Shown: positions 1-64,000 of the stretch, one piece after another | Numbering within the stretch: the stretch's first letter is position 1 | Layout: each line of letters begins with the position of its first letter | Assembly: GCA_001599355.1 (NCBI GenBank) | Contig: BCGQ01000003.1 | Coordinates: forward strand, 374,468 to 438,467 | DNA from: Nakazawaea peltata | Taxonomy: Eukaryota; Ascomycota; Pichiomycetes; Alaninales; Pachysolenaceae | Length of the DNA: 64,000 nt | Direction of reading: 5' to 3' | Program-made: the position numbers and the translations under genes | The notes under the pieces: generated by a model | Told to the model about the DNA's origin: nothing | Databases searched by the model: none | Seen by the model: the letters and a program-made list of their open reading frames with translations, nothing else

Positions 1-2160
1 AAGTTGCCTTCTGCCACTTATGCCTATCAATACCATGCTTTGGGATTGTTGTACCATTTGAGAAATCACGATAGAATGGCATTATCCAAGTTGATCAACT
101 CTTTGAGTAGTTCATCTAGTCCATTGAGAAATTCAATGGCCATTCTTCAATTGATCCGTTACGTTGGTCAAATTATCAAGGAGGATCCAAAATCTGCCAC
201 TTCTTTCTTCCCTGTTTTACAAGGTTATTTGAAGAACAAATCTGATATGGTAGAATTGGAAGCTGCTAAGACTATTTTGGGTGTCAGTTCATTCTCTAGT
301 GAGCAACATTCTAGTGCTATTGCATGCTTACAAGTTCTTTTGACCGTCCCAAGAACTGTCACCAGATTTGCTGCCGTTAGAATTTTGAACAAAATCCTGA
401 TGAAGACTCCAGAGAAAATCGTCATTTGTAACACAGAATTGGAAGGTTTGATCAATGATCCAAATAGATCCATCTCTACATATGCTATTACTACTTTACT
501 TAAGACTGGAAACAACGAGAACGTTGACAGATTGATCAAGGTTATCTCCAAGTTCATGAGTGAAATTTCCGACGAGTTCAAGATCGTTGTTGTTGATGCT
601 ATCAGAAACTTGTCTTTGAAATTCCCAGAGAAATACGAGACTATGTTGAACTTCTTGAACGATTCTTTGAGAGACGATGGAGGATTCACTTTCAAGAACG
701 CAATCGTCGAAGCTTTGTTCGACATGATCAGTTTCATTCCAAAATCGAGAGATACTGCGTTGGAATATTTGTGTGAGTTCATCGAAGATTGTGAATTCAG
801 TGAATTGACCGTTAGAATCTTGTACTTATTGGGTAATGAAGGTCCAAAGACCTCTAATCCAACCTTATATATCAGACATATCTATAACCGTGTGGTTTTG
901 GAGAATTCAATTGTCAGATCTTCGGCCGTCATTGCCTTGTCCAAGTTTGCATTCGTGGGAGATGAGTCCGTATCGAAGAGTATTAAGATTTTATTGGAAA
1001 GATCATTGAATGATGTTGACGATGAGGTTAGAGACAGAGCTACTTTATCATTGAAGTTGATTGCCGAGTCTGAAAAATCCAAATTGGTGAAAGATTTATT
1101 GGTTCCTACCTCTACTTATTCATTGCCAATTTTAGAACAAAAGTTGAGTGCTTATTTGAGTGGTGATAAGGACAGTTTCCAAACTCCATTTGACATTTCT
1201 TCTGTTCCTATTTTGTCAATTGAGGAACTGAAACTGCAAGAATTGAAGAAGAAGAGTGCTGCTATAGAAGTAGAACAAGAGGCTCTGACTTCTGGTGCTG
1301 GTTCTAATGCCGATTCCGAACCAGAAGAGACTAATTATTTGATCAAACAAAGTATGTCTCAACAACAATACTCTCAAGAGTTGGCTGCAATCCCAGATTT
1401 TGCAGAGTACGGCAACTTATTGCACTCTTCTGATATCATTGAATTGACAGAAGCCGAGACCGAGTTTGTCGTCACTGCTGTCAAGCATGTCTTTGCCGAC
1501 CATTTGGTCTTACAATTCAATGTTCATAACACTTTGAATGAGGTTCAATTGCACGATGTATCGGTAGTTGCCCAACCAGACTCAGAGGTTTATCTGGAAG
1601 AATTCATGATGCCTATCGATGTTTTGGCTCCAGAAGCCAAGGGTACCGTTTATGTTTCGTACACTAGACCAGAAGCTGTAGAATTGACATCATTCTCAAG
1701 CACTTTGACCTTTGTATCAAAGGAGATCGACCCATCTACTGGAACAATTGTCGAAGATGACGAAGGATTCCAAGATGAGTATCAAATCGAGGAATTATTG
1801 GTCACCCCAGGTGACTTCATCACTCCTCTCTTTGTACAAGACTTCACTAAGCAATGGGATGAATTCGAGGTCCAAGACTCTGCCATGTTCAATATCACCG
1901 ACTACTCTGATTTACAAGAGCTTGTCACCAGAATTATTTCCTCATTATCGATGCTTCCTATTCAAGGTACCGAAGATGTCAAGGACGGAGCCACTTCTCA
2001 TGCTTTGAAATTGTTTGGTAAGAGCATTGTCAATGGAACTAAGATTGCTGCTCATATCAGATTCGCCGTCAATACTTCCGAAGGTGTTCTTATGATGAAG
2101 GCTGATGTTAGAGGAGAGGACCAAGAGCTTGTTGATGCAGTTTTGGATGGACTTGCTTGA
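1..2160 (+). CDS. SEC21: Coatomer gamma subunit (COPI), 3' part
   Basis: The gene enters from the left edge in frame from base 1, and 719 codons are visible. The yeast protein is about 935 residues, so roughly 200 N-terminal residues lie outside. It is a subunit of the COPI coat that drives Golgi-to-ER retrograde transport. The visible part holds the alpha-helical adaptin-like trunk (motifs such as EGPKTSNPTLYIRHIYNRV and NDVDDEVRDRATLSL, hallmark gamma-COP segments), an acidic linker near residues 415-440, and the C-terminal appendage domain. A CTG at 397-399 falls where gamma-COPs have Ala in the motif LNK(V/I)AMK, which supports CUG-Ala decoding. Identification is from strong recall of the family. 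The true start cannot be seen. Confidence 0.95.
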   Translation, partial: KLPSATYAYQYHALGLLYHLRNHDRMALSKLINSLSSSSSPLRNSMAILQLIRYVGQIIKEDPKSATSFFPVLQGYLKNKSDMVELEAAKTILGVSSFSSEQHSSAIACLQVLLTVPRTVTRFAAVRILNKILMKTPEKIVICNTELEGLINDPNRSISTYAITTLLKTGNNENVDRLIKVISKFMSEISDEFKIVVVDAIRNLSLKFPEKYETMLNFLNDSLRDDGGFTFKNAIVEALFDMISFIPKSRDTALEYLCEFIEDCEFSELTVRILYLLGNEGPKTSNPTLYIRHIYNRVVLENSIVRSSAVIALSKFAFVGDESVSKSIKILLERSLNDVDDEVRDRATLSLKLIAESEKSKLVKDLLVPTSTYSLPILEQKLSAYLSGDKDSFQTPFDISSVPILSIEELKLQELKKKSAAIEVEQEALTSGAGSNADSEPEETNYLIKQSMSQQQYSQELAAIPDFAEYGNLLHSSDIIELTEAETEFVVTAVKHVFADHLVLQFNVHNTLNEVQLHDVSVVAQPDSEVYLEEFMMPIDVLAPEAKGTVYVSYTRPEAVELTSFSSTLTFVSKEIDPSTGTIVEDDEGFQDEYQIEELLVTPGDFITPLFVQDFTKQWDEFEVQDSAMFNITDYSDLQELVTRIISSLSMLPIQGTEDVKDGATSHALKLFGKSIVNGTKIAAHIRFAVNTSEGVLMMKADVRGEDQELVDAVLDGLA

Positions 2161-2336
2161 AAATTGTTTAGAGATTTGTTTAAGAATATAGTAATTAGGA
2201 TAAGCATTGTAGAATGTGTAACTACCAGGAGAACTGTGAATTGAAGGCTCTGATGGGTTTTTGAAATCTGTTGATCGTTTGGTGTTATGATGTTTCGGAT
2301 TAATCCGATTTGCCCCCGATTTGCCCCCTCTCCCCC

Positions 2337-2366
2337 AAATTTTTGCCCCAGCTGAGGCAAAAATTT
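2337..2366. promoter_or_regulatory. Inverted repeat with RRPE-like AAATTTTT arms upstream of RKM1
   Basis: Two perfect 11-bp arms (AAATTTTTGCC and its reverse complement) lie at 2337-2347 and 2356-2366 with an 8-bp spacer, 62 bp before the RKM1 ATG. The arms contain the AAATTTTT core of the ribosomal RNA processing element. The spacer between SEC21 and RKM1 is only 267 bp, so this is the most conspicuous element of the RKM1 promoter. It could also be read as a hairpin. Confidence 0.5.
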
Positions 2367-2427
2367 TTCACCAAACCCAAATTCTTCAGTACTTGTTCAG
2401 TTCGAAGACGTAGTAACCAAGGTAAAG

Positions 2428-4188
2428 ATGAATTGCGAACCTTTAATTCAGTGGGTTAAGTCTCACAATGGGACTGTTAGTGATGCTATCGAGTTTAAAC
2501 AAACACAAGATCGCGGAATTGCCGCTTTTATCACAGGTAAAGTTGATCCATCGCAACTGAATATTAAAATTCCAGTGGAGATCACATTGAATCCTAAGCA
2601 AGCCAAGGAGGAATTCGGCTCGGACTTCTCTAAATGCAAAGATATAAACAGTGTGACCAAGCATTTCTTGAATTACCAACGTTTTTTGAAGGAGAAGAGC
2701 TTCTGGAATGTGTATATTTCACTCCTTCCAGAGGGAGATGAGATCGAATCTCCATTGTATTGGAGCACTGAGGAAAGAAAGTATTTAAGTGGGACAAATT
2801 TGGGGTCTTCTTTCAAAGATATCTTTGAATTGATAGTTGAAGAATGGTATGACTCGTTGAAACTGATCCCAGACAAGTTCAAGTATGAGAATTGTGACGA
2901 GGAAAACTCGGCTTTTTACAAATTGTACCAAGAGAAGGGGGTTGATGATGAAGAGGTCCAGAAACAAATGAGGATCAGAACTGATACCGAGGACAAATGG
3001 CTTGACTTTGCTCATTATCTTTGGGCTACCACTATCTTTAAATCAAGAGCATTCCCATACTTGTTGGTTGACCAAGAGGCCGACCCTCGTTATTCGATGC
3101 TCTTACCTCTTGTAGATTTGTTAAATCACGACCCAGCAAGTTATGTTTCGTGGACTGTAGATGACAAGCAAGAATTCTTCTCGTTCAACAATAATATGAG
3201 TTCCGTGTTGAAACCGGGAGACGAGCTTCTCAATAATTATGGAGGTAAAGGTAATGAAGAATTGTTGTTAGGGTATGGATTTGTCATTGAGAACAACAAA
3301 AATGACAATTTGGCCCTCAGAATCAAGGTCCCAGTTGATGAGTTACCTGAGATCGAGAAATTCGGTATCAAGTTGCCTTCTCTTGAAGACTACTCCACCT
3401 CTGTATATAGTCTTAAGCCTCAAAAGAAGGTTACCGACTACAAGGAGTACCAAAACGGATTGTTATACCTCTGTAACCAGGAGAATATCTTGCCTCGTGA
3501 GTTGGTCAATCTCTTCGCCTATTTAGTGAAGAATGGTATAGAGCAGATGATGTCCCTTAGGATGAGATTAGAGGGGTTAGTACATTTACGTGGGGCTTTA
3601 GAGCTGAAACTTGATTCTTTAGAACTGTCAGCTGAAATTGTTGACACTAACAGTAAACTGCAGAAGGCCAAGATCTACAAGCTGGGCCAACTCAATATCT
3701 TGAAGAAGATGCTCGCAGAACTGAAAGATCAAGAAAAGAGAATTCTCAAGGACCAGAAATCAAAGGTTTGGGATTTGAAAAAAATATTGAAGAAAGACCC
3801 TCTTTTTGCCAATTCATTGCTTTTGACGTTCGGTTTCCAGGATGCCCAAGATATTGCCGACCAAGGTGTCGAAGATCAAATCTTGATCTTATGGATTCTT
3901 CGTTGTGCCAACAGCAGTGCGGCTGAAACCCCTTCGTTCATACAGCCCTTGTTTACCCAATTTAGGGAAAAGATCCCAATAGCCGACGATGAAAAACAAG
4001 CTTTTAGCGAGTTACATCGCTTTTTCTTTCCTCTGCTTTGTGAAAAGATTCCAGAGATTTATGGTGGAGCAGATGGAAAATGGGAGTTGGAAGATATGGT
4101 TGTTGCTGGGAAGGTGATTCAATTCATTAGTTATACTAGAAGTTCGGGAAGTGCTATAATTGTGGAGCCTGTTGCTATCTCTAATTAG
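2428..4188 (+). CDS. RKM1: SET-domain ribosomal protein lysine N-methyltransferase
   Basis: The protein has 586 residues, close to S. cerevisiae Rkm1 (583), which methylates lysines of ribosomal protein Rpl23. The split SET domain shows RAFPYLLV, then LLPLVDLLNHDP, then the diagnostic NNYGGKGNEELLLGYGF block around residues 270-290. This last block carries the substrate and AdoMet-contacting Asn and Tyr residues. A helical Rubis-type substrate-binding half follows, including LKKILKKDPLFA, and the C-terminal segment VIQFISYTRSSGS also resembles the end of Rkm1. The start is the only early ATG, downstream of a short AT-rich leader. Assignment to Rkm1 rather than Rkm2-4 rests on length and these C-terminal blocks. 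Confidence 0.85.
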   Translation: MNCEPLIQWVKSHNGTVSDAIEFKQTQDRGIAAFITGKVDPSQLNIKIPVEITLNPKQAKEEFGSDFSKCKDINSVTKHFLNYQRFLKEKSFWNVYISLLPEGDEIESPLYWSTEERKYLSGTNLGSSFKDIFELIVEEWYDSLKLIPDKFKYENCDEENSAFYKLYQEKGVDDEEVQKQMRIRTDTEDKWLDFAHYLWATTIFKSRAFPYLLVDQEADPRYSMLLPLVDLLNHDPASYVSWTVDDKQEFFSFNNNMSSVLKPGDELLNNYGGKGNEELLLGYGFVIENNKNDNLALRIKVPVDELPEIEKFGIKLPSLEDYSTSVYSLKPQKKVTDYKEYQNGLLYLCNQENILPRELVNLFAYLVKNGIEQMMSLRMRLEGLVHLRGALELKLDSLELSAEIVDTNSKLQKAKIYKLGQLNILKKMLAELKDQEKRILKDQKSKVWDLKKILKKDPLFANSLLLTFGFQDAQDIADQGVEDQILILWILRCANSSAAETPSFIQPLFTQFREKIPIADDEKQAFSELHRFFFPLLCEKIPEIYGGADGKWELEDMVVAGKVIQFISYTRSSGSAIIVEPVAISN

Positions 4189-4406
4189 TGACTAGTATTT
4201 GCAGTTACAGGAATTCCTGGTGCCCCCGGTAACGTTTTTAGTTTATAATATATAGTTTCGTTCTTCATAAGAAGAAGAACTTGGTTGACTGTTATTATTA
4301 TTTAAAGGGTTACACATAGTAAATGTCATTACTTGATCTATGTATTTCATTCTTATCTCACCACTCTTGTATGCAAAAGATTATTTTTTTCTTTGATATC
4401 CTTTAT

Positions 4407-4469
4407 GTTGTCTCACATGTGAGACAACCTATAGTCACTAAGGACTAAAATGTATTGTATAATACATTT
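4407..4469. repeat. Pair of inverted repeats (GTCTCAC half-sites and AAATGTATT arms)
   Basis: Bases 4407-4428 form a perfect 22-bp palindrome centred on CACATGTG, with half-site GTTGTCTCAC. Bases 4448-4456 and 4461-4469 form a second perfect inverted repeat with 9-bp arms AAATGTATT and a 4-bp spacer. A further GTCTCAC half-site occurs on the minus strand near 4495-4501. The arrangement looks like a cluster of dimeric factor sites, or a 3'-end hairpin of RKM1. Confidence 0.6.
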
Positions 4470-4818
4470 AAGCCCTCTCAGAGAGACACACAAGTGAGAC
4501 ACTAGAATCGTCATACTTGTATACTTTGTAATACAACAGCAACTATCCCTCTATCGATCTAACCGTCGGTTAATCATACCCGAACCGATATCTGCTATCT
4601 CTAACAATGTCAAAGCTTCCCCTTAACTTACATAACCCTTTCAGTATATCTATGCGCTTTCGGAACGGCTAGCGCTTATTACATACAGCCCCTGCTATAC
4701 CATTTATAGTAAGTTGGCACCCTACAATCGCGCCAAAACTTTTTCGGCTGCACGCATTTAGCGCGGGGCTCGCATTCTTCCCGATCGGGCAAGCTCCATT
4801 TCTTCATCTCGCCGATAG

Positions 4819-4826
4819 TATAAAAA
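4819..4826 (+). promoter_or_regulatory. TATA box of the ADH gene
   Basis: TATAAAAA lies 70-77 bp upstream of the ADH ATG, followed by a pyrimidine-rich then A-rich leader. This is the usual layout of a strong yeast promoter and fits the highly biased codon use of the gene. Confidence 0.65.
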
Positions 4827-4895
4827 GAGGATCGTGGAATTATTCAATTTCAATCTTTTAATATTAGTAGTAACAAAACAAGTAGATAATATACA

Positions 4896-5987
4896 ATGTC
4901 TTACCCAGAAGAATTCAAAGGTTTCGGTGTCACTGACACTAAGAACTGGGCCACTCCACACTTGGCCACTTACAAGTCCAAGCCAGTTGAAGATTACGAT
5001 ATCGACATTGAGATCGAGGCCTGTGGTATCTGTTCCTCTGATTTGCACACCATCCAAGGTAACTGGGGTAACCTCAGAAGAAAGGATTTGGTTGTCGGAC
5101 ACGAGATTGTCGGAAAGGTTATTGCTGTTGGTCCAAAGGTCACCAAGCACAAGGTTGGTGACAGAGTCGGTGTCGGTGCTCAAAACCTGTCCTGTTTGGA
5201 CTGTCTGAGATGTTCCCACAACAACGAGAGTTACTGTCTTAAGGGATACGTCTCCACTTACAACAAGCCATTCCCAACTGTTGACTACATCTCTCAAGGT
5301 GGTTACGCTTCTCACCACCGTTGTCACGAGTACTTTGCTGCTAAGATCCCAGAAAACATCGAGTCCAACATTGCTGCTCCATTGCTTTGTGGTGGTTTGA
5401 CCGTCTTCTCCCCATTGAAGAGATCTGGTGTTCTGCCAGGTAAGACTGTCGGTATCGTTGGTATCGGTGGTTTGGGTCACATGGCCATCATGCTTGCCAA
5501 GGCCATGGGTGCTGAGGTCTACGCTTTCTCCAGATCTTCTTCTAAGAAGGAGGAGGCTATCAAGATCGGAGCCGATGGTTTCGTTGCCACTGGTGAATCT
5601 GACGACTGGGAAGTTGCCTTGCAAGACAAGTTCGACGTTATCCTTAACTGTGCCTCTTACACTTCTGGTGTCACTTTAGACAAGTACTTCAAGACCCTTA
5701 AGGTCGACGCCATGTTCGTCACCGTTGGTTTACCATGTGTCGGTGAGAGTTACACTTACGACCCATTCAGTTCTCTTGCTTCTGGTAACGGTATCAAGAT
5801 GTCCAAGTTGGGTTCTATGGCTGAGATGGACGAGATGTTCGAGATCGTCTCTAAGAACAACCTTAAACCTTGGGTTGAGGAGGTTCCATTAACTGCTGAG
5901 AACTTGGGTAACGCTCTTGTTAGATTGGACAAGGGTGATGTTAGATACAGATTCGTCTTGACTGACTTCGACAAGGCTTTCCTGTAA
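4896..5987 (+). CDS. ADH6: NADP-dependent medium-chain alcohol dehydrogenase (cinnamyl-type, ADH6/ADH7)
   Basis: The protein has 363 residues, the usual length for the zinc-dependent cinnamyl alcohol dehydrogenase group, whose yeast members reduce medium-chain and aromatic aldehydes with NADPH. Visible elements are the catalytic-zinc region CGICSSDLHTIQG and GHEIVGKV, and the structural-zinc loop with four cysteines around residues 99-113. The Rossmann glycine motif GIGGLGHMAI follows, then the NADP-type FSRSSSKKEEA. Codons are strongly biased (GGT, GTC, TTG, AAG, AGA), suggesting high expression. CTG codons occur at 5187, 5205, 5433 and at the last codon; several would read well as Ala (GVAPGKTVGI). 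A 288-residue open frame on the other strand is a shadow of this codon bias. Confidence 0.9.
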   Translation: MSYPEEFKGFGVTDTKNWATPHLATYKSKPVEDYDIDIEIEACGICSSDLHTIQGNWGNLRRKDLVVGHEIVGKVIAVGPKVTKHKVGDRVGVGAQNLSCLDCLRCSHNNESYCLKGYVSTYNKPFPTVDYISQGGYASHHRCHEYFAAKIPENIESNIAAPLLCGGLTVFSPLKRSGVLPGKTVGIVGIGGLGHMAIMLAKAMGAEVYAFSRSSSKKEEAIKIGADGFVATGESDDWEVALQDKFDVILNCASYTSGVTLDKYFKTLKVDAMFVTVGLPCVGESYTYDPFSSLASGNGIKMSKLGSMAEMDEMFEIVSKNNLKPWVEEVPLTAENLGNALVRLDKGDVRYRFVLTDFDKAFL

Positions 5988-6437
5988 GTTGATATAGTGT
6001 TATAAATGTGATAGATTATTGAGATGTAGACTGACTGGAACGTAGACCAAAGCCTAGGCTGAACCGTTATGCCCCAGATTTCTGTAGATGACTGCGCTCG
6101 CTGGTAATTACCGTTAAGGGGTTGTGACAGTGTTTTTTCAGTCACTAATAATTGCACATGCCCAGTCACCAGTGACTGCACATGCCTAGTCACTGTTGGT
6201 AACCCCTTTACGACTTTCGTTACTATGGTTATGATGGTTCCCCTCATTTTAACGTCATCTGAATGATTAAATGAACCCCTCATTGAATGATATAAAAGGG
6301 GTTAGAAATTCCCTTGACAAGAAGATCCCGATGACCGTATGCACAGAATATCTGGTTTGATCATAGACATACTGTAACTACTACAGAATACAATATCAAT
6401 ACTATACATTCCACATTACATTAGAAACTATACATTA
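5988..6437. other. Convergent intergenic region with nested repeats
   Basis: No gene is visible. The region lies between the 3' ends of ADH and the first nitrate-type regulator. Around 6118-6208 there is a complex of direct and inverted repeats: the segment TGCACATGCC(C/T)AGTCAC occurs twice, the inner CAGTCAC-CA-GTGACTG is a palindrome, and GGGGTT...AACCCC elements flank the block. This could form a terminator-like hairpin. A TATAAAAG at about 6292 on the plus strand could start an antisense transcript into the regulator gene, but nothing else supports that. Confidence 0.4.
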
Positions 6438-8309
6438 TCAATTAGGGAACAAATCATCAAACCCTTCGGGAAGATCAAATTCAGTTTTGATTCCATGCAT
6501 GGCTTCAACATCGAAAAATTGAAGTTCAACATTATCCTCTGTTACCAGCGGTATAGAAGTCCCATCGGCTGCTGTATCTTGGGTATCCCATTCAATATTG
6601 GATACCATTTGCTCTAAGCCTACATGATGAATACCCCATTTCTTGGCCAAAGTCGATAAAACGATCAAATCCTTATCACCACGTCTCCAGGACTGTCCAA
6701 GGTGTCTAAGGGCTGAAATAAAAATGTCGAGTCTGCGATGAGATGCCGCCTTGATTGTCTCGTCTTTGTTACAAAGAATAAATAATTCAAACATAGCACA
6801 TGACAAAATCAAATAGCTGGCGAAATAAGGTGCTTGTTGGAATCCGTGTACCAGGTCGAAGATCTCCACAACAGAGGCCGCGTTGATACATTGGGAAGTC
6901 GAAATTTCCATAACGGTTTGAGGATTTGACGATAAATAGGGACGATGCAACAAAAGTAAGGCAACGTAATATGATAAATGTAACATGAGAACCCTAGGAT
7001 CGTTGGGGTTATGTTTTAAAGTGGCCTCGGCCGGCAAGGATCTCATAAGAACCTCCAACGAATTGACTCCCTGTTTGAGCAAGGCTATACGATGAGATTT
7101 GTGCAAGAATTGCGATTTGAACGAGTAAATCTGACCCATAGACCGGTCATGGATGTACCATAAACGGGAATGTGAGGTGAAAGTCACCTCCGAGAGGTAA
7201 TTGGGATCAGATTTATCGGTTATCTTAGGGGAATAGAACGCAGTAGAGATACGGAAATACTGGATTCTCGATCCTCTTCCTAACACACTAGTTATCAATC
7301 TGTCTTGCATCACTATGGACCAGAACGTAGCATTGCGAAGAGGAGATGAAGATACTATTGTATTCAGTGAAGTGGACCCACTGAGTAATGCCTGTTGGGT
7401 GGAATCTCCTAAATGGAGTCCCATATACTGCGTTTGAGAGCAACACATGGCGTTGAAGAGCCAAGAAGTAGAATCGAACAGCATTCCCAACTCAAAACAC
7501 GACAAAATCAATAGTCCTTGTAATACATTCATGTCCAAAGAATCACGGCAAGCTTTCAAAACCAACAGCTCCAGCTCTTCAAGGAAAGACAGTGAAATAT
7601 GTTTCAAATTAGTGTAAGCCGATGCATAGGCAAAAATAGAACAGAGGAGAAACTGTTTGCTCGGATCTTGGTTCGGGAAGACCCAGAATTTGACTTCTTC
7701 AAGTGTGAGAAGTGAGATGTAAAAGTATTGAGCAAAGTTATTCTCAAAAATGGAGAGTAATCGTTGTTGAAACAGTGGAGTTATTTGCATCACGTCGAAT
7801 TTACCAGTCTCATTACGTTGTAGGAGCGATTCTTGTTCATCATCTTCAAGCACCTGTTGACGACCAGAGATAGGTCCATAAAATTCTGTACGCCCATGTC
7901 GATCCTGTCTAACACGCCACAGAGTCGATATCACTTCTTCCAAAGCACTACGATTCAGAATCTCCTTCAATAATTCCGGATTGTTGGCACCATCTTCAAC
8001 AACCGATGGCGGTTGGGGATCTTTCAATTGAAACTGCTCACGGATTCTCTGGGCCTTGAATGGATCTGACTTGGTCAACTCATTCACAAAATTCTCCAAC
8101 AAATCAGCTTTAACCTCTAAATAGTCCACGTATGATGAGTCGTACTTCCATTTACGACGGTCTTTATCTTTGGGGTACTCACAATGGTCAGCGTTATTAT
8201 AGCGGACACAAATACCACAAGGCTGGCCCCCATCACATTTTCTTTTCCGTTTTCTACAGAAGTCACACGCCACTGAGGCGATAGACGAGTTCCTTGGTTT
8301 GGGAGGCAT
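6438..8309 (-). CDS. Zn2Cys6 transcription factor, nitrate-regulator type (YNA1/YNA2, NirA-like)
   Basis: The protein has 623 residues. The N-terminus carries a binuclear zinc cluster, C15-x2-C-x6-C-x5-C-x2-C-x8-C43, followed by a basic linker (DKDRRKWKYD) and a short helical stretch. A segment VRQDRHGRTEFYGPISGR near residue 140 is typical of the NirA/YNA group, and the rest is a fungal-specific helical middle-homology region. It is a clear paralogue of the second regulator (10506-13187): both share NFA-[QI]-[YF]-F, an S-K-Q-[FL]-L-L block and YMGLH/HMGLH. It is divergently arranged with the nitrate transporter. By analogy with Ogataea polymorpha, it is inferred to activate nitrate genes. 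Which of YNA1 and YNA2 it matches cannot be decided here. Confidence 0.75.
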   Translation of the reverse strand: MPPKPRNSSIASVACDFCRKRKRKCDGGQPCGICVRYNNADHCEYPKDKDRRKWKYDSSYVDYLEVKADLLENFVNELTKSDPFKAQRIREQFQLKDPQPPSVVEDGANNPELLKEILNRSALEEVISTLWRVRQDRHGRTEFYGPISGRQQVLEDDEQESLLQRNETGKFDVMQITPLFQQRLLSIFENNFAQYFYISLLTLEEVKFWVFPNQDPSKQFLLCSIFAYASAYTNLKHISLSFLEELELLVLKACRDSLDMNVLQGLLILSCFELGMLFDSTSWLFNAMCCSQTQYMGLHLGDSTQQALLSGSTSLNTIVSSSPLRNATFWSIVMQDRLITSVLGRGSRIQYFRISTAFYSPKITDKSDPNYLSEVTFTSHSRLWYIHDRSMGQIYSFKSQFLHKSHRIALLKQGVNSLEVLMRSLPAEATLKHNPNDPRVLMLHLSYYVALLLLHRPYLSSNPQTVMEISTSQCINAASVVEIFDLVHGFQQAPYFASYLILSCAMFELFILCNKDETIKAASHRRLDIFISALRHLGQSWRRGDKDLIVLSTLAKKWGIHHVGLEQMVSNIEWDTQDTAADGTSIPLVTEDNVELQFFDVEAMHGIKTEFDLPEGFDDLFPN

Positions 8310-8855
8310 GTTTAGTGATCAACTGATGAACTGATGAACTGGTGTATTGATGAATGAAGTGGTTTCAAGTGAGATTTGCCCTAAGAAGGATAAAGAAGGG
8401 CAGAAATGAGTCAAACGGAAGGGCAAAGAATCCCGGGGACAAACGGGCACAAGGCTGCTTAAAAAATAAAAATAAGAAAATTATTCAGGAAAACAGGAAA
8501 GGCAAAATATAAGAATAAGCAGAAGTATAATAGAAACACAAATCGAACTTCTGATGTATCTGATTTCAGAGTCAAAGTCAACTCCAGTCCAACCATCCAA
8601 CATCTTTGTTTTTCCGTCATTTTTCCGTCATCTAGATTTAAGCAGCCCTTCCTAATTTAATGTAGCCCCAAATCCGTGCCCCTGCAATACCTTTGGCCGC
8701 ATGACCGTTTTTTTTCTTTTCTTTTCTTTTGTGCCCCGTTCTCTGCCCGTCTAGACCCTGCTCAGATCCATCGGGCTCTCACAAGATATTGAAGGAAACA
8801 TTAAGGATAATATTAATAGTAATACTGGACTGCAGAGAGCTTAAGTTGGGTTATA
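8310..8855. promoter_or_regulatory. Divergent promoter between regulator and nitrate transporter
   Basis: These 546 bp separate the ATG of the Zn2Cys6 regulator (minus strand) from that of the transporter (plus strand), so both are expected to be controlled from here. The region contains AAGGATAAAG near 8386, a possible GATA-factor site, a T-rich tract at 8709-8729, and TTTTTCCGTCAT repeated in tandem near 8610-8632. No further gene is visible. Confidence 0.5.
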
Positions 8856-10376
8856 ATGGTGAAGTGGACTCTCCTATGGGAAGAGCCACCCGTAGACCAT
8901 TCTACAGGTAAACTGCTAGCTATTCCACTGCTCAAATGGAGATCAAAATACTATAGAGCTTTTCATCTCTCATGGTTGTCATTCTTCTGCTGCTTTCTTT
9001 CCTGGTTCCTGTTCTCGCCGTTAATGCTGGTGTCGATCAAAGTTGATTTGGACTTGACAGCGGCAGATGTCGCCAATAATAACATTTGTGGTTTGCTGGC
9101 GACTATTTTGTCCAGAGTTTTATTGGGTCCTGCTTGTGACCGTTATGGACCAAGACTTGTGATGCTGGGTGTGTTGTTTCTGGGAGCTATTCCGATACTG
9201 TTTGTCCCCTTAGTGACGAATTTAGCGGGTTTACATGCTATCAGATTCTTCATTGGGTTCCTCGGTGGCAGTTTTATCCCATGTCAGGTCTGGACTACTG
9301 TTTTTTTCGATCAATCTGTAGTGGGAACTGCTAATGCTTTAGCTGCTGGTTGGGGAAATGCTGGTGGTGGAGTGGCTTTCTTTATAATGCCAGCATTACT
9401 GAAAGATTTAAGGAATAGAGGTTACTCTCTTCATCAAAGTTGGTCACTCTCCTTTGTCATTGCTCCATTTGTTATTCTTGTCTGTATGGGATTTGCAGTG
9501 CTACTTTTAGGAGATGATTGTCCTCAGGGTAAATGGAAAGATAGATTCGAGGTCGAGGAAACCCCTGCGGAGGTTGAAGTCACTTTTGACAAAGAGCCAT
9601 CTCCCAAGTTGTATCTGCCTCTTGTTGGAGTTATTTCTGGTGATTCAATGAAGAAGAGAACTAGTCAAATTCCATCTGAAATTCTGTCGATCGATGTGAT
9701 AGCTACAGAGCTGAAAGAAACCGTTATTGAACCAGAGGCAAGCATCGTGTGTCCTGATAACTACTTAAGTGTATTAAACTCACAGACAGCTCTTGTTTGC
9801 CTTCTGTATTTCACCACTTTCGGTGGTGAATTGGCAATAGAGTCTGTTATTGCCGACTTTTATAGAGCACATTCCCATTACGAACTTTCCGAGCAAAAAG
9901 CTGCTGATTGGGGATCTATGTTAGGTTTACTTAACATTATAACGAGACCCTTAGGTGGTGTCATCGCAGATAGATTATATAAAGTTTCGGGCACCATCAC
10001 ACCGAAGAAGTATTGGATGACTTTGTGCGGGTTCACGGAGGGTATCTTCTTAGTATGGATTGGATGTCGTCAGAGTAAATTAACTGAGGCAGGATTAATA
10101 GTAGCGATGGTTTTCATGACAATATTCATGGAGATGGGTAATGGGGCTGTATTTGCATTAGTTCCCCATATAAACCCCTCCAGAACTGGTAGTGTGTCTG
10201 GATTGACTGGAGCTGCTGGAAATATAGGGGGTCTTTTATGGTCCTTAGTGTTCAGGTTTCAACATAGTAAAGGAGCAGTTGCATATTCGAGGTGTCTTTG
10301 GATTATTGGCACTGTTGTTCTGATTATTAATGCGGGGATATCGTTGATTCGATTGAGGGAGAGCACTACGAAATAG
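8856..10376 (+). CDS. YNT1: Nitrate/nitrite transporter, NNP family of the major facilitator superfamily
   Basis: The protein has 506 residues and about 12 hydrophobic segments, and it imports nitrate across the plasma membrane by proton symport. Family signatures are visible: the MFS loop GPACDRYGPR, the nitrate signature AGWGNAGGG near residue 166, and the second, shifted version GAAGNIGGLL in the C-terminal half. A large hydrophilic central loop (about residues 220-305) is typical of eukaryotic CrnA/YNT1 proteins. The N-terminal AIPLLKWRSKYYRAFHLSW resembles the CrnA start. The gene is flanked on both sides by paralogous Zn2Cys6 regulators and ends 129 bp from the convergent second one. 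CTG codons inside membrane segments (e.g. GL-CTG-ATILSR) are compatible with Ala. Confidence 0.9.
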   Translation: MVKWTLLWEEPPVDHSTGKLLAIPLLKWRSKYYRAFHLSWLSFFCCFLSWFLFSPLMLVSIKVDLDLTAADVANNNICGLLATILSRVLLGPACDRYGPRLVMLGVLFLGAIPILFVPLVTNLAGLHAIRFFIGFLGGSFIPCQVWTTVFFDQSVVGTANALAAGWGNAGGGVAFFIMPALLKDLRNRGYSLHQSWSLSFVIAPFVILVCMGFAVLLLGDDCPQGKWKDRFEVEETPAEVEVTFDKEPSPKLYLPLVGVISGDSMKKRTSQIPSEILSIDVIATELKETVIEPEASIVCPDNYLSVLNSQTALVCLLYFTTFGGELAIESVIADFYRAHSHYELSEQKAADWGSMLGLLNIITRPLGGVIADRLYKVSGTITPKKYWMTLCGFTEGIFLVWIGCRQSKLTEAGLIVAMVFMTIFMEMGNGAVFALVPHINPSRTGSVSGLTGAAGNIGGLLWSLVFRFQHSKGAVAYSRCLWIIGTVVLIINAGISLIRLRESTTK

Positions 10377-10505
10377 TAAAAGTACAAAAGTTGTATAGTA
10401 ATGGTCATTAGTTATCGTTAGGTAAGTGTTGTAGGGTAGAAATAAGATTGGAGTGAGGTCGTTACTACCCTCCGAACCCCATTTAATTAGTAGTTTATAT
10501 GGTCT

Positions 10506-13187
10506 TTAGTTTTGGTTGTCGTTAGGCAGGGAGGAGTACGTGTACTGAGAGCCTGGAAGGAAATTCGGATCAGCCTGAGGATGAGACCCTGGAGGAATCC
10601 CAGGCTGAGGCTGATGAGCCTGATGTTGAGATTGCTGAATTCCCTGGTATTGCAATAACAATTCAAGATCTAATTGTCCAGGGATCTGACCAGGTATTTG
10701 AGTCAAAATACCACTTGCTTGAGTTGGCATTTGAGCTTGAATAAACAGAGGAATCTCAACTGGAGGTTGAGGTATCTGTGGAGGGTTAGAGGAATGATGG
10801 TATTGCTCATGAGAATGAGGATATTGCGGTTGAGAGGGGATATTCATTTGGGCAGGTTGGAAAACAGGAACTGTGTGATGGGCGGAGTGAGACTGGATGG
10901 GTTGGCTTTGCATTTGCTGCTGATGAACCTGGTGTTGCTGACCCTGAACAGGATACTGTTGACCCTGAACGGGATTTTGTTGAGGTTGCTGAACTGGAAT
11001 CTGATTGTACGAATCCTGTTTCACCGTATAATTGTACGGAGGAGGATCAAAAAACTGCGGAGGATCGAAAGAGGTGGGGAACCCTTCCACATATTCAGAT
11101 GATCCAGGACTCGTTATAAACAGAAGATAGTCTTGAATACCACTAGACCCTTCGGCCATCTCGAGTTTAACCCCGGGATCTTGAGGCAACAAATCTGAAT
11201 CACTTCTCCAGTCATCCGGTGTCGTTCCTTGAACGGGTACGAACCTGAAAGAATCTTTAGAGATACCAAAGCTTGATCCACGATCGGTGAAATCGTCAAA
11301 ACGAAGCCCATTTTGTTCAGCCAATGACCTCAATACTTCAATATTCTTCTTAGGTCCCTTCCATACTTTGGAGAGGGCTGCCAACAGACGAAGAGACGTC
11401 TTGATATTCTTGATATTCGATTGTCTCTCCCGCAAAACCCTCTCCCGATTAGAAGGTGTCAACAGAGGGGATTTGATCAATACTATGAAATAAATAAGAA
11501 GATTTGTGTAGATCAAATGACTGAAACTGTAGGGCATGCGGCTAAGCAAGAATCCATGAGACTCATATTGAGTCAAGATCCACCCCAGATGAGATGCTGC
11601 CTCAAAAAGCCGTTGAGACGACTTTGGAGCGACCTTCACAAACACTTTATGAAGTTGAGCTAAGATACTAGAGTAGGTATAATGAAGAATATACGTATAT
11701 GAGCTCTTTGGTTCATCATCATGAATCTCAAGTGATAATGGAGCTGGTAACGAGTTCTTGAAATCTGAAAGTGAGTTCAACAGTGTCTCTAAAAGCTTGC
11801 TACGTTGTAAAGTATCACCAATATCACCTGAATCCGAACAAATCTGATCCATGAACCTATCATAAATGTACCACAATCTAGACAGATACGCAAAACTCAA
11901 TTCCTCCATATAGTCTTTGTCCAAATGAGTAAACATTGTTTGATAAGGTGGGGCAATGATCCTCTTGAAATGGATACAACTTTGAACGTTACAAACGTCG
12001 GTGATGACTCTGTCCTGCATGCAAATCGTCCATAAGATGGACGACCGAAGAGGAGACGTCTTTGGAGCGTATCCCAGAGATTTGCTATCACCTAATTGAT
12101 CGTAAGAGATGTGCAATCCCATATGTTGAGTCAATGAGCATGCCATAGAATTGTACAAATAAGACATGGAATCGTTACCCATCCCGAGTTCATACATGGA
12201 TAGAAGTGAGAGTCCAAGCACCAAATAAGTATCGAGAGGGTATTTGCAAGCGTTGAGAGCAATATATTCCAGATCTGCTATGAAAATACGACAAGAGCTA
12301 GCAGCATTGGGATGATTAGAATATATCGAACCAATGGCAAGAATGCCACTTAAAAGAAGCTGCTTTGAAGGTGTTAACATATATGGGTTCCACTCTCTAA
12401 CACTGGGGAGAATCAGCTTGTAAGCATAGAAGAAAATGGCGAAATTTGACTCGAAATTATCGATGAGTTCAGCTCTGAAAGCGTCGTCTTTAAAGGCGAA
12501 TTCAAAGGCGTCCAATGGAGAAGTGGTATCGAAGGGCAGTTGGGAGCTCTTGGATGTGGATTCCGGTCCCAAATCCGAGGACGTGTAATCGCTATACGGA
12601 CTTCTAATGTTGTTACTATTCAGTGGAGTTGAAATTGAATCAGAACGGTCATTTTTGGACCGTTCATCCTCATCCAATTTCAATCGGCTCAGGTTCTCCA
12701 ATAATTCCAACACTTCATCATCCATGCGTGAGAATTCCTTTTCTGTGACAGAAGTCAGTTCATCTGGACTTGTCTGAGATCCTTGTATCACCAGTTCTAA
12801 TTTCAGTTGGAAAGAAGCGTTAAGCTCGGGGGAATCTTTAGTGAACTCGGCGATGAATTTAGTCAATACCTTCGACTTGTCTTCAAGGAAATTTATATAA
12901 TCAGTGTGGTATTTCCTCCGGCGACGGTCAATATCTGCAAAATAAATACACGTTTGCTTCAGTTTCTTACAGTTTGAGCATGGGTTCTCTCCATCACATT
13001 TCTTCTTCTTGGATTTGCAAAACGAGCAGCTTAATTGGACGTATGAGAAGGATTTATCAGGTATCACATCGGCCAGGTTGGGTGACAAGGATGATCGTAC
13101 CTTCAGAGCGTCTGAAGAAGGTGGTGAAATGGGTGTTTGGCTCTTTGACGACCCTGATGAAGGCCGCGTAAAAGAGTCTGGAGACAT
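10506..13187 (-). CDS. Zn2Cys6 transcription factor, second nitrate-type regulator (YNA family)
   Basis: The protein has 893 residues. The zinc cluster C-x2-C-x6-C-x5-C-x2-C-x6-C lies near residues 54-81 (core CKSKKKKCDGENPC), preceded by a Ser-rich leader and followed by DIDRRRRKYHTDYINFLE. This resembles the linker of the first regulator at 6438-8309. The fungal-specific regulatory region follows, with the shared ELGMGND...YLYNSMACSLTQHMGLH block. The last 200 residues are Gln/Pro-rich low complexity (VQGQQYPVQGQQHQV) and look like an activation domain, which the first paralogue lacks. It lacks the FYGPISGR motif. Three GATAAG sites lie about 365-405 bp upstream. Its role in nitrate induction is inferred from neighbourhood and paralogy. 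Confidence 0.72.
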   Translation of the reverse strand: MSPDSFTRPSSGSSKSQTPISPPSSDALKVRSSLSPNLADVIPDKSFSYVQLSCSFCKSKKKKCDGENPCSNCKKLKQTCIYFADIDRRRRKYHTDYINFLEDKSKVLTKFIAEFTKDSPELNASFQLKLELVIQGSQTSPDELTSVTEKEFSRMDDEVLELLENLSRLKLDEDERSKNDRSDSISTPLNSNNIRSPYSDYTSSDLGPESTSKSSQLPFDTTSPLDAFEFAFKDDAFRAELIDNFESNFAIFFYAYKLILPSVREWNPYMLTPSKQLLLSGILAIGSIYSNHPNAASSCRIFIADLEYIALNACKYPLDTYLVLGLSLLSMYELGMGNDSMSYLYNSMACSLTQHMGLHISYDQLGDSKSLGYAPKTSPLRSSILWTICMQDRVITDVCNVQSCIHFKRIIAPPYQTMFTHLDKDYMEELSFAYLSRLWYIYDRFMDQICSDSGDIGDTLQRSKLLETLLNSLSDFKNSLPAPLSLEIHDDEPKSSYTYILHYTYSSILAQLHKVFVKVAPKSSQRLFEAASHLGWILTQYESHGFLLSRMPYSFSHLIYTNLLIYFIVLIKSPLLTPSNRERVLRERQSNIKNIKTSLRLLAALSKVWKGPKKNIEVLRSLAEQNGLRFDDFTDRGSSFGISKDSFRFVPVQGTTPDDWRSDSDLLPQDPGVKLEMAEGSSGIQDYLLFITSPGSSEYVEGFPTSFDPPQFFDPPPYNYTVKQDSYNQIPVQQPQQNPVQGQQYPVQGQQHQVHQQQMQSQPIQSHSAHHTVPVFQPAQMNIPSQPQYPHSHEQYHHSSNPPQIPQPPVEIPLFIQAQMPTQASGILTQIPGQIPGQLDLELLLQYQGIQQSQHQAHQPQPGIPPGSHPQADPNFLPGSQYTYSSLPNDNQN

Positions 13188-14268
13188 TGTAGGGCAGAGA
13201 AATTGCGGGTCACTGTAAAGTGGATGATCAAGTAATTCAAGTAATGAGAACAGGTAATGAGATCAAGTAAATTCAACTGCTTAGGCTTTGAGAGTCGATT
13301 GGAATTCAAAATCTGGCGCCTTTGAGTGCCCTCTTGTAGTTCTGGTAACCGCGGTTAACTAATTCAATTTGATCAACTTATTAAGATATTTTTACAGGGA
13401 CTTTAGTTATCGCCATATGCAAGCGCTAGAAGCGGGAACGGAGGGCAGGAATCTAAGAGGGCAAGTTAGGAGGGCAAGAAATTTTAAAGTAGAGAAGATT
13501 AGGGAAAAATAAGGGGCAGGGAGAGATAAACGGGAGAAGTGAGGGGAACGGGATAAGAGGCGAGGAGGGATAAGCAGCAATCAGGGATAAGCGTATAGTA
13601 TATATTACGGATCACAGTAGTTGCAGTAGAATACCCACCAACCATAGTATAGACCATAGTGACGTATAATTCTTGCTTACAAATACTCCTCTCGTTATGG
13701 ATACCCGATGACTTGCCTTGCCAAGTCTATTCTTGCCCTGTCTTGCCCCTCCCGGCCTCTATCTGTCAGCTTTTCCCTGTCAACGTCGTCTTATTGTTGC
13801 ATCTGCCCTCTAAATTAGAGTGCCTCACAATAAAAAAGCTTCACCCTCACACTTTAAATAGATCTGGTTCTTAACACAGAGGGAGAGGGCTTTGATTGGG
13901 GCTGAACATCTGATGGGGGGCCATATGCTCAAGGGGTTAAATTTTTTGTAAACGGATTATTTCACCTCGCTTATTGTTTATAATGAAATAACTTGCCTGA
14001 ATAAGAATATTATCGCAACATATACTTGCATGAGAACCTAAGGCATTGTCCAGACTGTGCTTGACTGTCAATGACTCGCACCATGACTCGTATGATCTGG
14101 ACTCAACGGAAGATCTCCGATCAATTACAATTTTTTATGCTTAATTATAAAGAAAATCTACTTGCCCCTCCCCCTCTTCTCTTTTATCGCTACATTGCAC
14201 CTCCATCACCCACTTTGTTTAGGAAATTCTACATAACCGTGATGCACTTGTCTATTGATATGCTTAAA
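13188..14268 (-). promoter_or_regulatory. Long intergenic region upstream of the second regulator
   Basis: These 1,081 bp lie between the start of the second Zn2Cys6 gene and the stop of TRM11. The part nearest the regulator is purine-rich (13430-13600) and contains three GATAAG sites. A TATATA element occurs near 13598-13606. The right half is AT-rich with no convincing coding sequence; short open frames here lack any recognisable motif. Confidence 0.45.
13552..13591 (+). promoter_or_regulatory. Three evenly spaced GATAAG sites
   Basis: GATAAG occurs at 13552-13557, 13569-13574 and 13586-13591, each 17 bp after the last. GATAAG is the site of nitrogen-regulated GATA factors (Gln3/Gat1/AreA). 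The position upstream of a nitrate-type regulator fits nitrogen catabolite control. The function is inferred. Confidence 0.6.
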
Positions 14269-15591
14269 CTAATTAAAACCGGTGAAATATCTCTCTCTAA
14301 AGTTATTCACCTCTCCCCGCTCTGATCTGGTTATCGTCACGCCCTTGTAATCGCGATCCCGTTTGACGTAACATAATAACCGCCGTGACCATTTGTTGAA
14401 TTGCTGCACCAAGTTGTATTTCAACTCGAGATTTTCATGTTGAGGAATGTTGGTCAGCTTAAAATTGTCATTTGCTGTAGGCATCCAGAAACACAATCTG
14501 CCTCCGACGGGTAATCTATCAGCGGCGAACTTGAGAAGGTCATCGAGTAACAGATCTAATTCGTATGGTTTCTTAGGCTGAATGTAGTCTCTTCTTAAGT
14601 AGGCTTTCTCACCATCGATCACCACGTTCTCTCTACCTTCACTTTTCTCGCTATTTTTGGCTCCACATACTTTCAATCCTTCTCTGACTCCATAAGGTGG
14701 GTCACATACAATACAGTCGATTACAAAGTCGCTGCGGAATGCATTGTTGGTGAAATCCATAGTTAAAAGATCACCAAAGTAACGTTGGGTGCCATATTTC
14801 TTGAAATTCGAAGGAATGGTAGCTTTACCTTTACCTCTTAACATGCGTACATCGATATCAGATCCAAATGTCAAAGCTCCGAAATAGGCTCCAGCTACAA
14901 GGAAACTACCAGTCCCATTGAACGGATCATACATGATTTTACCTGGTGATACTTGGGCAATATTACATGAAATCATCGAAAGTTCAGCGTCAAATGACGT
15001 CGTGCCAATATATGGTCTCTTTCTCAAATCATACTTATCAACAATATTGTCGTAAATACGAGGACCCAACTGCACCTGTCTTGCAAGCCATATATGCTGA
15101 GGAATCGTAGGTTTAGGCTGCTGACTTGGAATAATCTCCTCATATTCTTCCAAAAATACAAAGATCTCGTCGGCCTTCTTCATCCTGATAGGACCTTTGA
15201 AATCCAAGAAACCGAATTTCTCAATAATATCCACCATCTCCTGCTGAGTTTGTCTACTACCTTGATACCCAACGAACTCAAACTTGAAAGAGATAGAATC
15301 GTCTTGATATCTGTCCCAATATTGAGCACTTTCTTGTCTAACACTCAGTTCTAACAGATCAAGATCATTTCCGTGACCCCAAAGTTCATATATCCCTCTT
15401 GCCAAAATACTCTTACGAACCAACTTACGAGCTTCCTCGTCATCCTTCAATTCCACTACAAGGAAGGGGTTATGCTCATCATGCGCTGAGAAATCACACT
15501 GAATACCATGCGCATCCAGTAAGGATTCGAGCTCAGCTTTCCGGAACCCAGTATGTGACTGTGCTAAGTACAAAAGATACTTCTTACTCAT
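14269..15591 (-). CDS. TRM11: tRNA (guanine-N2) methyltransferase catalytic subunit
   Basis: The protein has 440 residues (yeast Trm11 is 433) and, with Trm112, makes m2G10 in tRNA. The N-terminal THUMP-like region begins MSKKYLLYLAQSHTGFRKAE, a family signature. The Rossmann methylase part shows KRPYIGTTSFDAELS and the AdoMet loop YDPFNGTGSFLVAGAYFG. The catalytic CDPPYGVREG and the C-terminal FNKWSRRLLCYVKR then NFRERYF follow. A CTG at 14551-14553 lies where yeast Trm11 has Ser (LDSLLDDLL), so Leu is not the family residue there. An AAAATTTTT tract and CTCATC lie just upstream. Confidence 0.95.
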   Translation of the reverse strand: MSKKYLLYLAQSHTGFRKAELESLLDAHGIQCDFSAHDEHNPFLVVELKDDEEARKLVRKSILARGIYELWGHGNDLDLLELSVRQESAQYWDRYQDDSISFKFEFVGYQGSRQTQQEMVDIIEKFGFLDFKGPIRMKKADEIFVFLEEYEEIIPSQQPKPTIPQHIWLARQVQLGPRIYDNIVDKYDLRKRPYIGTTSFDAELSMISCNIAQVSPGKIMYDPFNGTGSFLVAGAYFGALTFGSDIDVRMLRGKGKATIPSNFKKYGTQRYFGDLLTMDFTNNAFRSDFVIDCIVCDPPYGVREGLKVCGAKNSEKSEGRENVVIDGEKAYLRRDYIQPKKPYELDLLLDDLLKFAADRLPVGGRLCFWMPTANDNFKLTNIPQHENLELKYNLVQQFNKWSRRLLCYVKRDRDYKGVTITRSERGEVNNFRERYFTGFN

Positions 15592-16144
15592 TCTAAAACC
15601 TCCTGTTTATGGCACTGTCTAGTCTCTTGTGAACCCTCTTTGTCCTCATCTCAGCTGAAAAATGGAAAATTTTTATAATGCGTCTTCCTAATTGGGTATT
15701 TCCTAATAAGGAAGTCAGCAACGTCTACAATCCCTTGAGCGCACTGTACCTCCCTAATAAGACTCCTTCCATATTCGGAAGTCATCGCTTGAGCCCACTG
15801 CCCTAATAGAGATACCTTCCATATCCGGAAGTCATCCCTCCCAACCACCATAGTTAAGAAAAAGTTTTCAACACTTCATTCCTAATTATATTACTATTAA
15901 TTAAGTGAATATAGGAGTTCTGTTTGGTGTGGAAAGTACGACTTTATTAACATTAAATTGATTACGGGATTCTATCAGAAGTTCGTGATTGATTGATTGA
16001 TTGATTGAGTTATTCTATATCGAAAGAACTTGTTATCTAGAAATAGGTCTATAGCTATATAACTAATAGAAACGTTAAAGAACTGAATTGACGAGTAAAC
16101 TTTTTTTAGTTTAGCGGGTATATACATATATAGTTTACTTGAGA
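15592..16144. promoter_or_regulatory. Divergent promoter of TRM11 and HRP1 with repeats
   Basis: This 553-bp region contains AAAATTTTT at 15666-15674 and CTCATC at 15645-15650 close to TRM11, and an Mcm1-type palindrome TTTCCTAATAAGGAAG at 15699-15714. Imperfect repeats of roughly 55 bp occupy 15705-15838. A GATT(GATT) run lies at about 15987-16006, and a T tract and TATATACATATATAG stretch lie just before HRP1. Confidence 0.5.
15705..15838. repeat. Imperfect tandem repeat of about 55 bp
   Basis: Two good copies and one partial copy share CCTAATA near the start, then CCTTCCATAT(T/C)CGGAAGTCATC, then CTTGAGC(G/C)CACTG. The copies sit between the TRM11 and HRP1 start codons. They are too short and dispersed to be a mobile element. 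Confidence 0.55.
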
Positions 16145-17641
16145 ATGTCTAATTTAAGTGATGACGAGGGTCTTTTCGACGACATCTACGGAGAAGATGA
16201 AGTTGAACAAAAGCAAGAGCTGACTCCACAAGAGACAACTACCGCCACTAGTGCTGAACCGAGTGATCTGCAACAGCTGTCTGAAACACTGGCAGATTCT
16301 CTGCTTCCACCTCCTCCACCTCCACCTCCACTGGATGGGTCTGGTGTGCAACCACCTCAGCCTCCACAAGATAACTCTTTGGATCCTACCTTGTTACAAA
16401 GATTGCAAGAACAGCTGCAAGAGCAAGTTATGCAACAGGTTCAAAGACAGAAGGCTTCTTTGGAGAGTGATGCTTCTAAGATGTTCATTGGAGGGTTACA
16501 TTGGGACACCAATGAGGATTCTCTTAGAGATCACTTCAGTAAGTACGGTCATGTTGTAGAAGTCACGATCATGAGAGATCCAGCCACTAGTAAGTCTAGA
16601 GGGTTCGGATTCCTCACTTTTGCCGAGGCTAGAAGTGTTGACGAGCTGCTTAAAGAGAGTCATGAGTTGGACGGTAAGTTAATTGACCCAAAGAGAGCCA
16701 TTCCAAGAGAAGAACAAGATAAAACCGGTAAGATTTTTGTCGGAGGAATCTCTCCAGATGTTACCGAGCAAGAATTCTATAACTATTTCCAACAATATGG
16801 TGATATCATTGATGCTCAATTGATGATCAACAAAGATACTGGTAAATCTCGTGGATTTGGGTTTGTCACTTACGACTCGCCTGATCTGGTTGACCGTGTT
16901 ACCGAGAACACTTTTGTAATGTTTAAAGGACGTAAAATGGAGATCAAAAGAGCTAATCCTAGAGGTCACCAAAATAGCGGTAGTAATAGTAAATTCTATC
17001 AACAACAGCAATATCAATCTGGTCAGCCAGGCATGGGTAATGCCGAGGCGATCCAAAGTCAATTCGGTCTCAATCCTGAGATGGCTCAGCAATATTGGCA
17101 GCAGATGCAGCAATATTTCATGCAGCAGATGCAACAACAATATGCTGCTAATGGAATGGCCATGGACCCTGCTATGCTGCAACAATTCCAATATATGCAG
17201 CAGCAGATGCAACAGGGACAATACCCTGATCAGGAGCAACAGCAGTATGGAGAAAACCAACAGGTTCCAAATATCCAAGCTGATGATAGCCAAGATCAAG
17301 ATCAGGACCAAGTAGTTAATATCCAACAGCAACAGCAATTTGATAATTTGCCAAGAGAGCCAAGAAGAATCCAACAGATGAAGGATATTCCAAAAGCTCC
17401 AAGAGGTCCAAGAGGTGACTCCTTTGGTGGACGTGACTATAACGGAGGTAGAGGTGACTACAACGGAGGTAGAGGTGATTACAACGGAGGAAGAAGAGAG
17501 TATAGCGGAGGAAGAAACGACTACAACGGAGGTAGAAGTGACTACAACGGGGGAAGAGGTGGAAGAGGTGGAAGAGGCCGTGGAAGAGGTGGAAGAGGCC
17601 GTGGAGATAGCGGATTCCATCCTTATTCCCGCAGAAAATGA
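16145..17641 (+). CDS. HRP1: Cleavage factor IB subunit, two-RRM hnRNP-like RNA-binding protein
   Basis: The protein has 498 residues counted from the ATG at 16145; a longer frame opens only with TTG. It is a 3'-end processing and mRNA export factor that shuttles between nucleus and cytoplasm. An acidic and Pro-rich leader precedes RRM1 (KMFIGGLHWDTNEDSLRDHF, then SRGFGFLTF) and RRM2 (KIFVGGISPDVTEQEF, then SRGFGFVTY). They are joined by the linker RAIPREEQDKTG, almost identical to yeast Hrp1. A Gln/Met-rich region follows, then seven RGDYNGG-like repeats and RGG boxes, and the tail FHPYSRRK resembles the PY nuclear localisation signal of Hrp1. CTG at 16886-16888 lies at the Ala of the yeast motif SADAVDRV. 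A 313-residue antisense frame is a shadow of the repeats. Confidence 0.96.
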   Translation: MSNLSDDEGLFDDIYGEDEVEQKQELTPQETTTATSAEPSDLQQLSETLADSLLPPPPPPPPLDGSGVQPPQPPQDNSLDPTLLQRLQEQLQEQVMQQVQRQKASLESDASKMFIGGLHWDTNEDSLRDHFSKYGHVVEVTIMRDPATSKSRGFGFLTFAEARSVDELLKESHELDGKLIDPKRAIPREEQDKTGKIFVGGISPDVTEQEFYNYFQQYGDIIDAQLMINKDTGKSRGFGFVTYDSPDLVDRVTENTFVMFKGRKMEIKRANPRGHQNSGSNSKFYQQQQYQSGQPGMGNAEAIQSQFGLNPEMAQQYWQQMQQYFMQQMQQQYAANGMAMDPAMLQQFQYMQQQMQQGQYPDQEQQQYGENQQVPNIQADDSQDQDQDQVVNIQQQQQFDNLPREPRRIQQMKDIPKAPRGPRGDSFGGRDYNGGRGDYNGGRGDYNGGRREYSGGRNDYNGGRSDYNGGRGGRGGRGRGRGGRGRGDSGFHPYSRRK

Positions 17642-18147
17642 TCAATATAACCATTATAGTCAATAAATAGTAGCTTAGAATGTAACTGTAGCACCTTGTT
17701 CACTCTAGGGTGTCGCGTAGTGCTCCAGGTGCTTAAGGGGTGCACTCAAACAAACCCTTGTAATATATGGGGAAAGTCACACGACCACTCAAATCGATCT
17801 GAGCCCATAGTTAAAGGGGGCGGCATAGCCACATTTGTCCTAGCCACATTTGTCTTGGCCACCCGTCCTGCCCAGACCCGCTCTGCCCAGACCAAGCCCT
17901 AAACGAGCCGACGTGTTAACGAAAAAATCGCTTCTTCTCCACCCCTCAGCCACTCCTGGAGTTACTCCTGGCTCTCTAACCCAAATCACTCGGTTTGCGC
18001 TCTAATTTGCTCGGCCCTTTTTTTTCCTAGCACGTCACTCTTAGTTAGTTAGGACCTAGAAAGGTAGAGAGGTAGAGAGCCGAGAGTTAGGTACAGGTCG
18101 TGAGTCGTGATATAAAGGTGAGATTTCTCGCTGTAAAATCGACAACC
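17642..18147 (+). promoter_or_regulatory. Intergenic region, SMF1 promoter
   Basis: This 506-bp region between HRP1 and SMF1 has no gene. It contains short direct repeats (GCCACATTTGTC twice near 17829-17856, CTCCTGG twice near 17954-17970, GGTAGAGA twice near 18062-18078) and an ATTTGCTCGG plus T8 tract near 18006-18028. The sequence is more CG-rich than the flanking coding DNA. Confidence 0.4.
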
Positions 18148-19791
18148 ATGAGCGAACCAGAAGATATGGGACGCAGAGGACTGGCCGAGTTGGGCCCTAC
18201 AGAAGTATTTGAAAACACCCTCGCTGGAGGGGTTAGAAGCTCTCGTTATAGCCACTCATCGGCGGTATCAGGACTGGTTAATATGGTACTGGTGAGCAGA
18301 GCTTCGGTGGATGATAAAGAGGAGAAGGAGAAGCCGGGGGAATACCATGAGGATCGTGTTAGTTTCTCTGGTTCGGAAGGTGATCTGTCGAGATTGGATC
18401 GTTTCAGGGCTATGCTGAGGAAATACATGAGCTTTATTGGCCCGGGGATAATGGTCAGTGTCGCCTATATGGACCCAGGTAACTATGCCACTTCTGTCAG
18501 TGGAGGTGCCTCCAATGAATATTCTTTGTTATTCGTTATTTTGTTGGCCAGTTTAATGGCTTGTTTCTTCCAAGTGTTATGTATCAAGTTGGGTTCTGTC
18601 ACTGGTGCTGACTTGTCAAAGAACTGTTATAGACACTTACCATGGTGGCTCAATATTGTCTTGTGGATCTTAGCTGAATGTGCTATCATTGCTACTGATG
18701 TAGCAGAAGTCATCGGTACGGCTATTGCATTGAATATCTTGTTGAAGATCCCGTTACCGGCTGGTGTCGTCTTGACCGTCACCGATGTCTTCTTCGTGTT
18801 GATGCTGTATAGACCGGGATCATCGTTGAGATTTGTCCGTGTGTTCGAGTACTTTGTCGCAGCTTTGGTCATTACTGTCATTGTCTGTTTCTGTGTAGAG
18901 CTTGCCTTCTTACCAAAGACCAATATAGCTCATATCATGCGTGGGTTTGTTCCTTCAAAACAAATGTTCGATGACGGAGGTGTATATACTGCTGCTGCCA
19001 TTTTAGGTGCCACAGTCATGCCTCATTCCATGTTCTTGGGTAGTGGTTTGGTCCAACCAAGATTAAGAGATTATGATATCAAACATGGCTACGTTGCTTT
19101 GGGTCAGAATCTGGAAGAAAATGAAGAACAATACTACTCTTATAAACCTAGTTTAGCAGCTATTAAGCATTCGCTCCGTTATTCGATCATCGAGTTGACT
19201 GTCACCTTGTTAACCTTCGCCTTATTCGTCAACTCGGCTATCTTGATCGTCGCTGGTACTACCTTATATGGAACAGAGGAAGCTATCGATGCTGATTTAT
19301 ACACTATCTATGATTTGATTTCGCAGACCATTGCCCCTGCTGCTGCTACTGTATTCATGGTGCTGTTACTTTGTTCAGGTCAAAGTGCCGGTATCGTTTG
19401 TACTATTGCTGGTCAAATAGTCTCGGAAGGGCATATCAACTGGAAAGTTCGTCCATGGTTGAGAAGAATCATCACTAGATCCATTGCTATCCTTCCATGT
19501 TTGGCTATTTCTGTCTCTATTGGTAAAAACGGTTTAGGTAAGCTGTTGAATGCCAGTCAAGCCATCTTGTCCTTCTTGTTACCCTTCCTCACCGCACCTT
19601 TGATCTACTTCACTTGCAGTAAAAAGGTGATGACCTTGGGTCTGCAAGAGGTACAAGACGGAGAGACCGAGCCAAAGAGCATTCATATGGCCAACGGCTG
19701 GATCAGCACCATATGTGCAGTTGTCATTTGGATCTTCCTTAGTGTCTTGAACATTTATGCGATTTATCAAGTAGCTAAGGATGGACTTTAA
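18148..19791 (+). CDS. SMF1: NRAMP divalent metal ion transporter
   Basis: The protein has 547 residues from the ATG at 18148; a longer frame opens only with GTG. It moves Mn2+ and other divalent metals with protons. The metal-binding DPGN of TM1 is present in SVAYMDPGNYATSVSGGA, and the TM6 motif ATVMPHSMFLGSGLVQPR and the transport signature SGQSAGIVCTIAGQIVSEG are intact. About 11-12 hydrophobic segments follow a hydrophilic N-terminus. Close resemblance to yeast Smf1 (KLGSVTGADLS and DVAEVIGTAIALNILLK) favours SMF1 over SMF2 or SMF3. CTG at 19363-19365 and 19543-19545 lie at positions that are Ala in yeast Smf1 (FMLALLLSGQSAG, SKALNASQ). Confidence 0.93.
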   Translation: MSEPEDMGRRGLAELGPTEVFENTLAGGVRSSRYSHSSAVSGLVNMVLVSRASVDDKEEKEKPGEYHEDRVSFSGSEGDLSRLDRFRAMLRKYMSFIGPGIMVSVAYMDPGNYATSVSGGASNEYSLLFVILLASLMACFFQVLCIKLGSVTGADLSKNCYRHLPWWLNIVLWILAECAIIATDVAEVIGTAIALNILLKIPLPAGVVLTVTDVFFVLMLYRPGSSLRFVRVFEYFVAALVITVIVCFCVELAFLPKTNIAHIMRGFVPSKQMFDDGGVYTAAAILGATVMPHSMFLGSGLVQPRLRDYDIKHGYVALGQNLEENEEQYYSYKPSLAAIKHSLRYSIIELTVTLLTFALFVNSAILIVAGTTLYGTEEAIDADLYTIYDLISQTIAPAAATVFMVLLLCSGQSAGIVCTIAGQIVSEGHINWKVRPWLRRIITRSIAILPCLAISVSIGKNGLGKLLNASQAILSFLLPFLTAPLIYFTCSKKVMTLGLQEVQDGETEPKSIHMANGWISTICAVVIWIFLSVLNIYAIYQVAKDGL

Positions 19792-20058
19792 GCATTACTT
19801 ATAAAATAAATTAAATTTAACATTCTTTTAGGCATTAAATACAGTATGGATTTATTTAGGTGTAGATGGAACTGTAGCTGGGTGTGCTCCAGCCAATGTG
19901 CTCTTTGGCCAACGTGCTCTCTATGGCCAGAGTGCCCTCTCGCTCTCTAGTAACCAAAATTGTCTCGCTGTATCCACTTTACTACACCTTTTTATGTCTT
20001 CTTTAAACGTATAATTTATTATTAAACAAAGATTTTACTTATATGTAAGACATATAAC

Positions 20059-20951
20059 TTACTCGTCATCGTTCTCCAAGGTTTGGGCAGCGATACGGTC
20101 CAAATCTCTTTGACCGTTCTCGGAGATTCTTCTACCACCCTTTGGAGACTTTTCAAGAACACCAATCTTCTCCAAAGATTGCAAAACCTTTCTGTTGACG
20201 GAACCGGAAGCGTCAGCGTGCTTGGCTGGTCTGAAACCTCTGTTGGCAGCGTTACCGTACAATTTGTTCAATTTACCGACACCAACCTCCTTTCTCAAGT
20301 AGATATGTCTGGCGGCGGAAGCAGCTCTCTTGTAGAACCACAACTCGGACTCTTGTGGTGGTAATTCGTTACCGGCGGAGGTCTTAACAAGGTCAACGTA
20401 ACCTGGGATCTCCAACTTACCTTGTCTTTGCAAGAATTGAGCGTAAGCGTTAATGAAAGCTTGAGCTGGGACGTCTCTGTAAAAAAATGTTAGTAAAATA
20501 TTTCATCTCGATAGAATGGCTCGTAAAAGGAGTACATATGGTGTATGAGAACGGTTCGTCGGGATCTGTCTTTCGTATCAAGTTCGGATTCGTTCATTTC
20601 AAGTGGATCCAGAGCATATTAAATCTCTACAATTCTTGGTCTTGCCCCTTTTCGCTCCTTGAAAAATTTTCGTCCCTACTGTAAATCAATCCTTTGTCGT
20701 GTTTGAGTGGGAATATCAACTTCTGAACCCATCCTGAAGGTAATCCTTCTAACCGCTGTGGATACATCCCATATTGAAATAAATTTCTTCACTGACTCTT
20801 CCAAGTGATCAAGTTCCACCACCGATCGAACGACTCAAAAATACCCCTATGGATGCCACAAAGCATCAACTGTTCTCATCATTCATCTAATACTCCTTTC
20901 CTATGCTATCTATTCATTCAAGTCTACATACCTAACCGAAGCACCTGCCAT
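20059..20951 (-). CDS. RPS19: 40S ribosomal protein S19 (two exons)
   Basis: Exon 1 is 20932-20951 (ATGGCAGGTGCTTCGGTTAG) and exon 2 is 20059-20476, joined across an arginine codon. The product has 145 residues, as in other yeasts (144). The small-subunit protein is needed for 18S rRNA 3' maturation. The sequence runs from MAGASVRDVPAQAFINAYAQ through QRQGKLEIPGYVDLVK to GRRISENGQRDLDRIAAQTL, all hallmarks of eS19. Splice sites are GTATGT at the donor, TACTAAC and TTTACAG at the acceptor. Without the intron, exon 2 lacks an ATG that would give the conserved N-terminus. Codon use is strongly biased, as expected for a ribosomal protein. Confidence 0.97.
20477..20931 (-). other. Spliceosomal intron of RPS19
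   Basis: The 455-nt intron sits after codon 6, the usual place in yeast RPS19 genes. On the minus strand it has the donor GTATGT (20926-20931), the branch point TACTAAC (20489-20495) and the acceptor ACAG ending at 20477. The branch-to-acceptor distance is only about a dozen bases. I see no snoRNA boxes that I could defend inside it. Confidence 0.93.
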
Positions 20952-21330
20952 TTTGACTATGATTGTTTCTTAATGGATATAATGAATTAGAAGAAAGAGT
21001 TCAAATAACGCTGTATATTTTTCTATCTCAAAATTTTTTCAAAAAATTTTCCTTTTTCTTTTTTTTTCCAGCGTTAAGGAGAGGAAAGCACACAAAAAGG
21101 GAGTGAATCTGCCATTTTTCGTAGGGAAATGTAAGGTATTAGGGGGGTGCGCGGTGGGGGAGAATTTCCCGGGTCAATAATTTAGAATATGAGAGGTTGA
21201 TGTTATGATGTTAGTTTCCTAAAAGGGAAAATCGCAGTCACAGTCACAAACAAGCGGATTTGCTACGTATTTACAAATTATGACAAAGGGGGTTATGTTA
21301 TTGTATGCAGGTAAGAGAAGGGCTGTTGAG
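20952..21330 (-). promoter_or_regulatory. RPS19 promoter region
   Basis: This 379-bp stretch upstream of RPS19 contains AAAATTTTTTC and AAAAAATTTTCC near 21031-21050. A long T-rich tract (21041-21068) follows, then a G-rich block with TTAGGG at 21139-21144, the core of a Tbf1-type site used in several yeast ribosomal-protein promoters. The rest is the 3' flank of the F-box-like gene. Factor assignment is inference. Confidence 0.4.
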
Positions 21331-22821
21331 TTATAGATCAAAAATGCTGCCTCTGGTTGAGATGAGCTTGTTGACAAGGTTGTAGTCGTCAAGCAGACAC
21401 CAATGTTTCCAGAATTTTACTCTAGTAATCTCAGTAGTTTCTGGGGAATCTGGTCCTTGCTTCACCACTTCCATTCTCTTATATATAGATGACAGTATCA
21501 TAGGTCTCTGATACCTAAGGATTGGGTCTTCTTCATGGAGTTGATTATGTTCTAAGATTGCTGAATCCTCGATAATAGACCAGCAGAGTTCATAGTAAAT
21601 GCTGTTTAAATTTGTTTTGTTTTGGAGATGATCAAATATTTGGAGCAGGATAAATTTGGCTGTGTCTTTCAGAGAGATCTCAATTTGAACTCCATATTTG
21701 AAAGAGACTGTAGAGGGGTTAGTTAATCTAATTAGAGATATAATTTGAGAAAGCTGAAGTTCTGCAAGTGGGAAAGTCAAAGTGGGCTCGACCAATGTCA
21801 ATTCGAAATTCAAATCTTTCTTTCTTTCTCCTAAGCTCATCACAGTCTTATAAGCTTGAGAGAAGCTGCGTCCATTAAGTCTGATCATTTCTAATTCTAT
21901 CGTAAGCCTTTGGAGACGTTGATTTGCAAGGGTAAAGAGATCAACTAAGGCTTGGCCTGTATTCTCGGTAAACCCTAATTCCCCAGTAAATGATATCGGA
22001 AAGCTTGATCTCATCGATCTATTCAAGATAGTCAAATCGTTGAGGTGTTCCATCGCATAAACCAATTTTATACATCTACTGAGTAAAAGCTGGTTATTAT
22101 ATAGGATTTGATTGGATCCAAAGATGGCCAGCTCTTTGATCTGATTGTTTTTTAAGTCTTGTAATAATGCACTGAAAACTTGGTCTATTTGGTTGATAGT
22201 GTAACCTCCAAAAGCGTCTATGAAGATTGAAAGCTTGGTCAATTGACCCCATTTTATTGACTTGCTGAGATTCTCATAACATACTAAACAATTAGGTAAT
22301 GGAAAGGTCAAAGACCTGAGATTATCGAATGAACCCACAGTCTCAGAAATATACTCAAACGTCGGTAAATAACTTCTAGGATTACCTAGTAACTTCAATT
22401 TGGATACACTTGGGAATATCTTGATGATTCTATCCCATCCTACTTGAGATGTGATGAAACTCAAGCAAATCTCCAAACTATCAACATATTGAAAAAGGCG
22501 ACTTTGGAAAGATGGGATCAAATACTCTTTTGACTTCAATCGTTTCAATTCTTGAATTGAAGGGGACTCGGTAACCCTGGCAAGAGATACTTGTAATGGA
22601 AGCACATCTCCCAAGAAACCTATGACCAATATCCTCAAAGCATGACTTGTCTGCATCAATGACTTCAAATCATTGTATCTAGGAGAAGTCAAGATATGTC
22701 GTATATCACCATCATAGGAGAATATTTCACCGGAGCCAGCTATTGAGATTGATTCGGGTAAGAGTAATGACAATATTTGGTATTGAATGGTGTACGGAAG
22801 GTTCAATAAGCCGGATGGCAT
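21331..22821 (-). CDS. F-box-like / leucine-rich protein of unknown function
   Basis: The protein has 496 residues. I do not recognise a specific family member. The N-terminus (GLLNLPYTIQYQILSLLLPE) has the L-P-x-x-(I/L)-x-x-x-(I/L)-L spacing of an F-box, and the rest alternates short hydrophobic strands and helices (LKLLGNPRSYL, LRSLTFPLPNC, LTKLSIFIDAFG). This gives a degenerate leucine-rich-repeat look, suggesting an SCF ubiquitin ligase substrate adaptor. No membrane segment or signal peptide is visible. It lies head-to-tail between RPS19 and the PKA gene. The F-box call is from pattern only. Confidence 0.55.
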   Translation of the reverse strand: MPSGLLNLPYTIQYQILSLLLPESISIAGSGEIFSYDGDIRHILTSPRYNDLKSLMQTSHALRILVIGFLGDVLPLQVSLARVTESPSIQELKRLKSKEYLIPSFQSRLFQYVDSLEICLSFITSQVGWDRIIKIFPSVSKLKLLGNPRSYLPTFEYISETVGSFDNLRSLTFPLPNCLVCYENLSKSIKWGQLTKLSIFIDAFGGYTINQIDQVFSALLQDLKNNQIKELAIFGSNQILYNNQLLLSRCIKLVYAMEHLNDLTILNRSMRSSFPISFTGELGFTENTGQALVDLFTLANQRLQRLTIELEMIRLNGRSFSQAYKTVMSLGERKKDLNFELTLVEPTLTFPLAELQLSQIISLIRLTNPSTVSFKYGVQIEISLKDTAKFILLQIFDHLQNKTNLNSIYYELCWSIIEDSAILEHNQLHEEDPILRYQRPMILSSIYKRMEVVKQGPDSPETTEITRVKFWKHWCLLDDYNLVNKLISTRGSIFDL

Positions 22822-23301
22822 AGTGTGAGCGGTGGGCTGAAGTTGTGGAGTACTCTATCGTTTCAGTCTCTTAGAGTCTCTTCTAGTCTGGTAGTTTGTC
22901 TGAACTACTTCTGTCTCAATGTCTCTGACTCCACACTCTTTTCTGTCCTTCTCTTTCCTTGCCTTGCCTTTCTTACCTTTTCTGCTCTTTGTTTTTCGTT
23001 ATCTGAGCACACTTATGCAGGGGCGATAGCAGAGGGCGATGGGGCGCGTTCACTAGCGCGTTCACAATTGCGTTCGTCTAATTGAAGTGAGGGGAACACA
23101 AAGATTGACAACACGATCGTGCGTGAGCACCTAACAAATACCCAACTAAATCTAATAAGAAAATCAATATGAAAATCAATAGCCTCTCACAAAGGTTACA
23201 TTTTGTTACGAAAAAATAAATTATATATCTTTTATAATTGTAAAGCACTAATAAGGGAAGAATGTAACTGTATTGAACGAAATAAAAATATAAAAAGATG
23301 A
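22822..23301 (-). other. Intergenic region
   Basis: This 480-bp spacer lies between two minus-strand genes, serving as promoter of the F-box-like gene and 3' flank of the PKA gene. It is pyrimidine-rich at 22840-22990 (repeats of TCTCTTAGAGTCTCTTCTAGTC and CCTTGCCTTGCC type). The stretch 23150-23300 is AT-rich. Nothing else is visible. Confidence 0.4.
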
Positions 23302-24543
23302 TCAAAAATCCTCAAAGAAGTTAGCATATGGATCTTCACAAATAATACCATAGTCCAATCTCTCCTCTGGATAATGATCAAATAAGGAGGAGTCACCGAC
23401 ACCAGCAGTGATAGGAGGCTCATAAGGAGTCTCGATGTCTTTCATCAACAACTTGTCCCAGACAACCTCGCTGAACCAGGCATGGTTTCTGATATCGGCA
23501 GGACCGTTGTGCAAGTTACCTAATCTTCTGGAAAGATCGGAGGTGATCAATTTGCTCAACAAATCAACCAGGTCTGGGTGCATGTGAGATGGGTAGTGGA
23601 CTTTACCGGCCAAGATTTTCTCGTAAGTCTTCATTGGAGTTTGGTCATAGAATGGGGTGTATCCGGCCAACATTTCAAAGATCAAGATACCCAAAGACCA
23701 CCAATCTACAGATTTGTTGTATGGTTTGGTAGTGATCACTTCTGGAGCGATATAATCCGGGGTACCACACAAGGTCCAAGTTACGGTCTCCACTTCTTTG
23801 GCGAATCCAAAGTCTGTCAACTTTATGTGACCATTTCTGTCCAAAAGAATGTTTTCTGGTTTCAAATCTCTGTAGATGATGTTGTGAGAGTGTAAATACT
23901 CTAAAGCCAAGGTCACTTCGGCAGCGTAGAATTTCAGTACCGGATTTGGGAATCTTTGGGACTTTCTCAACAAGGAGAACAATTCACCACCTTCTATGTA
24001 ATCCATAACCATGAATAAATTTCTGGAATCTTGGAAAGTACCCCACATTCTGATCAAAAATGGGTGCTCCACCAATTTCAACATACGTCTCTCATCGTTT
24101 GTGTGCTCTACTTGTTTCATTCTGACAACTTGGGCCTTCTTCAACACTTTGATGGCGTAATATCTGTTGTTATGGACCGATTTAACCAAGTGAACACGAC
24201 CGAAGGATCCGGTACCCAAAGTTCTCATGATATGGAAATCTTTTAAAGAGTATTTACCCTTAGAAACGGTCGACCTTTGAGGTAATAAAGACTGTTGTAC
24301 CATGTTTGAAGTCTGCGGGATGGCCTGTTGTTGCTGAGAATGCAAAGTGATCGGCTGCGGCGATGGCGTGGCCGCTATAGGCTTCAGTTGCAGGTCCAAT
24401 TGATTCGGATATTGCATCTGAGGTGCGGATTGTTGATAGTTCATTGTGTTCTCCAGATTTGGTTCGTCTGCTTGAGTGGACAGCAGCGGCAGCGGTTGAT
24501 TGTTATGAGAAAGATGCAATTTATTCAAAAGCCGCGACCTCAT
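23302..24543 (-). CDS. cAMP-dependent protein kinase catalytic subunit (TPK family)
   Basis: The protein has 413 residues from the first ATG at 24543; the frame continues a little upstream only to a TTG. It is the PKA catalytic subunit that carries cAMP signals for nutrients and growth. A Gln-rich N-terminal extension of about 90 residues precedes the kinase domain. Visible motifs are the glycine loop GTGSFGRV, catalytic YRDLKPEN (Asp226), TDFG (Asp244), activation loop [15 protein letters not shown] (Thr257 the expected phosphosite), and the C-terminal tail ending in ANFFEDF. CTG at 23935-23937 (residue 203) lies in FPNPV-x-KFYAAEV, where yeast Tpk proteins have Ala. Which of TPK1, 2 or 3 it corresponds to is not decidable. 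Confidence 0.95.
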
Positions 24544-25232
24544 CAAACTATTCCCATCAATTTGATGAATTCTTATCAAATGATGGCCTCAATTCGATTT
24601 TGGTTCGATAGATTCAACAATCGCAATTAAACTGTTTCTATCAAAAATCGAATTGAATTTGCTTAATAAAAATTTTCCCCAGCAGGAAGGAAAAAGACAG
24701 CACGCAGCGGATAATGGGGGGGAAGAAGGAGGTGCGGGAGAGGTGAGGGAGAAAGTGACGGGGGACGCGGAGGGAAAGGGGCAGACTGAAGAGAGAACAG
24801 TGAGAGGGAGAGGGAGTCGGTTAGTGAGAGTGGGATGGTATGAGTAGGACAGTGAGGGGGAAATTGAGAGAGGATGTTCAAAGGAAAGGCTATTTTATCA
24901 AAAATTTCTTCTTTACAATCAGACTACACTCCATTCAATCAATCAAATTTACCTCCCTAATAATTCTTATTCTTCTAAGCTCCTTCACCTACTTCCGCCG
25001 CTTTCATCGGCTATAAACTTACATTTCGCTTGCATCCAAATGGGATTTCCCTTTTCGGAATTTAGTATATAGTGCACTACACAATTGGGAAAGGGGATAC
25101 AGAGGATACAAGGGGATACAAGGGGATACAAGGGGATACAGAGGATACAAATGGATACAAATGGATACACATGGATATTAAATGGATATTCAATGGATAT
25201 TAAATGGATACAAAGGGATACCGAACGGAAAA
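24544..25232. other. Intergenic region with purine-rich block and minisatellite
   Basis: This 689-bp spacer is the promoter of the PKA gene and the 3' flank of DBP10. It has AAAAATTTTCCCC near 24668-24680, a strongly purine-rich block at 24685-24860, and a GGATAC minisatellite at 25091-25221. Small open frames here are shadows of the low-complexity sequence. Confidence 0.5.
25091..25221. repeat. GGATAC minisatellite, about 13 copies of 10-11 bp
   Basis: Units such as AAGGGGATAC, AGAGGATAC, AAATGGATAC and TAAATGGATAT run head to tail, the variants grouped from one end to the other. The array ends 11 bp beyond the DBP10 stop codon, so it is probably transcribed in the DBP10 3' UTR. Confidence 0.9.
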
Positions 25233-28067
25233 TTACCGTCTCTTCTTAGATGGACGGGCATTCTTTTGTCTTCTCTTATCCTTTTGTTCTCTTTGCTTCC
25301 TAATCTCCTCAGTAGATCTCATCTCATTCTTAAGTCCAGGTTTATTGAATCCCTTGACACGAACACCAGCTTCCATCAGTTTCTCAACCTTCTTCTTTTG
25401 CTTCTCGTAATCATCTCTGTTTTTGTCAGGTAATTTCGGCAGTTTCATCTTACTATGTTTGAATCTACCTCCACTTAATCTGTCAAGAGCATTACTTTGC
25501 TTACCACTTGGTCCTCCAACACCCAGAACACTTTCACTGGCTCCTACACGCATGTTACCAATTTTCTTAGCATCTTTCCAGGCATCGAATCTTCCAGATC
25601 TGAAGGTCAGAGGAATCTTCTGTCCACTTTCACCGATAATATACTTAACATCGGTCGATTTCGAGTTAATATATTTGCCCTTCTTCTTATCCCATTTCAT
25701 GGTTTGAGTAGACAGTTTTTGGACCCTAACCTTGTCGTCATCATCCAAATCGAAAGTGGCCTTGGATGCCTCATTGATGAAAGAGGGGTTATCGAGAGCC
25801 AATTGCTTGTCTTGGATCACATTTGTAGGAGCATAATGAGACATATAAAAGTTAGGATCTCTGTATGATTTTTTGCTCTTTTTATTAGAAGCTTCCAAAA
25901 CAGCATCTCCATCTTCAAATGATTCTAGTAATTCATTATCATTTACGGTATTATATCCAACTTCATGACTATCTCCCTTCAAAATTTCATCTTCAATCGA
26001 GTGGGTCAAACCTGCCATTCTCTCCTTCTCTAAAAGTTCCTTTCTTTCCTTCTCTCTCAGTTGAACAACGGCCAATTGCCTTCTTCTTTTATTCATTAAA
26101 CTAATCATGGACTCATTCTGTTGTCCGAATTCGAAAACGGTCTCTTTAGAGTTTCTGTGTTGAAGTTTCTCCAAGAAATCCAATTTCTCCAGCTCTAAGT
26201 TCTTTCCAAACAAAATGTTCTGGTCATACCAGCCAGCTGCTGTGATCTCTTTGGCTCTTTTTACAGACTCTTGAGAAGCTGCTGTTCTCGTTCTGAAATA
26301 CAATTTCTCACCTTTAGATGCAACTCCTTGTAATACTTTCAATTCATAGTCGTTTTTCAATAAATTGTCGAACATTTCCTGGAAAGTCTCGACATCTGCT
26401 CTTGGAGCAGCTCCTAAAACAAGACGTTCAGTATAAGAGACCTTTGGATCGTTAGGGATACCGTTGTTCTGTTGCTTAATAAGCTCACATTTACGTTCAT
26501 GCATGCTGGTTAACAAGATTTTTTTACCTAAGAACAACTCAAGGTCAAGTAAATATGGTAACTCAGCAGCATCTACAATGGAATAAGCCCAACCTTTATT
26601 ACCAGCTCTTGCAGTACGACCTACTCTGTGAATGAAAATCTTAGAAGAAGCAGGTAAAGAGTAGTTGATAACGTTGGCCAAGACAGGAATATCGATACCT
26701 CTTGCGGCAACGTCCGTGACTACAAGTAAATGACTGAGACCCAATCTGAAGTTGAGTAATTGACGCTTTCTGGCATATTGGTCTAACGAACCATAGATAT
26801 ACGAGACTGCGAAACCTCCTAACCTTAATAATTTAGTGATATATTCTACATGATGTCTGGTTGGGACGAAAACAATTGTCGAGTATTCAGAAGGTAACTC
26901 TGTTGCACTTGGCAATTTCCCAACTCTTTTCTTTGATCTGTGCTTTCTCTTTTTCTTGTTATCGTCATTATCGTCAGCATCTTCATCGGAAGAATCGGTC
27001 AGATTGTTGGCATCTTCCAATTTCTTCAATTCTTGTTCACTAGCTACGGGGATTTTAATGACCTCTTGAACAAGGTTCAATAAGTTGGCCTCACGTTCAT
27101 TATTCTTGGAGGAAATGAAAGCCATTTCTAAGTTTTCGGAGATCTTGGTTTCCAGATCCAATCTTACAAGAACAGGATTATTCAAACCGGCTTTGGCAAA
27201 ATCAACTAAAGACCTTGGTAAAGTGGCAGAGAATAATAAAGATTGTCTTGAAGAAGGTAACAGGGCAATTAACTCATTCAATTGTTCCAGGAAACCCATT
27301 TCAAAAAGACGGTCGGCTTCATCAAAGACTATATATTCTACGGTTTTCAAGTCCAAGTTCATTTCGACTTTTAAATGCAAGAAACGACCTGGAGTCGCTA
27401 TGACTACGTCAGGGTTACTCATCATGGAACCAAATTGGTCCTCCAAAGAGTCACCACCGATAAGCAAGATGGATCTTAAATCGGTTCCTCTTGAGAATTC
27501 TTTGAATTGTCTATAAGTTTGGATGGCCAATTCTCTGGAAGGAGATAAAATGACCAGTCTGACACCGATCTTGGCAGAATGAACCTTCAATCTCTCGACT
27601 AAAGGTAACAAAAACAGGGCCGTTTTACCCGAACCTGTTCTTGCCATACCCACTACGTCTCTATTACTCAAAATCAAAGGAATTGTCTTTCTCTGGATCG
27701 GAGTTGGTTGTTTATAACCTTTCTTAGCGATGTTTGTTAACAAGAATTTGGATAAACCAAAAGAAGCAAATGAGCCAGCCTTGGCCTTCTTTTTGGTTTC
27801 AGCGGAGACATTGGTGAAATACTCGGCCATATCATTCAAGGTGTCTTTCTTATTGTCGTCCAATTCCAAAGATGGGAATGCCTTGTCCTGTGTCTTCAGT
27901 TTCTTTGGTTTTGGAGCTTCCAGCTCATCGTCGGAAGAGTCCGATAAGATCTCATCTTGGACGTTTTCATTGTCGGATTCTTCATCGGAACTTGAGATTT
28001 CCGAGTCACTTGTGTTGATTGCGATATTGGCGGCGATATCGTATTCTTCTTCGTCGCTTGAAGACAT
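25233..28067 (-). CDS. DBP10: DEAD-box ATP-dependent RNA helicase of 60S ribosome assembly
   Basis: The protein has 944 residues (yeast Dbp10 is 995) and is a nucleolar helicase of pre-60S particles. After an acidic Ser/Asp-rich N-terminus come the Q motif (GYKQPTPIQRKTIP), Walker A (ARTGSGKTA), VFDEADRLFEMGF, the SAT motif (LLFSATLP) and HRVGRTARAG. The Dbp10-specific C-terminal half follows, with KETVFEF, EKERMAGLTHSIEDEILKG, YIIGESGQKIP and the end ARPSKKRR, all close to the yeast protein. CTG at 27615-27617 falls in GKTA-x-FLLP, where the DEAD-box family almost always has Ala (GKTAAF). CTG at 27261-27263 lies at a yeast Ser. The upstream region has two AAAATTTTT tracts and GATGAG repeats. 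Confidence 0.97.
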   Translation of the reverse strand: MSSSDEEEYDIAANIAINTSDSEISSSDEESDNENVQDEILSDSSDDELEAPKPKKLKTQDKAFPSLELDDNKKDTLNDMAEYFTNVSAETKKKAKAGSFASFGLSKFLLTNIAKKGYKQPTPIQRKTIPLILSNRDVVGMARTGSGKTALFLLPLVERLKVHSAKIGVRLVILSPSRELAIQTYRQFKEFSRGTDLRSILLIGGDSLEDQFGSMMSNPDVVIATPGRFLHLKVEMNLDLKTVEYIVFDEADRLFEMGFLEQLNELIALLPSSRQSLLFSATLPRSLVDFAKAGLNNPVLVRLDLETKISENLEMAFISSKNNEREANLLNLVQEVIKIPVASEQELKKLEDANNLTDSSDEDADDNDDNKKKRKHRSKKRVGKLPSATELPSEYSTIVFVPTRHHVEYITKLLRLGGFAVSYIYGSLDQYARKRQLLNFRLGLSHLLVVTDVAARGIDIPVLANVINYSLPASSKIFIHRVGRTARAGNKGWAYSIVDAAELPYLLDLELFLGKKILLTSMHERKCELIKQQNNGIPNDPKVSYTERLVLGAAPRADVETFQEMFDNLLKNDYELKVLQGVASKGEKLYFRTRTAASQESVKRAKEITAAGWYDQNILFGKNLELEKLDFLEKLQHRNSKETVFEFGQQNESMISLMNKRRRQLAVVQLREKERKELLEKERMAGLTHSIEDEILKGDSHEVGYNTVNDNELLESFEDGDAVLEASNKKSKKSYRDPNFYMSHYAPTNVIQDKQLALDNPSFINEASKATFDLDDDDKVRVQKLSTQTMKWDKKKGKYINSKSTDVKYIIGESGQKIPLTFRSGRFDAWKDAKKIGNMRVGASESVLGVGGPSGKQSNALDRLSGGRFKHSKMKLPKLPDKNRDDYEKQKKKVEKLMEAGVRVKGFNKPGLKNEMRSTEEIRKQREQKDKRRQKNARPSKKRR

Positions 28068-29042
28068 GGTGGGAGGTGGTTTGTATGGGGGGTTGATCTT
28101 GTTTGTAGTAGAAAATTTTTAATAGAGGAAAATTTTTCATGAGATGAGGAGCGAAAAATTGAGATGAGGAAAGATGAGCGAAATATGAAAGGTAGAGAGA
28201 TGGGGGGATATGAGCGGAATACGAAAAATGGAGGGAGATGAGGGAGATGAGGGAGAGGAGAGGGACGGGATGAGGGACTAGCTGAGGGGACTAGCTGAGG
28301 AGGAAGAGTGAGGAGGGGGAAGGAGTGGAAGAGTGCAGAGACACCAGAGAATCACCAGTAGGTGAATTAGCAATATAATAATCTTGCTAATATTCGTATA
28401 CCTACTCAAGTTCTATACTTTAGTGTACTAACTACTGTGTAAGTACTATTCTAAGTGATATCCTACGTGTCATACTAAGTGCTATACTGCTATACTACGT
28501 GCTACACTCGCATAATTTAATACTCCAGTCTGAATCTGCTCGTTAGATTCATCGCGCTTAGTTAGTTAAATTTGTGCTTGTTTGTGCTTGCTTGTGCTTG
28601 TTTTTTACTACTTTTCGCTTTCTCCTTCTGTTTCTATAAGCTTCTAGAAACAATTTTCTGCTAACGAAATACACTCAGTGGTACTCAGTAGTACTCAGCT
28701 AGCTCAGCTAGCACAGATTACACAGATGAGTAGAGGCAGAGGAGTGACAAGCTCGAGACTTATCACCTTCTCTCTGCTTCTGTCTAATCTCTGGCTCTGA
28801 TTCCCATCTCTGCTTTCCATCTCCGATTTCTGTCTGATTTCGTCTAATTTCGTCTTCCCTTCTTCCTTCCTCCTTTCCACCTAGTCTCCCTCCCTGCCCC
28901 ATCCCGCACGTGTAAATTCCCGCTCACCTTTTATTAGAGCGCAGAAAGAAAAAAATTTTCCCTTCCTCTTACCTAAAAATGCTTATTATTTTTAGTTTAA
29001 ACCCCCAAATAACGCTCTGAGAACAGGTGATATGAGATAAAG
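28068..29042. promoter_or_regulatory. Divergent promoter region of DBP10 and ALR1, low complexity
   Basis: These 975 bp hold no recognisable gene. Near DBP10 are AAAATTTTT at 28112-28120 and 28129-28137 and GATGAG at 28143, 28163 and 28173, an RRPE plus PAC-like layout. A purine-rich block with GGGACTAGCTGAG twice (28273-28300) follows. CTATACT/AAGTG(C/A)TAT repeats occupy 28410-28515, TTGTGCTTG repeats 28571-28600, and CAGTxGTACTCAG and CTCAGCTAGC repeats 28676-28715. AAAAAAATTTTCCC near 28951 precedes ALR1. Confidence 0.5.
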
Positions 29043-31289
29043 ATGTCTGATATTGAAAGAACCAACTCGCACATCTCGATGCCTTCGTCACACGAGGACG
29101 CCGTGTCGATTCATTCGTCCATTTCCGAGGATGAGCGTTTGAATGATCATAGGCACCACACTTCTCTTCCTATTAGGAAGGATAGCGTGATTGATGTTCC
29201 AGCGCCGATATTAAAACATGGCGCTCTGTCGTCGGACGTTGTTTCCGACGATGATAGTGACCAAGAGGATTCCAGACGTTCGAGAGCCCGGTCGTTTTCC
29301 GATCAAATCAAGTTTTTATCCAAGCAAAGAACTTCATCGCCTGGCGCCCCCGGAGGAGGAGGTATTTTACTTAACAGTGAGAGATTAAGAAGGAACTCTA
29401 ACTCTCAGAGATTGACTAAACAGATATCCAAGAACTCGACTCATTCAAATAACAGCCATGAGGAGAACCAGACTAATAAGCGTAGATACAATAGAAACAA
29501 TCCAGGTAATAATAACACAGCAAACAATTCTGGGAACAATGCTAATTCTAATGCTAATGATGGAGCCGAGAGTGATGCGGATTCTCATGCTTCGAGAGAA
29601 TCTCAAGAAACTGAAGAAGATGTCTGCTTCCCTATGTTACCAGAACACACCCGGATCAATGGTATAGATTTTGGGGAACTTGAAGAGTTCATTAATGAAC
29701 AACGTGAAGAGACTCGCATGTTCCAAGAACGTGAGAAAGAACTCCTGAGATCTATTTATGATAACACTACAACTTCATCTCAGAAATTCAGCTCTGCCGC
29801 TTTGAAATACACCCCTAAATTCAAATCTCACCCGGACACAGCATCTACTAATGGCACCAATAGAAGACAATCGGAAAATTCATACACACTGCAACTTGAT
29901 GAGAAATATGGGACTCTTCCTAACGAAAACACGTCACATGTGAACGAGACAAGCTCTTCTGAGGAAGGTGTCACTTTCGGAGGAGCCCAAAACATGTCTG
30001 CTCCTCCTGATAGATTCAGTTTCTTCCATTCTGAAAATGACGAAACTGTTCATGCTCCAGATTTACCTTCGTTAGTACCAGAAGGCACATCTGTTCGTGA
30101 CATGTTCTTGAAACAAGACGGTACCTGGTGGTTGGATTGTGTTTGTCCAACCGATGAAGAAATGAAAAGTTTGGCTAAACTGTTCGGTATCCATCCTTTG
30201 ACAGCTGAAGATATCAGAATGCAAGAAGCCAGAGAAAAAGTTGAGCTTTTCAAGAGCTATTACTTTGTTTGTTTCCATACTTTTGAGACCGACAATGAGA
30301 GTGAGGATTTCTTGGAACCTATCAACGTTTATATTGTGGTTTTCCGTGACGGAGTGCTCACTTTCCATTTCTCTCCTATTTTGCATCCGGCCAACGTCAG
30401 AAGACGTGTCAGACAGTTGAGAGATTACGTTAATGTGTCTGCTGATTGGTTATGTTATGCTCTTATCGATGACATTACCGATGGTTTCGCTCCGGTTATT
30501 CAGGCCATTGAATATGAAGCCGATGCTATTGAAGACAGTGTGTTCTTGACTCATGACTTGGATTTCGGTATGATGTTACAAAGAATTGGAGAGTCCCGTA
30601 GGAAAGTCATGACTTTGATGAGATTATTGTCTGGAAAAGCCGATGTTATTAAGATGTTTGCTAAGAGATGTCAAGATGAGGCCAATGCGTATGTTCCACA
30701 ATTCTCTACTACGAATTTAGCTGGATTAGCACACGCCGGGTCACCTCCTCCAGGCTCTGGAGCTGCTCCTCTGGCTTCTGCTAATCTTCGTACTGCTCAA
30801 CCAAGAGGTGATATCGCATTGTATCTTGGTGATATTCAGGATCATATTTTGACCATGTTCCAGAACTTGGCAGCTTACGAGAAGATCTTCTCCAGATCTC
30901 ATTCGAATTACTTGGCTCAGTTACAAGTTGAGTCGTTTAATGCTAACAATAAGACGACCGAGATCTTATCGAAGGTGACTGTGTTGGGTACTATTTTGGT
31001 GCCATTAAACTTGATCACCGGTCTCTTTGGTATGAATGTTAGGGTTCCAGGACAAGACGGGTCGAACGTTGCTTGGTTCTTCGGTATCGTTGGATTCTTA
31101 CTCTTGTGTATTGTTACTTTTATTGGAGGAGCCAAATGGTATTTACTGCAGGTTGAAAAGATGGGAGAACGTGGAGAGGATGGTAGATCTGTTAGGACAT
31201 TCCCTATGTTTAGAAGAAAGACTCAGGTTGCACGTCCTGCACGTTCTGTTAGAAGTTATACTAGTAAGTTTGTTGGATATGATCAGTGA
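29043..31289 (+). CDS. ALR1: Plasma membrane magnesium transporter, CorA/Alr1 family
   Basis: The protein has 748 residues (yeast Alr1 is 859). A long Ser/Asn-rich cytoplasmic N-terminus precedes the CorA-type domain, with GIHPLTAEDIRMQEAREKVE and the Alr1-like DWLCYALIDDITDGFAP and IEYEADAIEDSVF. Next come RIGESRRKVMTLMRLLSGKAD and YLGDIQDHILTMFQN. Two membrane helices lie at the end, the first closed by the pore motif GMN (LFGMNV, about residue 663). These blocks match Alr1/Alr2 rather than vacuolar Mnr2. The C-terminus is short and basic. It takes up Mg2+ as a pentamer, by family knowledge. Confidence 0.94.
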   Translation: MSDIERTNSHISMPSSHEDAVSIHSSISEDERLNDHRHHTSLPIRKDSVIDVPAPILKHGALSSDVVSDDDSDQEDSRRSRARSFSDQIKFLSKQRTSSPGAPGGGGILLNSERLRRNSNSQRLTKQISKNSTHSNNSHEENQTNKRRYNRNNPGNNNTANNSGNNANSNANDGAESDADSHASRESQETEEDVCFPMLPEHTRINGIDFGELEEFINEQREETRMFQEREKELLRSIYDNTTTSSQKFSSAALKYTPKFKSHPDTASTNGTNRRQSENSYTLQLDEKYGTLPNENTSHVNETSSSEEGVTFGGAQNMSAPPDRFSFFHSENDETVHAPDLPSLVPEGTSVRDMFLKQDGTWWLDCVCPTDEEMKSLAKLFGIHPLTAEDIRMQEAREKVELFKSYYFVCFHTFETDNESEDFLEPINVYIVVFRDGVLTFHFSPILHPANVRRRVRQLRDYVNVSADWLCYALIDDITDGFAPVIQAIEYEADAIEDSVFLTHDLDFGMMLQRIGESRRKVMTLMRLLSGKADVIKMFAKRCQDEANAYVPQFSTTNLAGLAHAGSPPPGSGAAPLASANLRTAQPRGDIALYLGDIQDHILTMFQNLAAYEKIFSRSHSNYLAQLQVESFNANNKTTEILSKVTVLGTILVPLNLITGLFGMNVRVPGQDGSNVAWFFGIVGFLLLCIVTFIGGAKWYLLQVEKMGERGEDGRSVRTFPMFRRKTQVARPARSVRSYTSKFVGYDQ

Positions 31290-31298
31290 TCAGTAGAA

Positions 31299-31361
31299 TG
31301 ACTCTAAGACTCTGACTCTATGACTCTATGACTCTACGACTCCACTCTACGACTCCACTCC
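31299..31361. repeat. GACTCTA/GACTCCA short tandem repeat
   Basis: Repeats of TGACTCTA, ACGACTCCACTCT and variants follow the ALR1 stop codon and fill most of the space to the KRI1 stop, so the array is probably in the 3' UTR of ALR1. Confidence 0.7.
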
Positions 31362-31439
31362 ACTTCTCCACTCCCACCTCATCTGCATCTACACTCTGCA
31401 TCATATATAGATTCTATGTATATTCAAAATTATTTGCTT

Positions 31440-33125
31440 CTATTCCTTCTTATGCTTCTTTTCCTTATGTTTCTTATCAGACTCACGCTTTCTCTTCTTG
31501 GAGATCCCGATAGGTTGGTCATCTCCAATCTCTTTCAAACCCTCAGAGTGCGAGAACACCTTCTTTCTCCACTCCTTCAACTTATAACTCTTTGTAAGCT
31601 TTCTCTTGTCCTTCATTCTGGCTTCTCTTGGACGGTATGGAGCAAACTTCTTGATACCAATGAGATCGTTCAAGTCCAGATCTTTAGCTGATAAGATTTC
31701 TCTGGTGGTTAAGCCGAAAGATTCCGGTGACACTTCTCTGTATTTGAATTTGACGTCTTCTTCTCTGGAACGACCTCTTTCTTCCAGTTCCAATTCTTCG
31801 ACTAATTTGGAGGTCTTTTGCAGGACAATTGTTTCTGCTTTCTTCTTGAGAAGTTCTTTCTCTTTCTTTTTAGATTTTTTGTCTTTTAGTTTATCTTTCT
31901 TCGATGGTTCAATTGGGGTTTGAGCTTCTTGAGCTTCTTGAGCTTCTTGAGCTTCGACTTCTTCATCTTCCTCACCCTCAACTTCTTCACCATCAGTGTC
32001 TTCACCCAAATCTAACCCATCATCAAATTTAGGCTTCCCATCTTCAGCTTCATAATAAGCCTCATCAAAGATTTGGGCCATCTTACTATCCCATTCAGCA
32101 TCGTCGAAATCTTCTTCCAACAAACTGTCACCAAACACCTTAGCAATCAACTCATCACTCACCTCTCCACCTACAGCTTCCTTGATTTGCAGCATACGAT
32201 CGGTCACTAAATTGATCTTCTTAAGTTTCTTCTTATTCAACTTCTCCTCCTTCTCTTTCTTAGCTGCTTCCTTCAACTCTCTTTCCTTTTCTCTCAGTTG
32301 TTTTCTTGGGTTGGTCTTGGATCTTCTCAAAGTAGCTTGGTTTCTGGCATATGACACAATCTCAGCAGCGTTAGGGTCCTCATATCTGAAGTTGTAAGCA
32401 TGCTCAAACTTTTCCACCGCCTCATCGAATTCCTCATCATCTCTGGCATCGAGATCGATTTCCTTCGAATCAGCCGTAGGAATCCAGGCATGTTTCAGCA
32501 TATACAGGTTCAAGAACTCTTCACTATTCAGCGCAGGGTCTGGCAATGGCAGTTTGTCCACGACGGATCTCTTATTCTCTTTCTTTTGTACAAATTCGTC
32601 CTCATCTTCGTCCTCATCGTCACTGCCTTTGAAGGCATCGTTAATCTCCGACAATAATTGCGACTTTTCTTCTCTTTGCTGGACAGCAAAAGGTTTCTCT
32701 CCATCTTTCCATTCTCTCTTGGTCGGATCTTCGTCTTCCTCGTCGTCTACAGCTCCACCATTCAACAAATTCATTCTGTGGTAGTCCTTCAAATAGATTG
32801 GTTTCAGAGCGTCTGATTTCTTGGTGGTGGTCAGGGTGGCATTTTCGTCGAAAAACTTGACTGATGGGTCGAAAAGCGACTTATCTCCACTCTTGATGGC
32901 ATTGAGAACTTTGTCGATACCTTGTTCGACATCTGCTGTGATCAACTCACCATACTCATCCTCTTCTTCACTATCGGAGGACTCTGCTGGGTCGGAGGAT
33001 TCATCATCAGATTGTGGGGGTGGGACGTGCTGTTTTGGTTCGGTTTTTGGGGCACTTTCAACAGAAACCTGTTCTTTAAGCTCGGCCTCTCTGGCTTTCT
33101 TGGCGGCAGACTTCTTTCTGGCCAT
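31440..33125 (-). CDS. KRI1: Nucleolar 40S ribosome biogenesis protein Kri1
   Basis: The protein has 561 residues from the ATG at 33125 (yeast Kri1 is 591); the longer frame opens only with TTG. It is needed for early 40S assembly in the nucleolus with Krr1. It is very acidic and lysine-rich with coiled-coil tendency. Conserved blocks are AYNFRYEDPNAAEIVSYARN, QATLRRSKTNPRK, EWDSKMAQIFDEAYYEA and the C-terminal FAPYRPREARMKDKRKLTKSY. A 9-nt repeat at 31920-31955 encodes four EAQ units. CTG at 32190-32192 lies in DRM-x-QIKE, where yeast Kri1 has DRLAKIKE. The N-terminal MARKKSAAKKAREAE also fits the family. Confidence 0.94.
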   Translation of the reverse strand: MARKKSAAKKAREAELKEQVSVESAPKTEPKQHVPPPQSDDESSDPAESSDSEEEDEYGELITADVEQGIDKVLNAIKSGDKSLFDPSVKFFDENATLTTTKKSDALKPIYLKDYHRMNLLNGGAVDDEEDEDPTKREWKDGEKPFAVQQREEKSQLLSEINDAFKGSDDEDEDEDEFVQKKENKRSVVDKLPLPDPALNSEEFLNLYMLKHAWIPTADSKEIDLDARDDEEFDEAVEKFEHAYNFRYEDPNAAEIVSYARNQATLRRSKTNPRKQLREKERELKEAAKKEKEEKLNKKKLKKINLVTDRMLQIKEAVGGEVSDELIAKVFGDSLLEEDFDDAEWDSKMAQIFDEAYYEAEDGKPKFDDGLDLGEDTDGEEVEGEEDEEVEAQEAQEAQEAQTPIEPSKKDKLKDKKSKKKEKELLKKKAETIVLQKTSKLVEELELEERGRSREEDVKFKYREVSPESFGLTTREILSAKDLDLNDLIGIKKFAPYRPREARMKDKRKLTKSYKLKEWRKKVFSHSEGLKEIGDDQPIGISKKRKRESDKKHKEKKHKKE

Positions 33126-33561
33126 TTTTACCTTCAAATGATGATCTGAATACTATGGAAAACAGTGGAAAATTTTTTAGGATTAAAATTTTTTATATGA
33201 AGGGGCAAGAAGAGGGAGCAGATGAGGGCAGATGAGGAGGGAAAAAGGGAGAGATAAAGTTTCGCGGGTTAAATAGGAGAAAGAGGGGTGTTAATTGGGG
33301 GGAATCTGATGGGGGATATCAGTTTGAAATTTGATATTTCGAGTCTAGATCCCTATATGTGGTACTGGCCGAAAATTCAAATCTCCACCATGTTCACAAC
33401 CCCAAAATACCACCCCAAGTCACTTTTTATGCCCCTCCAAAGGGCAGATGCCCCTCCGCTAAGAAAAACTTAAAATTTTTCGCTATTTTTCAGCTCATCG
33501 AGGTCTTTTCCGAGGGCTCTTAGAAGGATAGCTGGGAAGATATTGATACGGCGGATACGGA
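33126..33561. promoter_or_regulatory. Divergent KRI1/EMW1 promoter with RRPE and PAC-like sites
   Basis: These 436 bp contain AAAATTTTTT at 33169-33178 and 33185-33194, with GATGAG at 33221-33226 and 33231-33236 on the KRI1 side. On the EMW1 side are AAAATTTTT at 33472-33480 and CTCATCG at 33494-33500. Both pairs have the order and spacing seen in RRPE plus PAC promoters of ribosome biogenesis genes. Confidence 0.6.
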
Positions 33562-36351
33562 ATGCTTTCGAAATCGAGTCATGTCAGGTTAATATTGGCA
33601 TCAGGTGTGCCTGATGCGGATGTAGAGCCGAATTCTTACGATGTTTTAGCAGATTTGATCTGTAAAGGTCAGTTCAACAAGGTCTTGACCTGCGATGTCT
33701 CGAGACAAGTGTTGAATGATTCGAGATTACAGGCTTTATTTGAGGGAGAATTCGAGGAGGTTCAAGGGTTTTTAGATCAACTGATTGGTATTATTGCTGG
33801 GATTCTGCAGAATGACAAGGATTTCTTATTACTTTTGGCTGTGACTTTGCTCCAATCGTTCATTCAGTTAAACTTCACAGGACCTTATGTTGATTTGGAG
33901 TTGGGTAGTTTGTCGAAATTGGGGGATTACAAGAAAGAGTTTATCGAGGTATTGTCTTCTATGGGTCAGTTAGCATATGAGTTACTGGAATCTCCATATT
34001 TATTGGTATTATCAATCAAGTTGCTCGAGTATTTGAACGAATCCACTGTGTCTCTTCTTAACGTTTCAATTGATGAGGAAGATACCGAGAGTATTATTGC
34101 CAAATCCAATATTAAATCGGACTTGAACAAAGAAACAGATTTATTTATTGCATCGGTCCAATGGTGGAGATCGAGACTGTTACAGGTTCAGACCTCATTG
34201 TTACCAGAGCCTTCATCGATTTTGGTATCTCTGTCGACTTTATTGTTGAATCCTTCTGTCCTGTCGACATTAGTAGAACTGTGTAGCTCCGATACCCGTA
34301 AAAGAGAGATGTTATTGACATATTATTTGGAGACAGCCAGAAATGGTGTCAATACACTCACCGAGAATCTTTCTGTCACTGCTTTATCGAAGGCTAAGAA
34401 AATCTCCGGTTTGAATTTGGTTTTGACCGGTTGTAAGGCCAAACGTACTAAATTCCAAGAGACTGCTCATGCCAGTTTGGTAATTTTAGCTTGCAATAAC
34501 ACTAAATTCTCTGATGACGGTGCTTTAGAAGAAGGTTACTCCTACAAACCACAGAATTTTGACTTGAATAGTGATGTGCTTTTGGAGAGACCTGTGTACG
34601 AGTCGGTAGGTGAAGAAAATATCGAACTTTTGGAGGAAGCTGATAACAAGAGAATCAAATTAGATCTTTCTGGATCAACAATTGGTCAAGAGGAGGATCT
34701 GGAACTCCAACTTTTACCTATTCTGCTTCGTGAGGCGGACATTCCCCTGGAATTGAAACTGTTGAATCCAAATGAACAACCTAAATTGCACGATCTTGAT
34801 ATGGTTCAGTTACTCTTGAGATTTGTCACACTTAAACAAACTTCTCCTTCCAATTCTCCTCTTGTTGATGTGGAATTAATGGCCGTTATTCAGAGGATTC
34901 TTTTCAGTCCAGACGGATCCGTCAACTGGTCATTGTTCTCGAAAGCTTTGTGGGAGAGATCTCTTTTAGAAACAAATAAGGCTAAAACTGTAGAGAGAGC
35001 TGTGTTACAGATGCAGTCGATTGTAGAAGAGTTAGGTATGTCCTCACTTCAAAGCAGACTTTTCAGTCAGACTGAGGATGAAAAGAATGAGGAGTTGAAG
35101 GACGGTTCATTGCCTAGCTCTAAGAGATTAAAATTGATTCACATTCTTCCATTAGCCCCTAAATGGTCATTGGATGCTAATTTACTGGAGAAGTTTATGT
35201 CTTTGGGTGTCTTAAGATCGGCTCTTGAGATTTACGAACGTTTACATATGTGGAATGAGGCAGCTCTCTGTCATGCTGCTGTAGGATCGGAAAAGGATGC
35301 TATTAAAATTTTAGAGCAGAGATTGATCGAGAATCCTAAGGACGCAAGATCTTTCAGTATTTTGGGTGATATCAAACAAGATCCTCTGTTATGGATGAAG
35401 AGTTGGGAGATTGGAAAATATCCAAAGGCTAAGAATGCCTTGGCTAGATATTATTACCTGCCTCCAAAGTCTTCTGGATTGACGAGAAATTTGGCTTTGG
35501 CTTTGGAGCATCAATATGATTCTTTGAGGGTTAATCCTTTGTCGTATGAAAGTTGGTACTTCTATGGATGTCTCGGATTGGAACTGGCTAACTATGAGCT
35601 TGCAGCTGAGCTGTTCACTAGATGTGTCTCCATGGACGATGATAATGCTCATGCTTGGTCAAACTTGTCTTCTGCTTTGGCTTCTTTGGATAAGTTGGAC
35701 CAAGCTTTCAGTGCTTTACAAAAGGCTGTGAAAGTGGGTCAGGAACTCAAGTCGTGGAGAATCTGGGAGAATTATTTGATTGTAGCTTCAAAATTGAGAA
35801 AATGGGACGACGTCTTATTTGCTTCTCGTCAATTGTTGGAGATCACCAAAAACACCAACGGAGAGAATGCTATTGATATTCCTGTGGTTGAGAAGTTGGT
35901 CGAGATTTTGGTCAGTGAGCCATATGATCCAGAAAACTCATCTTATTTCCAAAAGTCCTGTATTGAGTACGTATGCGTTCAGATCCCACAGGTGATCAAC
36001 AACTCTGCAAGATGCTGGAGAATTATCTCCAAGGTTGAGCTTTGGAGAGGTAGACCTTGGGCTGCTTTGGATGTTCTTGAGAAGCTGTTCCGTACATTAT
36101 TGAACAACCCTGAACTCGAGTTCAGTGATAAAGTTTGGAATGAGGCAGTAGAATCCTGTTCTGATTTGGTAGCTGCTTACGAGAATTACGGAGAATTGCC
36201 AGGTAGACATGGTGGAGGAGATGTTGTTTGTAAAGATTGGAAATACAAGGCCAAGAGCTCTGTGAGATCGTTAATGTCTAAAGGAAGAAACTCTTGGAGT
36301 CATACTGAGGAATACGAAAGATTACAAACCCTCAAAGAGGAATATAGTTAG
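33562..36351 (+). CDS. EMW1: TPR-repeat protein of the Emw1/TTC27 family
   Basis: The protein has 929 residues (yeast Emw1 is 904), essential in S. cerevisiae and linked to cell-wall integrity. The N-terminal two thirds is helical with no simple motif. Tetratricopeptide repeats lie around residues 540-760. Examples are SPLSYESW-type helices in NPLSYESWYFYGCLGLELAN and the block AHAWSNLSSALASLDKLDQA, the strongest family signature. The WEIGKYPKAKNALARYYYL segment just before them is also typical of TTC27. The stop codon overlaps the stop of the convergent downstream gene. A PAC-like CTCATCG and AAAATTTTT upstream suggest control with ribosome biogenesis genes. Confidence 0.85.
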   Translation: MLSKSSHVRLILASGVPDADVEPNSYDVLADLICKGQFNKVLTCDVSRQVLNDSRLQALFEGEFEEVQGFLDQLIGIIAGILQNDKDFLLLLAVTLLQSFIQLNFTGPYVDLELGSLSKLGDYKKEFIEVLSSMGQLAYELLESPYLLVLSIKLLEYLNESTVSLLNVSIDEEDTESIIAKSNIKSDLNKETDLFIASVQWWRSRLLQVQTSLLPEPSSILVSLSTLLLNPSVLSTLVELCSSDTRKREMLLTYYLETARNGVNTLTENLSVTALSKAKKISGLNLVLTGCKAKRTKFQETAHASLVILACNNTKFSDDGALEEGYSYKPQNFDLNSDVLLERPVYESVGEENIELLEEADNKRIKLDLSGSTIGQEEDLELQLLPILLREADIPLELKLLNPNEQPKLHDLDMVQLLLRFVTLKQTSPSNSPLVDVELMAVIQRILFSPDGSVNWSLFSKALWERSLLETNKAKTVERAVLQMQSIVEELGMSSLQSRLFSQTEDEKNEELKDGSLPSSKRLKLIHILPLAPKWSLDANLLEKFMSLGVLRSALEIYERLHMWNEAALCHAAVGSEKDAIKILEQRLIENPKDARSFSILGDIKQDPLLWMKSWEIGKYPKAKNALARYYYLPPKSSGLTRNLALALEHQYDSLRVNPLSYESWYFYGCLGLELANYELAAELFTRCVSMDDDNAHAWSNLSSALASLDKLDQAFSALQKAVKVGQELKSWRIWENYLIVASKLRKWDDVLFASRQLLEITKNTNGENAIDIPVVEKLVEILVSEPYDPENSSYFQKSCIEYVCVQIPQVINNSARCWRIISKVELWRGRPWAALDVLEKLFRTLLNNPELEFSDKVWNEAVESCSDLVAAYENYGELPGRHGGGDVVCKDWKYKAKSSVRSLMSKGRNSWSHTEEYERLQTLKEEYS

Positions 36352-37217
36352 AAGTCATCCAATTCAGATTCTGTATCAATCGCGGACTCACTGCCCTCGG
36401 AAGAAGAGTCACGTATAGGTTCTTGATGTTGCTCAGTGTGCTGAGGAATAAATATCATAATCAATTCCTTTTGTTGGGTCCACCACGATCTTGTTGTAAA
36501 TGGAATGTAGTCCTGTAAGACCAGATAATCCACCAAAGTCAAGAATGAGAGGAGAGACCTTCTGTGATGAGGTGATATCTCAATTCTTAATAACAAAATA
36601 TAGCAATATATTACCGTAGGATATAATGTTCGCCTTTTCCAATCTTCTAGAGTGATCAATAAGACCATCAGTAAATCTATATGTGCAGCTATTCTCAAAA
36701 GTGGGACTTCAAAATAATCGATCAAAGGTTTGACAGCTTCTGAGATCCGGAAAGCTGTAAAAACATCAAAGAGGAAGTAACCGCTTAGATTGAGGAAAGA
36801 GTAGATAGCAAAAGGAATTATCTTGAAAGAGTTGGGTGATGTGCAAATCCAAAGCAATGAGATCAGTAAAAGCTGTGAATTCTCACTTTTCAAGATTGAA
36901 GAAAAGGGGATAACTTCGGTGAGAGGTAGTGAAGAGGCATGACGACGCAGCAGATTCTCCATTTGGGCTTGCATCACAAGAATAAACTGATTATAAGCTA
37001 TGATTAGGTATGTCAAGACGATCGAGATCTCAGCAATGTAGTACCAAATCGACAGAGAATTGGCACTTCTACAACCCAAACAGATATTCAAAGCAGTGCT
37101 CACCAAGGTTACGGAGTGGAACAGGATCCAGCTGTAATGGAGTAAATCTACAACGTTGGACCACATGTAGTAGTCAGCCAATACTTCTAGGGAGGTGTCT
37201 AATTCAGCCAAATCCAT
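36348..37217 (-). CDS. Multi-pass membrane protein of the TMEM33/Pom33 type
   Basis: The protein has 289 residues from the ATG at 37217; a slightly longer frame opens with TTG. It has about six hydrophobic segments and an acidic Ser/Glu tail. The segment LLISLLWICTSPNSF followed by IIPFAIYSFLNLSGYF resembles the central motif of the TMEM33/Pom33/Per33/Tts1 family, which shapes ER tubules and helps nuclear pore placement. The length agrees with Pom33 (279). The call rests on this one motif plus topology, so it is moderate. The gene converges on EMW1 and the two stop codons share two bases. Confidence 0.55.
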   Translation of the reverse strand: MDLAELDTSLEVLADYYMWSNVVDLLHYSWILFHSVTLVSTALNICLGCRSANSLSIWYYIAEISIVLTYLIIAYNQFILVMQAQMENLLRRHASSLPLTEVIPFSSILKSENSQLLLISLLWICTSPNSFKIIPFAIYSFLNLSGYFLFDVFTAFRISEAVKPLIDYFEVPLLRIAAHIDLLMVLLITLEDWKRRTLYPTVIYCYILLLRIEISPHHRRSLLSFLTLVDYLVLQDYIPFTTRSWWTQQKELIMIFIPQHTEQHQEPIRDSSSEGSESAIDTESELDDF

Positions 37218-37331
37218 CTTTATCAAGAGTTCTAATTTAAAATAAAATATGACCAGGTATTAAATCTGTATCCCTTTTGTGTAATAGCTGTATCGGTATG
37301 ATTGCAAAATATGGAAGAGAAAACATCTAAC

Positions 37332-37402
37332 GCGCAAATGGTTTAGTGGTAAAATCCAACGTTGCCATCGTTGGGCCCCCGGTTCGATTCCGGGTTTGCG
37401 CA
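37332..37402 (+). tRNA. tRNA-Gly (anticodon GCC)
   Basis: The acceptor stem GCGCAAA pairs with TTTGCGC (37395-37401), followed by discriminator A. The anticodon stem CAACG/CGTTG encloses TTGCCAT with GCC at 37364-37366. The B box GGTTCGATTCC is present. There is no intron, and a T run follows from 37403 as a Pol III terminator. Confidence 0.97.
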
Positions 37403-38126
37403 TTTTTTTAAAACCTTCGTTATTTTTTTAAATTTTTCGTAATTTTTTGGCGTTCACAGACATAAATTCGTAAAGTGCTGAACGGAATATGGAATTTAGA
37501 TATCGAAGAAGGGGACCAATAAAATGGCCTGATTTGGACTAGTGATAACAAAGAGCAGTCCATTTCCCAGTATTCCCCTTATCTCGGGCAATTGATACTT
37601 CTGAATCTTAATCTGATTACCATTCTTTTACCAGGGTCGTCAACTGATAAGAACCCGTTAATTGCTGCTGTCTAGCGCAGTGGCCCGCAGGAACCGCGGC
37701 CCGTCTCCGTGGGCAGCCAAAAAAAGTGCGCTCAGCTATACTCTTTCGGGATTCAAGCGCGGGTGCCAGACGCGGGGATGTGATAACGGTTCAGAAGGGT
37801 GGTCAATTAGAGAAGAGGTTGGCCACAATTGATTCCAAAGAACGACTCAGAGACTCCTAGGCACACATGATCTAGCAGTCAGCAAACGGGACCCCCTCTC
37901 TGTATCGTTACCGTCCCATCCCCCCCCCCCCCCCCCCATCTCACCACATCGACCCATATCATTACCTCTTTCGGTAATCTCTTTATGACTTGCATAAAAA
38001 ATTAAAAATTTTCTTAGTAATATTTTTCATTTGTAGCAGATCTCAATTGATTGAGGGATACTTAAAGAGAAGGATCAGTTGCAATTTAGGAATTGATTTT
38101 GGAAATCAGTAATTAATTTAGATAAA
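37403..38126 (+). promoter_or_regulatory. Intergenic region with poly-C tract, upstream of the phosphatase gene
   Basis: This 724-bp stretch holds the tRNA terminator, one copy of the TCGTAAAGTGCTGA motif (37468-37481) and a CG-rich block at 37670-37800. An uninterrupted run of 18 C lies at 37920-37937. An AT-rich leader comes before the phosphatase gene. No further gene is visible. Confidence 0.5.
37920..37937. repeat. Poly-C homopolymer of 18
   Basis: An uninterrupted run of 18 cytosines lies 190 bp upstream of the phosphatase-like gene. Runs of this length are rare in yeast promoters and can form i-motif or G-quadruplex structures. It is also a place where the assembly could be wrong in length. 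Confidence 0.9.
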
Positions 38127-39647
38127 ATGAGATTCTCTATCGCAGTGTTAACACTGTTGCTGACCTTTGTTGTTGGTGACGACTCTGACTACGAATGTGT
38201 CGGTACTTTCATCTTTGGAAGACACAATGACAGAAATGCCAAACCGGCCAAGATCTTGTCTCCAATCGGAGCTCAACACCAATATGATATGGGATCTTTC
38301 TTCAGAGAAAGATACTTCGGTATGGACAACAGTGGTAACTCTGTTGAAACTGACTATGGTATCAGTGGTTTAGACCAATATGGGTTGTATCAATATGATG
38401 AGTTTTACGGAGAGCTGGTCTCGTCAAATGTCATTTTGTTCTCCCATTTGTCCTTCTTGCAAGGTTTATACCCACCAACTAAGATTACCACCACCAATGA
38501 GAAGCTGGCGGATGAAATTTACGCTGAATTGTCTAATGGAACTGACATCTTGGGTCCTTTGGATGGTTATCAATACGTTCAAAGTTATATCCAGGAGGAG
38601 GCTACTCCAGATTACATTTGGATTAAGGGAGATGAAGATTGTCCAGCCAGTGATCTGGCCATCGATGCTTACTTAGCATCTGACGATTTCACCCAAAAGA
38701 ACTCTTCTACTTTGGAATACTACCAAAGCTTGAGAGATCTCATTCCTACTTCTGCTTTCTCTGACGATGAGTTGAATTTCGGTAATGCTATGTCGATTTT
38801 CGACTACATGAACGTTAACTACATTCACAACGAATCCTTGGCTTCTCAATGGAACGAATCTCTTATTGCCGATGTCAGAAGATTGGCTGATGTCTACAAC
38901 TTTGCTATCAGTTACGATGCCAGTCAAACCTTAGGTGGTAACCTCACCATCGGAGCCAGAACTTTGTCTGCCGCTATCTTGGACAAATTGAACACGACCA
39001 AGACCGCTAAATCCCCATTGATCAACTACTTCACCGGTTCTTATAACACCATGTACCAATGGTTCGGTCTCACTCAATTGTACAAGTTGAGTTCCAACTT
39101 CACCGGTATGCCAGATTACGGATCTGTATTGGTCTTTGAATTATTGCAAGACAGTTCCGAGGACTACTACGTTCAATTCTCTTTCAAGAACGGAAGTACC
39201 TCCCCATATGAATTGACCAGTTACCCATTGTTCAACACCAACCAAACCATCTTGCCATGGGACAAGTTTGTTTCTGAGATGCAAGCTATTTCTATCGACA
39301 ATTTGGATGACTGGTGTGATGCTTGTTCTGCTACTGTTGACATGTGTGTTGTCTACAGTGATCTTTATGAGGATGCCGAATCTTTGGAAGATGAAGGTGT
39401 TTCAGTTTCCGAACTTGCCGATGGTGATTACTCTTCCTTGAACATCAAGTCATCTTCAAAGAGTAACTTGAGTAATGCCGCTGCTGGTGGTATTGGTGCC
39501 GGTGTCACTATTGGAGTTGTCTTGATTTTGGGTCTGTTATTCTACTTGATGAAGAGATCTAAGACCTCTAAGAAGGCTACCGTCAAGTCTTTACCAGTTG
39601 CCGAGAAGCAAGTATCTAACTCTTCGTTCTCTGATGCTACTGTCTAA
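38127..39647 (+). CDS. Histidine-phosphatase family protein, secreted and membrane anchored, active site altered
   Basis: The protein has 506 residues. An N-terminal signal peptide (MRFSIAVLTLLLTFVVG) is followed by a histidine acid phosphatase-like domain with several N-glycosylation sites. One membrane helix (GGIGAGVTIGVVLILGLLFY) and a basic cytoplasmic tail follow. The catalytic RHG motif is present as FGRHNDR (R32, H33, N34), with Asn instead of Gly. The second, C-terminal His-Asp proton donor is not evident where expected (FTGSYNTMYQWFGLTQL). The domain still keeps VLVFELL and paired cysteines (CDACSATVDMC). It may be a cell-surface phosphatase variant or a pseudoenzyme. This host gene has no sign of decay: the frame is open and codon use is normal. 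Confidence 0.75.
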   Translation: MRFSIAVLTLLLTFVVGDDSDYECVGTFIFGRHNDRNAKPAKILSPIGAQHQYDMGSFFRERYFGMDNSGNSVETDYGISGLDQYGLYQYDEFYGELVSSNVILFSHLSFLQGLYPPTKITTTNEKLADEIYAELSNGTDILGPLDGYQYVQSYIQEEATPDYIWIKGDEDCPASDLAIDAYLASDDFTQKNSSTLEYYQSLRDLIPTSAFSDDELNFGNAMSIFDYMNVNYIHNESLASQWNESLIADVRRLADVYNFAISYDASQTLGGNLTIGARTLSAAILDKLNTTKTAKSPLINYFTGSYNTMYQWFGLTQLYKLSSNFTGMPDYGSVLVFELLQDSSEDYYVQFSFKNGSTSPYELTSYPLFNTNQTILPWDKFVSEMQAISIDNLDDWCDACSATVDMCVVYSDLYEDAESLEDEGVSVSELADGDYSSLNIKSSSKSNLSNAAAGGIGAGVTIGVVLILGLLFYLMKRSKTSKKATVKSLPVAEKQVSNSSFSDATV

Positions 39648-40133
39648 TCTTAGATAGCCCCTATTTAAATAGTTAATTGTATGACGTCCAAAAGTCGTAA
39701 TTTGCTGTAGATTCGATCGATGTCAACCGCGCATCGCTGTAGGCAGTATGACGTCTTCTTGACACAGCGCGAAACAGACCGACTCTGCGCGAGGCCCAGC
39801 TCTGCGCGAGGCCCACCTCGAGCAGTCCGAGAACACCGTAAGCCATCGCTGCGCTCGACACTTTTCGCTGCGCAGTGCTAGGCGTGGTCAATTCCTCAGA
39901 ATCTGCAAGATCCACGCAGCTCTTCAAAAGTAAGCTCTGCGCACTGAAACCGCGCACCAGCACCGAACCTTCCCCAGTACAAAGCCTTTAAAGTGGGAAA
40001 ATTTTTCCTTTGTTTATTTTTTCCTACCATCTTTTTAAGTAGAGAAAAACGTTTTTGAGATTAGGACGATTTTGAGCTTAGATAGCGAGGAATGCATATG
40101 GGACCCGGTAGACATTGAATTGTATAGTGAACC
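39648..40133. promoter_or_regulatory. CG-rich intergenic block and KCS1 promoter
   Basis: This 486-bp region has two TATGACGTC elements (about 39680 and 39747), which contain the TGACGTC core of CREB/ATF sites. A block at 39720-39965 is markedly CG-rich, with GCGCGAG and TGCGCA motifs and a 16-bp direct repeat (CTCTGCGCGAGGCCCA at 39783 and 39800). Near KCS1 is AAAATTTTT at 39998-40006. No coding sequence is convincing. Confidence 0.5.
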
Positions 40134-42692
40134 ATGTCATCTTCTCTTGTGCCACCTTCCGATGGGGGTAGCGAGAAGCATTCTAAATCACATCATCATA
40201 TAGCAGGACGAAAAGCAGCTAAATCTTTCAAATTATTCAGTACCGACCATGCGGTCGATAAGGGAAGCAAGCGCCATTCGATTGCGAATCCCTCGACATT
40301 GGAGGCGGAGATTGCTGGTCTGGCACTGGCGGTAGAATCCGACGCTGGTGCCGATCATAAGATATCTTCTATCAAGTTTGAGGCCCACCAGTTACAGGAG
40401 TCGGCTTTACCTGCTTTGACCGAGCCTCCGGTCTCCAAATCGTTACCGGACTTGGAACCTGTTTCATCTGCTACATATTTCCCACATACTGTTGGGGATT
40501 CCACTTTGACAGCTGCTGAGCATATGACAGCTGAGGCCGAGTATGATATACCCACTGAGGATAACGAAGAACTGCTTCCATCTTCTCCGACTGAAATTGA
40601 AAATGAAACTGACGACACAGAAGCACTGCATACATCTGACTATGAATCTGATGGAGAACATGTAGATTCCAAGGAGTTCCCATTGGCTGTAGAATTGAAA
40701 CCTTTCAAGAATAAAGTAGGAGGTCATACTGCCATATTCAGATTCTCTCAGAAAGCCATATGTAAAGCTTCTGATATGAGAGAACATAGATGGTACGAAG
40801 CTATGGAAAAAGACCATCCAGAATTGACCAAATACATGCCCCGGTATTTGGGGTTGCTTAATGTGCGGTATAGCTCATTGGTGGACGAGAATGAACTGCT
40901 TGAAGAAAGTATGTCTAATATCAAGTTGGAAGGTAACGAACTTGAGGCTCTGAACATGACTCCGGTCAATTCTGCTGCTTATTCTCCTCATACAGTAGCA
41001 TCGGGAACTAATCTCAAAGGGCAGAGTAATATTAGTGGAATAGATACATCGTCATTGAAGGATATAGAGTTGCCTCCAGAAGTGCTACTCGATGACAATC
41101 GTCACATTATTCCAGACTCACTTTGGAACAAATACTCTTCGGCTGCTCCATCTCCTCGTAATTCTTTAGATAATAATAAGATCGAGTTCATGCTTCCGTC
41201 TACACCGGAACAACGTAACTCGGCATTGTCCAGTGTTGACAACACGCCGACGTTTCAAACATCATTGGGATTCACTAGGGTGAACACTAAACTTCAGGAA
41301 CTGGTATTAACCGAGGTGTTCCAACCGATGCGTGACCATGCGAATCTGTTGAAGAGACAGCAAGGGTATGCTTCGGGTCGTAGAAGACAGAGCCGAGAAC
41401 TGAGAAGAACATCTTCCAGTGCCTCGGATAGTGATTTCGCCGGTAGCAGTAGTAGGAGTCATAGATTTAGTATGTCTTCAGACGTTGAGAGGGCCATTTT
41501 CAAGCAGAATGTCTCGAAAGGTGCCGGTTTAGAGATCTACGGGTCGAATCTCTCGACTCAGACTATTTCTGAGGGAGTTCAAGATAATTCCGAAGGTTTA
41601 CAGAAGAAACATAACTCAATGTTAGACTTAGCAAGCATGAATGACTCACCTATGCAAGCTGTCAAGAAGTATCCGACTAGAGAACAGTTCATCTCTTCGA
41701 TTAAACCTGTAGCTCAACTGCTGAGATCAGGAAGTGACTCTATCTTCCAGATGGATGATGAAGAAAGAGATTTGATGAGGACTAAGACAGCCGAAGAGAA
41801 CGCAATCGAAGACGAGGAAGAAGAAGACCCACATCAAACTAGAAACCTTGTCAAGAAGACTCGTTTCGAGAGATTCATATTGCTCGAGGATTTGACCACT
41901 GGTATGGCCAAACCTTGTGTATTGGATTTGAAGATGGGTACGAGACAGTATGGTGTTGAGGCCCCTACTGCCAAGAAGTACTCTCAACGTAAGAAGTGCT
42001 CACAAACCACTAGTCGTAAATTGGGGGTCCGTGTTTGTGGTATGCAGGTATATGATGCTGGGAAAGGTGAGTTTATCTGTAAAGACAAGTACTTTGGACG
42101 TAGATTGAAGGCTGGTGACGAGTTTGCCTTATGTTTGACTCGTTTCTTATATGATGGAGTCAGTGTGTATAGCATTGTGAGACATATTCCAAAATTGATC
42201 GATTCGTTGAAAGAGTTGACGACCATGTTCCGCTCATTGAATGGGTATCGTATGTATGGGTCTTCACTCTTGTTGATGTATGATGGTGGTGTTAAAAGTA
42301 GTGAGCAAGGTGATAATAAGGGTAATCTCCTTATTAGAGTGATTGACTTTGCTCAGTGTGTTGTCCCTGGGGAGGATAGTTTCCGTAAAGTCACTTATCC
42401 TCCACATAGACCTAATGATATGGATCGTGGGTACTTGAGGGGATTAGAGTCTTTGGCTTTCTATTTCAAACAGATCTGGGCTCATTTACTCGGTGTGTCA
42501 TACGATGAGTGCGCAGACAAATTAGATTCGATCTTAGACCTTGAGCACAGTGAGTTGAAGGAAAAACTTGAACTGCAATGCGATTGGATTAACGATTTCG
42601 AAGTTGAGGATTGGCGTGCTCCTCCTCTAGATTTCAATTTCGGCTTATGGCCAACTAATAATGATAATGATGATGATCTTGTATCGGAATAA
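40134..42692 (+). CDS. KCS1: Inositol hexakisphosphate kinase
   Basis: The protein has 852 residues (yeast Kcs1 is 1050). It makes 5-PP-InsP5 (InsP7), a signal in phosphate homeostasis and stress. The Ser-rich N-terminal half carries a conserved segment [20 protein letters not shown] (about residue 185), the start of the split kinase domain. The catalytic part shows the IPK signature [14 protein letters not shown] (about 594-607), the SSLL-type motif [10 protein letters not shown] (about 708) and the metal-binding RVIDFAQCV (about 733). This is the typical KCS1/IP6K order. The intervening region is low-complexity and probably disordered. Confidence 0.93.
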
Positions 42693-43048
42693 AGGAAAGG
42701 AGATGGGAGAAAAAGGAACAGTTCTTATTCTTAATGCTATTTATGTTATTTATGTATGGGTAGTCCGACTAATGGTTTGCCCCTGTTAATATATTATTCA
42801 CTTCATCAATAGTGCCCCTTTAGAGGTGGTGATAGTTCGTAAAGTGCCTATAAATAACACTTAGAGGTGGCGATGATTCGTAAAATGCTCACACACCAAA
42901 AAGTCGTAAAGCGCTGAAGAATGAAATATAAATCGTAAAATGCTGAGTACACAAATCTCCTAAATTGGAAGCACCCCCTATAAAAAATAAACAAACACAA
43001 ACAGCGTTTAATCGTGGATCACAAGAGGATACAGAGAACCAGAACGTG
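42693..43048 (+). promoter_or_regulatory. Promoter region with four copies of a TCGTAAARTGCTGA-like motif
   Basis: This 356-bp region between KCS1 and the coiled-coil gene contains TCGTAAAGTGCC (42837-42848), TCGTAAAATGCT (42878-42889), TCGTAAAGCGCTGA (42904-42917) and TCGTAAAATGCTGA (42933-42946). The first two sit inside a longer direct repeat with a 41-bp period that begins TTAGAGGTGG (42820 and 42861). The motif also occurs at 37468 and in variant form at 45158-45218. Confidence 0.65.
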
Positions 43049-44509
43049 ATGTCAGGTAGAAACGAGTATTCCCCAATGAGGTATGCTGATTACGATGATA
43101 GTGATTTCTCTATTGAGCTTCCTAGAGCTGTCCCTCATTATATTTATGAGCCTGACACGGGGTTGAAGGAAACCGAGACCTTGTCAGACGCGGATTACTT
43201 TCGTGTGGAGGATTTGTTTAAGAAGCAGCGTGATTCTGATTTCGTTAAGGAGAGTAGGATGAATGATCTGAAGACACGGGTTCGTCTGCCCGAGAATATC
43301 GATGATGAAGCCACAAAGAAGTTCTGTAGTACTACATCTAAAATCATTGAGGAGCTTCCAGGAGCAGTGTCATCGAAATATGGTGGCATTTTGACGTCGG
43401 TATTGAATGATTTCATTGATGAGCATTTGGATTTGAAAGCGAAGCATGAAGCATTGAAGAAAAGTAAGCAGGTGGAGTCGTCTCCTGTTGGTAAATCTGC
43501 TCCTTCTCATGATCAAGATGTTATTCTGAAGCTTTCGGAGAAGGTGAGGAAATATAAGCAGATGAGTTTGGATACTGAAGCATTACTTGTGTTGAGGGAG
43601 CAAGAGATTGAGAAATTGAAGGCTGAATTGGAGAGCAAGAGATCGAGTAAAGAACCAAGTAAGAGATTAAGCAATCTGGGGTCAGAAATTGAAGATACTA
43701 CCGAAGATATCAATTACTCTCTTCTGATCAAAGAATTGAAGAAGGAAATTTCTAAACTTGAACTTGAAGATGAACTCAAAGAGAAAAAGGAATTACAACT
43801 GCAGCAATACAAAGCATTGAAGGAACAATTACTGGAGCTACAATCGATGAAGAAACGTCAATCGAAACAAGTCTTTGTACAAGATTTGGATAAATTCAAA
43901 GAAGAACTCAAGGATGAGATCAAAAATTTATTGGGAAATGAGACTAAGGATGAATCTTCACCTCTTAAAGAAGATGTAATCCCAGAAAATAGAGATTTAG
44001 AGAGCATTGAGACCATCTTGGCCAATCAATTGAAACTCAACAACATTGAATTAGAATCCAAATTGAATCTGATGATTTCCACGAAGGTGGACAGAACAGA
44101 ATTGGATTCGTTTTTGAGTAGACTTGACCATTCAGCTCCATTTTCCCCTCAAGCTCAACAATGTAGATACTGCTCCGGAGCTAATAGTCAAAGAGGCCAT
44201 TTACAACATGAGATTGATCATCTTGTAGAGAGATTAATGCAAGTGACCCAAGAAATCTCCAGATTAGAAGATGACGAGACACTCTTCAATGAAGTAGAAC
44301 TTATGAGACTTATTTCTGAGAAACACGAGTTGGGAAAACAGTTGAAATCGAAACGTAAATCATTAGAAGACCATGACTCCGATTCTCAACTTGTAGGAGA
44401 ACTTACAGAGGACCCAATTGAAGAAAGCGATAATTGTCATACTATAAATGTACTCAGGGACAATGCTAAGAAGTTTGGGATCCCATTGAAGAGGAGTAAT
44501 GGGTTCTAG
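43049..44509 (+). CDS. Coiled-coil protein, possible spindle pole body component
   Basis: The protein has 486 residues from the ATG at 43049; an upstream extension opens only with TTG. I do not recognise it with certainty. The first 60 residues are acidic and Tyr-rich, and residues 80-130 are conserved-looking (EELPGAVSSKYGGILTSVLN). Long heptad-like coiled coil occupies about 140-350. A C-x2-C motif (CRYCSGANSQRGHL) precedes a second short coil (EIDHLVERLMQVTQEISRLE). Coils with a C-x2-C near the end are seen in centrosome or SPB proteins such as the Cep57/Ppc89 group, so an SPB role is a guess. The promoter carries four copies of the motif described above. Confidence 0.5.
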   Translation: MSGRNEYSPMRYADYDDSDFSIELPRAVPHYIYEPDTGLKETETLSDADYFRVEDLFKKQRDSDFVKESRMNDLKTRVRLPENIDDEATKKFCSTTSKIIEELPGAVSSKYGGILTSVLNDFIDEHLDLKAKHEALKKSKQVESSPVGKSAPSHDQDVILKLSEKVRKYKQMSLDTEALLVLREQEIEKLKAELESKRSSKEPSKRLSNLGSEIEDTTEDINYSLLIKELKKEISKLELEDELKEKKELQLQQYKALKEQLLELQSMKKRQSKQVFVQDLDKFKEELKDEIKNLLGNETKDESSPLKEDVIPENRDLESIETILANQLKLNNIELESKLNLMISTKVDRTELDSFLSRLDHSAPFSPQAQQCRYCSGANSQRGHLQHEIDHLVERLMQVTQEISRLEDDETLFNEVELMRLISEKHELGKQLKSKRKSLEDHDSDSQLVGELTEDPIEESDNCHTINVLRDNAKKFGIPLKRSNGF

Positions 44510-44627
44510 GCTGCTCTAGGCTACTGTCAACCGTCTACAATACTGTCTAAACGACTCTAAACTACTAATGTATACTAGCTGTATAATAAACAAGTCGTTC
44601 GTGCATTTGATGCTATTATGTAGATGA

Positions 44628-45074
44628 TCATTTCTTTTTGTTCTTCCCCTTGGACTTTTTCTTCTTCAGAGCCAGTGGCACAGATTGGGTGTCAACAGAT
44701 GGCTCGGCAGGTGTATCTACCTCAGCGGCAGCTTCCTTCATATCGGTGTTACTCATGTGACTTCCTACACTTCTTACTGGTGTATTCTTCACCTGTATAG
44801 AGTTGGGTCCCAATAATGTTAACAATCTGGAGAATTCCTTGATTTTATAGGTCTTGTATTTCAAGCATACACCTGAAACCGGGTTATAGGTTTTGAAACT
44901 CATGAAGCTCTTGGTGATTGGTTTCTTGGATTTCAATTGGGTGGTCTCGCCTTTCTTCTGGTGCTTTTTCAAGTTGGATCCGTAAGTGATGGAGACCTTA
45001 GTCTCGGCCGGCGAGGCTTCCACCAATTTTAAGGATTTCTCAATGAATATGTCTATGGATTTTATAGATGGCAT
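44628..45074 (-). CDS. SRP21: Signal recognition particle subunit Srp21 (SRP9-like)
   Basis: The protein has 148 residues (yeast Srp21 is 167). It is the fungal SRP9 homologue in the Alu domain of the signal recognition particle. The fold is recognisable in IDIFIEKSLKLVEASPAETK, then VSITYGSNL, then SFKTYNPVSGVCLKYKTYK and EFSRLLTLLGPNS. The C-terminus is a Lys-rich tail (LKKKKSKGKNKKK) that probably contacts SRP RNA. It is convergent with the coiled-coil gene, 118 bp apart. Three GTAAA(A/G)TGCTGA-like motifs are in the promoter. Confidence 0.85.
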   Translation of the reverse strand: MPSIKSIDIFIEKSLKLVEASPAETKVSITYGSNLKKHQKKGETTQLKSKKPITKSFMSFKTYNPVSGVCLKYKTYKIKEFSRLLTLLGPNSIQVKNTPVRSVGSHMSNTDMKEAAAEVDTPAEPSVDTQSVPLALKKKKSKGKNKKK

Positions 45075-45399
45075 CTCTTGGTGGAGTAAGGTAGTTGGTT
45101 CGTCGATTGGCGTTTATTTTGATCAAATCGGGGCTCGAAAAATTTTCGTCGAAGAAGTTGTAAATTGCTGAGACGGAGAAGCTGTAAAGTGCTAAGGCTG
45201 GGATTAGTAAAATGCTGATGGAAAGGGGGTTAGTGGGGGAGGGCAGGAGAAGGGGGTGAAGGGAAGGGGTGAAGGGGACGTGAAGGGGACGTGAAGGGGA
45301 CGTGAAGGGGACGGATAAGAGTACACAGATAATCATCTACATATCATTTCTACTATCGAAATCATAAAATACCCAATCATCATCATTACTATATACTAC
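45075..45399 (-). promoter_or_regulatory. SRP21 upstream region with motif cluster and minisatellite
   Basis: This 325-bp region contains AAAAATTTTCG near 45139. Three GTAAA-type motif copies follow: TTGTAAATTGCTGA at 45158, CTGTAAAGTGCTAA at 45182 and TAGTAAAATGCTGA at 45205. Then comes an 11-bp minisatellite at 45269-45312. The right part is the 3' flank of SSH4. Confidence 0.55.
45269..45312. repeat. GTGAAGGGGAC minisatellite, four perfect copies
   Basis: The 11-bp unit GTGAAGGGGAC is repeated four times without change at 45269, 45280, 45291 and 45302, with degenerate copies just upstream. It lies between SRP21 and SSH4. Confidence 0.92.
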
Positions 45400-47070
45400 T
45401 CACTTTCTCTTCTTAGATTTCTTCTTCTTCTTCTTGGTCTTCAGAGGAGCAGTTGGAGTTGGAGCCAGAGCCAGAATGACTTCCAGACACGATTTATGAG
45501 GAGGACTCGAACCTGAAGTAGATCCGTTAGGGTCTAAAGAGATCAGATCCGAAATGAAAGTCTGTAACTCGGGAGATCTGATATCTATAGATGATCCCAT
45601 ATTAGAAATATTAGGGTTTTCGTCTCTATCAAATTGAGAGGTGGATTGCTCGTAGTATCTTTGATTCAATTCCAAGAGACGATCGGGAATTTGTTGCTGA
45701 TTCTGCATCTGCAGAACCAGCAATTGTGCAATTTTCTCCGAATCTTCCACTGAAGATCCTGAAGACATAGAAATGTAGCTAGGAGGTTTGGAAGGGATCT
45801 CAGGGTTCGCTGTATTGTTATTATTAGTTCTGAGGAGCAGCTTGGGGCCGAAAAACGTCACCTCTTCAACAGGATATTCAGGTGGTAACAGTTCCCCTCT
45901 TTCTAATACAATATCACTATTAGAGGACAGACTACTGTTGACAGCAGCAGTACCTTTCCTCACTACTTTATTATACATGGGAGGAGCACCTAAATTACCC
46001 TCATTATTGGACTCACAGAACCCAAGTTTCTTGACATTTGCTTCGATGAATACGAACCCAGTTTGTCCTAAGTTGACTTGGACTTTACAAGGACCTCCTG
46101 ATGATCCAATGCAAGGATATAAATCTGTTTTGAGATTCTTTATGATCTCAGCTACTTTCTTACCATTATGTGTAATAAATACTGTTCCTGACAAACTCTT
46201 AAACCCGATTCCAATCACATCTCCTTGTAGAAGTTGGGGAGTGAGAACGGGCATATCGTCTTTGTCACCAACAAGAGGTCTATTTATTCTCAAGTGACCT
46301 GAAGATTCCAAGCCGAATGAATAATGGAACTCTCCAGGCAAACGGAAATTAGGGCTGGGTTTCGTACAGAGTCCTACATTTATCCTTGTGGTATCATGGT
46401 CAAAGTCGAACAATTTGGACTCGAAATATATCACGTCATTATGCCTATTCTTTGTGGGGACAGGGAGATTCAACACCAGAGTGGATGGATTAGATGTGAG
46501 AAACGAGATGTCGGTCCTGTCTTCGACCAAATATGGAATATCATCACGGATCATTGAACCATAAACTGTCGATGAGAAGCCATTACTTATTAAAGGTGTG
46601 GCTTCATTAGGGGAGGATCCATGACGAGAATCACGCTGAGATGCAAGACGCTGAAGCTGATCAACGTAAGGTTCGAAATAGAATGCATTTATACCGCGAT
46701 TTGATATCAAAAGTTGTACGTTCAAATCAATCGCTTGTCCCATCGGAGTAAGCTGGGGCAGGTTTTGTTCTTGGAACTTCTTTGCCATACGGTAATAAAA
46801 CTGATCGATATCTGAGAGTTTATCGAGATAGATGCTTTCATTCTCAAGTAAGTCATCAGTATTGGCAAATGAGTCTGGAATATTCAAAGTGTCGGTGCCA
46901 AAGTCTCTTGCCTGGAATCCATCATTGAAGAAAATGTAATAAACAGCGAGTATTAGAACGACTAGGAGGATGAATGATATGGAGGAGCATAACCCAACGA
47001 TGAAGGTGACATTGAGATCGTCGCCTCCACCTAGCATAGGAGGGTCGAAATATTGGTCTCTAGTCCACAT
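45400..47070 (-). CDS. SSH4: SPRY-domain Rsp5 adaptor of the endosome (Ssh4/Ear1)
   Basis: The protein has 556 residues from the ATG at 47070 (MWTRDQYF); the upstream part of the frame opens only with TTG. Yeast Ssh4 is 579. A single membrane helix lies at about residues 21-43 (FIVGLCSSISFILLVVLILA). The SPRY domain follows (NVGLCTKPSPNFRLPGEFHY and SLSGTVFITHNGKKVAEI). Three PPxY motifs (PPMY, PPEY, PPSY) are visible after it; these bind WW domains of the ubiquitin ligase Rsp5. The protein would sort membrane cargo into multivesicular bodies. The C-terminus is a Lys-rich stretch (KTKKKKKKSKKRK). Confidence 0.87.
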   Translation of the reverse strand: MWTRDQYFDPPMLGGGDDLNVTFIVGLCSSISFILLVVLILAVYYIFFNDGFQARDFGTDTLNIPDSFANTDDLLENESIYLDKLSDIDQFYYRMAKKFQEQNLPQLTPMGQAIDLNVQLLISNRGINAFYFEPYVDQLQRLASQRDSRHGSSPNEATPLISNGFSSTVYGSMIRDDIPYLVEDRTDISFLTSNPSTLVLNLPVPTKNRHNDVIYFESKLFDFDHDTTRINVGLCTKPSPNFRLPGEFHYSFGLESSGHLRINRPLVGDKDDMPVLTPQLLQGDVIGIGFKSLSGTVFITHNGKKVAEIIKNLKTDLYPCIGSSGGPCKVQVNLGQTGFVFIEANVKKLGFCESNNEGNLGAPPMYNKVVRKGTAAVNSSLSSNSDIVLERGELLPPEYPVEEVTFFGPKLLLRTNNNNTANPEIPSKPPSYISMSSGSSVEDSEKIAQLLVLQMQNQQQIPDRLLELNQRYYEQSTSQFDRDENPNISNMGSSIDIRSPELQTFISDLISLDPNGSTSGSSPPHKSCLEVILALAPTPTAPLKTKKKKKKSKKRK

Positions 47071-47706
47071 GATGGCGTTGATGGGATGGATGGGAGGATC
47101 GGGCGATGATTTGAGATGATTTTGAGTGGTGCGCGGGCAGAGCACAGGGAAAGCAGAGACTGAGGGAAGAGCAGGCAGGGAAGCGCAGAGCAGAGCTCAA
47201 GGAAAAGCAGAGATTGAGGGAAGCGCAGAAGAGGGCAGGGAAGCGCAGAGCAGAGCCCAAGGAAAAGCAGAGATTGAGGGAAGCGCAGAAGAGGGCAGGG
47301 AAAGCGCAGAGGAGGGCAGGAAATGCGCTGAGTCAGACGACTGGGATGCGCAGGGCTTGGTGGGGCAGAGCTCGGGGGAGAGCTAGGGGAAGCGCAGAGC
47401 TAGGCAGGGAAACGATTAAGGGGGCGAGCCGAATAGAGAGAAGAAGCAGGAACAGAAGCTACGAGATCATTGGATGTGGGATGAGCGAATTACCAGCTGG
47501 TGATTGGTTACAGCTGAAGTTTTTCGAAAATGACACAGAGGATACAGAACATACAGAGCATGGCTAAGTAGAGCCAAATATATTAATTAAATAGTGAGAT
47601 CGTAAGAAAATGATAGTGAAAAGGGGTGAAAGCATGAAGTGAAAGCATGGAGTGAAAGCAGGGGAATAAATCAGGGATCAATGCAGCCGGAGATAGATGT
47701 GAACAC
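47071..47706. other. Intergenic region with a 60-bp tandem repeat
   Basis: This 636-bp spacer lies between SSH4 and the next minus-strand gene. It is purine-rich with a tandem repeat at about 47171-47320. A plus-strand open frame here encodes only the repeat and is not regarded as a gene. The right end is AT-rich, with GTGAAAGCATG(A/G)A repeats near 47626-47660. Confidence 0.5.
47171..47320. repeat. 60-bp tandem repeat, about 2.4 copies
   Basis: Bases 47171-47230 and 47231-47290 are nearly identical, with shared blocks GGGAAGCGCAGAGCAGAGC and AAGGAAAAGCAGAGATTGAG. A partial third copy follows. Shorter GGGAAGCGCAGA-like units continue on both sides to about 47140 and 47400. The period divides by three, so the plus strand stays open. 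Confidence 0.9.
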
Positions 47707-48309
47707 TCACAAATCATAATTCCCAGTATCTAGCACAAGATCCGTAAGATCATGCAATTTCTCAAACTTCGCGAGCTTCTTATTAAATTCCTCAAGGATC
47801 TCCATCCTCATCCTAATTAACGTCTCCAGCTTTTTCTTCACATCTTCAGTACTGACGTCAAATAATTTGTAGAGAGACCTTATGATTGTCATGATACTCT
47901 GTTGATATTCATTGATGACTCCAATTAATTGTAGATTATAATTCTTCTTCTCGTTTAATAATTGATGAAGATGCAGATTGACTTGTTTCAATTGTGAAAG
48001 GGCATCATCAGTTTCTCCATCCGTTATCTCTTCTAGTCCAAATTTATTCTTGAGCATTCGCAGCTCTCTCAAATAACCAGCCTTGATCAGTTCCTCACTA
48101 TCCTTCTTTAAAGCACCCTGGAAATACAGAAGCTCCTGATATATCGATTCCTTCAATCTCATATTGCTCTCCACCTTACCCATCATCTGATCGACCAACT
48201 CGAAAAAGTACTCATAATTCTCAGTCTGATACAAATATTTAAGTTGCTGATAAGGATTAGAAGCTTTAAGGTTCAGATACTGACCGTTCACTTGCAGAGA
48301 ATGCTGCAT
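47707..48309 (-). CDS. Unknown small coiled-coil protein
   Basis: The protein has 200 residues from the ATG at 48309; the frame extends upstream to a TTG, with KKSDTEKKSDT encoded there. I do not recognise the family. It is almost entirely helical and hydrophilic with heptad-like stretches (QLKQVNLHLHQLLNEKKNYN and DVKKKLETLIRMRMEILEEF), with no signal peptide or membrane segment. Small proteins of this sort are often kinetochore, DASH or Mediator subunits, but nothing here decides between them. It is divergent from the next gene with only 185 bp between the start codons, suggesting a shared promoter. A short upstream exon cannot be ruled out. Confidence 0.6.
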   Translation of the reverse strand: MQHSLQVNGQYLNLKASNPYQQLKYLYQTENYEYFFELVDQMMGKVESNMRLKESIYQELLYFQGALKKDSEELIKAGYLRELRMLKNKFGLEEITDGETDDALSQLKQVNLHLHQLLNEKKNYNLQLIGVINEYQQSIMTIIRSLYKLFDVSTEDVKKKLETLIRMRMEILEEFNKKLAKFEKLHDLTDLVLDTGNYDL

Positions 48310-48494
48310 GATCGCACAACCGATGACACTACTCAGATCTGGATCTGTGTCACTTTTCTTCTCCGTGTCACTTTTTTTCTCCAAACTTTTTTTTCCAACC
48401 TCAATTTGTTCTTCGATTCATCCTCAATTCACCAGTTATAAACCGTAACATAGTTGTGTTGTGTCGAGTTGTGCTGTGTTGTCTGTAATTCGTC

Positions 48495-50699
48495 ATGGAC
48501 TCGGAGCTGAGTAAGAGGGAATCCGAGCCAGCCGAAGGCGCCAGGACCAAATCCTCCAACAGCGGTGCCGCCAGCGTTTCTCCGCCCCCAACTTCACCTT
48601 CACCTTCATCTCCACAGCCAATGACTTTGATCCCGATGAGTCCGTTCCTTGATACTTTGAGTTTCTTATGTGTGGCGGTTCTGTTACCTGATTGGATGGG
48701 ATGTTTGATATTATTTGGGTATATTTTGTTGGGGTCTTCTAGGATTGTTTTAAGCCGGTGTTTGACGTTATTGTTTCGGAATGTGGTGCCTGGTCAGGTG
48801 CCCGGCCAAGCTTCCAATCAGGTGCCTGGCCAAGTGTCTGGCCAGGCTCCCGGCCACCTGCCCGCTCACCCTGCCCACCACATCTCCCCCCTCCTGTTAA
48901 TACCACCAGTCCTAACTTCCCTCCTCCTAGACACTCTCATCTTATTCGCCATGTTACTACTGCAAAGTCAGTTGGTCAACATCGTCAAGATCATGCTGTA
49001 CTCGTCAATTCTGTCTATATTGGCGTCGTTCAAGACCAAGGCAACTGTGAATTCCATTTTGGCTGGACTGACTGTCATAATGGTTCTTTTCACCTACGAT
49101 GTCCTGGTCAATGCCCTTGATTTACCGGTTTATTCTCTGCCTGCCTTCAGTCAGACAGCTTTAACCATCAACCATATCCATTACTTGAGGAAAAGTTGGA
49201 GATTCACCTTCAAGTTCTCTGTGGAGTTCATCAGTGCTCTCTTTTCCATCCATATTTGTATTTTGAACTCACCTTTGACCACTTTCTTCCCCTTCAATTC
49301 TTATACAATCCCATTGGATGAGTTGACTTACTCTATTAATCCTATGGCTTTGGATACAGGTCTGCCTCCAACTAGTGTCGATAGTCTGTTGTCTGTGGAG
49401 ACACCCAAGATCATTGCCGAGTCTCCATGTCCTGCTTTCTTCAATAATGGTGATTCTTCTTCTCTGTACAGACCTTTAGTTCCGGCAGCATTCCCACAAG
49501 ATCAGTTATTGCATATTGAAGATCTTTCTTCTACTTCGTCTGTGGTGAGTCAGAACTTTGAGAATTACTGTGTCTTACCTTCTTCGAACAAGAAGATCCT
49601 AAAGAAGAAGGCTTCTGTTAGGTTTAGTCAACCATTGTGGTCGATTTTGGTCGCTCTCAAGACCTTGGTTTTATACCCTACGATTTATGCTGGAGACGAT
49701 AGCTCGACGGCTTTGGTTCAGTACCGTAGTTATTCTAATACTGATGCTCAATGCTTTGTATTCTTGGTGGAGGAGACTGAGATCGGTTTGGAAGTCATTG
49801 GTTGTCCTCCTTCTAAAGAAATCTACGTTAGAGTCAATGGTGTGATGTGGTATCAAAGTGAGACTGTTAGGTTCAAGGATTCGACTTTGTATGTTAAGAT
49901 ATCCATGTTGAGTCCTCTTTCTGAGTACCATGTTGAGATATTGACCGATCTTGGTGATGGTGTCAAGGAATATTTAGCTGATATTATCGTCAGTACTACT
50001 TCCAATAATCCTTCTCATTTACAACAGCCTATTAGAAGTTCTCCATTGATCACTTTACAACAAAGTTTGGAGACCACAATCTCTAACATCAATAGAGAGA
50101 AACTGCAGTTGAAGAAATTGAAGAAAGATCACCAAAAGGCCTTAACTGCTTACAAGAATGATGTTACGAACAGAAGAAAGAAATTGGATAACGATAAAGA
50201 TGAGAAAATACATAGGAAGATTATGTCATTGAGAAGTACTGTGTCGTCTCTTGAGCACGAATACTCGAAGTTGAATGACGAACTCATGGATGTGTTGACT
50301 AAAGAATCCGAGGTGCATGATAAGTTGGTCGATAACAAAAGAGAATTCGATCTTCGTGTAAGAGAATTCGATAAAATCATTAAAGATTATGAGACTGAAA
50401 AGTCCAAGATTATCGAGGATTTGGATACTCTGAAGGCTGAACTTTTAAGTGTGAAGGCCAAGAATGATAAGTTGACTAACAGACATTTGAAAATCTCCGA
50501 AGAACTGCAAAAAGTCCAATCTGAATTGCAGTCTCTTTTCGAGAAAGATGTCACTACAAGAAAGAGTTATTTACTGCAATTGCAACAGGAAAGAGATACC
50601 GTATGTAACCAAATGGCTTTGGAGAGCTCCAAATTGAGGAAACAATTGGAATTGCTGTCTGTTGATAACAATATCCTGAGGAAACAAGCCAATTACTGA
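48495..50699 (+). CDS. Membrane protein with FN3-like segment and long C-terminal coiled coil (AcrB/Nnf2-like layout)
   Basis: The protein has 734 residues. After a Ser/Pro-rich start come about four hydrophobic helices (residues 55-105 and 140-215). They are split by a Pro-Gly-Gln-rich loop (VPGQVPGQASNQVPGQ) coded by CG-rich DNA at 48788-48882. The middle holds a beta-rich segment (ESTVRFKDS-like; LYVKISMLSPLSEYHVEIL) that looks like a fibronectin III fold. Residues 530-734 form a continuous coiled coil. This order resembles fungal AcrB, a ubiquitination-network membrane protein, and perhaps yeast Nnf2. I infer the layout only and assign no function. The gene is intact. Confidence 0.6.
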   Translation: MDSELSKRESEPAEGARTKSSNSGAASVSPPPTSPSPSSPQPMTLIPMSPFLDTLSFLCVAVLLPDWMGCLILFGYILLGSSRIVLSRCLTLLFRNVVPGQVPGQASNQVPGQVSGQAPGHLPAHPAHHISPLLLIPPVLTSLLLDTLILFAMLLLQSQLVNIVKIMLYSSILSILASFKTKATVNSILAGLTVIMVLFTYDVLVNALDLPVYSLPAFSQTALTINHIHYLRKSWRFTFKFSVEFISALFSIHICILNSPLTTFFPFNSYTIPLDELTYSINPMALDTGLPPTSVDSLLSVETPKIIAESPCPAFFNNGDSSSLYRPLVPAAFPQDQLLHIEDLSSTSSVVSQNFENYCVLPSSNKKILKKKASVRFSQPLWSILVALKTLVLYPTIYAGDDSSTALVQYRSYSNTDAQCFVFLVEETEIGLEVIGCPPSKEIYVRVNGVMWYQSETVRFKDSTLYVKISMLSPLSEYHVEILTDLGDGVKEYLADIIVSTTSNNPSHLQQPIRSSPLITLQQSLETTISNINREKLQLKKLKKDHQKALTAYKNDVTNRRKKLDNDKDEKIHRKIMSLRSTVSSLEHEYSKLNDELMDVLTKESEVHDKLVDNKREFDLRVREFDKIIKDYETEKSKIIEDLDTLKAELLSVKAKNDKLTNRHLKISEELQKVQSELQSLFEKDVTTRKSYLLQLQQERDTVCNQMALESSKLRKQLELLSVDNNILRKQANY

Positions 50700-51122
50700 T
50701 ATAATTTATTTAATAGATCGAAAATGACGTGTACCATATATCAAAAATACCAATTAGGAAGTAGATAAAGTTTTTTCTCAACGGTCGGAAGGTGTTTCCT
50801 ATTTAGGAAATTAATCCCTGACACCCCTTTCTTGTATAGTTCTCATACTTTAAGTATTCAGTTGTTTGGGTGACCTTGGCGATGCGTATGCAAGAAGGGT
50901 TCTTTTATATCACTCGGGGATGATACGGCTATATCAAAATGATAATTTATCATATCTACTAGATCAAATCTCTACACTTTCCCAATAATTAAATTAGCCA
51001 AGCTTGAAAATTTTTCACATTTCAGGTGATGAGTTGGAAAATTTGGCAGGTTTTTTTTTTGACTATTTATACAATTCCTAAAATGGTCTTCTAAGCGACC
51101 TTCACATCTTCATCCCCTACAA
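50700..51122 (+). promoter_or_regulatory. HNM1 promoter region with an Mcm1-type palindrome
   Basis: This 423-bp region contains ACCAATTAGGAAG near 50749, the 16-bp site TTTCCTATTTAGGAAA at 50795-50810, and AAAATTTTTCAC near 51007-51018. A T9 run and TATTTATAC lie close to the HNM1 start. No gene is visible. Confidence 0.5.
50795..50810. promoter_or_regulatory. Mcm1-type site (CC-A/T6-GG palindrome)
   Basis: TTTCCTATTTAGGAAA contains a perfect CArG core CC(TATTTA)GG with the extended TTTCC...GGAAA arms of Mcm1 sites. It lies 313 bp before the HNM1 ATG. A similar site, TTTCCTAATAAGGAAG, lies at 15699-15714. Confidence 0.55.
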
Positions 51123-52706
51123 ATGCATTCACAACTGTCACAGGAAGATTGGAGTGACCTGAAGTTAGATGACGGTCATGGTCTCCTTGATAAAGATCAA
51201 GCGAAATTAGAGCTGTTGGGATACCAGCAGGAATTGAAAAGATCTTTCTCCATATGGTCAGTGCTTGGTATCGGTTTCGGATTGACCAATTCATGGTTTG
51301 GAATATCTGCTTCTTTGGTCACAGGAATTAGTTCTGGTGGTCCAATGTTAATTGTTTATGGTATCATAATCATTGCTCTGATTTCCACTTGTATTGGGGC
51401 CACGCTTTCTGAGTTGAGTAGTGCTATCCCATCTGCAGGTGGACAATATGTTTGGACGAAGGTTTTGGCTCCCAAAAAACTGGCTCCATTCCTTAGTTAC
51501 ATGTGTGGTTCATTTGCTTGGGCCGGATCTATTTTCACCAGTGCTTCTGTCACCGTAAGTATAGCTCAGCAGTGTGTAGGGTTTTATGCTCTTTTGCATC
51601 CAGACTTCGAAGTACAAACATGGCAGATATTCGTCGCTTTTGAATTAATTAATGTTACCCTCTATTTCTGCAATTGCTATGGACGCTGGTTACCTCATTT
51701 AGCTTCCGTTGCCTTATATACTTCATTGGTTTCATTTGTCGTCATCACCATCACCGTTTTGGTTTGTGCTAGAGGTAATTACCAATCTCCATCTTATGTT
51801 TTCACCAAATTCGATAACGCTACAGGCTGGTCCAACGCTGGAATCGCTTTCATCGTCGGATTGATCAACCCAAATTGGAGTTTCTCTTGTTTAGACTGTG
51901 CTACTCATTTAGCAGAGGAAGTAGCAAATCCAGAGAGAATTATCCCCATTTCAATTATGGGAACAGTTGCAATTGGATTTATAACAAGTTTCTGTTACTC
52001 TATCGCGATGTTCTTCTCTATTAGAAATTTAGATGATATTTTAAATTCCAATACTGGAGTTCCTATTTTTGACATATATTTCCAAGCCCTCCAAAGCAGA
52101 GGTGGGGCTGTTGCTTTGGGGGTATTGTTATTTTTAACAGCAATCGGATGTAATATTTCTTCTCATACTTGGCAGGCAAGGTTATGTTGGTCATTTTCTC
52201 GTGATAGAGGTCTTCCTGGATCAAGATATATGTCGAAAATCCACCCTAAACTGGGGGTACCTTTAATTGCCCACACTGTCAGTTCCGTATGTGTGGCATT
52301 AATCGGCTGTATCTACATGGCATCGACAACTGCATATAACGCTATGGTCACTGGTTGTATCTCCTTCTTATTGTTATCATACAGTATTCCAGTATTATGT
52401 TTATTATACAAAGGAAGATCTAATATCGTCAAAGGTCCATTCTGGTTAGGACCACTTGGATTATTTGCCAACGTAATGACGGTTTGCTGGACATTATTCG
52501 CACTCGTCTTCTTCTGCTTCCCAATGACAATGCCAGTAACTAAAGATAATATGAACTACTCTGCTGCTTTCATTGCCGGTTGGACTTTGTTGTCTGTAAT
52601 CTACTGGGTTGCCAGGGGAAGAAGGACCTTCATTATGCTGAACACAGAAGATAATGATAAGAATTTGACTCGAGTACTAACAGAACAACTTAATCAACTT
52701 CATTAG
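51123..52706 (+). CDS. HNM1: Choline/ethanolamine transporter, APC superfamily
   Basis: The protein has 527 residues (yeast Hnm1 is 563), with about 12 membrane segments. It takes up choline for phosphatidylcholine synthesis. Blocks nearly identical to yeast Hnm1 are FSIWSVLGIGFGLTNSWFGI, AFIVGLINPNWSFSCLDCAT, SHTWQARLCWSFSRDRGLP and PVTKDNMNYSAAF. GABA permeases of the same family are less similar in these blocks. CTG at 51378-51380 is the one conserved-position CTG where the yeast residue is Leu (IVALISICIG), a counter-example to the Ala reading though Ala would be tolerated in a membrane helix. Confidence 0.9.
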   Translation: MHSQLSQEDWSDLKLDDGHGLLDKDQAKLELLGYQQELKRSFSIWSVLGIGFGLTNSWFGISASLVTGISSGGPMLIVYGIIIIALISTCIGATLSELSSAIPSAGGQYVWTKVLAPKKLAPFLSYMCGSFAWAGSIFTSASVTVSIAQQCVGFYALLHPDFEVQTWQIFVAFELINVTLYFCNCYGRWLPHLASVALYTSLVSFVVITITVLVCARGNYQSPSYVFTKFDNATGWSNAGIAFIVGLINPNWSFSCLDCATHLAEEVANPERIIPISIMGTVAIGFITSFCYSIAMFFSIRNLDDILNSNTGVPIFDIYFQALQSRGGAVALGVLLFLTAIGCNISSHTWQARLCWSFSRDRGLPGSRYMSKIHPKLGVPLIAHTVSSVCVALIGCIYMASTTAYNAMVTGCISFLLLSYSIPVLCLLYKGRSNIVKGPFWLGPLGLFANVMTVCWTLFALVFFCFPMTMPVTKDNMNYSAAFIAGWTLLSVIYWVARGRRTFIMLNTEDNDKNLTRVLTEQLNQLH

Positions 52707-52793
52707 ATATCTAATACTAGCTCTTGCATTTCTCCATAATTCATTGTAGCACTTTGTATCCCCTTCTGATTAGGTTCACATTTTGGGAAACTC

Positions 52794-52806
52794 TGACGTC
52801 ACCAAT
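52794..52806. promoter_or_regulatory. CRE palindrome TGACGTCA with adjoining CCAAT
   Basis: TGACGTCA at 52794-52801 is a perfect CREB/ATF palindrome, and CCAAT follows directly at 52802-52806. The pair lies between HNM1 and tRNA-Pro, 326-338 bp upstream of MCM2. Whether either is used is unknown. Confidence 0.45.
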
Positions 52807-52848
52807 AAAGCTTCATATTCCTTAAATTTACTAATACTTTCGCAAAAT

Positions 52849-52920
52849 GGGCGTGTGGTCTAGTGGTATGATTCTCGCTTTGGGTGTGAGAGGCCCTGGG
52901 TTCAATTCCCAGTATGCCCC
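52849..52920 (+). tRNA. tRNA-Pro (anticodon TGG)
   Basis: The gene has 72 nt, acceptor GGGCGTG pairing with TATGCCC (two G-T pairs), discriminator C, anticodon stem CTCGC/GTGAG enclosing TTTGGGT with TGG at 52881-52883, and B box GGGTTCAATTCCC. It closely resembles yeast tRNA-Pro(UGG). No intron is present, and a T run follows within 12 bp. Confidence 0.97.
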
Positions 52921-52974
52921 TATATTGCGTTTTTTTTTTGTTTTCCTTTTTTTTTTAGGAAACACAAAATAGTT

Positions 52975-53011
52975 TTTCCCTTTTAGGAAATATAATTATG
53001 TACAGACGCGT
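52975..53011 (+). promoter_or_regulatory. ECB (Mcm1) and MCB (MBF) cell-cycle sites of MCM2
   Basis: TTTCCCTTTTAGGAAA at 52975-52990 fits the early cell cycle box consensus TTtCCCnnTnAGGAAA, and ACGCGT at 53006-53011 is an MluI cell cycle box. A degenerate second Mcm1-like element (TTTCC, T tract, AGGAAAC) lies at about 52942-52963. All lie within 200 bp of the MCM2 ATG, as in S. cerevisiae MCM promoters. Confidence 0.75.
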
Positions 53012-53131
53012 TACTCGATGAATAATTTTTTTTAGAATTTGTTTCGGTTCAGGTGATTGAATTTTTTAATTTATATAACCACTTTTGAGATAGTTTGAGA
53101 AGTTGGTTTAAAAATTGTCGAGACTACAAGA

Positions 53132-55726
53132 ATGCCTGACTCAAGTCCAAGAAAGAGACAGTTTGACGACAACGAGAGCGATGAAGAGCTCATGGGATCT
53201 CCAGACAGATCATCCCCTTCTGGACCATCCAATGTGGCCTTGCCATCTTCCCCTGCTCTGCCATTTGACGACGATGATGACGAAGAACCAGAGATCAGAG
53301 ATGAGGTCGATGATTTGGAAGAGCTGGAGGAAAGAATGAATGAGGTTGACTTGTTTGGTGACGATATGATGAACGATTACAAAGAGAACACAGAGAAGGA
53401 CAGATACGATTCCGATGATATTGATGATGCCGACCAATCTGAGTTGAGTATTGGTGAGGCCAGAAGAGTCAATGAGCTTTTAAACGAAAGAGACAGACGT
53501 CTTGGAGACAATCGTGCCTTTTTGGATGACGATGATGAGGGCGATGTTGAACGTGACCAATATGGACTTCCTGTCCAAAGAAGAAGAAGAAGAACTCAAT
53601 ATGATGAAGATGATCTAATGGCTGATTTCGAGGATATTGATCCATTGAACGAAGAATTAACCTTAGAATCCTTGGCTGATATTAAGGCTGCTTCTGTTAG
53701 CGAATGGGTTATTCAACCTACTGTTGCCAGAACAATCGCCAGAGAGTTGAAATCGTTCCTTCTTGAGTATAATATTCAAGGTAGATCTGTCTACGGTGCT
53801 AAGATTAGAGAGTTAGGTGAGACGAACTCTGAGAGTTTAGAAGTCAGTTACAAGCACTTATTAGCAAGTAAGGCTATTTTGGCGATGTTTTTGTCGTTAT
53901 GCCCAGAGGAAATTTTAAAGATCTTCGACGTCGTTGCTATGGAGGCCACCGAGTTACATTATCCAGATTATTCTCAAATTCACTCCGAAATTCACGTCAG
54001 AATTACCGACTATACTAATATCTTGACCTTGAAAGACTTGAGAGAGAACAACTTGAACCAATTGGTCAGAGTAAGTGGAGTTGTTACAAGAAGAACAGGT
54101 GTTTTCCCACAATTGAAATACGTCAAATTCGACTGTAACAAGTGTAACACTGTGTTGGGTCCATATGTTCAAGATGCCCACAAGGAGTTAAGTATCTCCT
54201 ACTGTCCAAACTGTAAGTCCAAGTCTACTTTCAGAATGAACACCGAGAGAACAGTTTACAGAAATTACCAACAATTGACCATTCAGGAGAAGCCATCGAA
54301 CGTGACTGCTGGTAGGTTGCCTAGATCGAAGAACGTGATTTTGACTGGTGATTTGACCGATACTGCCACTCCTGGTCAGTTGATTGAAGTTACCGGTATC
54401 TACAGAAACACATATGATGGTAGATTGAACGCTTCGAACGGGTTCCCTGTGTTTGCAACCGTGATCGAAGCCAACTCGGTCAAGAAGGTTGAAGGAAGAT
54501 ACTCTGAGTTTGATGAATCATTAGACTCATTCCAATGGACCGAAGAAGACGAACGTGAGTTCCGTAAATTGGCCAGTGAGAAGGGTGTTATTGATAAAAT
54601 CATTGCCTCGATCGCTCCTTCTATCTATGGACATAAGAATATCAAAACTGCTGTGGCATTATCATTGTTCGGTGGTGTTCAAAAGAACGTGAACGGAAAG
54701 CATTCCATTAGAGGTGATATCAACGTGTTATTGCTTGGTGACCCTGGTGTAGCCAAGTCCCAAATCTTAAAGTATGTCGAGAAGACTGCTCACAGAGCCG
54801 TCTTTGCAACTGGTCAAGGTGCTTCTGCTGTTGGTTTGACAGCCTCTGTTAAGAAAGACCCAATCACCAAGGAATGGACTTTGGAAGGAGGTGCTTTGGT
54901 GTTAGCTGATAAAGGTACTTGTCTTATTGATGAGTTCGATAAGATGAACGATGCCGACAGAACATCTATTCACGAAGCCATGGAACAACAATCTATTTCT
55001 ATCTCTAAAGCTGGTATTGTCACTTCGTTAAAGGCCAGATGTGCTGTGATCGCAGCTGCTAACCCTATCGGTGGAAGATACAACTCAACTGTTCCATTAT
55101 CACAGAACGTGAACTTGACCGAACCTATTCTTTCGAGATTCGATATCTTATGTGTAGTAAGAGATCAAGTCGACCCTGAAGTTGATGAGAGATTGGCCAA
55201 CTTCGTTATCAACTCGCACATGAGATCTCATCCAGCCACTGCCGAGGAGGCTGACGAGGCTGCTGACGAAGATGAAGATCTCGATATGGAAGATTCTCCT
55301 CTTAGACCTCGTGGTGATAGACTGAGATCTAGAAGAGAAAAGATCACTCTGTTGAACAAAGAAAAGGAAAAGGAGATCTCCCCAATTCCTCAAGACTTGT
55401 TAGTGAAATATATCCATTACGTGAGGTCGAAGATCCAACCCAAGTTATCTCAACAAGATATCGACAAGGTGTCTAGAGTGTATGCTGATTTGAGACACGA
55501 GAGTATCACTTCTGGGTCGTTCCCAATCACTGTTAGACATTTGGAAAGTATCTTGAGAATTGCCGAATCGTTTGCCAAGATGCGTATGTCTGAGTTTGTT
55601 TCGTCGTATGACATCGACCGTGCCATCAGGGTAACGATCGATAGTTTCATTGGTGCGCAGAAGGTTAGTGTCAGAAGACAATTACAGCGCAGTTTCATGA
55701 AATACACTTTGCCTAATAAGGCTTGA
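53132..55726 (+). CDS. MCM2: MCM2 subunit of the replicative helicase
   Basis: The protein has 864 residues (yeast Mcm2 is 868), part of the Mcm2-7 ring of the CMG helicase. An acidic Ser-rich N-terminus that binds histones and is a DDK target precedes the zinc finger C335-x2-C338...C358-x2-C361. The AAA+ core has Walker A GDPGVAKSQ (about 536), Walker B CLIDEFDKM, and the arginine finger LSRFD. The Mcm2-specific segments RITDYTNILTLKDLRENNLN and ERTVYRNYQQLTIQE are present, and the C-terminus ends in a winged-helix-like region. The frame is open and codon use matches that of the neighbours. Confidence 0.98.
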   Translation: MPDSSPRKRQFDDNESDEELMGSPDRSSPSGPSNVALPSSPALPFDDDDDEEPEIRDEVDDLEELEERMNEVDLFGDDMMNDYKENTEKDRYDSDDIDDADQSELSIGEARRVNELLNERDRRLGDNRAFLDDDDEGDVERDQYGLPVQRRRRRTQYDEDDLMADFEDIDPLNEELTLESLADIKAASVSEWVIQPTVARTIARELKSFLLEYNIQGRSVYGAKIRELGETNSESLEVSYKHLLASKAILAMFLSLCPEEILKIFDVVAMEATELHYPDYSQIHSEIHVRITDYTNILTLKDLRENNLNQLVRVSGVVTRRTGVFPQLKYVKFDCNKCNTVLGPYVQDAHKELSISYCPNCKSKSTFRMNTERTVYRNYQQLTIQEKPSNVTAGRLPRSKNVILTGDLTDTATPGQLIEVTGIYRNTYDGRLNASNGFPVFATVIEANSVKKVEGRYSEFDESLDSFQWTEEDEREFRKLASEKGVIDKIIASIAPSIYGHKNIKTAVALSLFGGVQKNVNGKHSIRGDINVLLLGDPGVAKSQILKYVEKTAHRAVFATGQGASAVGLTASVKKDPITKEWTLEGGALVLADKGTCLIDEFDKMNDADRTSIHEAMEQQSISISKAGIVTSLKARCAVIAAANPIGGRYNSTVPLSQNVNLTEPILSRFDILCVVRDQVDPEVDERLANFVINSHMRSHPATAEEADEAADEDEDLDMEDSPLRPRGDRLRSRREKITLLNKEKEKEISPIPQDLLVKYIHYVRSKIQPKLSQQDIDKVSRVYADLRHESITSGSFPITVRHLESILRIAESFAKMRMSEFVSSYDIDRAIRVTIDSFIGAQKVSVRRQLQRSFMKYTLPNKA

Positions 55727-55750
55727 GGTGCGCGGGACAACAAAGGGGGT

Positions 55751-55801
55751 GGAACGAGAAGGTGAGCGGAACGAAGAGGTGAGCGGAACGAAGAGGTGAG
55801 C
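55751..55801. repeat. GGAACGAAGAGGTGAGC 17-bp tandem repeat, three copies
   Basis: Units start at 55751, 55768 and 55785, the first with one base swap. The array lies in the short convergent spacer after the MCM2 stop codon (55727-55950). Degenerate copies continue to about 55830. Confidence 0.9.
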
Positions 55802-55950
55802 GGTGGATGCGAGGGGAAACGAGAAGGTGATGTGCGGGGAAGATCCTTATAAAGGGGTGGGATACCCCTTAGAGGGTATGGACCCCTTCAGGTTTATCCA
55901 TTCGGAGTTATTATCTATACTACTAATATACTAAATATTTCATTAATTCG

Positions 55951-58900
55951 TTACGTAAAATATTGCGAACTCTCAGGAGTCAACTCCTTTATAAGAAGAT
56001 CCCATAGAGAGTAAATCAAGTTATTTAAGATGATCTCATTTTGTATCATGGCATGCAATTTGACGGCAGCAAATTTACTATTTGACCCCCCGAATAGCCG
56101 CGCCGCAGAGTCCACAAGAAATTTCTCCAAGATCAATTTGGATTTTGTTCTAGTTGAAGATTTCTCGATTAATGAGCGCGGTTTGCTTCTTTGACGCCAT
56201 GAACCACCAGGCCACAACTTATCGCGAAGTGCAATGACCAAATCAAGAATCTTCTCGGGAGCACGAAGTTGTGCGAAATTCTCACGAACTTTCTTTTCGA
56301 CGGTGGACCCGAGAAGTTGTTGAAGAACCACGACGATTGCACGACCACGGATCCAGGTGTTACTTTTGTTGAAGTTGAAGAGAGAAATGATCAAATCGCA
56401 GATCGGGTTGACGAAGGAGGCTTTTTCTACTTCTTCGAAAGAGTTCAATTCCATTTGTAAGTCATTGACAGCAGCAGGGGAGTCGGCTCGGGAGTCGGCT
56501 CGGGACTCTGGGCGAGAGCCTATCTCAAGGTCTGAACTTGATACTCCTCGGCTAGACGATATTGGAGGGTTCAAAATACCTGTCACCGGTAAAGGAACCC
56601 TCGATGACAATGACGTATAGAATTTACTGGCCACGGTCTCCACTTTAGTACGACGACTCAACTTTGTAGATGAGTTCAATGAGTCATTCAAGTCCATGGC
56701 AAACACTTCCGAAGAGAGGAACGATCGAAAGAGCAGGTTAGCACAAACATCAGGCATCGTGATAAGCTCTTGTAAATACAGTTCCAATTGAGACTTTCTT
56801 TCCTCAATGAGTGACTTCTGTTGTTGGAACTTCATGATCACTTTCCGTTTAGGAAACTTGAGCTCTTGTACTTTCGGGTACATCGCTTTCAAGTATTCGT
56901 TCAATTTGTAGAATTGACTGTAACGACGAGGGATGATCCACCCAGCTGTCACTTTACCTTTATCATCCAGCTCTAACCGTTGGACCTCGATTATATAAAG
57001 AATGAACTGCTTCTCAGGAATATAAGACTGAATTCTTACCTTTGACTTCCCGTAGAGAGAATTGTCATTCTCCTGTACGATGAACTGTTGCTTTTGAAGG
57101 TCTTTCAAATGGATCTCTCTCTCAAGAGCCAGTTTGGACTTCCTCAAGATCTTCAACTCGGCTACATTGTTGGTGATTTCTGCCTTATTCAACAAGGGTT
57201 CGATTATAGCCAACTGTTTCTGGAGTCTTTCGATCTCCGAGCTTAGTCTTTGTATGACTTCTGAGAGATTCAAGTCACCTGGAGCAGCCAATTGAACTTC
57301 AGCTGGAGAAATCGACAGCTTCTCACTCCCAGATGCATTATCAGGATTGGAATCGAGATCAGAGTCGCTGAGATCATCGAATATACGACTTCTTCTCTTA
57401 TTTAATTGAGGTGTATCTAAGGGATTGAGTACCTCACTTGATTCCATCTCGGAGAACAAGCTTTGTTCAGAGTCAACTCCAAATAAATCCTTCTGCAATT
57501 GAGTCTGATCAGAGACAGTCAGAGATGAACTCAATTCAGAGCTCTCTTGAAGATCAATTTGGGAGTTCCGATTAGAAGAAACTCCATAGTCTGATCTGGA
57601 GTTGTTATCGTGTATCATGATATCATTCAAGGCATCTTCAACGGCACGGATCACATTATCTCCGACATCTGCCTTATCAGAGTTCTTGTCTTGTTTGTCT
57701 TCCTCGTACAATTCCTCATCTAAGAGATCAGGTAGCTGTTTGCCGTTGTCTTTGTCGGACATGAAGTCCTCGGTCGACAATAACCTTAGGAACAAGTCAG
57801 ATTCTTTGAAAGCTAAGAAATCGGTCTTCTCCATCCGGTTGAAGGTCTCTTTCTGGAGAATCAAAAGAGCTTTCCTGGCCTTGACATAATCATCAAGTCT
57901 CTTTGGTTCCATCTGGACAAACTTCGAGACAGAGGCATAGCTCTGAGCATCGATTTTCAAGGTTTTGGACTGGAAGAATTGATGGAAAATCAGTTCGATA
58001 TCATCTGATTGAGATAAATCCAAACTGAGGGACATGGCTACGAGTTCCTCGTCATCACTTTCCAGATCTTCGTAGTCACTGATATCTTCCAATGGAGATT
58101 TAATACCGTTGACAGTGAGCCAGAACTGTAGCAATGAAGTTCTAGAACGTTGCTCCATGAATTCCATGAAATAAGTCATTGAGGTGGGGTTGGTGAGGAT
58201 ATCTTCGAGGGTCAAGTCCAATTTACTGTTTTTAGGAAGAGATTCAGGTCTGAATTCTTGGTTTGAATGAGCCCCATTGGCTGCTGAGTCTTCTAAATAT
58301 TCCAACCGCTCGTCAATGAGGGTCTTCAACACCTGGAGTCTCTTATTATACTGTCTTAAATCGTGCAGGACATCTGTGTCATTCCCAATGAGTCGCACGC
58401 TCTTGCTTAATTGTAATGTTGTGTAATATCTAAGTTGTTTCAATTCATGAATACTTTGAGCTCTTTTGACTTTCTTGGAGATCTTCTCAAACTGCGGCTT
58501 AGTTGATCTGGTAGTAAGGAGTTTGGTCATGAGAGAATTCTTGGAAAAGTCAAGTGTCTTATTACCTAACAAGCTCTCATCGGCATGTAAATCTAAGATA
58601 CTTCTGAATTGTTGGACTTGGTCTCTATCTTTGAGGACAGATCCTATCAGAGAGACTATGATTTGGTTCCAGAAATCGGCTTCCCCAACCATTGATAATG
58701 AAGGGTAAAGCACACAGGATACCAAGATATTACGGACTAAGATGGCCACTGGAGAACAGTCAGCCTCGGTCTTGGGCAAAAGTGATTTGAGAACTGGCTC
58801 AAATGATTGTTGGAGATACGTTTTACGGTCGATATCTGTATGCAAATGTTTGGCCTTAAGGGCCGGATGAAGATTCCCTTTGTTGAAATTGGAGGCTATC

Positions 58901-59463
58901 AGGAAATCCATGTCTTTAGCGTTGACTTTCTTCTTACTACGGACGATCTCTTCTGCTATGACAAAATTATCAAAATGTTCATTCAATAGTGGGATGACCT
59001 TGAGGACTGTGAACTCAGCAAGGTCGAGTGATTCCAATTTCGTAGCAAGCTGCTGTACAACTAGTCCTATATCTTTTTTCAAATGAACAATGAACTCCTC
59101 GTCCAGAGTGATTCTCGAGTACCAACTCTGAATGAAGTCCCTGACTATGTAATCGATGATGCTTTGGATGGACTCAGAGATGGGGAAATTTTCAGGGAAA
59201 AGAGCTGGAAATGGCTCAGAATCTGACTCCTTGAGTCCCCATTCCTTTTCATATATGAAATTGAGTCTAGGGAAGTTCTTTACCTCCTTCTGAGGACTCC
59301 TCCGTCGCTGTCCAAATAAGCTCAGCTCATGCGATGCAAATATGAGAATAATGGGGATAATGAACAAATCTGTGAACAAGTATCGGAATATCACGATGAT
59401 CCCGGCTATCACAGCCAACCGCTGTCTGAATGGCATCAGATCGACACGAGATATCAAGCTCAT
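55951..59463 (-). CDS. MDM1: PXA-RGS-PX sorting nexin Mdm1, ER-vacuole contact protein
   Basis: The protein has 1170 residues (yeast Mdm1 is 1127). It is anchored in the ER by N-terminal hydrophobic segments (LAVIAGIIVIFRYLFTDLFI, then IIPIILIFASH) and bridges to the vacuole through its PX domain. In order it has membrane anchor, PXA domain (about residues 85-290), RGS-like domain (about 420-560; MTYFMEFMEQRSRTSLLQFW), acidic linker, PX domain (about 805-915; ILYIIEVQRLELDDKG and IPRRYSQFYKLNEYLKAMYP) and C-terminal nexin domain (about 1040-1160). This domain order is shared only with the SNX13/14/19/25 family. It ends 224 bp from the convergent MCM2. Confidence 0.93.
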   Translation of the reverse strand: MSLISRVDLMPFRQRLAVIAGIIVIFRYLFTDLFIIPIILIFASHELSLFGQRRRSPQKEVKNFPRLNFIYEKEWGLKESDSEPFPALFPENFPISESIQSIIDYIVRDFIQSWYSRITLDEEFIVHLKKDIGLVVQQLATKLESLDLAEFTVLKVIPLLNEHFDNFVIAEEIVRSKKKVNAKDMDFLIASNFNKGNLHPALKAKHLHTDIDRKTYLQQSFEPVLKSLLPKTEADCSPVAILVRNILVSCVLYPSLSMVGEADFWNQIIVSLIGSVLKDRDQVQQFRSILDLHADESLLGNKTLDFSKNSLMTKLLTTRSTKPQFEKISKKVKRAQSIHELKQLRYYTTLQLSKSVRLIGNDTDVLHDLRQYNKRLQVLKTLIDERLEYLEDSAANGAHSNQEFRPESLPKNSKLDLTLEDILTNPTSMTYFMEFMEQRSRTSLLQFWLTVNGIKSPLEDISDYEDLESDDEELVAMSLSLDLSQSDDIELIFHQFFQSKTLKIDAQSYASVSKFVQMEPKRLDDYVKARKALLILQKETFNRMEKTDFLAFKESDLFLRLLSTEDFMSDKDNGKQLPDLLDEELYEEDKQDKNSDKADVGDNVIRAVEDALNDIMIHDNNSRSDYGVSSNRNSQIDLQESSELSSSLTVSDQTQLQKDLFGVDSEQSLFSEMESSEVLNPLDTPQLNKRRSRIFDDLSDSDLDSNPDNASGSEKLSISPAEVQLAAPGDLNLSEVIQRLSSEIERLQKQLAIIEPLLNKAEITNNVAELKILRKSKLALEREIHLKDLQKQQFIVQENDNSLYGKSKVRIQSYIPEKQFILYIIEVQRLELDDKGKVTAGWIIPRRYSQFYKLNEYLKAMYPKVQELKFPKRKVIMKFQQQKSLIEERKSQLELYLQELITMPDVCANLLFRSFLSSEVFAMDLNDSLNSSTKLSRRTKVETVASKFYTSLSSRVPLPVTGILNPPISSSRGVSSSDLEIGSRPESRADSRADSPAAVNDLQMELNSFEEVEKASFVNPICDLIISLFNFNKSNTWIRGRAIVVVLQQLLGSTVEKKVRENFAQLRAPEKILDLVIALRDKLWPGGSWRQRSKPRSLIEKSSTRTKSKLILEKFLVDSAARLFGGSNSKFAAVKLHAMIQNEIILNNLIYSLWDLLIKELTPESSQYFT

Positions 59464-59661
59464 TGTGCGGTTCTCAGCTCTCCAAACCTCTCTGTTCGAC
59501 TCACCTCTGTCACTTTGTAGGTGAGAGGCAGCGCGGATGTACGAGATTACTGTTTTGGGATAGATTTGTTTCGTTTTGGTGTATTTTTCCTGATTGGGTA
59601 TCAGAGTTGCCTAAATGGGAAAACTACAGAAGGGGGTGATAAAAGGGGGTAATAAATCCAT

Positions 59662-62136
59662 TTAAAGTTTGACTTCGGTACCTATGAATAACACTTCTTG
59701 GTCATCGGAGACGTGAAGGTTTTTGTGGTGATCTTGGAATAAGTTGTTCAACGGAGCGAAGACTTGTTCGATCACGAAAGATCTAATGTAGATTCCCAGC
59801 TTCACAAAGAAACCTTTAGTCTTGTTTTGGGTCAGATATTCGTTCACTTTGTACAGGAACCTGTCCAGAGTGACTATTTCCCTTTCGAAGATATGTAAGA
59901 CAGGAGTGGAGAGTCTTCCATCTGGCTGCATATAGGATCTTTTGAGTGTTTCATCGAATTGAACATCTTCTTCATCGATCTCACTTATCTTTGCTCTGGC
60001 AAGAATCTCTGATACAATTTCGTTGTCAATATTGACTTTGTCCATGAATCCAAATCTGACAATACACCTGTGGAATCCTGGCATTTGTCTCATTGGTTCG
60101 ATAACGACTCTTTCGTGGCTGGAGACATAAGGCACAGGTGCCACTCTTATACCTAAGAAGACAAAATCTTCAGGGATCAGAGGGAACGATGTGATTATAT
60201 GTTTGAATTGAGCCGGAACTGTGTTTGGCGAGTTCAATGTGTGCATCACATTAGTAAACATGATTGCAACACCACTATATCTATTAACTCTGACATTATC
60301 ACCTCCTGGCATAATTGCTACAAGAGGTTCAGTGGATTCTAATGAGGTCTGATCAGATTCTGGGACTCTGTTAATGATCGAACGATCAATTTGAACCGTC
60401 ATTGGAACCGGTGCTTTTCTCTTGAAAATGTCTCTCAATCTAACTCTGTCATTGTATTCTTGTTTGATCTTCAAACTTCTGCACCATCTCCAGAACCAAA
60501 TGAAAGAGAACATAAGAACTGTCATCATCAATGGGAACCAAGCACCATGAGGAACCTTTTTCAACCCTGCAATCACCATACAAAGATCAAGAGCACCAAT
60601 AGCCAAGTAAATGAATATACAAAGGAAGATGTTTGCTCTGTAGACATATAATAAGCAAAGTGTGATCAAGTTGGTGGTAACGAAGAAGTCCATGGCAACA
60701 CCCAAACCATAAGCAGCTGTGACATTGGCCGAAGTTTGGAAACCAACAGCAGTCAAGATTACCAGTATCATTAAAATGAAGTTGATAGCTGGCATGAAGA
60801 TCAGACCGTGGTTCTTTGGATTCAAATATACAATCTTGAATTTTGGGAAACAGTCAATCAGGATTAATTGCTTCAAGATTGAGAAAACACCAAGGATAAG
60901 AGCCTGAGACGCAATAATCGTAGAAAGTGTAGCAATAACGAAGATGAACCAATAAAGACCTCCATTGGTTCCACCTGGAATAGAAAGATAGAACACATTC
61001 GAATATGCTTCAGGGTGTACGATCAAATATGCACATTGTCCCAAATATGCGAGCATCAAAAGAGGGTAAACAAACATACCCAAAGTCAACTGAACAGATG
61101 TTTGAGAGAAGTGACCAATGTCAGCAAACATCAGTTCAGTACCGGTGATAGCAAGCATGACGGAACCCAAAGGATCGATGTCACCCTGTCTTCTCAAGTA
61201 GTAGATCAGCTCAGCTGGATTCAAAGCCTTAAAAATAGCAGGGTGTAAACGGATGTTGATAATTCCTATAACCAGGATAGAGACCAACCACGTAAAAATA
61301 ATAGGAGCGAAGCTGAAGGAAATCTTCAGAGATCCAAATACTTGGATCAGAAATAAAACGACGAAAATGGCACAAGAGACTGGTAATACACTATCGAAGG
61401 ATGGAACCAGGACACCAATACCATCGACAGCAGACAAAACTGAAGTGGTTGGTGTTAACAAACCATCACTCATAACCAACCCACACCCAACAAAACAAAG
61501 GGCCATGATAACAGTTGATAATACTCTGTTAACAAATGTCTCATTGAAGATAAATCCCTTTTTGGAGTTCGAGGATGACAGAGTTGACATATGGGTTTCT
61601 GATCTGGTGATAAGCAACATGTCATCCATTTCCTTTTCTCCCGGTAACTTAACACCTTCAGGACCAATCTTCAAAGTTCTAGCAATTTTGGCATAAATAG
61701 CGATCTGACCACCTTCTCCATTATTTGGACCAAATTGTAAAACAATAAGACAGTATTTAAAGATAACAACCAAGGTGAAAATCCAAAAGATACACGACAT
61801 TGCACCGTAAAGATCTTCTTTACTTGGTTCTCCATCAGCAAAGATTGTGCTGACTGTATAAAGTGGAGAGGTTCCAATATCACCATAAATGGAACCCAAA
61901 CTCATAAAACTGAGATATAAGGTATGGGACCATTTATTAGAAGATTTTCTAGGACTCTCACCCTTGTAGCTGCCAGTATGTTTTGGAGTTAAATCTTCGA
62001 TATCACGTTCAACATCGAATTCACCAGACAGAATTGAATCTGCTGCTCCTATATCAGTTTCCATGGCGTAAGAGGATGAATCAACGGTATGGTCGGCTAT
62101 ATTCAGGTCTTTTTTGAATATGTTTTCGTTATTCAT
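59662..62136 (-). CDS. HAK1: High-affinity potassium transporter, HAK/KUP family
   Basis: The protein has 824 residues from the ATG at 62136; the preceding codon of the frame is GTG. It imports K+ with protons at low external K+; S. cerevisiae lacks this family but many other yeasts have it. Family motifs are SLGSIYGDIGTSPLY, NGEGGQIAIYAKI, VMSDGLLTPTTSVLSAVDG, AITGTELMFADIGHFS and AYGLGVAMDFF, with about 12 membrane segments to residue 520. A hydrophilic C-terminal domain follows. A 1.3-kb upstream region suggests complex regulation. Confidence 0.94.
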   Translation of the reverse strand: MNNENIFKKDLNIADHTVDSSSYAMETDIGAADSILSGEFDVERDIEDLTPKHTGSYKGESPRKSSNKWSHTLYLSFMSLGSIYGDIGTSPLYTVSTIFADGEPSKEDLYGAMSCIFWIFTLVVIFKYCLIVLQFGPNNGEGGQIAIYAKIARTLKIGPEGVKLPGEKEMDDMLLITRSETHMSTLSSSNSKKGFIFNETFVNRVLSTVIMALCFVGCGLVMSDGLLTPTTSVLSAVDGIGVLVPSFDSVLPVSCAIFVVLFLIQVFGSLKISFSFAPIIFTWLVSILVIGIINIRLHPAIFKALNPAELIYYLRRQGDIDPLGSVMLAITGTELMFADIGHFSQTSVQLTLGMFVYPLLMLAYLGQCAYLIVHPEAYSNVFYLSIPGGTNGGLYWFIFVIATLSTIIASQALILGVFSILKQLILIDCFPKFKIVYLNPKNHGLIFMPAINFILMILVILTAVGFQTSANVTAAYGLGVAMDFFVTTNLITLCLLYVYRANIFLCIFIYLAIGALDLCMVIAGLKKVPHGAWFPLMMTVLMFSFIWFWRWCRSLKIKQEYNDRVRLRDIFKRKAPVPMTVQIDRSIINRVPESDQTSLESTEPLVAIMPGGDNVRVNRYSGVAIMFTNVMHTLNSPNTVPAQFKHIITSFPLIPEDFVFLGIRVAPVPYVSSHERVVIEPMRQMPGFHRCIVRFGFMDKVNIDNEIVSEILARAKISEIDEEDVQFDETLKRSYMQPDGRLSTPVLHIFEREIVTLDRFLYKVNEYLTQNKTKGFFVKLGIYIRSFVIEQVFAPLNNLFQDHHKNLHVSDDQEVLFIGTEVKL

Positions 62137-63446
62137 CACTGTAAAGCGCGGAGGGGTGATTTTTAATAAAAAAAAATAGCAGTTGGTGGGCTGATTTGAG
62201 CTGTTTGAAGTATATCAATAGATAGATAATTAACTACAGAGAGACGAAGACGATTAGAGGATGTTTAAAGGGTATTTATATTTACAGTGCTGAGTTTTCG
62301 AATTTTGGGGGGGAGAGGGGTTAGTATTGCAGAAAAATTTTCGAAAGAGGGATACAACAATATTTTGGTGCGCTAGTAAAAACACTTTTTTTTTGCGTGC
62401 GCCAGTACTATGAACAGTGTTGCGGCCTCAGTGTGAGGCTGGAAAAAGGTGTCACATGGGGAGCCGTTCATCCAGTTGAAACTGTAACTGGTTAGGGGAA
62501 CAGATCGAGTTCTCCTACTTACTAAAATCACTCAACCCAGGCGAGCTCAAAAATTACGTAATTGTTTTGTTCAAGTAGAGATCTCGAGACTATTCCCATT
62601 GTCCCAAAGCTTCAAAATGCACAGTAAGGCTATGTCCCTGGCGAGGTGCGCAAGGTGGAACGAAAATTTTTAAATGAATGTCAGAAATTACACTGTGAGA
62701 ATTTTAGTTTACTCTGAGGGATTTTTGGGAGGTGAGGTTTTTTTTTTTTTTTTGGTTTTTGCGTAGAGGTTTGCAAATTTTCTTGGGTATTTTTTTATTT
62801 GTGCAGCAGATTCCGCTGCGCGAGACGTTCCAGTTTAGGATTAATTTGAGTGACGAATTTCCTTGAGTAGCGAAAGTCAAGCATTGACTATTGTTTGCGT
62901 TCAAGAATTTACTATAAACGAAGATTTGATTACACGGAGATGGACGAGGTGAAGGTGCGGGATTTATGAAATAGCATGAGGTACATTTCAGCGTCTTGGT
63001 TGTGTGGTTGGCTTCTTCAAGATTATTTTGAAATTTATTTTGTTGTCGAGTCGTCGAAAGGTGTCTCGAGATTTGTTCAATTTTAATGTTGGGGGGTGTG
63101 TGAATCCCCTCGGTGTTTCCCCTCGCAGATAGTTTTTTTTTCCGTTTCGAACCTGTGTGTTATGTTTTGTTTTCCTCTTTTTTTGTTTAGAAATGATTTT
63201 CCACAAGTATCGAGCAACTAACTGATTTTTGATATTCGTAGTTTGCTCATGAAGGATGACCTGGTGTTACGAGGTAAAGATGAGATGTCTAAATATATGT
63301 ATTAAATGCAGATAATGATGCGAGTTTGGTGTAAATCTAGAGAGAGAGCATTATTGTTTGAGGTCTATGAGATGATATTGCGTATTAGTGTTGTTTTTCA
63401 GTACGATCTCTTGTTCTATTATTGACCTCTTTGTTTGTAAGATTTT
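62137..63446 (-). promoter_or_regulatory. Long intergenic region upstream of HAK1
   Basis: This is the longest gene-free stretch, 1,310 bp. It contains a GTAAAGCGC element directly before the HAK1 ATG (62141-62149), AAAAATTTTCG near 62333, and a T16 run (62738-62753). Other short features include GTGCGC(C/T)AGTA twice, near 62370 and 62399. On the minus strand TACTAAC (about 62321-62327) and GTAAGT (about 62514-62519) could belong to a 5' UTR intron, but the evidence is thin. No coding region stands out. Confidence 0.45.
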
Positions 63447-64000
63447 TCATTTCAAGTTCTTGACTTTCTTAGTGGATTTGGTTGACTTCTTTTGTTTCTT
63501 TTCAACTTTACTAGACTTGATTTTGTTCTCTGTCAGTTTCTTGTCTTTCTTCTCCTTCTTCTCTTTCTTCTCTTTCTTCTCCTTCTTCTCCTTCTTCTCC
63601 TTCTTCTCCTTCTTCTCTTTCTTCTCTTTCTTCTCCTTCTTCTCACTCTTGTCTGTCTTCAATTTCTTCTTCTCATTCTTGTCCGTCTTCAGTTTCTTCG
63701 GTTTCTTCTCCTTCTTCACCTCCTCATCTCCAATCTTTCTCTTCAACGACTTCCTAATCAACTCATCTGTAACCATAACACTGGTCACCACCTTCTGCTT
63801 AACTTGTAACTGATCAGTATTTCCAACTGTCCCTGCTAACCCCTCTCCCTTCACAAACATCTTATACAAAGGAGATTCATTTTCTTTCATTCCACTAACC
63901 TTCACCTCATTCTGTTTAAAGGTGATATCAGTACTAGACAGCATCACATCCAACCCTTTCAACTGCCCATCAAATACTCTCTCCCACCATGCATCTCCAT
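63447..64000 (-). CDS. TMA23: Nucleolar ribosome biogenesis protein Tma23, 3' part
   Basis: The frame runs off the right edge, so the start is outside. At the edge it reads GDAWWERVFDGQLKGLDV, the signature that follows the G-patch in Tma23-type proteins, then a central variable part and a Lys/Glu-rich tail with about 11 KKE units coded by a 9-nt repeat. Tma23 is a nucleolar protein with a role in ribosome assembly. About 184 codons are visible. The alternative is another small G-patch protein, but WWERVFDGQLKGLDV is characteristic. Confidence 0.8.
   Translation of the reverse strand, partial: GDAWWERVFDGQLKGLDVMLSSTDITFKQNEVKVSGMKENESPLYKMFVKGEGLAGTVGNTDQLQVKQKVVTSVMVTDELIRKSLKRKIGDEEVKKEKKPKKLKTDKNEKKKLKTDKSEKKEKKEKKEKKEKKEKKEKKEKKEKKEKKEKKDKKLTENKIKSSKVEKKQKKSTKSTKKVKNLK
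63550..63648. repeat. 9-bp coding repeat (KKE), 11 copies
   Basis: Eleven units of TTCTC(C/T)TTC run without interruption, each coding Lys-Lys-Glu on the minus strand inside TMA23. C/T variation is silent. The opposite strand stays open as Phe/Ser- or Leu-rich shadows. Confidence 0.95.

Follow-up and report, generated by a model that had tools for sequence, protein, structure and literature searches.

Alanine as the most likely meaning of CUG in a yeast placed beside Pachysolen, and the tRNA(CAG) gene that would decode it

A yeast clade in which CUG is translated as alanine (Pachysolen, Nakazawaea and Peterozyma) has already been published, with a CAG tRNA of its own and data from mass spectrometry, and that account traces the tRNA to a tRNA-Ala that underwent an anticodon mutation (PMC5951914). 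The same account covers the CUG-Ser codes (Ser1 in the Candida group, Ser2 in Ascoidea and Saccharomycopsis), in which, as appears to be the case in the yeast studied here, the same codon has been reassigned and is read by a CAG tRNA (PMC5951914). Nuclear sense-codon changes are very rare, and each extra genome with its tRNA helps to test the route by which CUG came to mean alanine; translation under the standard code would also put a wrong residue at every CTG of this organism's proteins. The CUG-Ala code, which we take to be NCBI table 26, is therefore not new in itself, and the present yeast is a further member.

The window, by which we mean the whole stretch of 64,000 nucleotides analysed here (G000:C3:374468-438467), comes from a genome assembled into 11 contigs that total 11,631,020 bases. 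It contains 264 in-frame CTG codons, spread over 27 of its 32 ORFs. Their frequency is 16.0 per 1000 codons, a figure for those 27 ORFs of the window only, whereas CUG is described as relatively rare in code-changed clades in PMC5951914. In the same window ORFs the values per 1000 codons are 9.0 for GCA, 3.0 for GCG, 10.0 for CTC and 2.5 for CTA. We consider it very probable that the window belongs to the nuclear genome of a CUG-Ala clade yeast, and that CUG is read by an alanine-charged tRNA(CAG) encoded elsewhere in the genome. That CUG stands for alanine, as the first-pass annotation of the window had proposed from CTG codons at conserved alanines, is the most likely reading because the column scores, the presence of a tRNA(CAG) with the alanine marks G3:U70 and A73, and the DBP10 tree all point to it. 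Three ORFs of the window were used for the column scores:

25233..28067, minus strand, DBP10 helicase ORF, 15 CTG codons, 13 of the 15 scored
59662..62136, minus strand, HAK1-type potassium transporter ORF, 17 CTG codons, 14 of the 17 scored
51123..52706, plus strand, HNM1-type choline permease ORF, 7 CTG codons, all 7 scored

HAK1 and DBP10 were picked for their high number of CTG codons, and HNM1 was the counter-example named in the first-pass annotation. For each family the best 120 homologues were taken and the two nearest dropped, leaving 118 to be aligned; these six nearest homologues (two per family) were excluded because their own reading of CTG is in doubt. CTG was entered as X in the query before alignment, full reading frames were used for the column counts, and 34 of the 39 CTG codons were kept after columns with more than 30% gaps had been discarded. 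Summed over the 34 columns, alanine scored +19.3 bits, serine -26.3 bits and leucine -50.7 bits, and the tabulation of CTG columns that had been suggested at the outset thus favours alanine over leucine and serine in these three families. As a control, the procedure was applied to the 54 other codons with at least five columns, and it gave the standard amino acid for all 54. When the CTG columns were resampled 1000 times, alanine came top in 993. Other leucine codons scored leucine in this test (CTT +75.8, CTC +17.5, TTA +177.2 and TTG +197.8), with CTA represented by a single column. One residue accounted for at least 80% in ten of the 34 CTG columns, and this residue was alanine in eight, arginine in one and glutamine in one. 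These column statistics are direct observations, and we conclude that the preference for alanine exceeds chance, given its lead of 70 bits over leucine and the 54/54 controls.

Taken singly, HAK1 (14 columns) and DBP10 (13 columns) each pointed to alanine, and in this respect, pooled and in two of the three families singly, the yeast resembles the Ala clade. HNM1 alone (seven columns) did not decide the matter, its best four residues being threonine (-2.5), leucine (-2.7), glutamate (-2.7) and serine (-4.6), with alanine outside them. Against the alanine reading, the mean share of alanine was 0.333 at CTG columns compared with 0.543 at GCN columns. The individual codons that bear most directly on alanine are as follows:

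27615, 27555, 25608, 25440 and 25377, minus strand, CTG codons of DBP10, columns above 80% Ala
27153, minus strand, CTG codon of DBP10, column about 80% Ala (0.80, just below the cut used in the count of columns at or above 80%)
61408, 61207 and 61132, minus strand, CTG codons of HAK1, columns above 80% Ala
397..399, plus strand, CTG codon of SEC21, Ala in the sole coatomer gamma-1 chain found
16886..16888, plus strand, CTG codon of HRP1, opposite Ala in 2cjk (Hrp1) and Pro in the hnRNP D-like chain (two chains listed)
19363..19365, plus strand, CTG codon of SMF1, Ala in 4/4 NRAMP chains listed, three of them near-copies
23935..23937, minus strand, CTG codon of the PKA catalytic subunit, Ala in 5/5 chains listed

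Seven alanine sites had been named in the first-pass annotation, and five of them are borne out here. DBP10 27615 has an alanine weight of 1.00 (rounded) among 118 homologues; SEC21 397, PKA 23935 and SMF1 19363 lie opposite alanine in every chain listed for them, and HRP1 16886 does so in the Hrp1 chain, though not in the second. The remaining two fell away, as SMF1 19543 lies opposite leucine in 4/4 chains listed (no yeast SMF1 among them) and KRI1 32190 opposite glutamate in the single KRI1 chain. When the DBP10 CTG codons were compared with solved chains, several sites were opposite alanine. The first-pass annotation also named sites with other residues. At DBP10 27261, proposed as serine, serine is present (0.41) but alanine is commoner (0.57); at SMF1 18805, proposed as threonine, valine or isoleucine is opposite; and at HNM1 51378, said to favour leucine, the column reads F 0.29, C 0.22, L 0.13 and S 0.12.

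Other sites speak against alanine, namely DBP10 25713 (Q 0.99), 26058 (R 0.90) and 26190 (K 0.78) and HNM1 51480 (Y 0.70) and 52251 (L 0.54, T 0.36), each among 118 homologues. HNM1 52251 had not been singled out in the first-pass annotation. We did note that at DBP10 25713, 26058 and 26190 and at HNM1 51480 the CTG sits on a column that is strongly Gln, Arg, Lys or Tyr. In comparisons with solved chains, HRP1 16646 is opposite valine in 2/2 chains listed, and SEC21 1594 and 1234 are opposite glutamate and methionine, respectively, in the coatomer gamma-1 chain. The alcohol dehydrogenase CTG codons at 5187, 5205 and 5433 are opposite Ser/Phe, Gln/Asp and Asp/Gly, respectively, in three chains of which two are one protein. 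For TRM11, whose CTG at 14551 had been proposed as serine, no solved chain matched at E 1e-20.

The genome was searched with a pattern made up of the alanine acceptor marks and the anticodon CAG, which gave a single match:

G000:C4:81426-81498 (L092:1501-1573), outside the window, tRNA gene with anticodon CAG

G3:U70 and A73 were demanded by the pattern and hence follow from the search, which does not, however, account for the complete cloverleaf or for the terminator. It can be seen that all stems are paired except at 6:67 and 13:22, both of which are U-U, that 3:70 is G-U, that position 73 is A, that the molecule has A35, G37 and a five-base variable loop, and that a T run follows the gene. 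ARAGORN reports a tRNA at C4:81426-81498 with anticodon cag, labelled tRNA-Leu from its anticodon. With a short stretch as input, Rfam gave 50.9 bits (cut-off 29), but no hit was listed when the entire 3 kb locus was scanned. The leucine label and this empty scan count against the alanine reading. A DNA search of the genome with the tRNA(CAG) returned this one copy only. The gene and its cloverleaf are observed directly, and the CAG tRNA with G3:U70 for which the first-pass annotation had advised looking is present in the genome. Its alanine identity marks are a likeness to the Ala clade. The yeast differs from the CUG-Ser codes in two ways: the columns fit alanine and not serine, and the variable loop of the tRNA(CAG) has five bases as against the long arm of tRNA-Ser.

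Alanyl-tRNA synthetase is anticodon-independent according to PMC5951914, and would need no particular anticodon base here. G3:U70 and A73 should lead this enzyme to charge the tRNA(CAG) with alanine, and the charged tRNA would then decode CUG. We infer that the tRNA(CAG) is expressed, that it is charged with alanine, and that alanine is the residue in the proteins.

No leucine- or serine-type CAG tRNA was found by pattern searches of the genome, which can miss variants, or by ARAGORN on the fetched loci. The search for competitors was aimed at tRNAs with the anticodon CAG; a tRNA-Leu(TAG) might also read CUG by wobble. A tRNA-Leu(AAG) is present in the genome. A first broad CAG pattern gave 131 matches (part of them listed) against 121 for the reversed control, and a match that it returned repeatedly is a tRNA-Tyr with an intron according to ARAGORN. 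Another CAG pattern gave 32 matches against 29 in the control; the matches were assessed by visual inspection, and the five that were fetched were also analysed with ARAGORN. Two candidate loci, L093 and L094, contain no tRNA by ARAGORN.

A tree of DBP10, a single gene, was built from the query with CTG masked and 21 homologues hand-picked from the best 120. The query grouped with one database relative and Pachysolen (support 95/94), and this observed position upholds the earlier placement of the organism in the Pachysolen group and is a further likeness to the Ala clade. The nearest database relatives are P0122 for DBP10 (76% identical), P0242 for HNM1 (78%) and P0002 for HAK1 (57%). P0002 has leucine at HAK1 61132, where the column is 96% alanine in the other homologues; if its sequence is a standard translation of CTG, its organism may share the code.

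Three other readings of CUG have to be weighed against alanine. Under the standard code the alanine sites would have arisen by chance, and leucine can be pointed to at HNM1 52251, at HAK1 61348 (L 0.34) and at PKA 23569 (leucine in four and valine in one of the five chains listed). However, leucine lies 70 bits under alanine in a test in which CTT, CTC, TTA and TTG all score leucine, and we regard this reading as extremely improbable. A serine code like that of the Candida group or Saccharomycopsis appears just as implausible to us: serine has the second-best score and ranks first at HAK1 60178 and 59866, but it remains 45.6 bits under alanine, pattern searches of the genome gave no serine-type CAG tRNA, and the organism lies beside Pachysolen in the DBP10 tree.

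A mixed reading, in which CUG is mainly alanine with a fraction of leucine from occasional loading of the single tRNA(CAG) by leucyl-tRNA synthetase, is unlikely, though less remote than the other two. Yeast leucyl-tRNA synthetase also uses A35, G37 and A73, bases that would attract it; the tRNA(CAG) has all three, and some leucine loading is therefore possible. In Candida albicans about 3% of tRNA-Ser(CAG) is loaded with leucine, which PMC5951914 attributes to G37. Against such a mixture, leucine is the commonest residue in 2/34 CTG columns compared with at least 5/142 GCN columns (from the five commonest residues per codon), and there is thus no clear surplus of leucine sites.

The source of the tRNA(CAG) bears on whether capture of CUG required an anticodon change alone. 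The molecule was compared arm by arm, leaving out the anticodon loop, with 21 further tRNAs from the genome. Over the body of the molecule, identity was highest with tRNA-Val(TAC) (49/66), followed by Ala(AGC) (46), Gln(TTG) (42) and Ala(TGC) (42). Thus, among the tRNAs compared, the closest whole-molecule relative is tRNA-Val(TAC), unlike the tRNA-Ala origin given for the Ala clade in PMC5951914. The acceptor arm shares 11/15 positions with Ala compared with 9 with Val, and the D arm with its neighbours 17/19 with Val(TAC) compared with 13 with Ala; the D arm of Val(AAC) differs. The variable loop is identical to that of Ala and that of Met, Ala(AGC) and Glu are equally near in the T arm, and Val(TAC) and Glu are equally near in the anticodon stem. 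The tRNA(CAG) combines an Ala-like acceptor arm with a D arm closest to tRNA-Val(TAC). In a tree of 20 tRNAs, union with Ala (p-AU 0.265), Val(TAC) (0.325) or Gln (0.328) was in no case rejected. It is conceivable, but in our view doubtful, that the gene did not arise by an anticodon change in tRNA-Ala but descends from one resembling tRNA-Val(TAC), with G3:U70 and A73 acquired later, or else is a Val/Ala mosaic. If either were true, alanine would have taken over CUG by way of a newly gained identity pair on the body of a foreign tRNA.

In the survey of tRNAs in the genome, 63 of 608 candidates were scored. Three loci, L068, L069 and L070, have intron sequences that differ, and are labelled by ARAGORN as stop or unknown tRNAs; from their sequence we would read them as tRNA-Lys(CTT) genes with introns.
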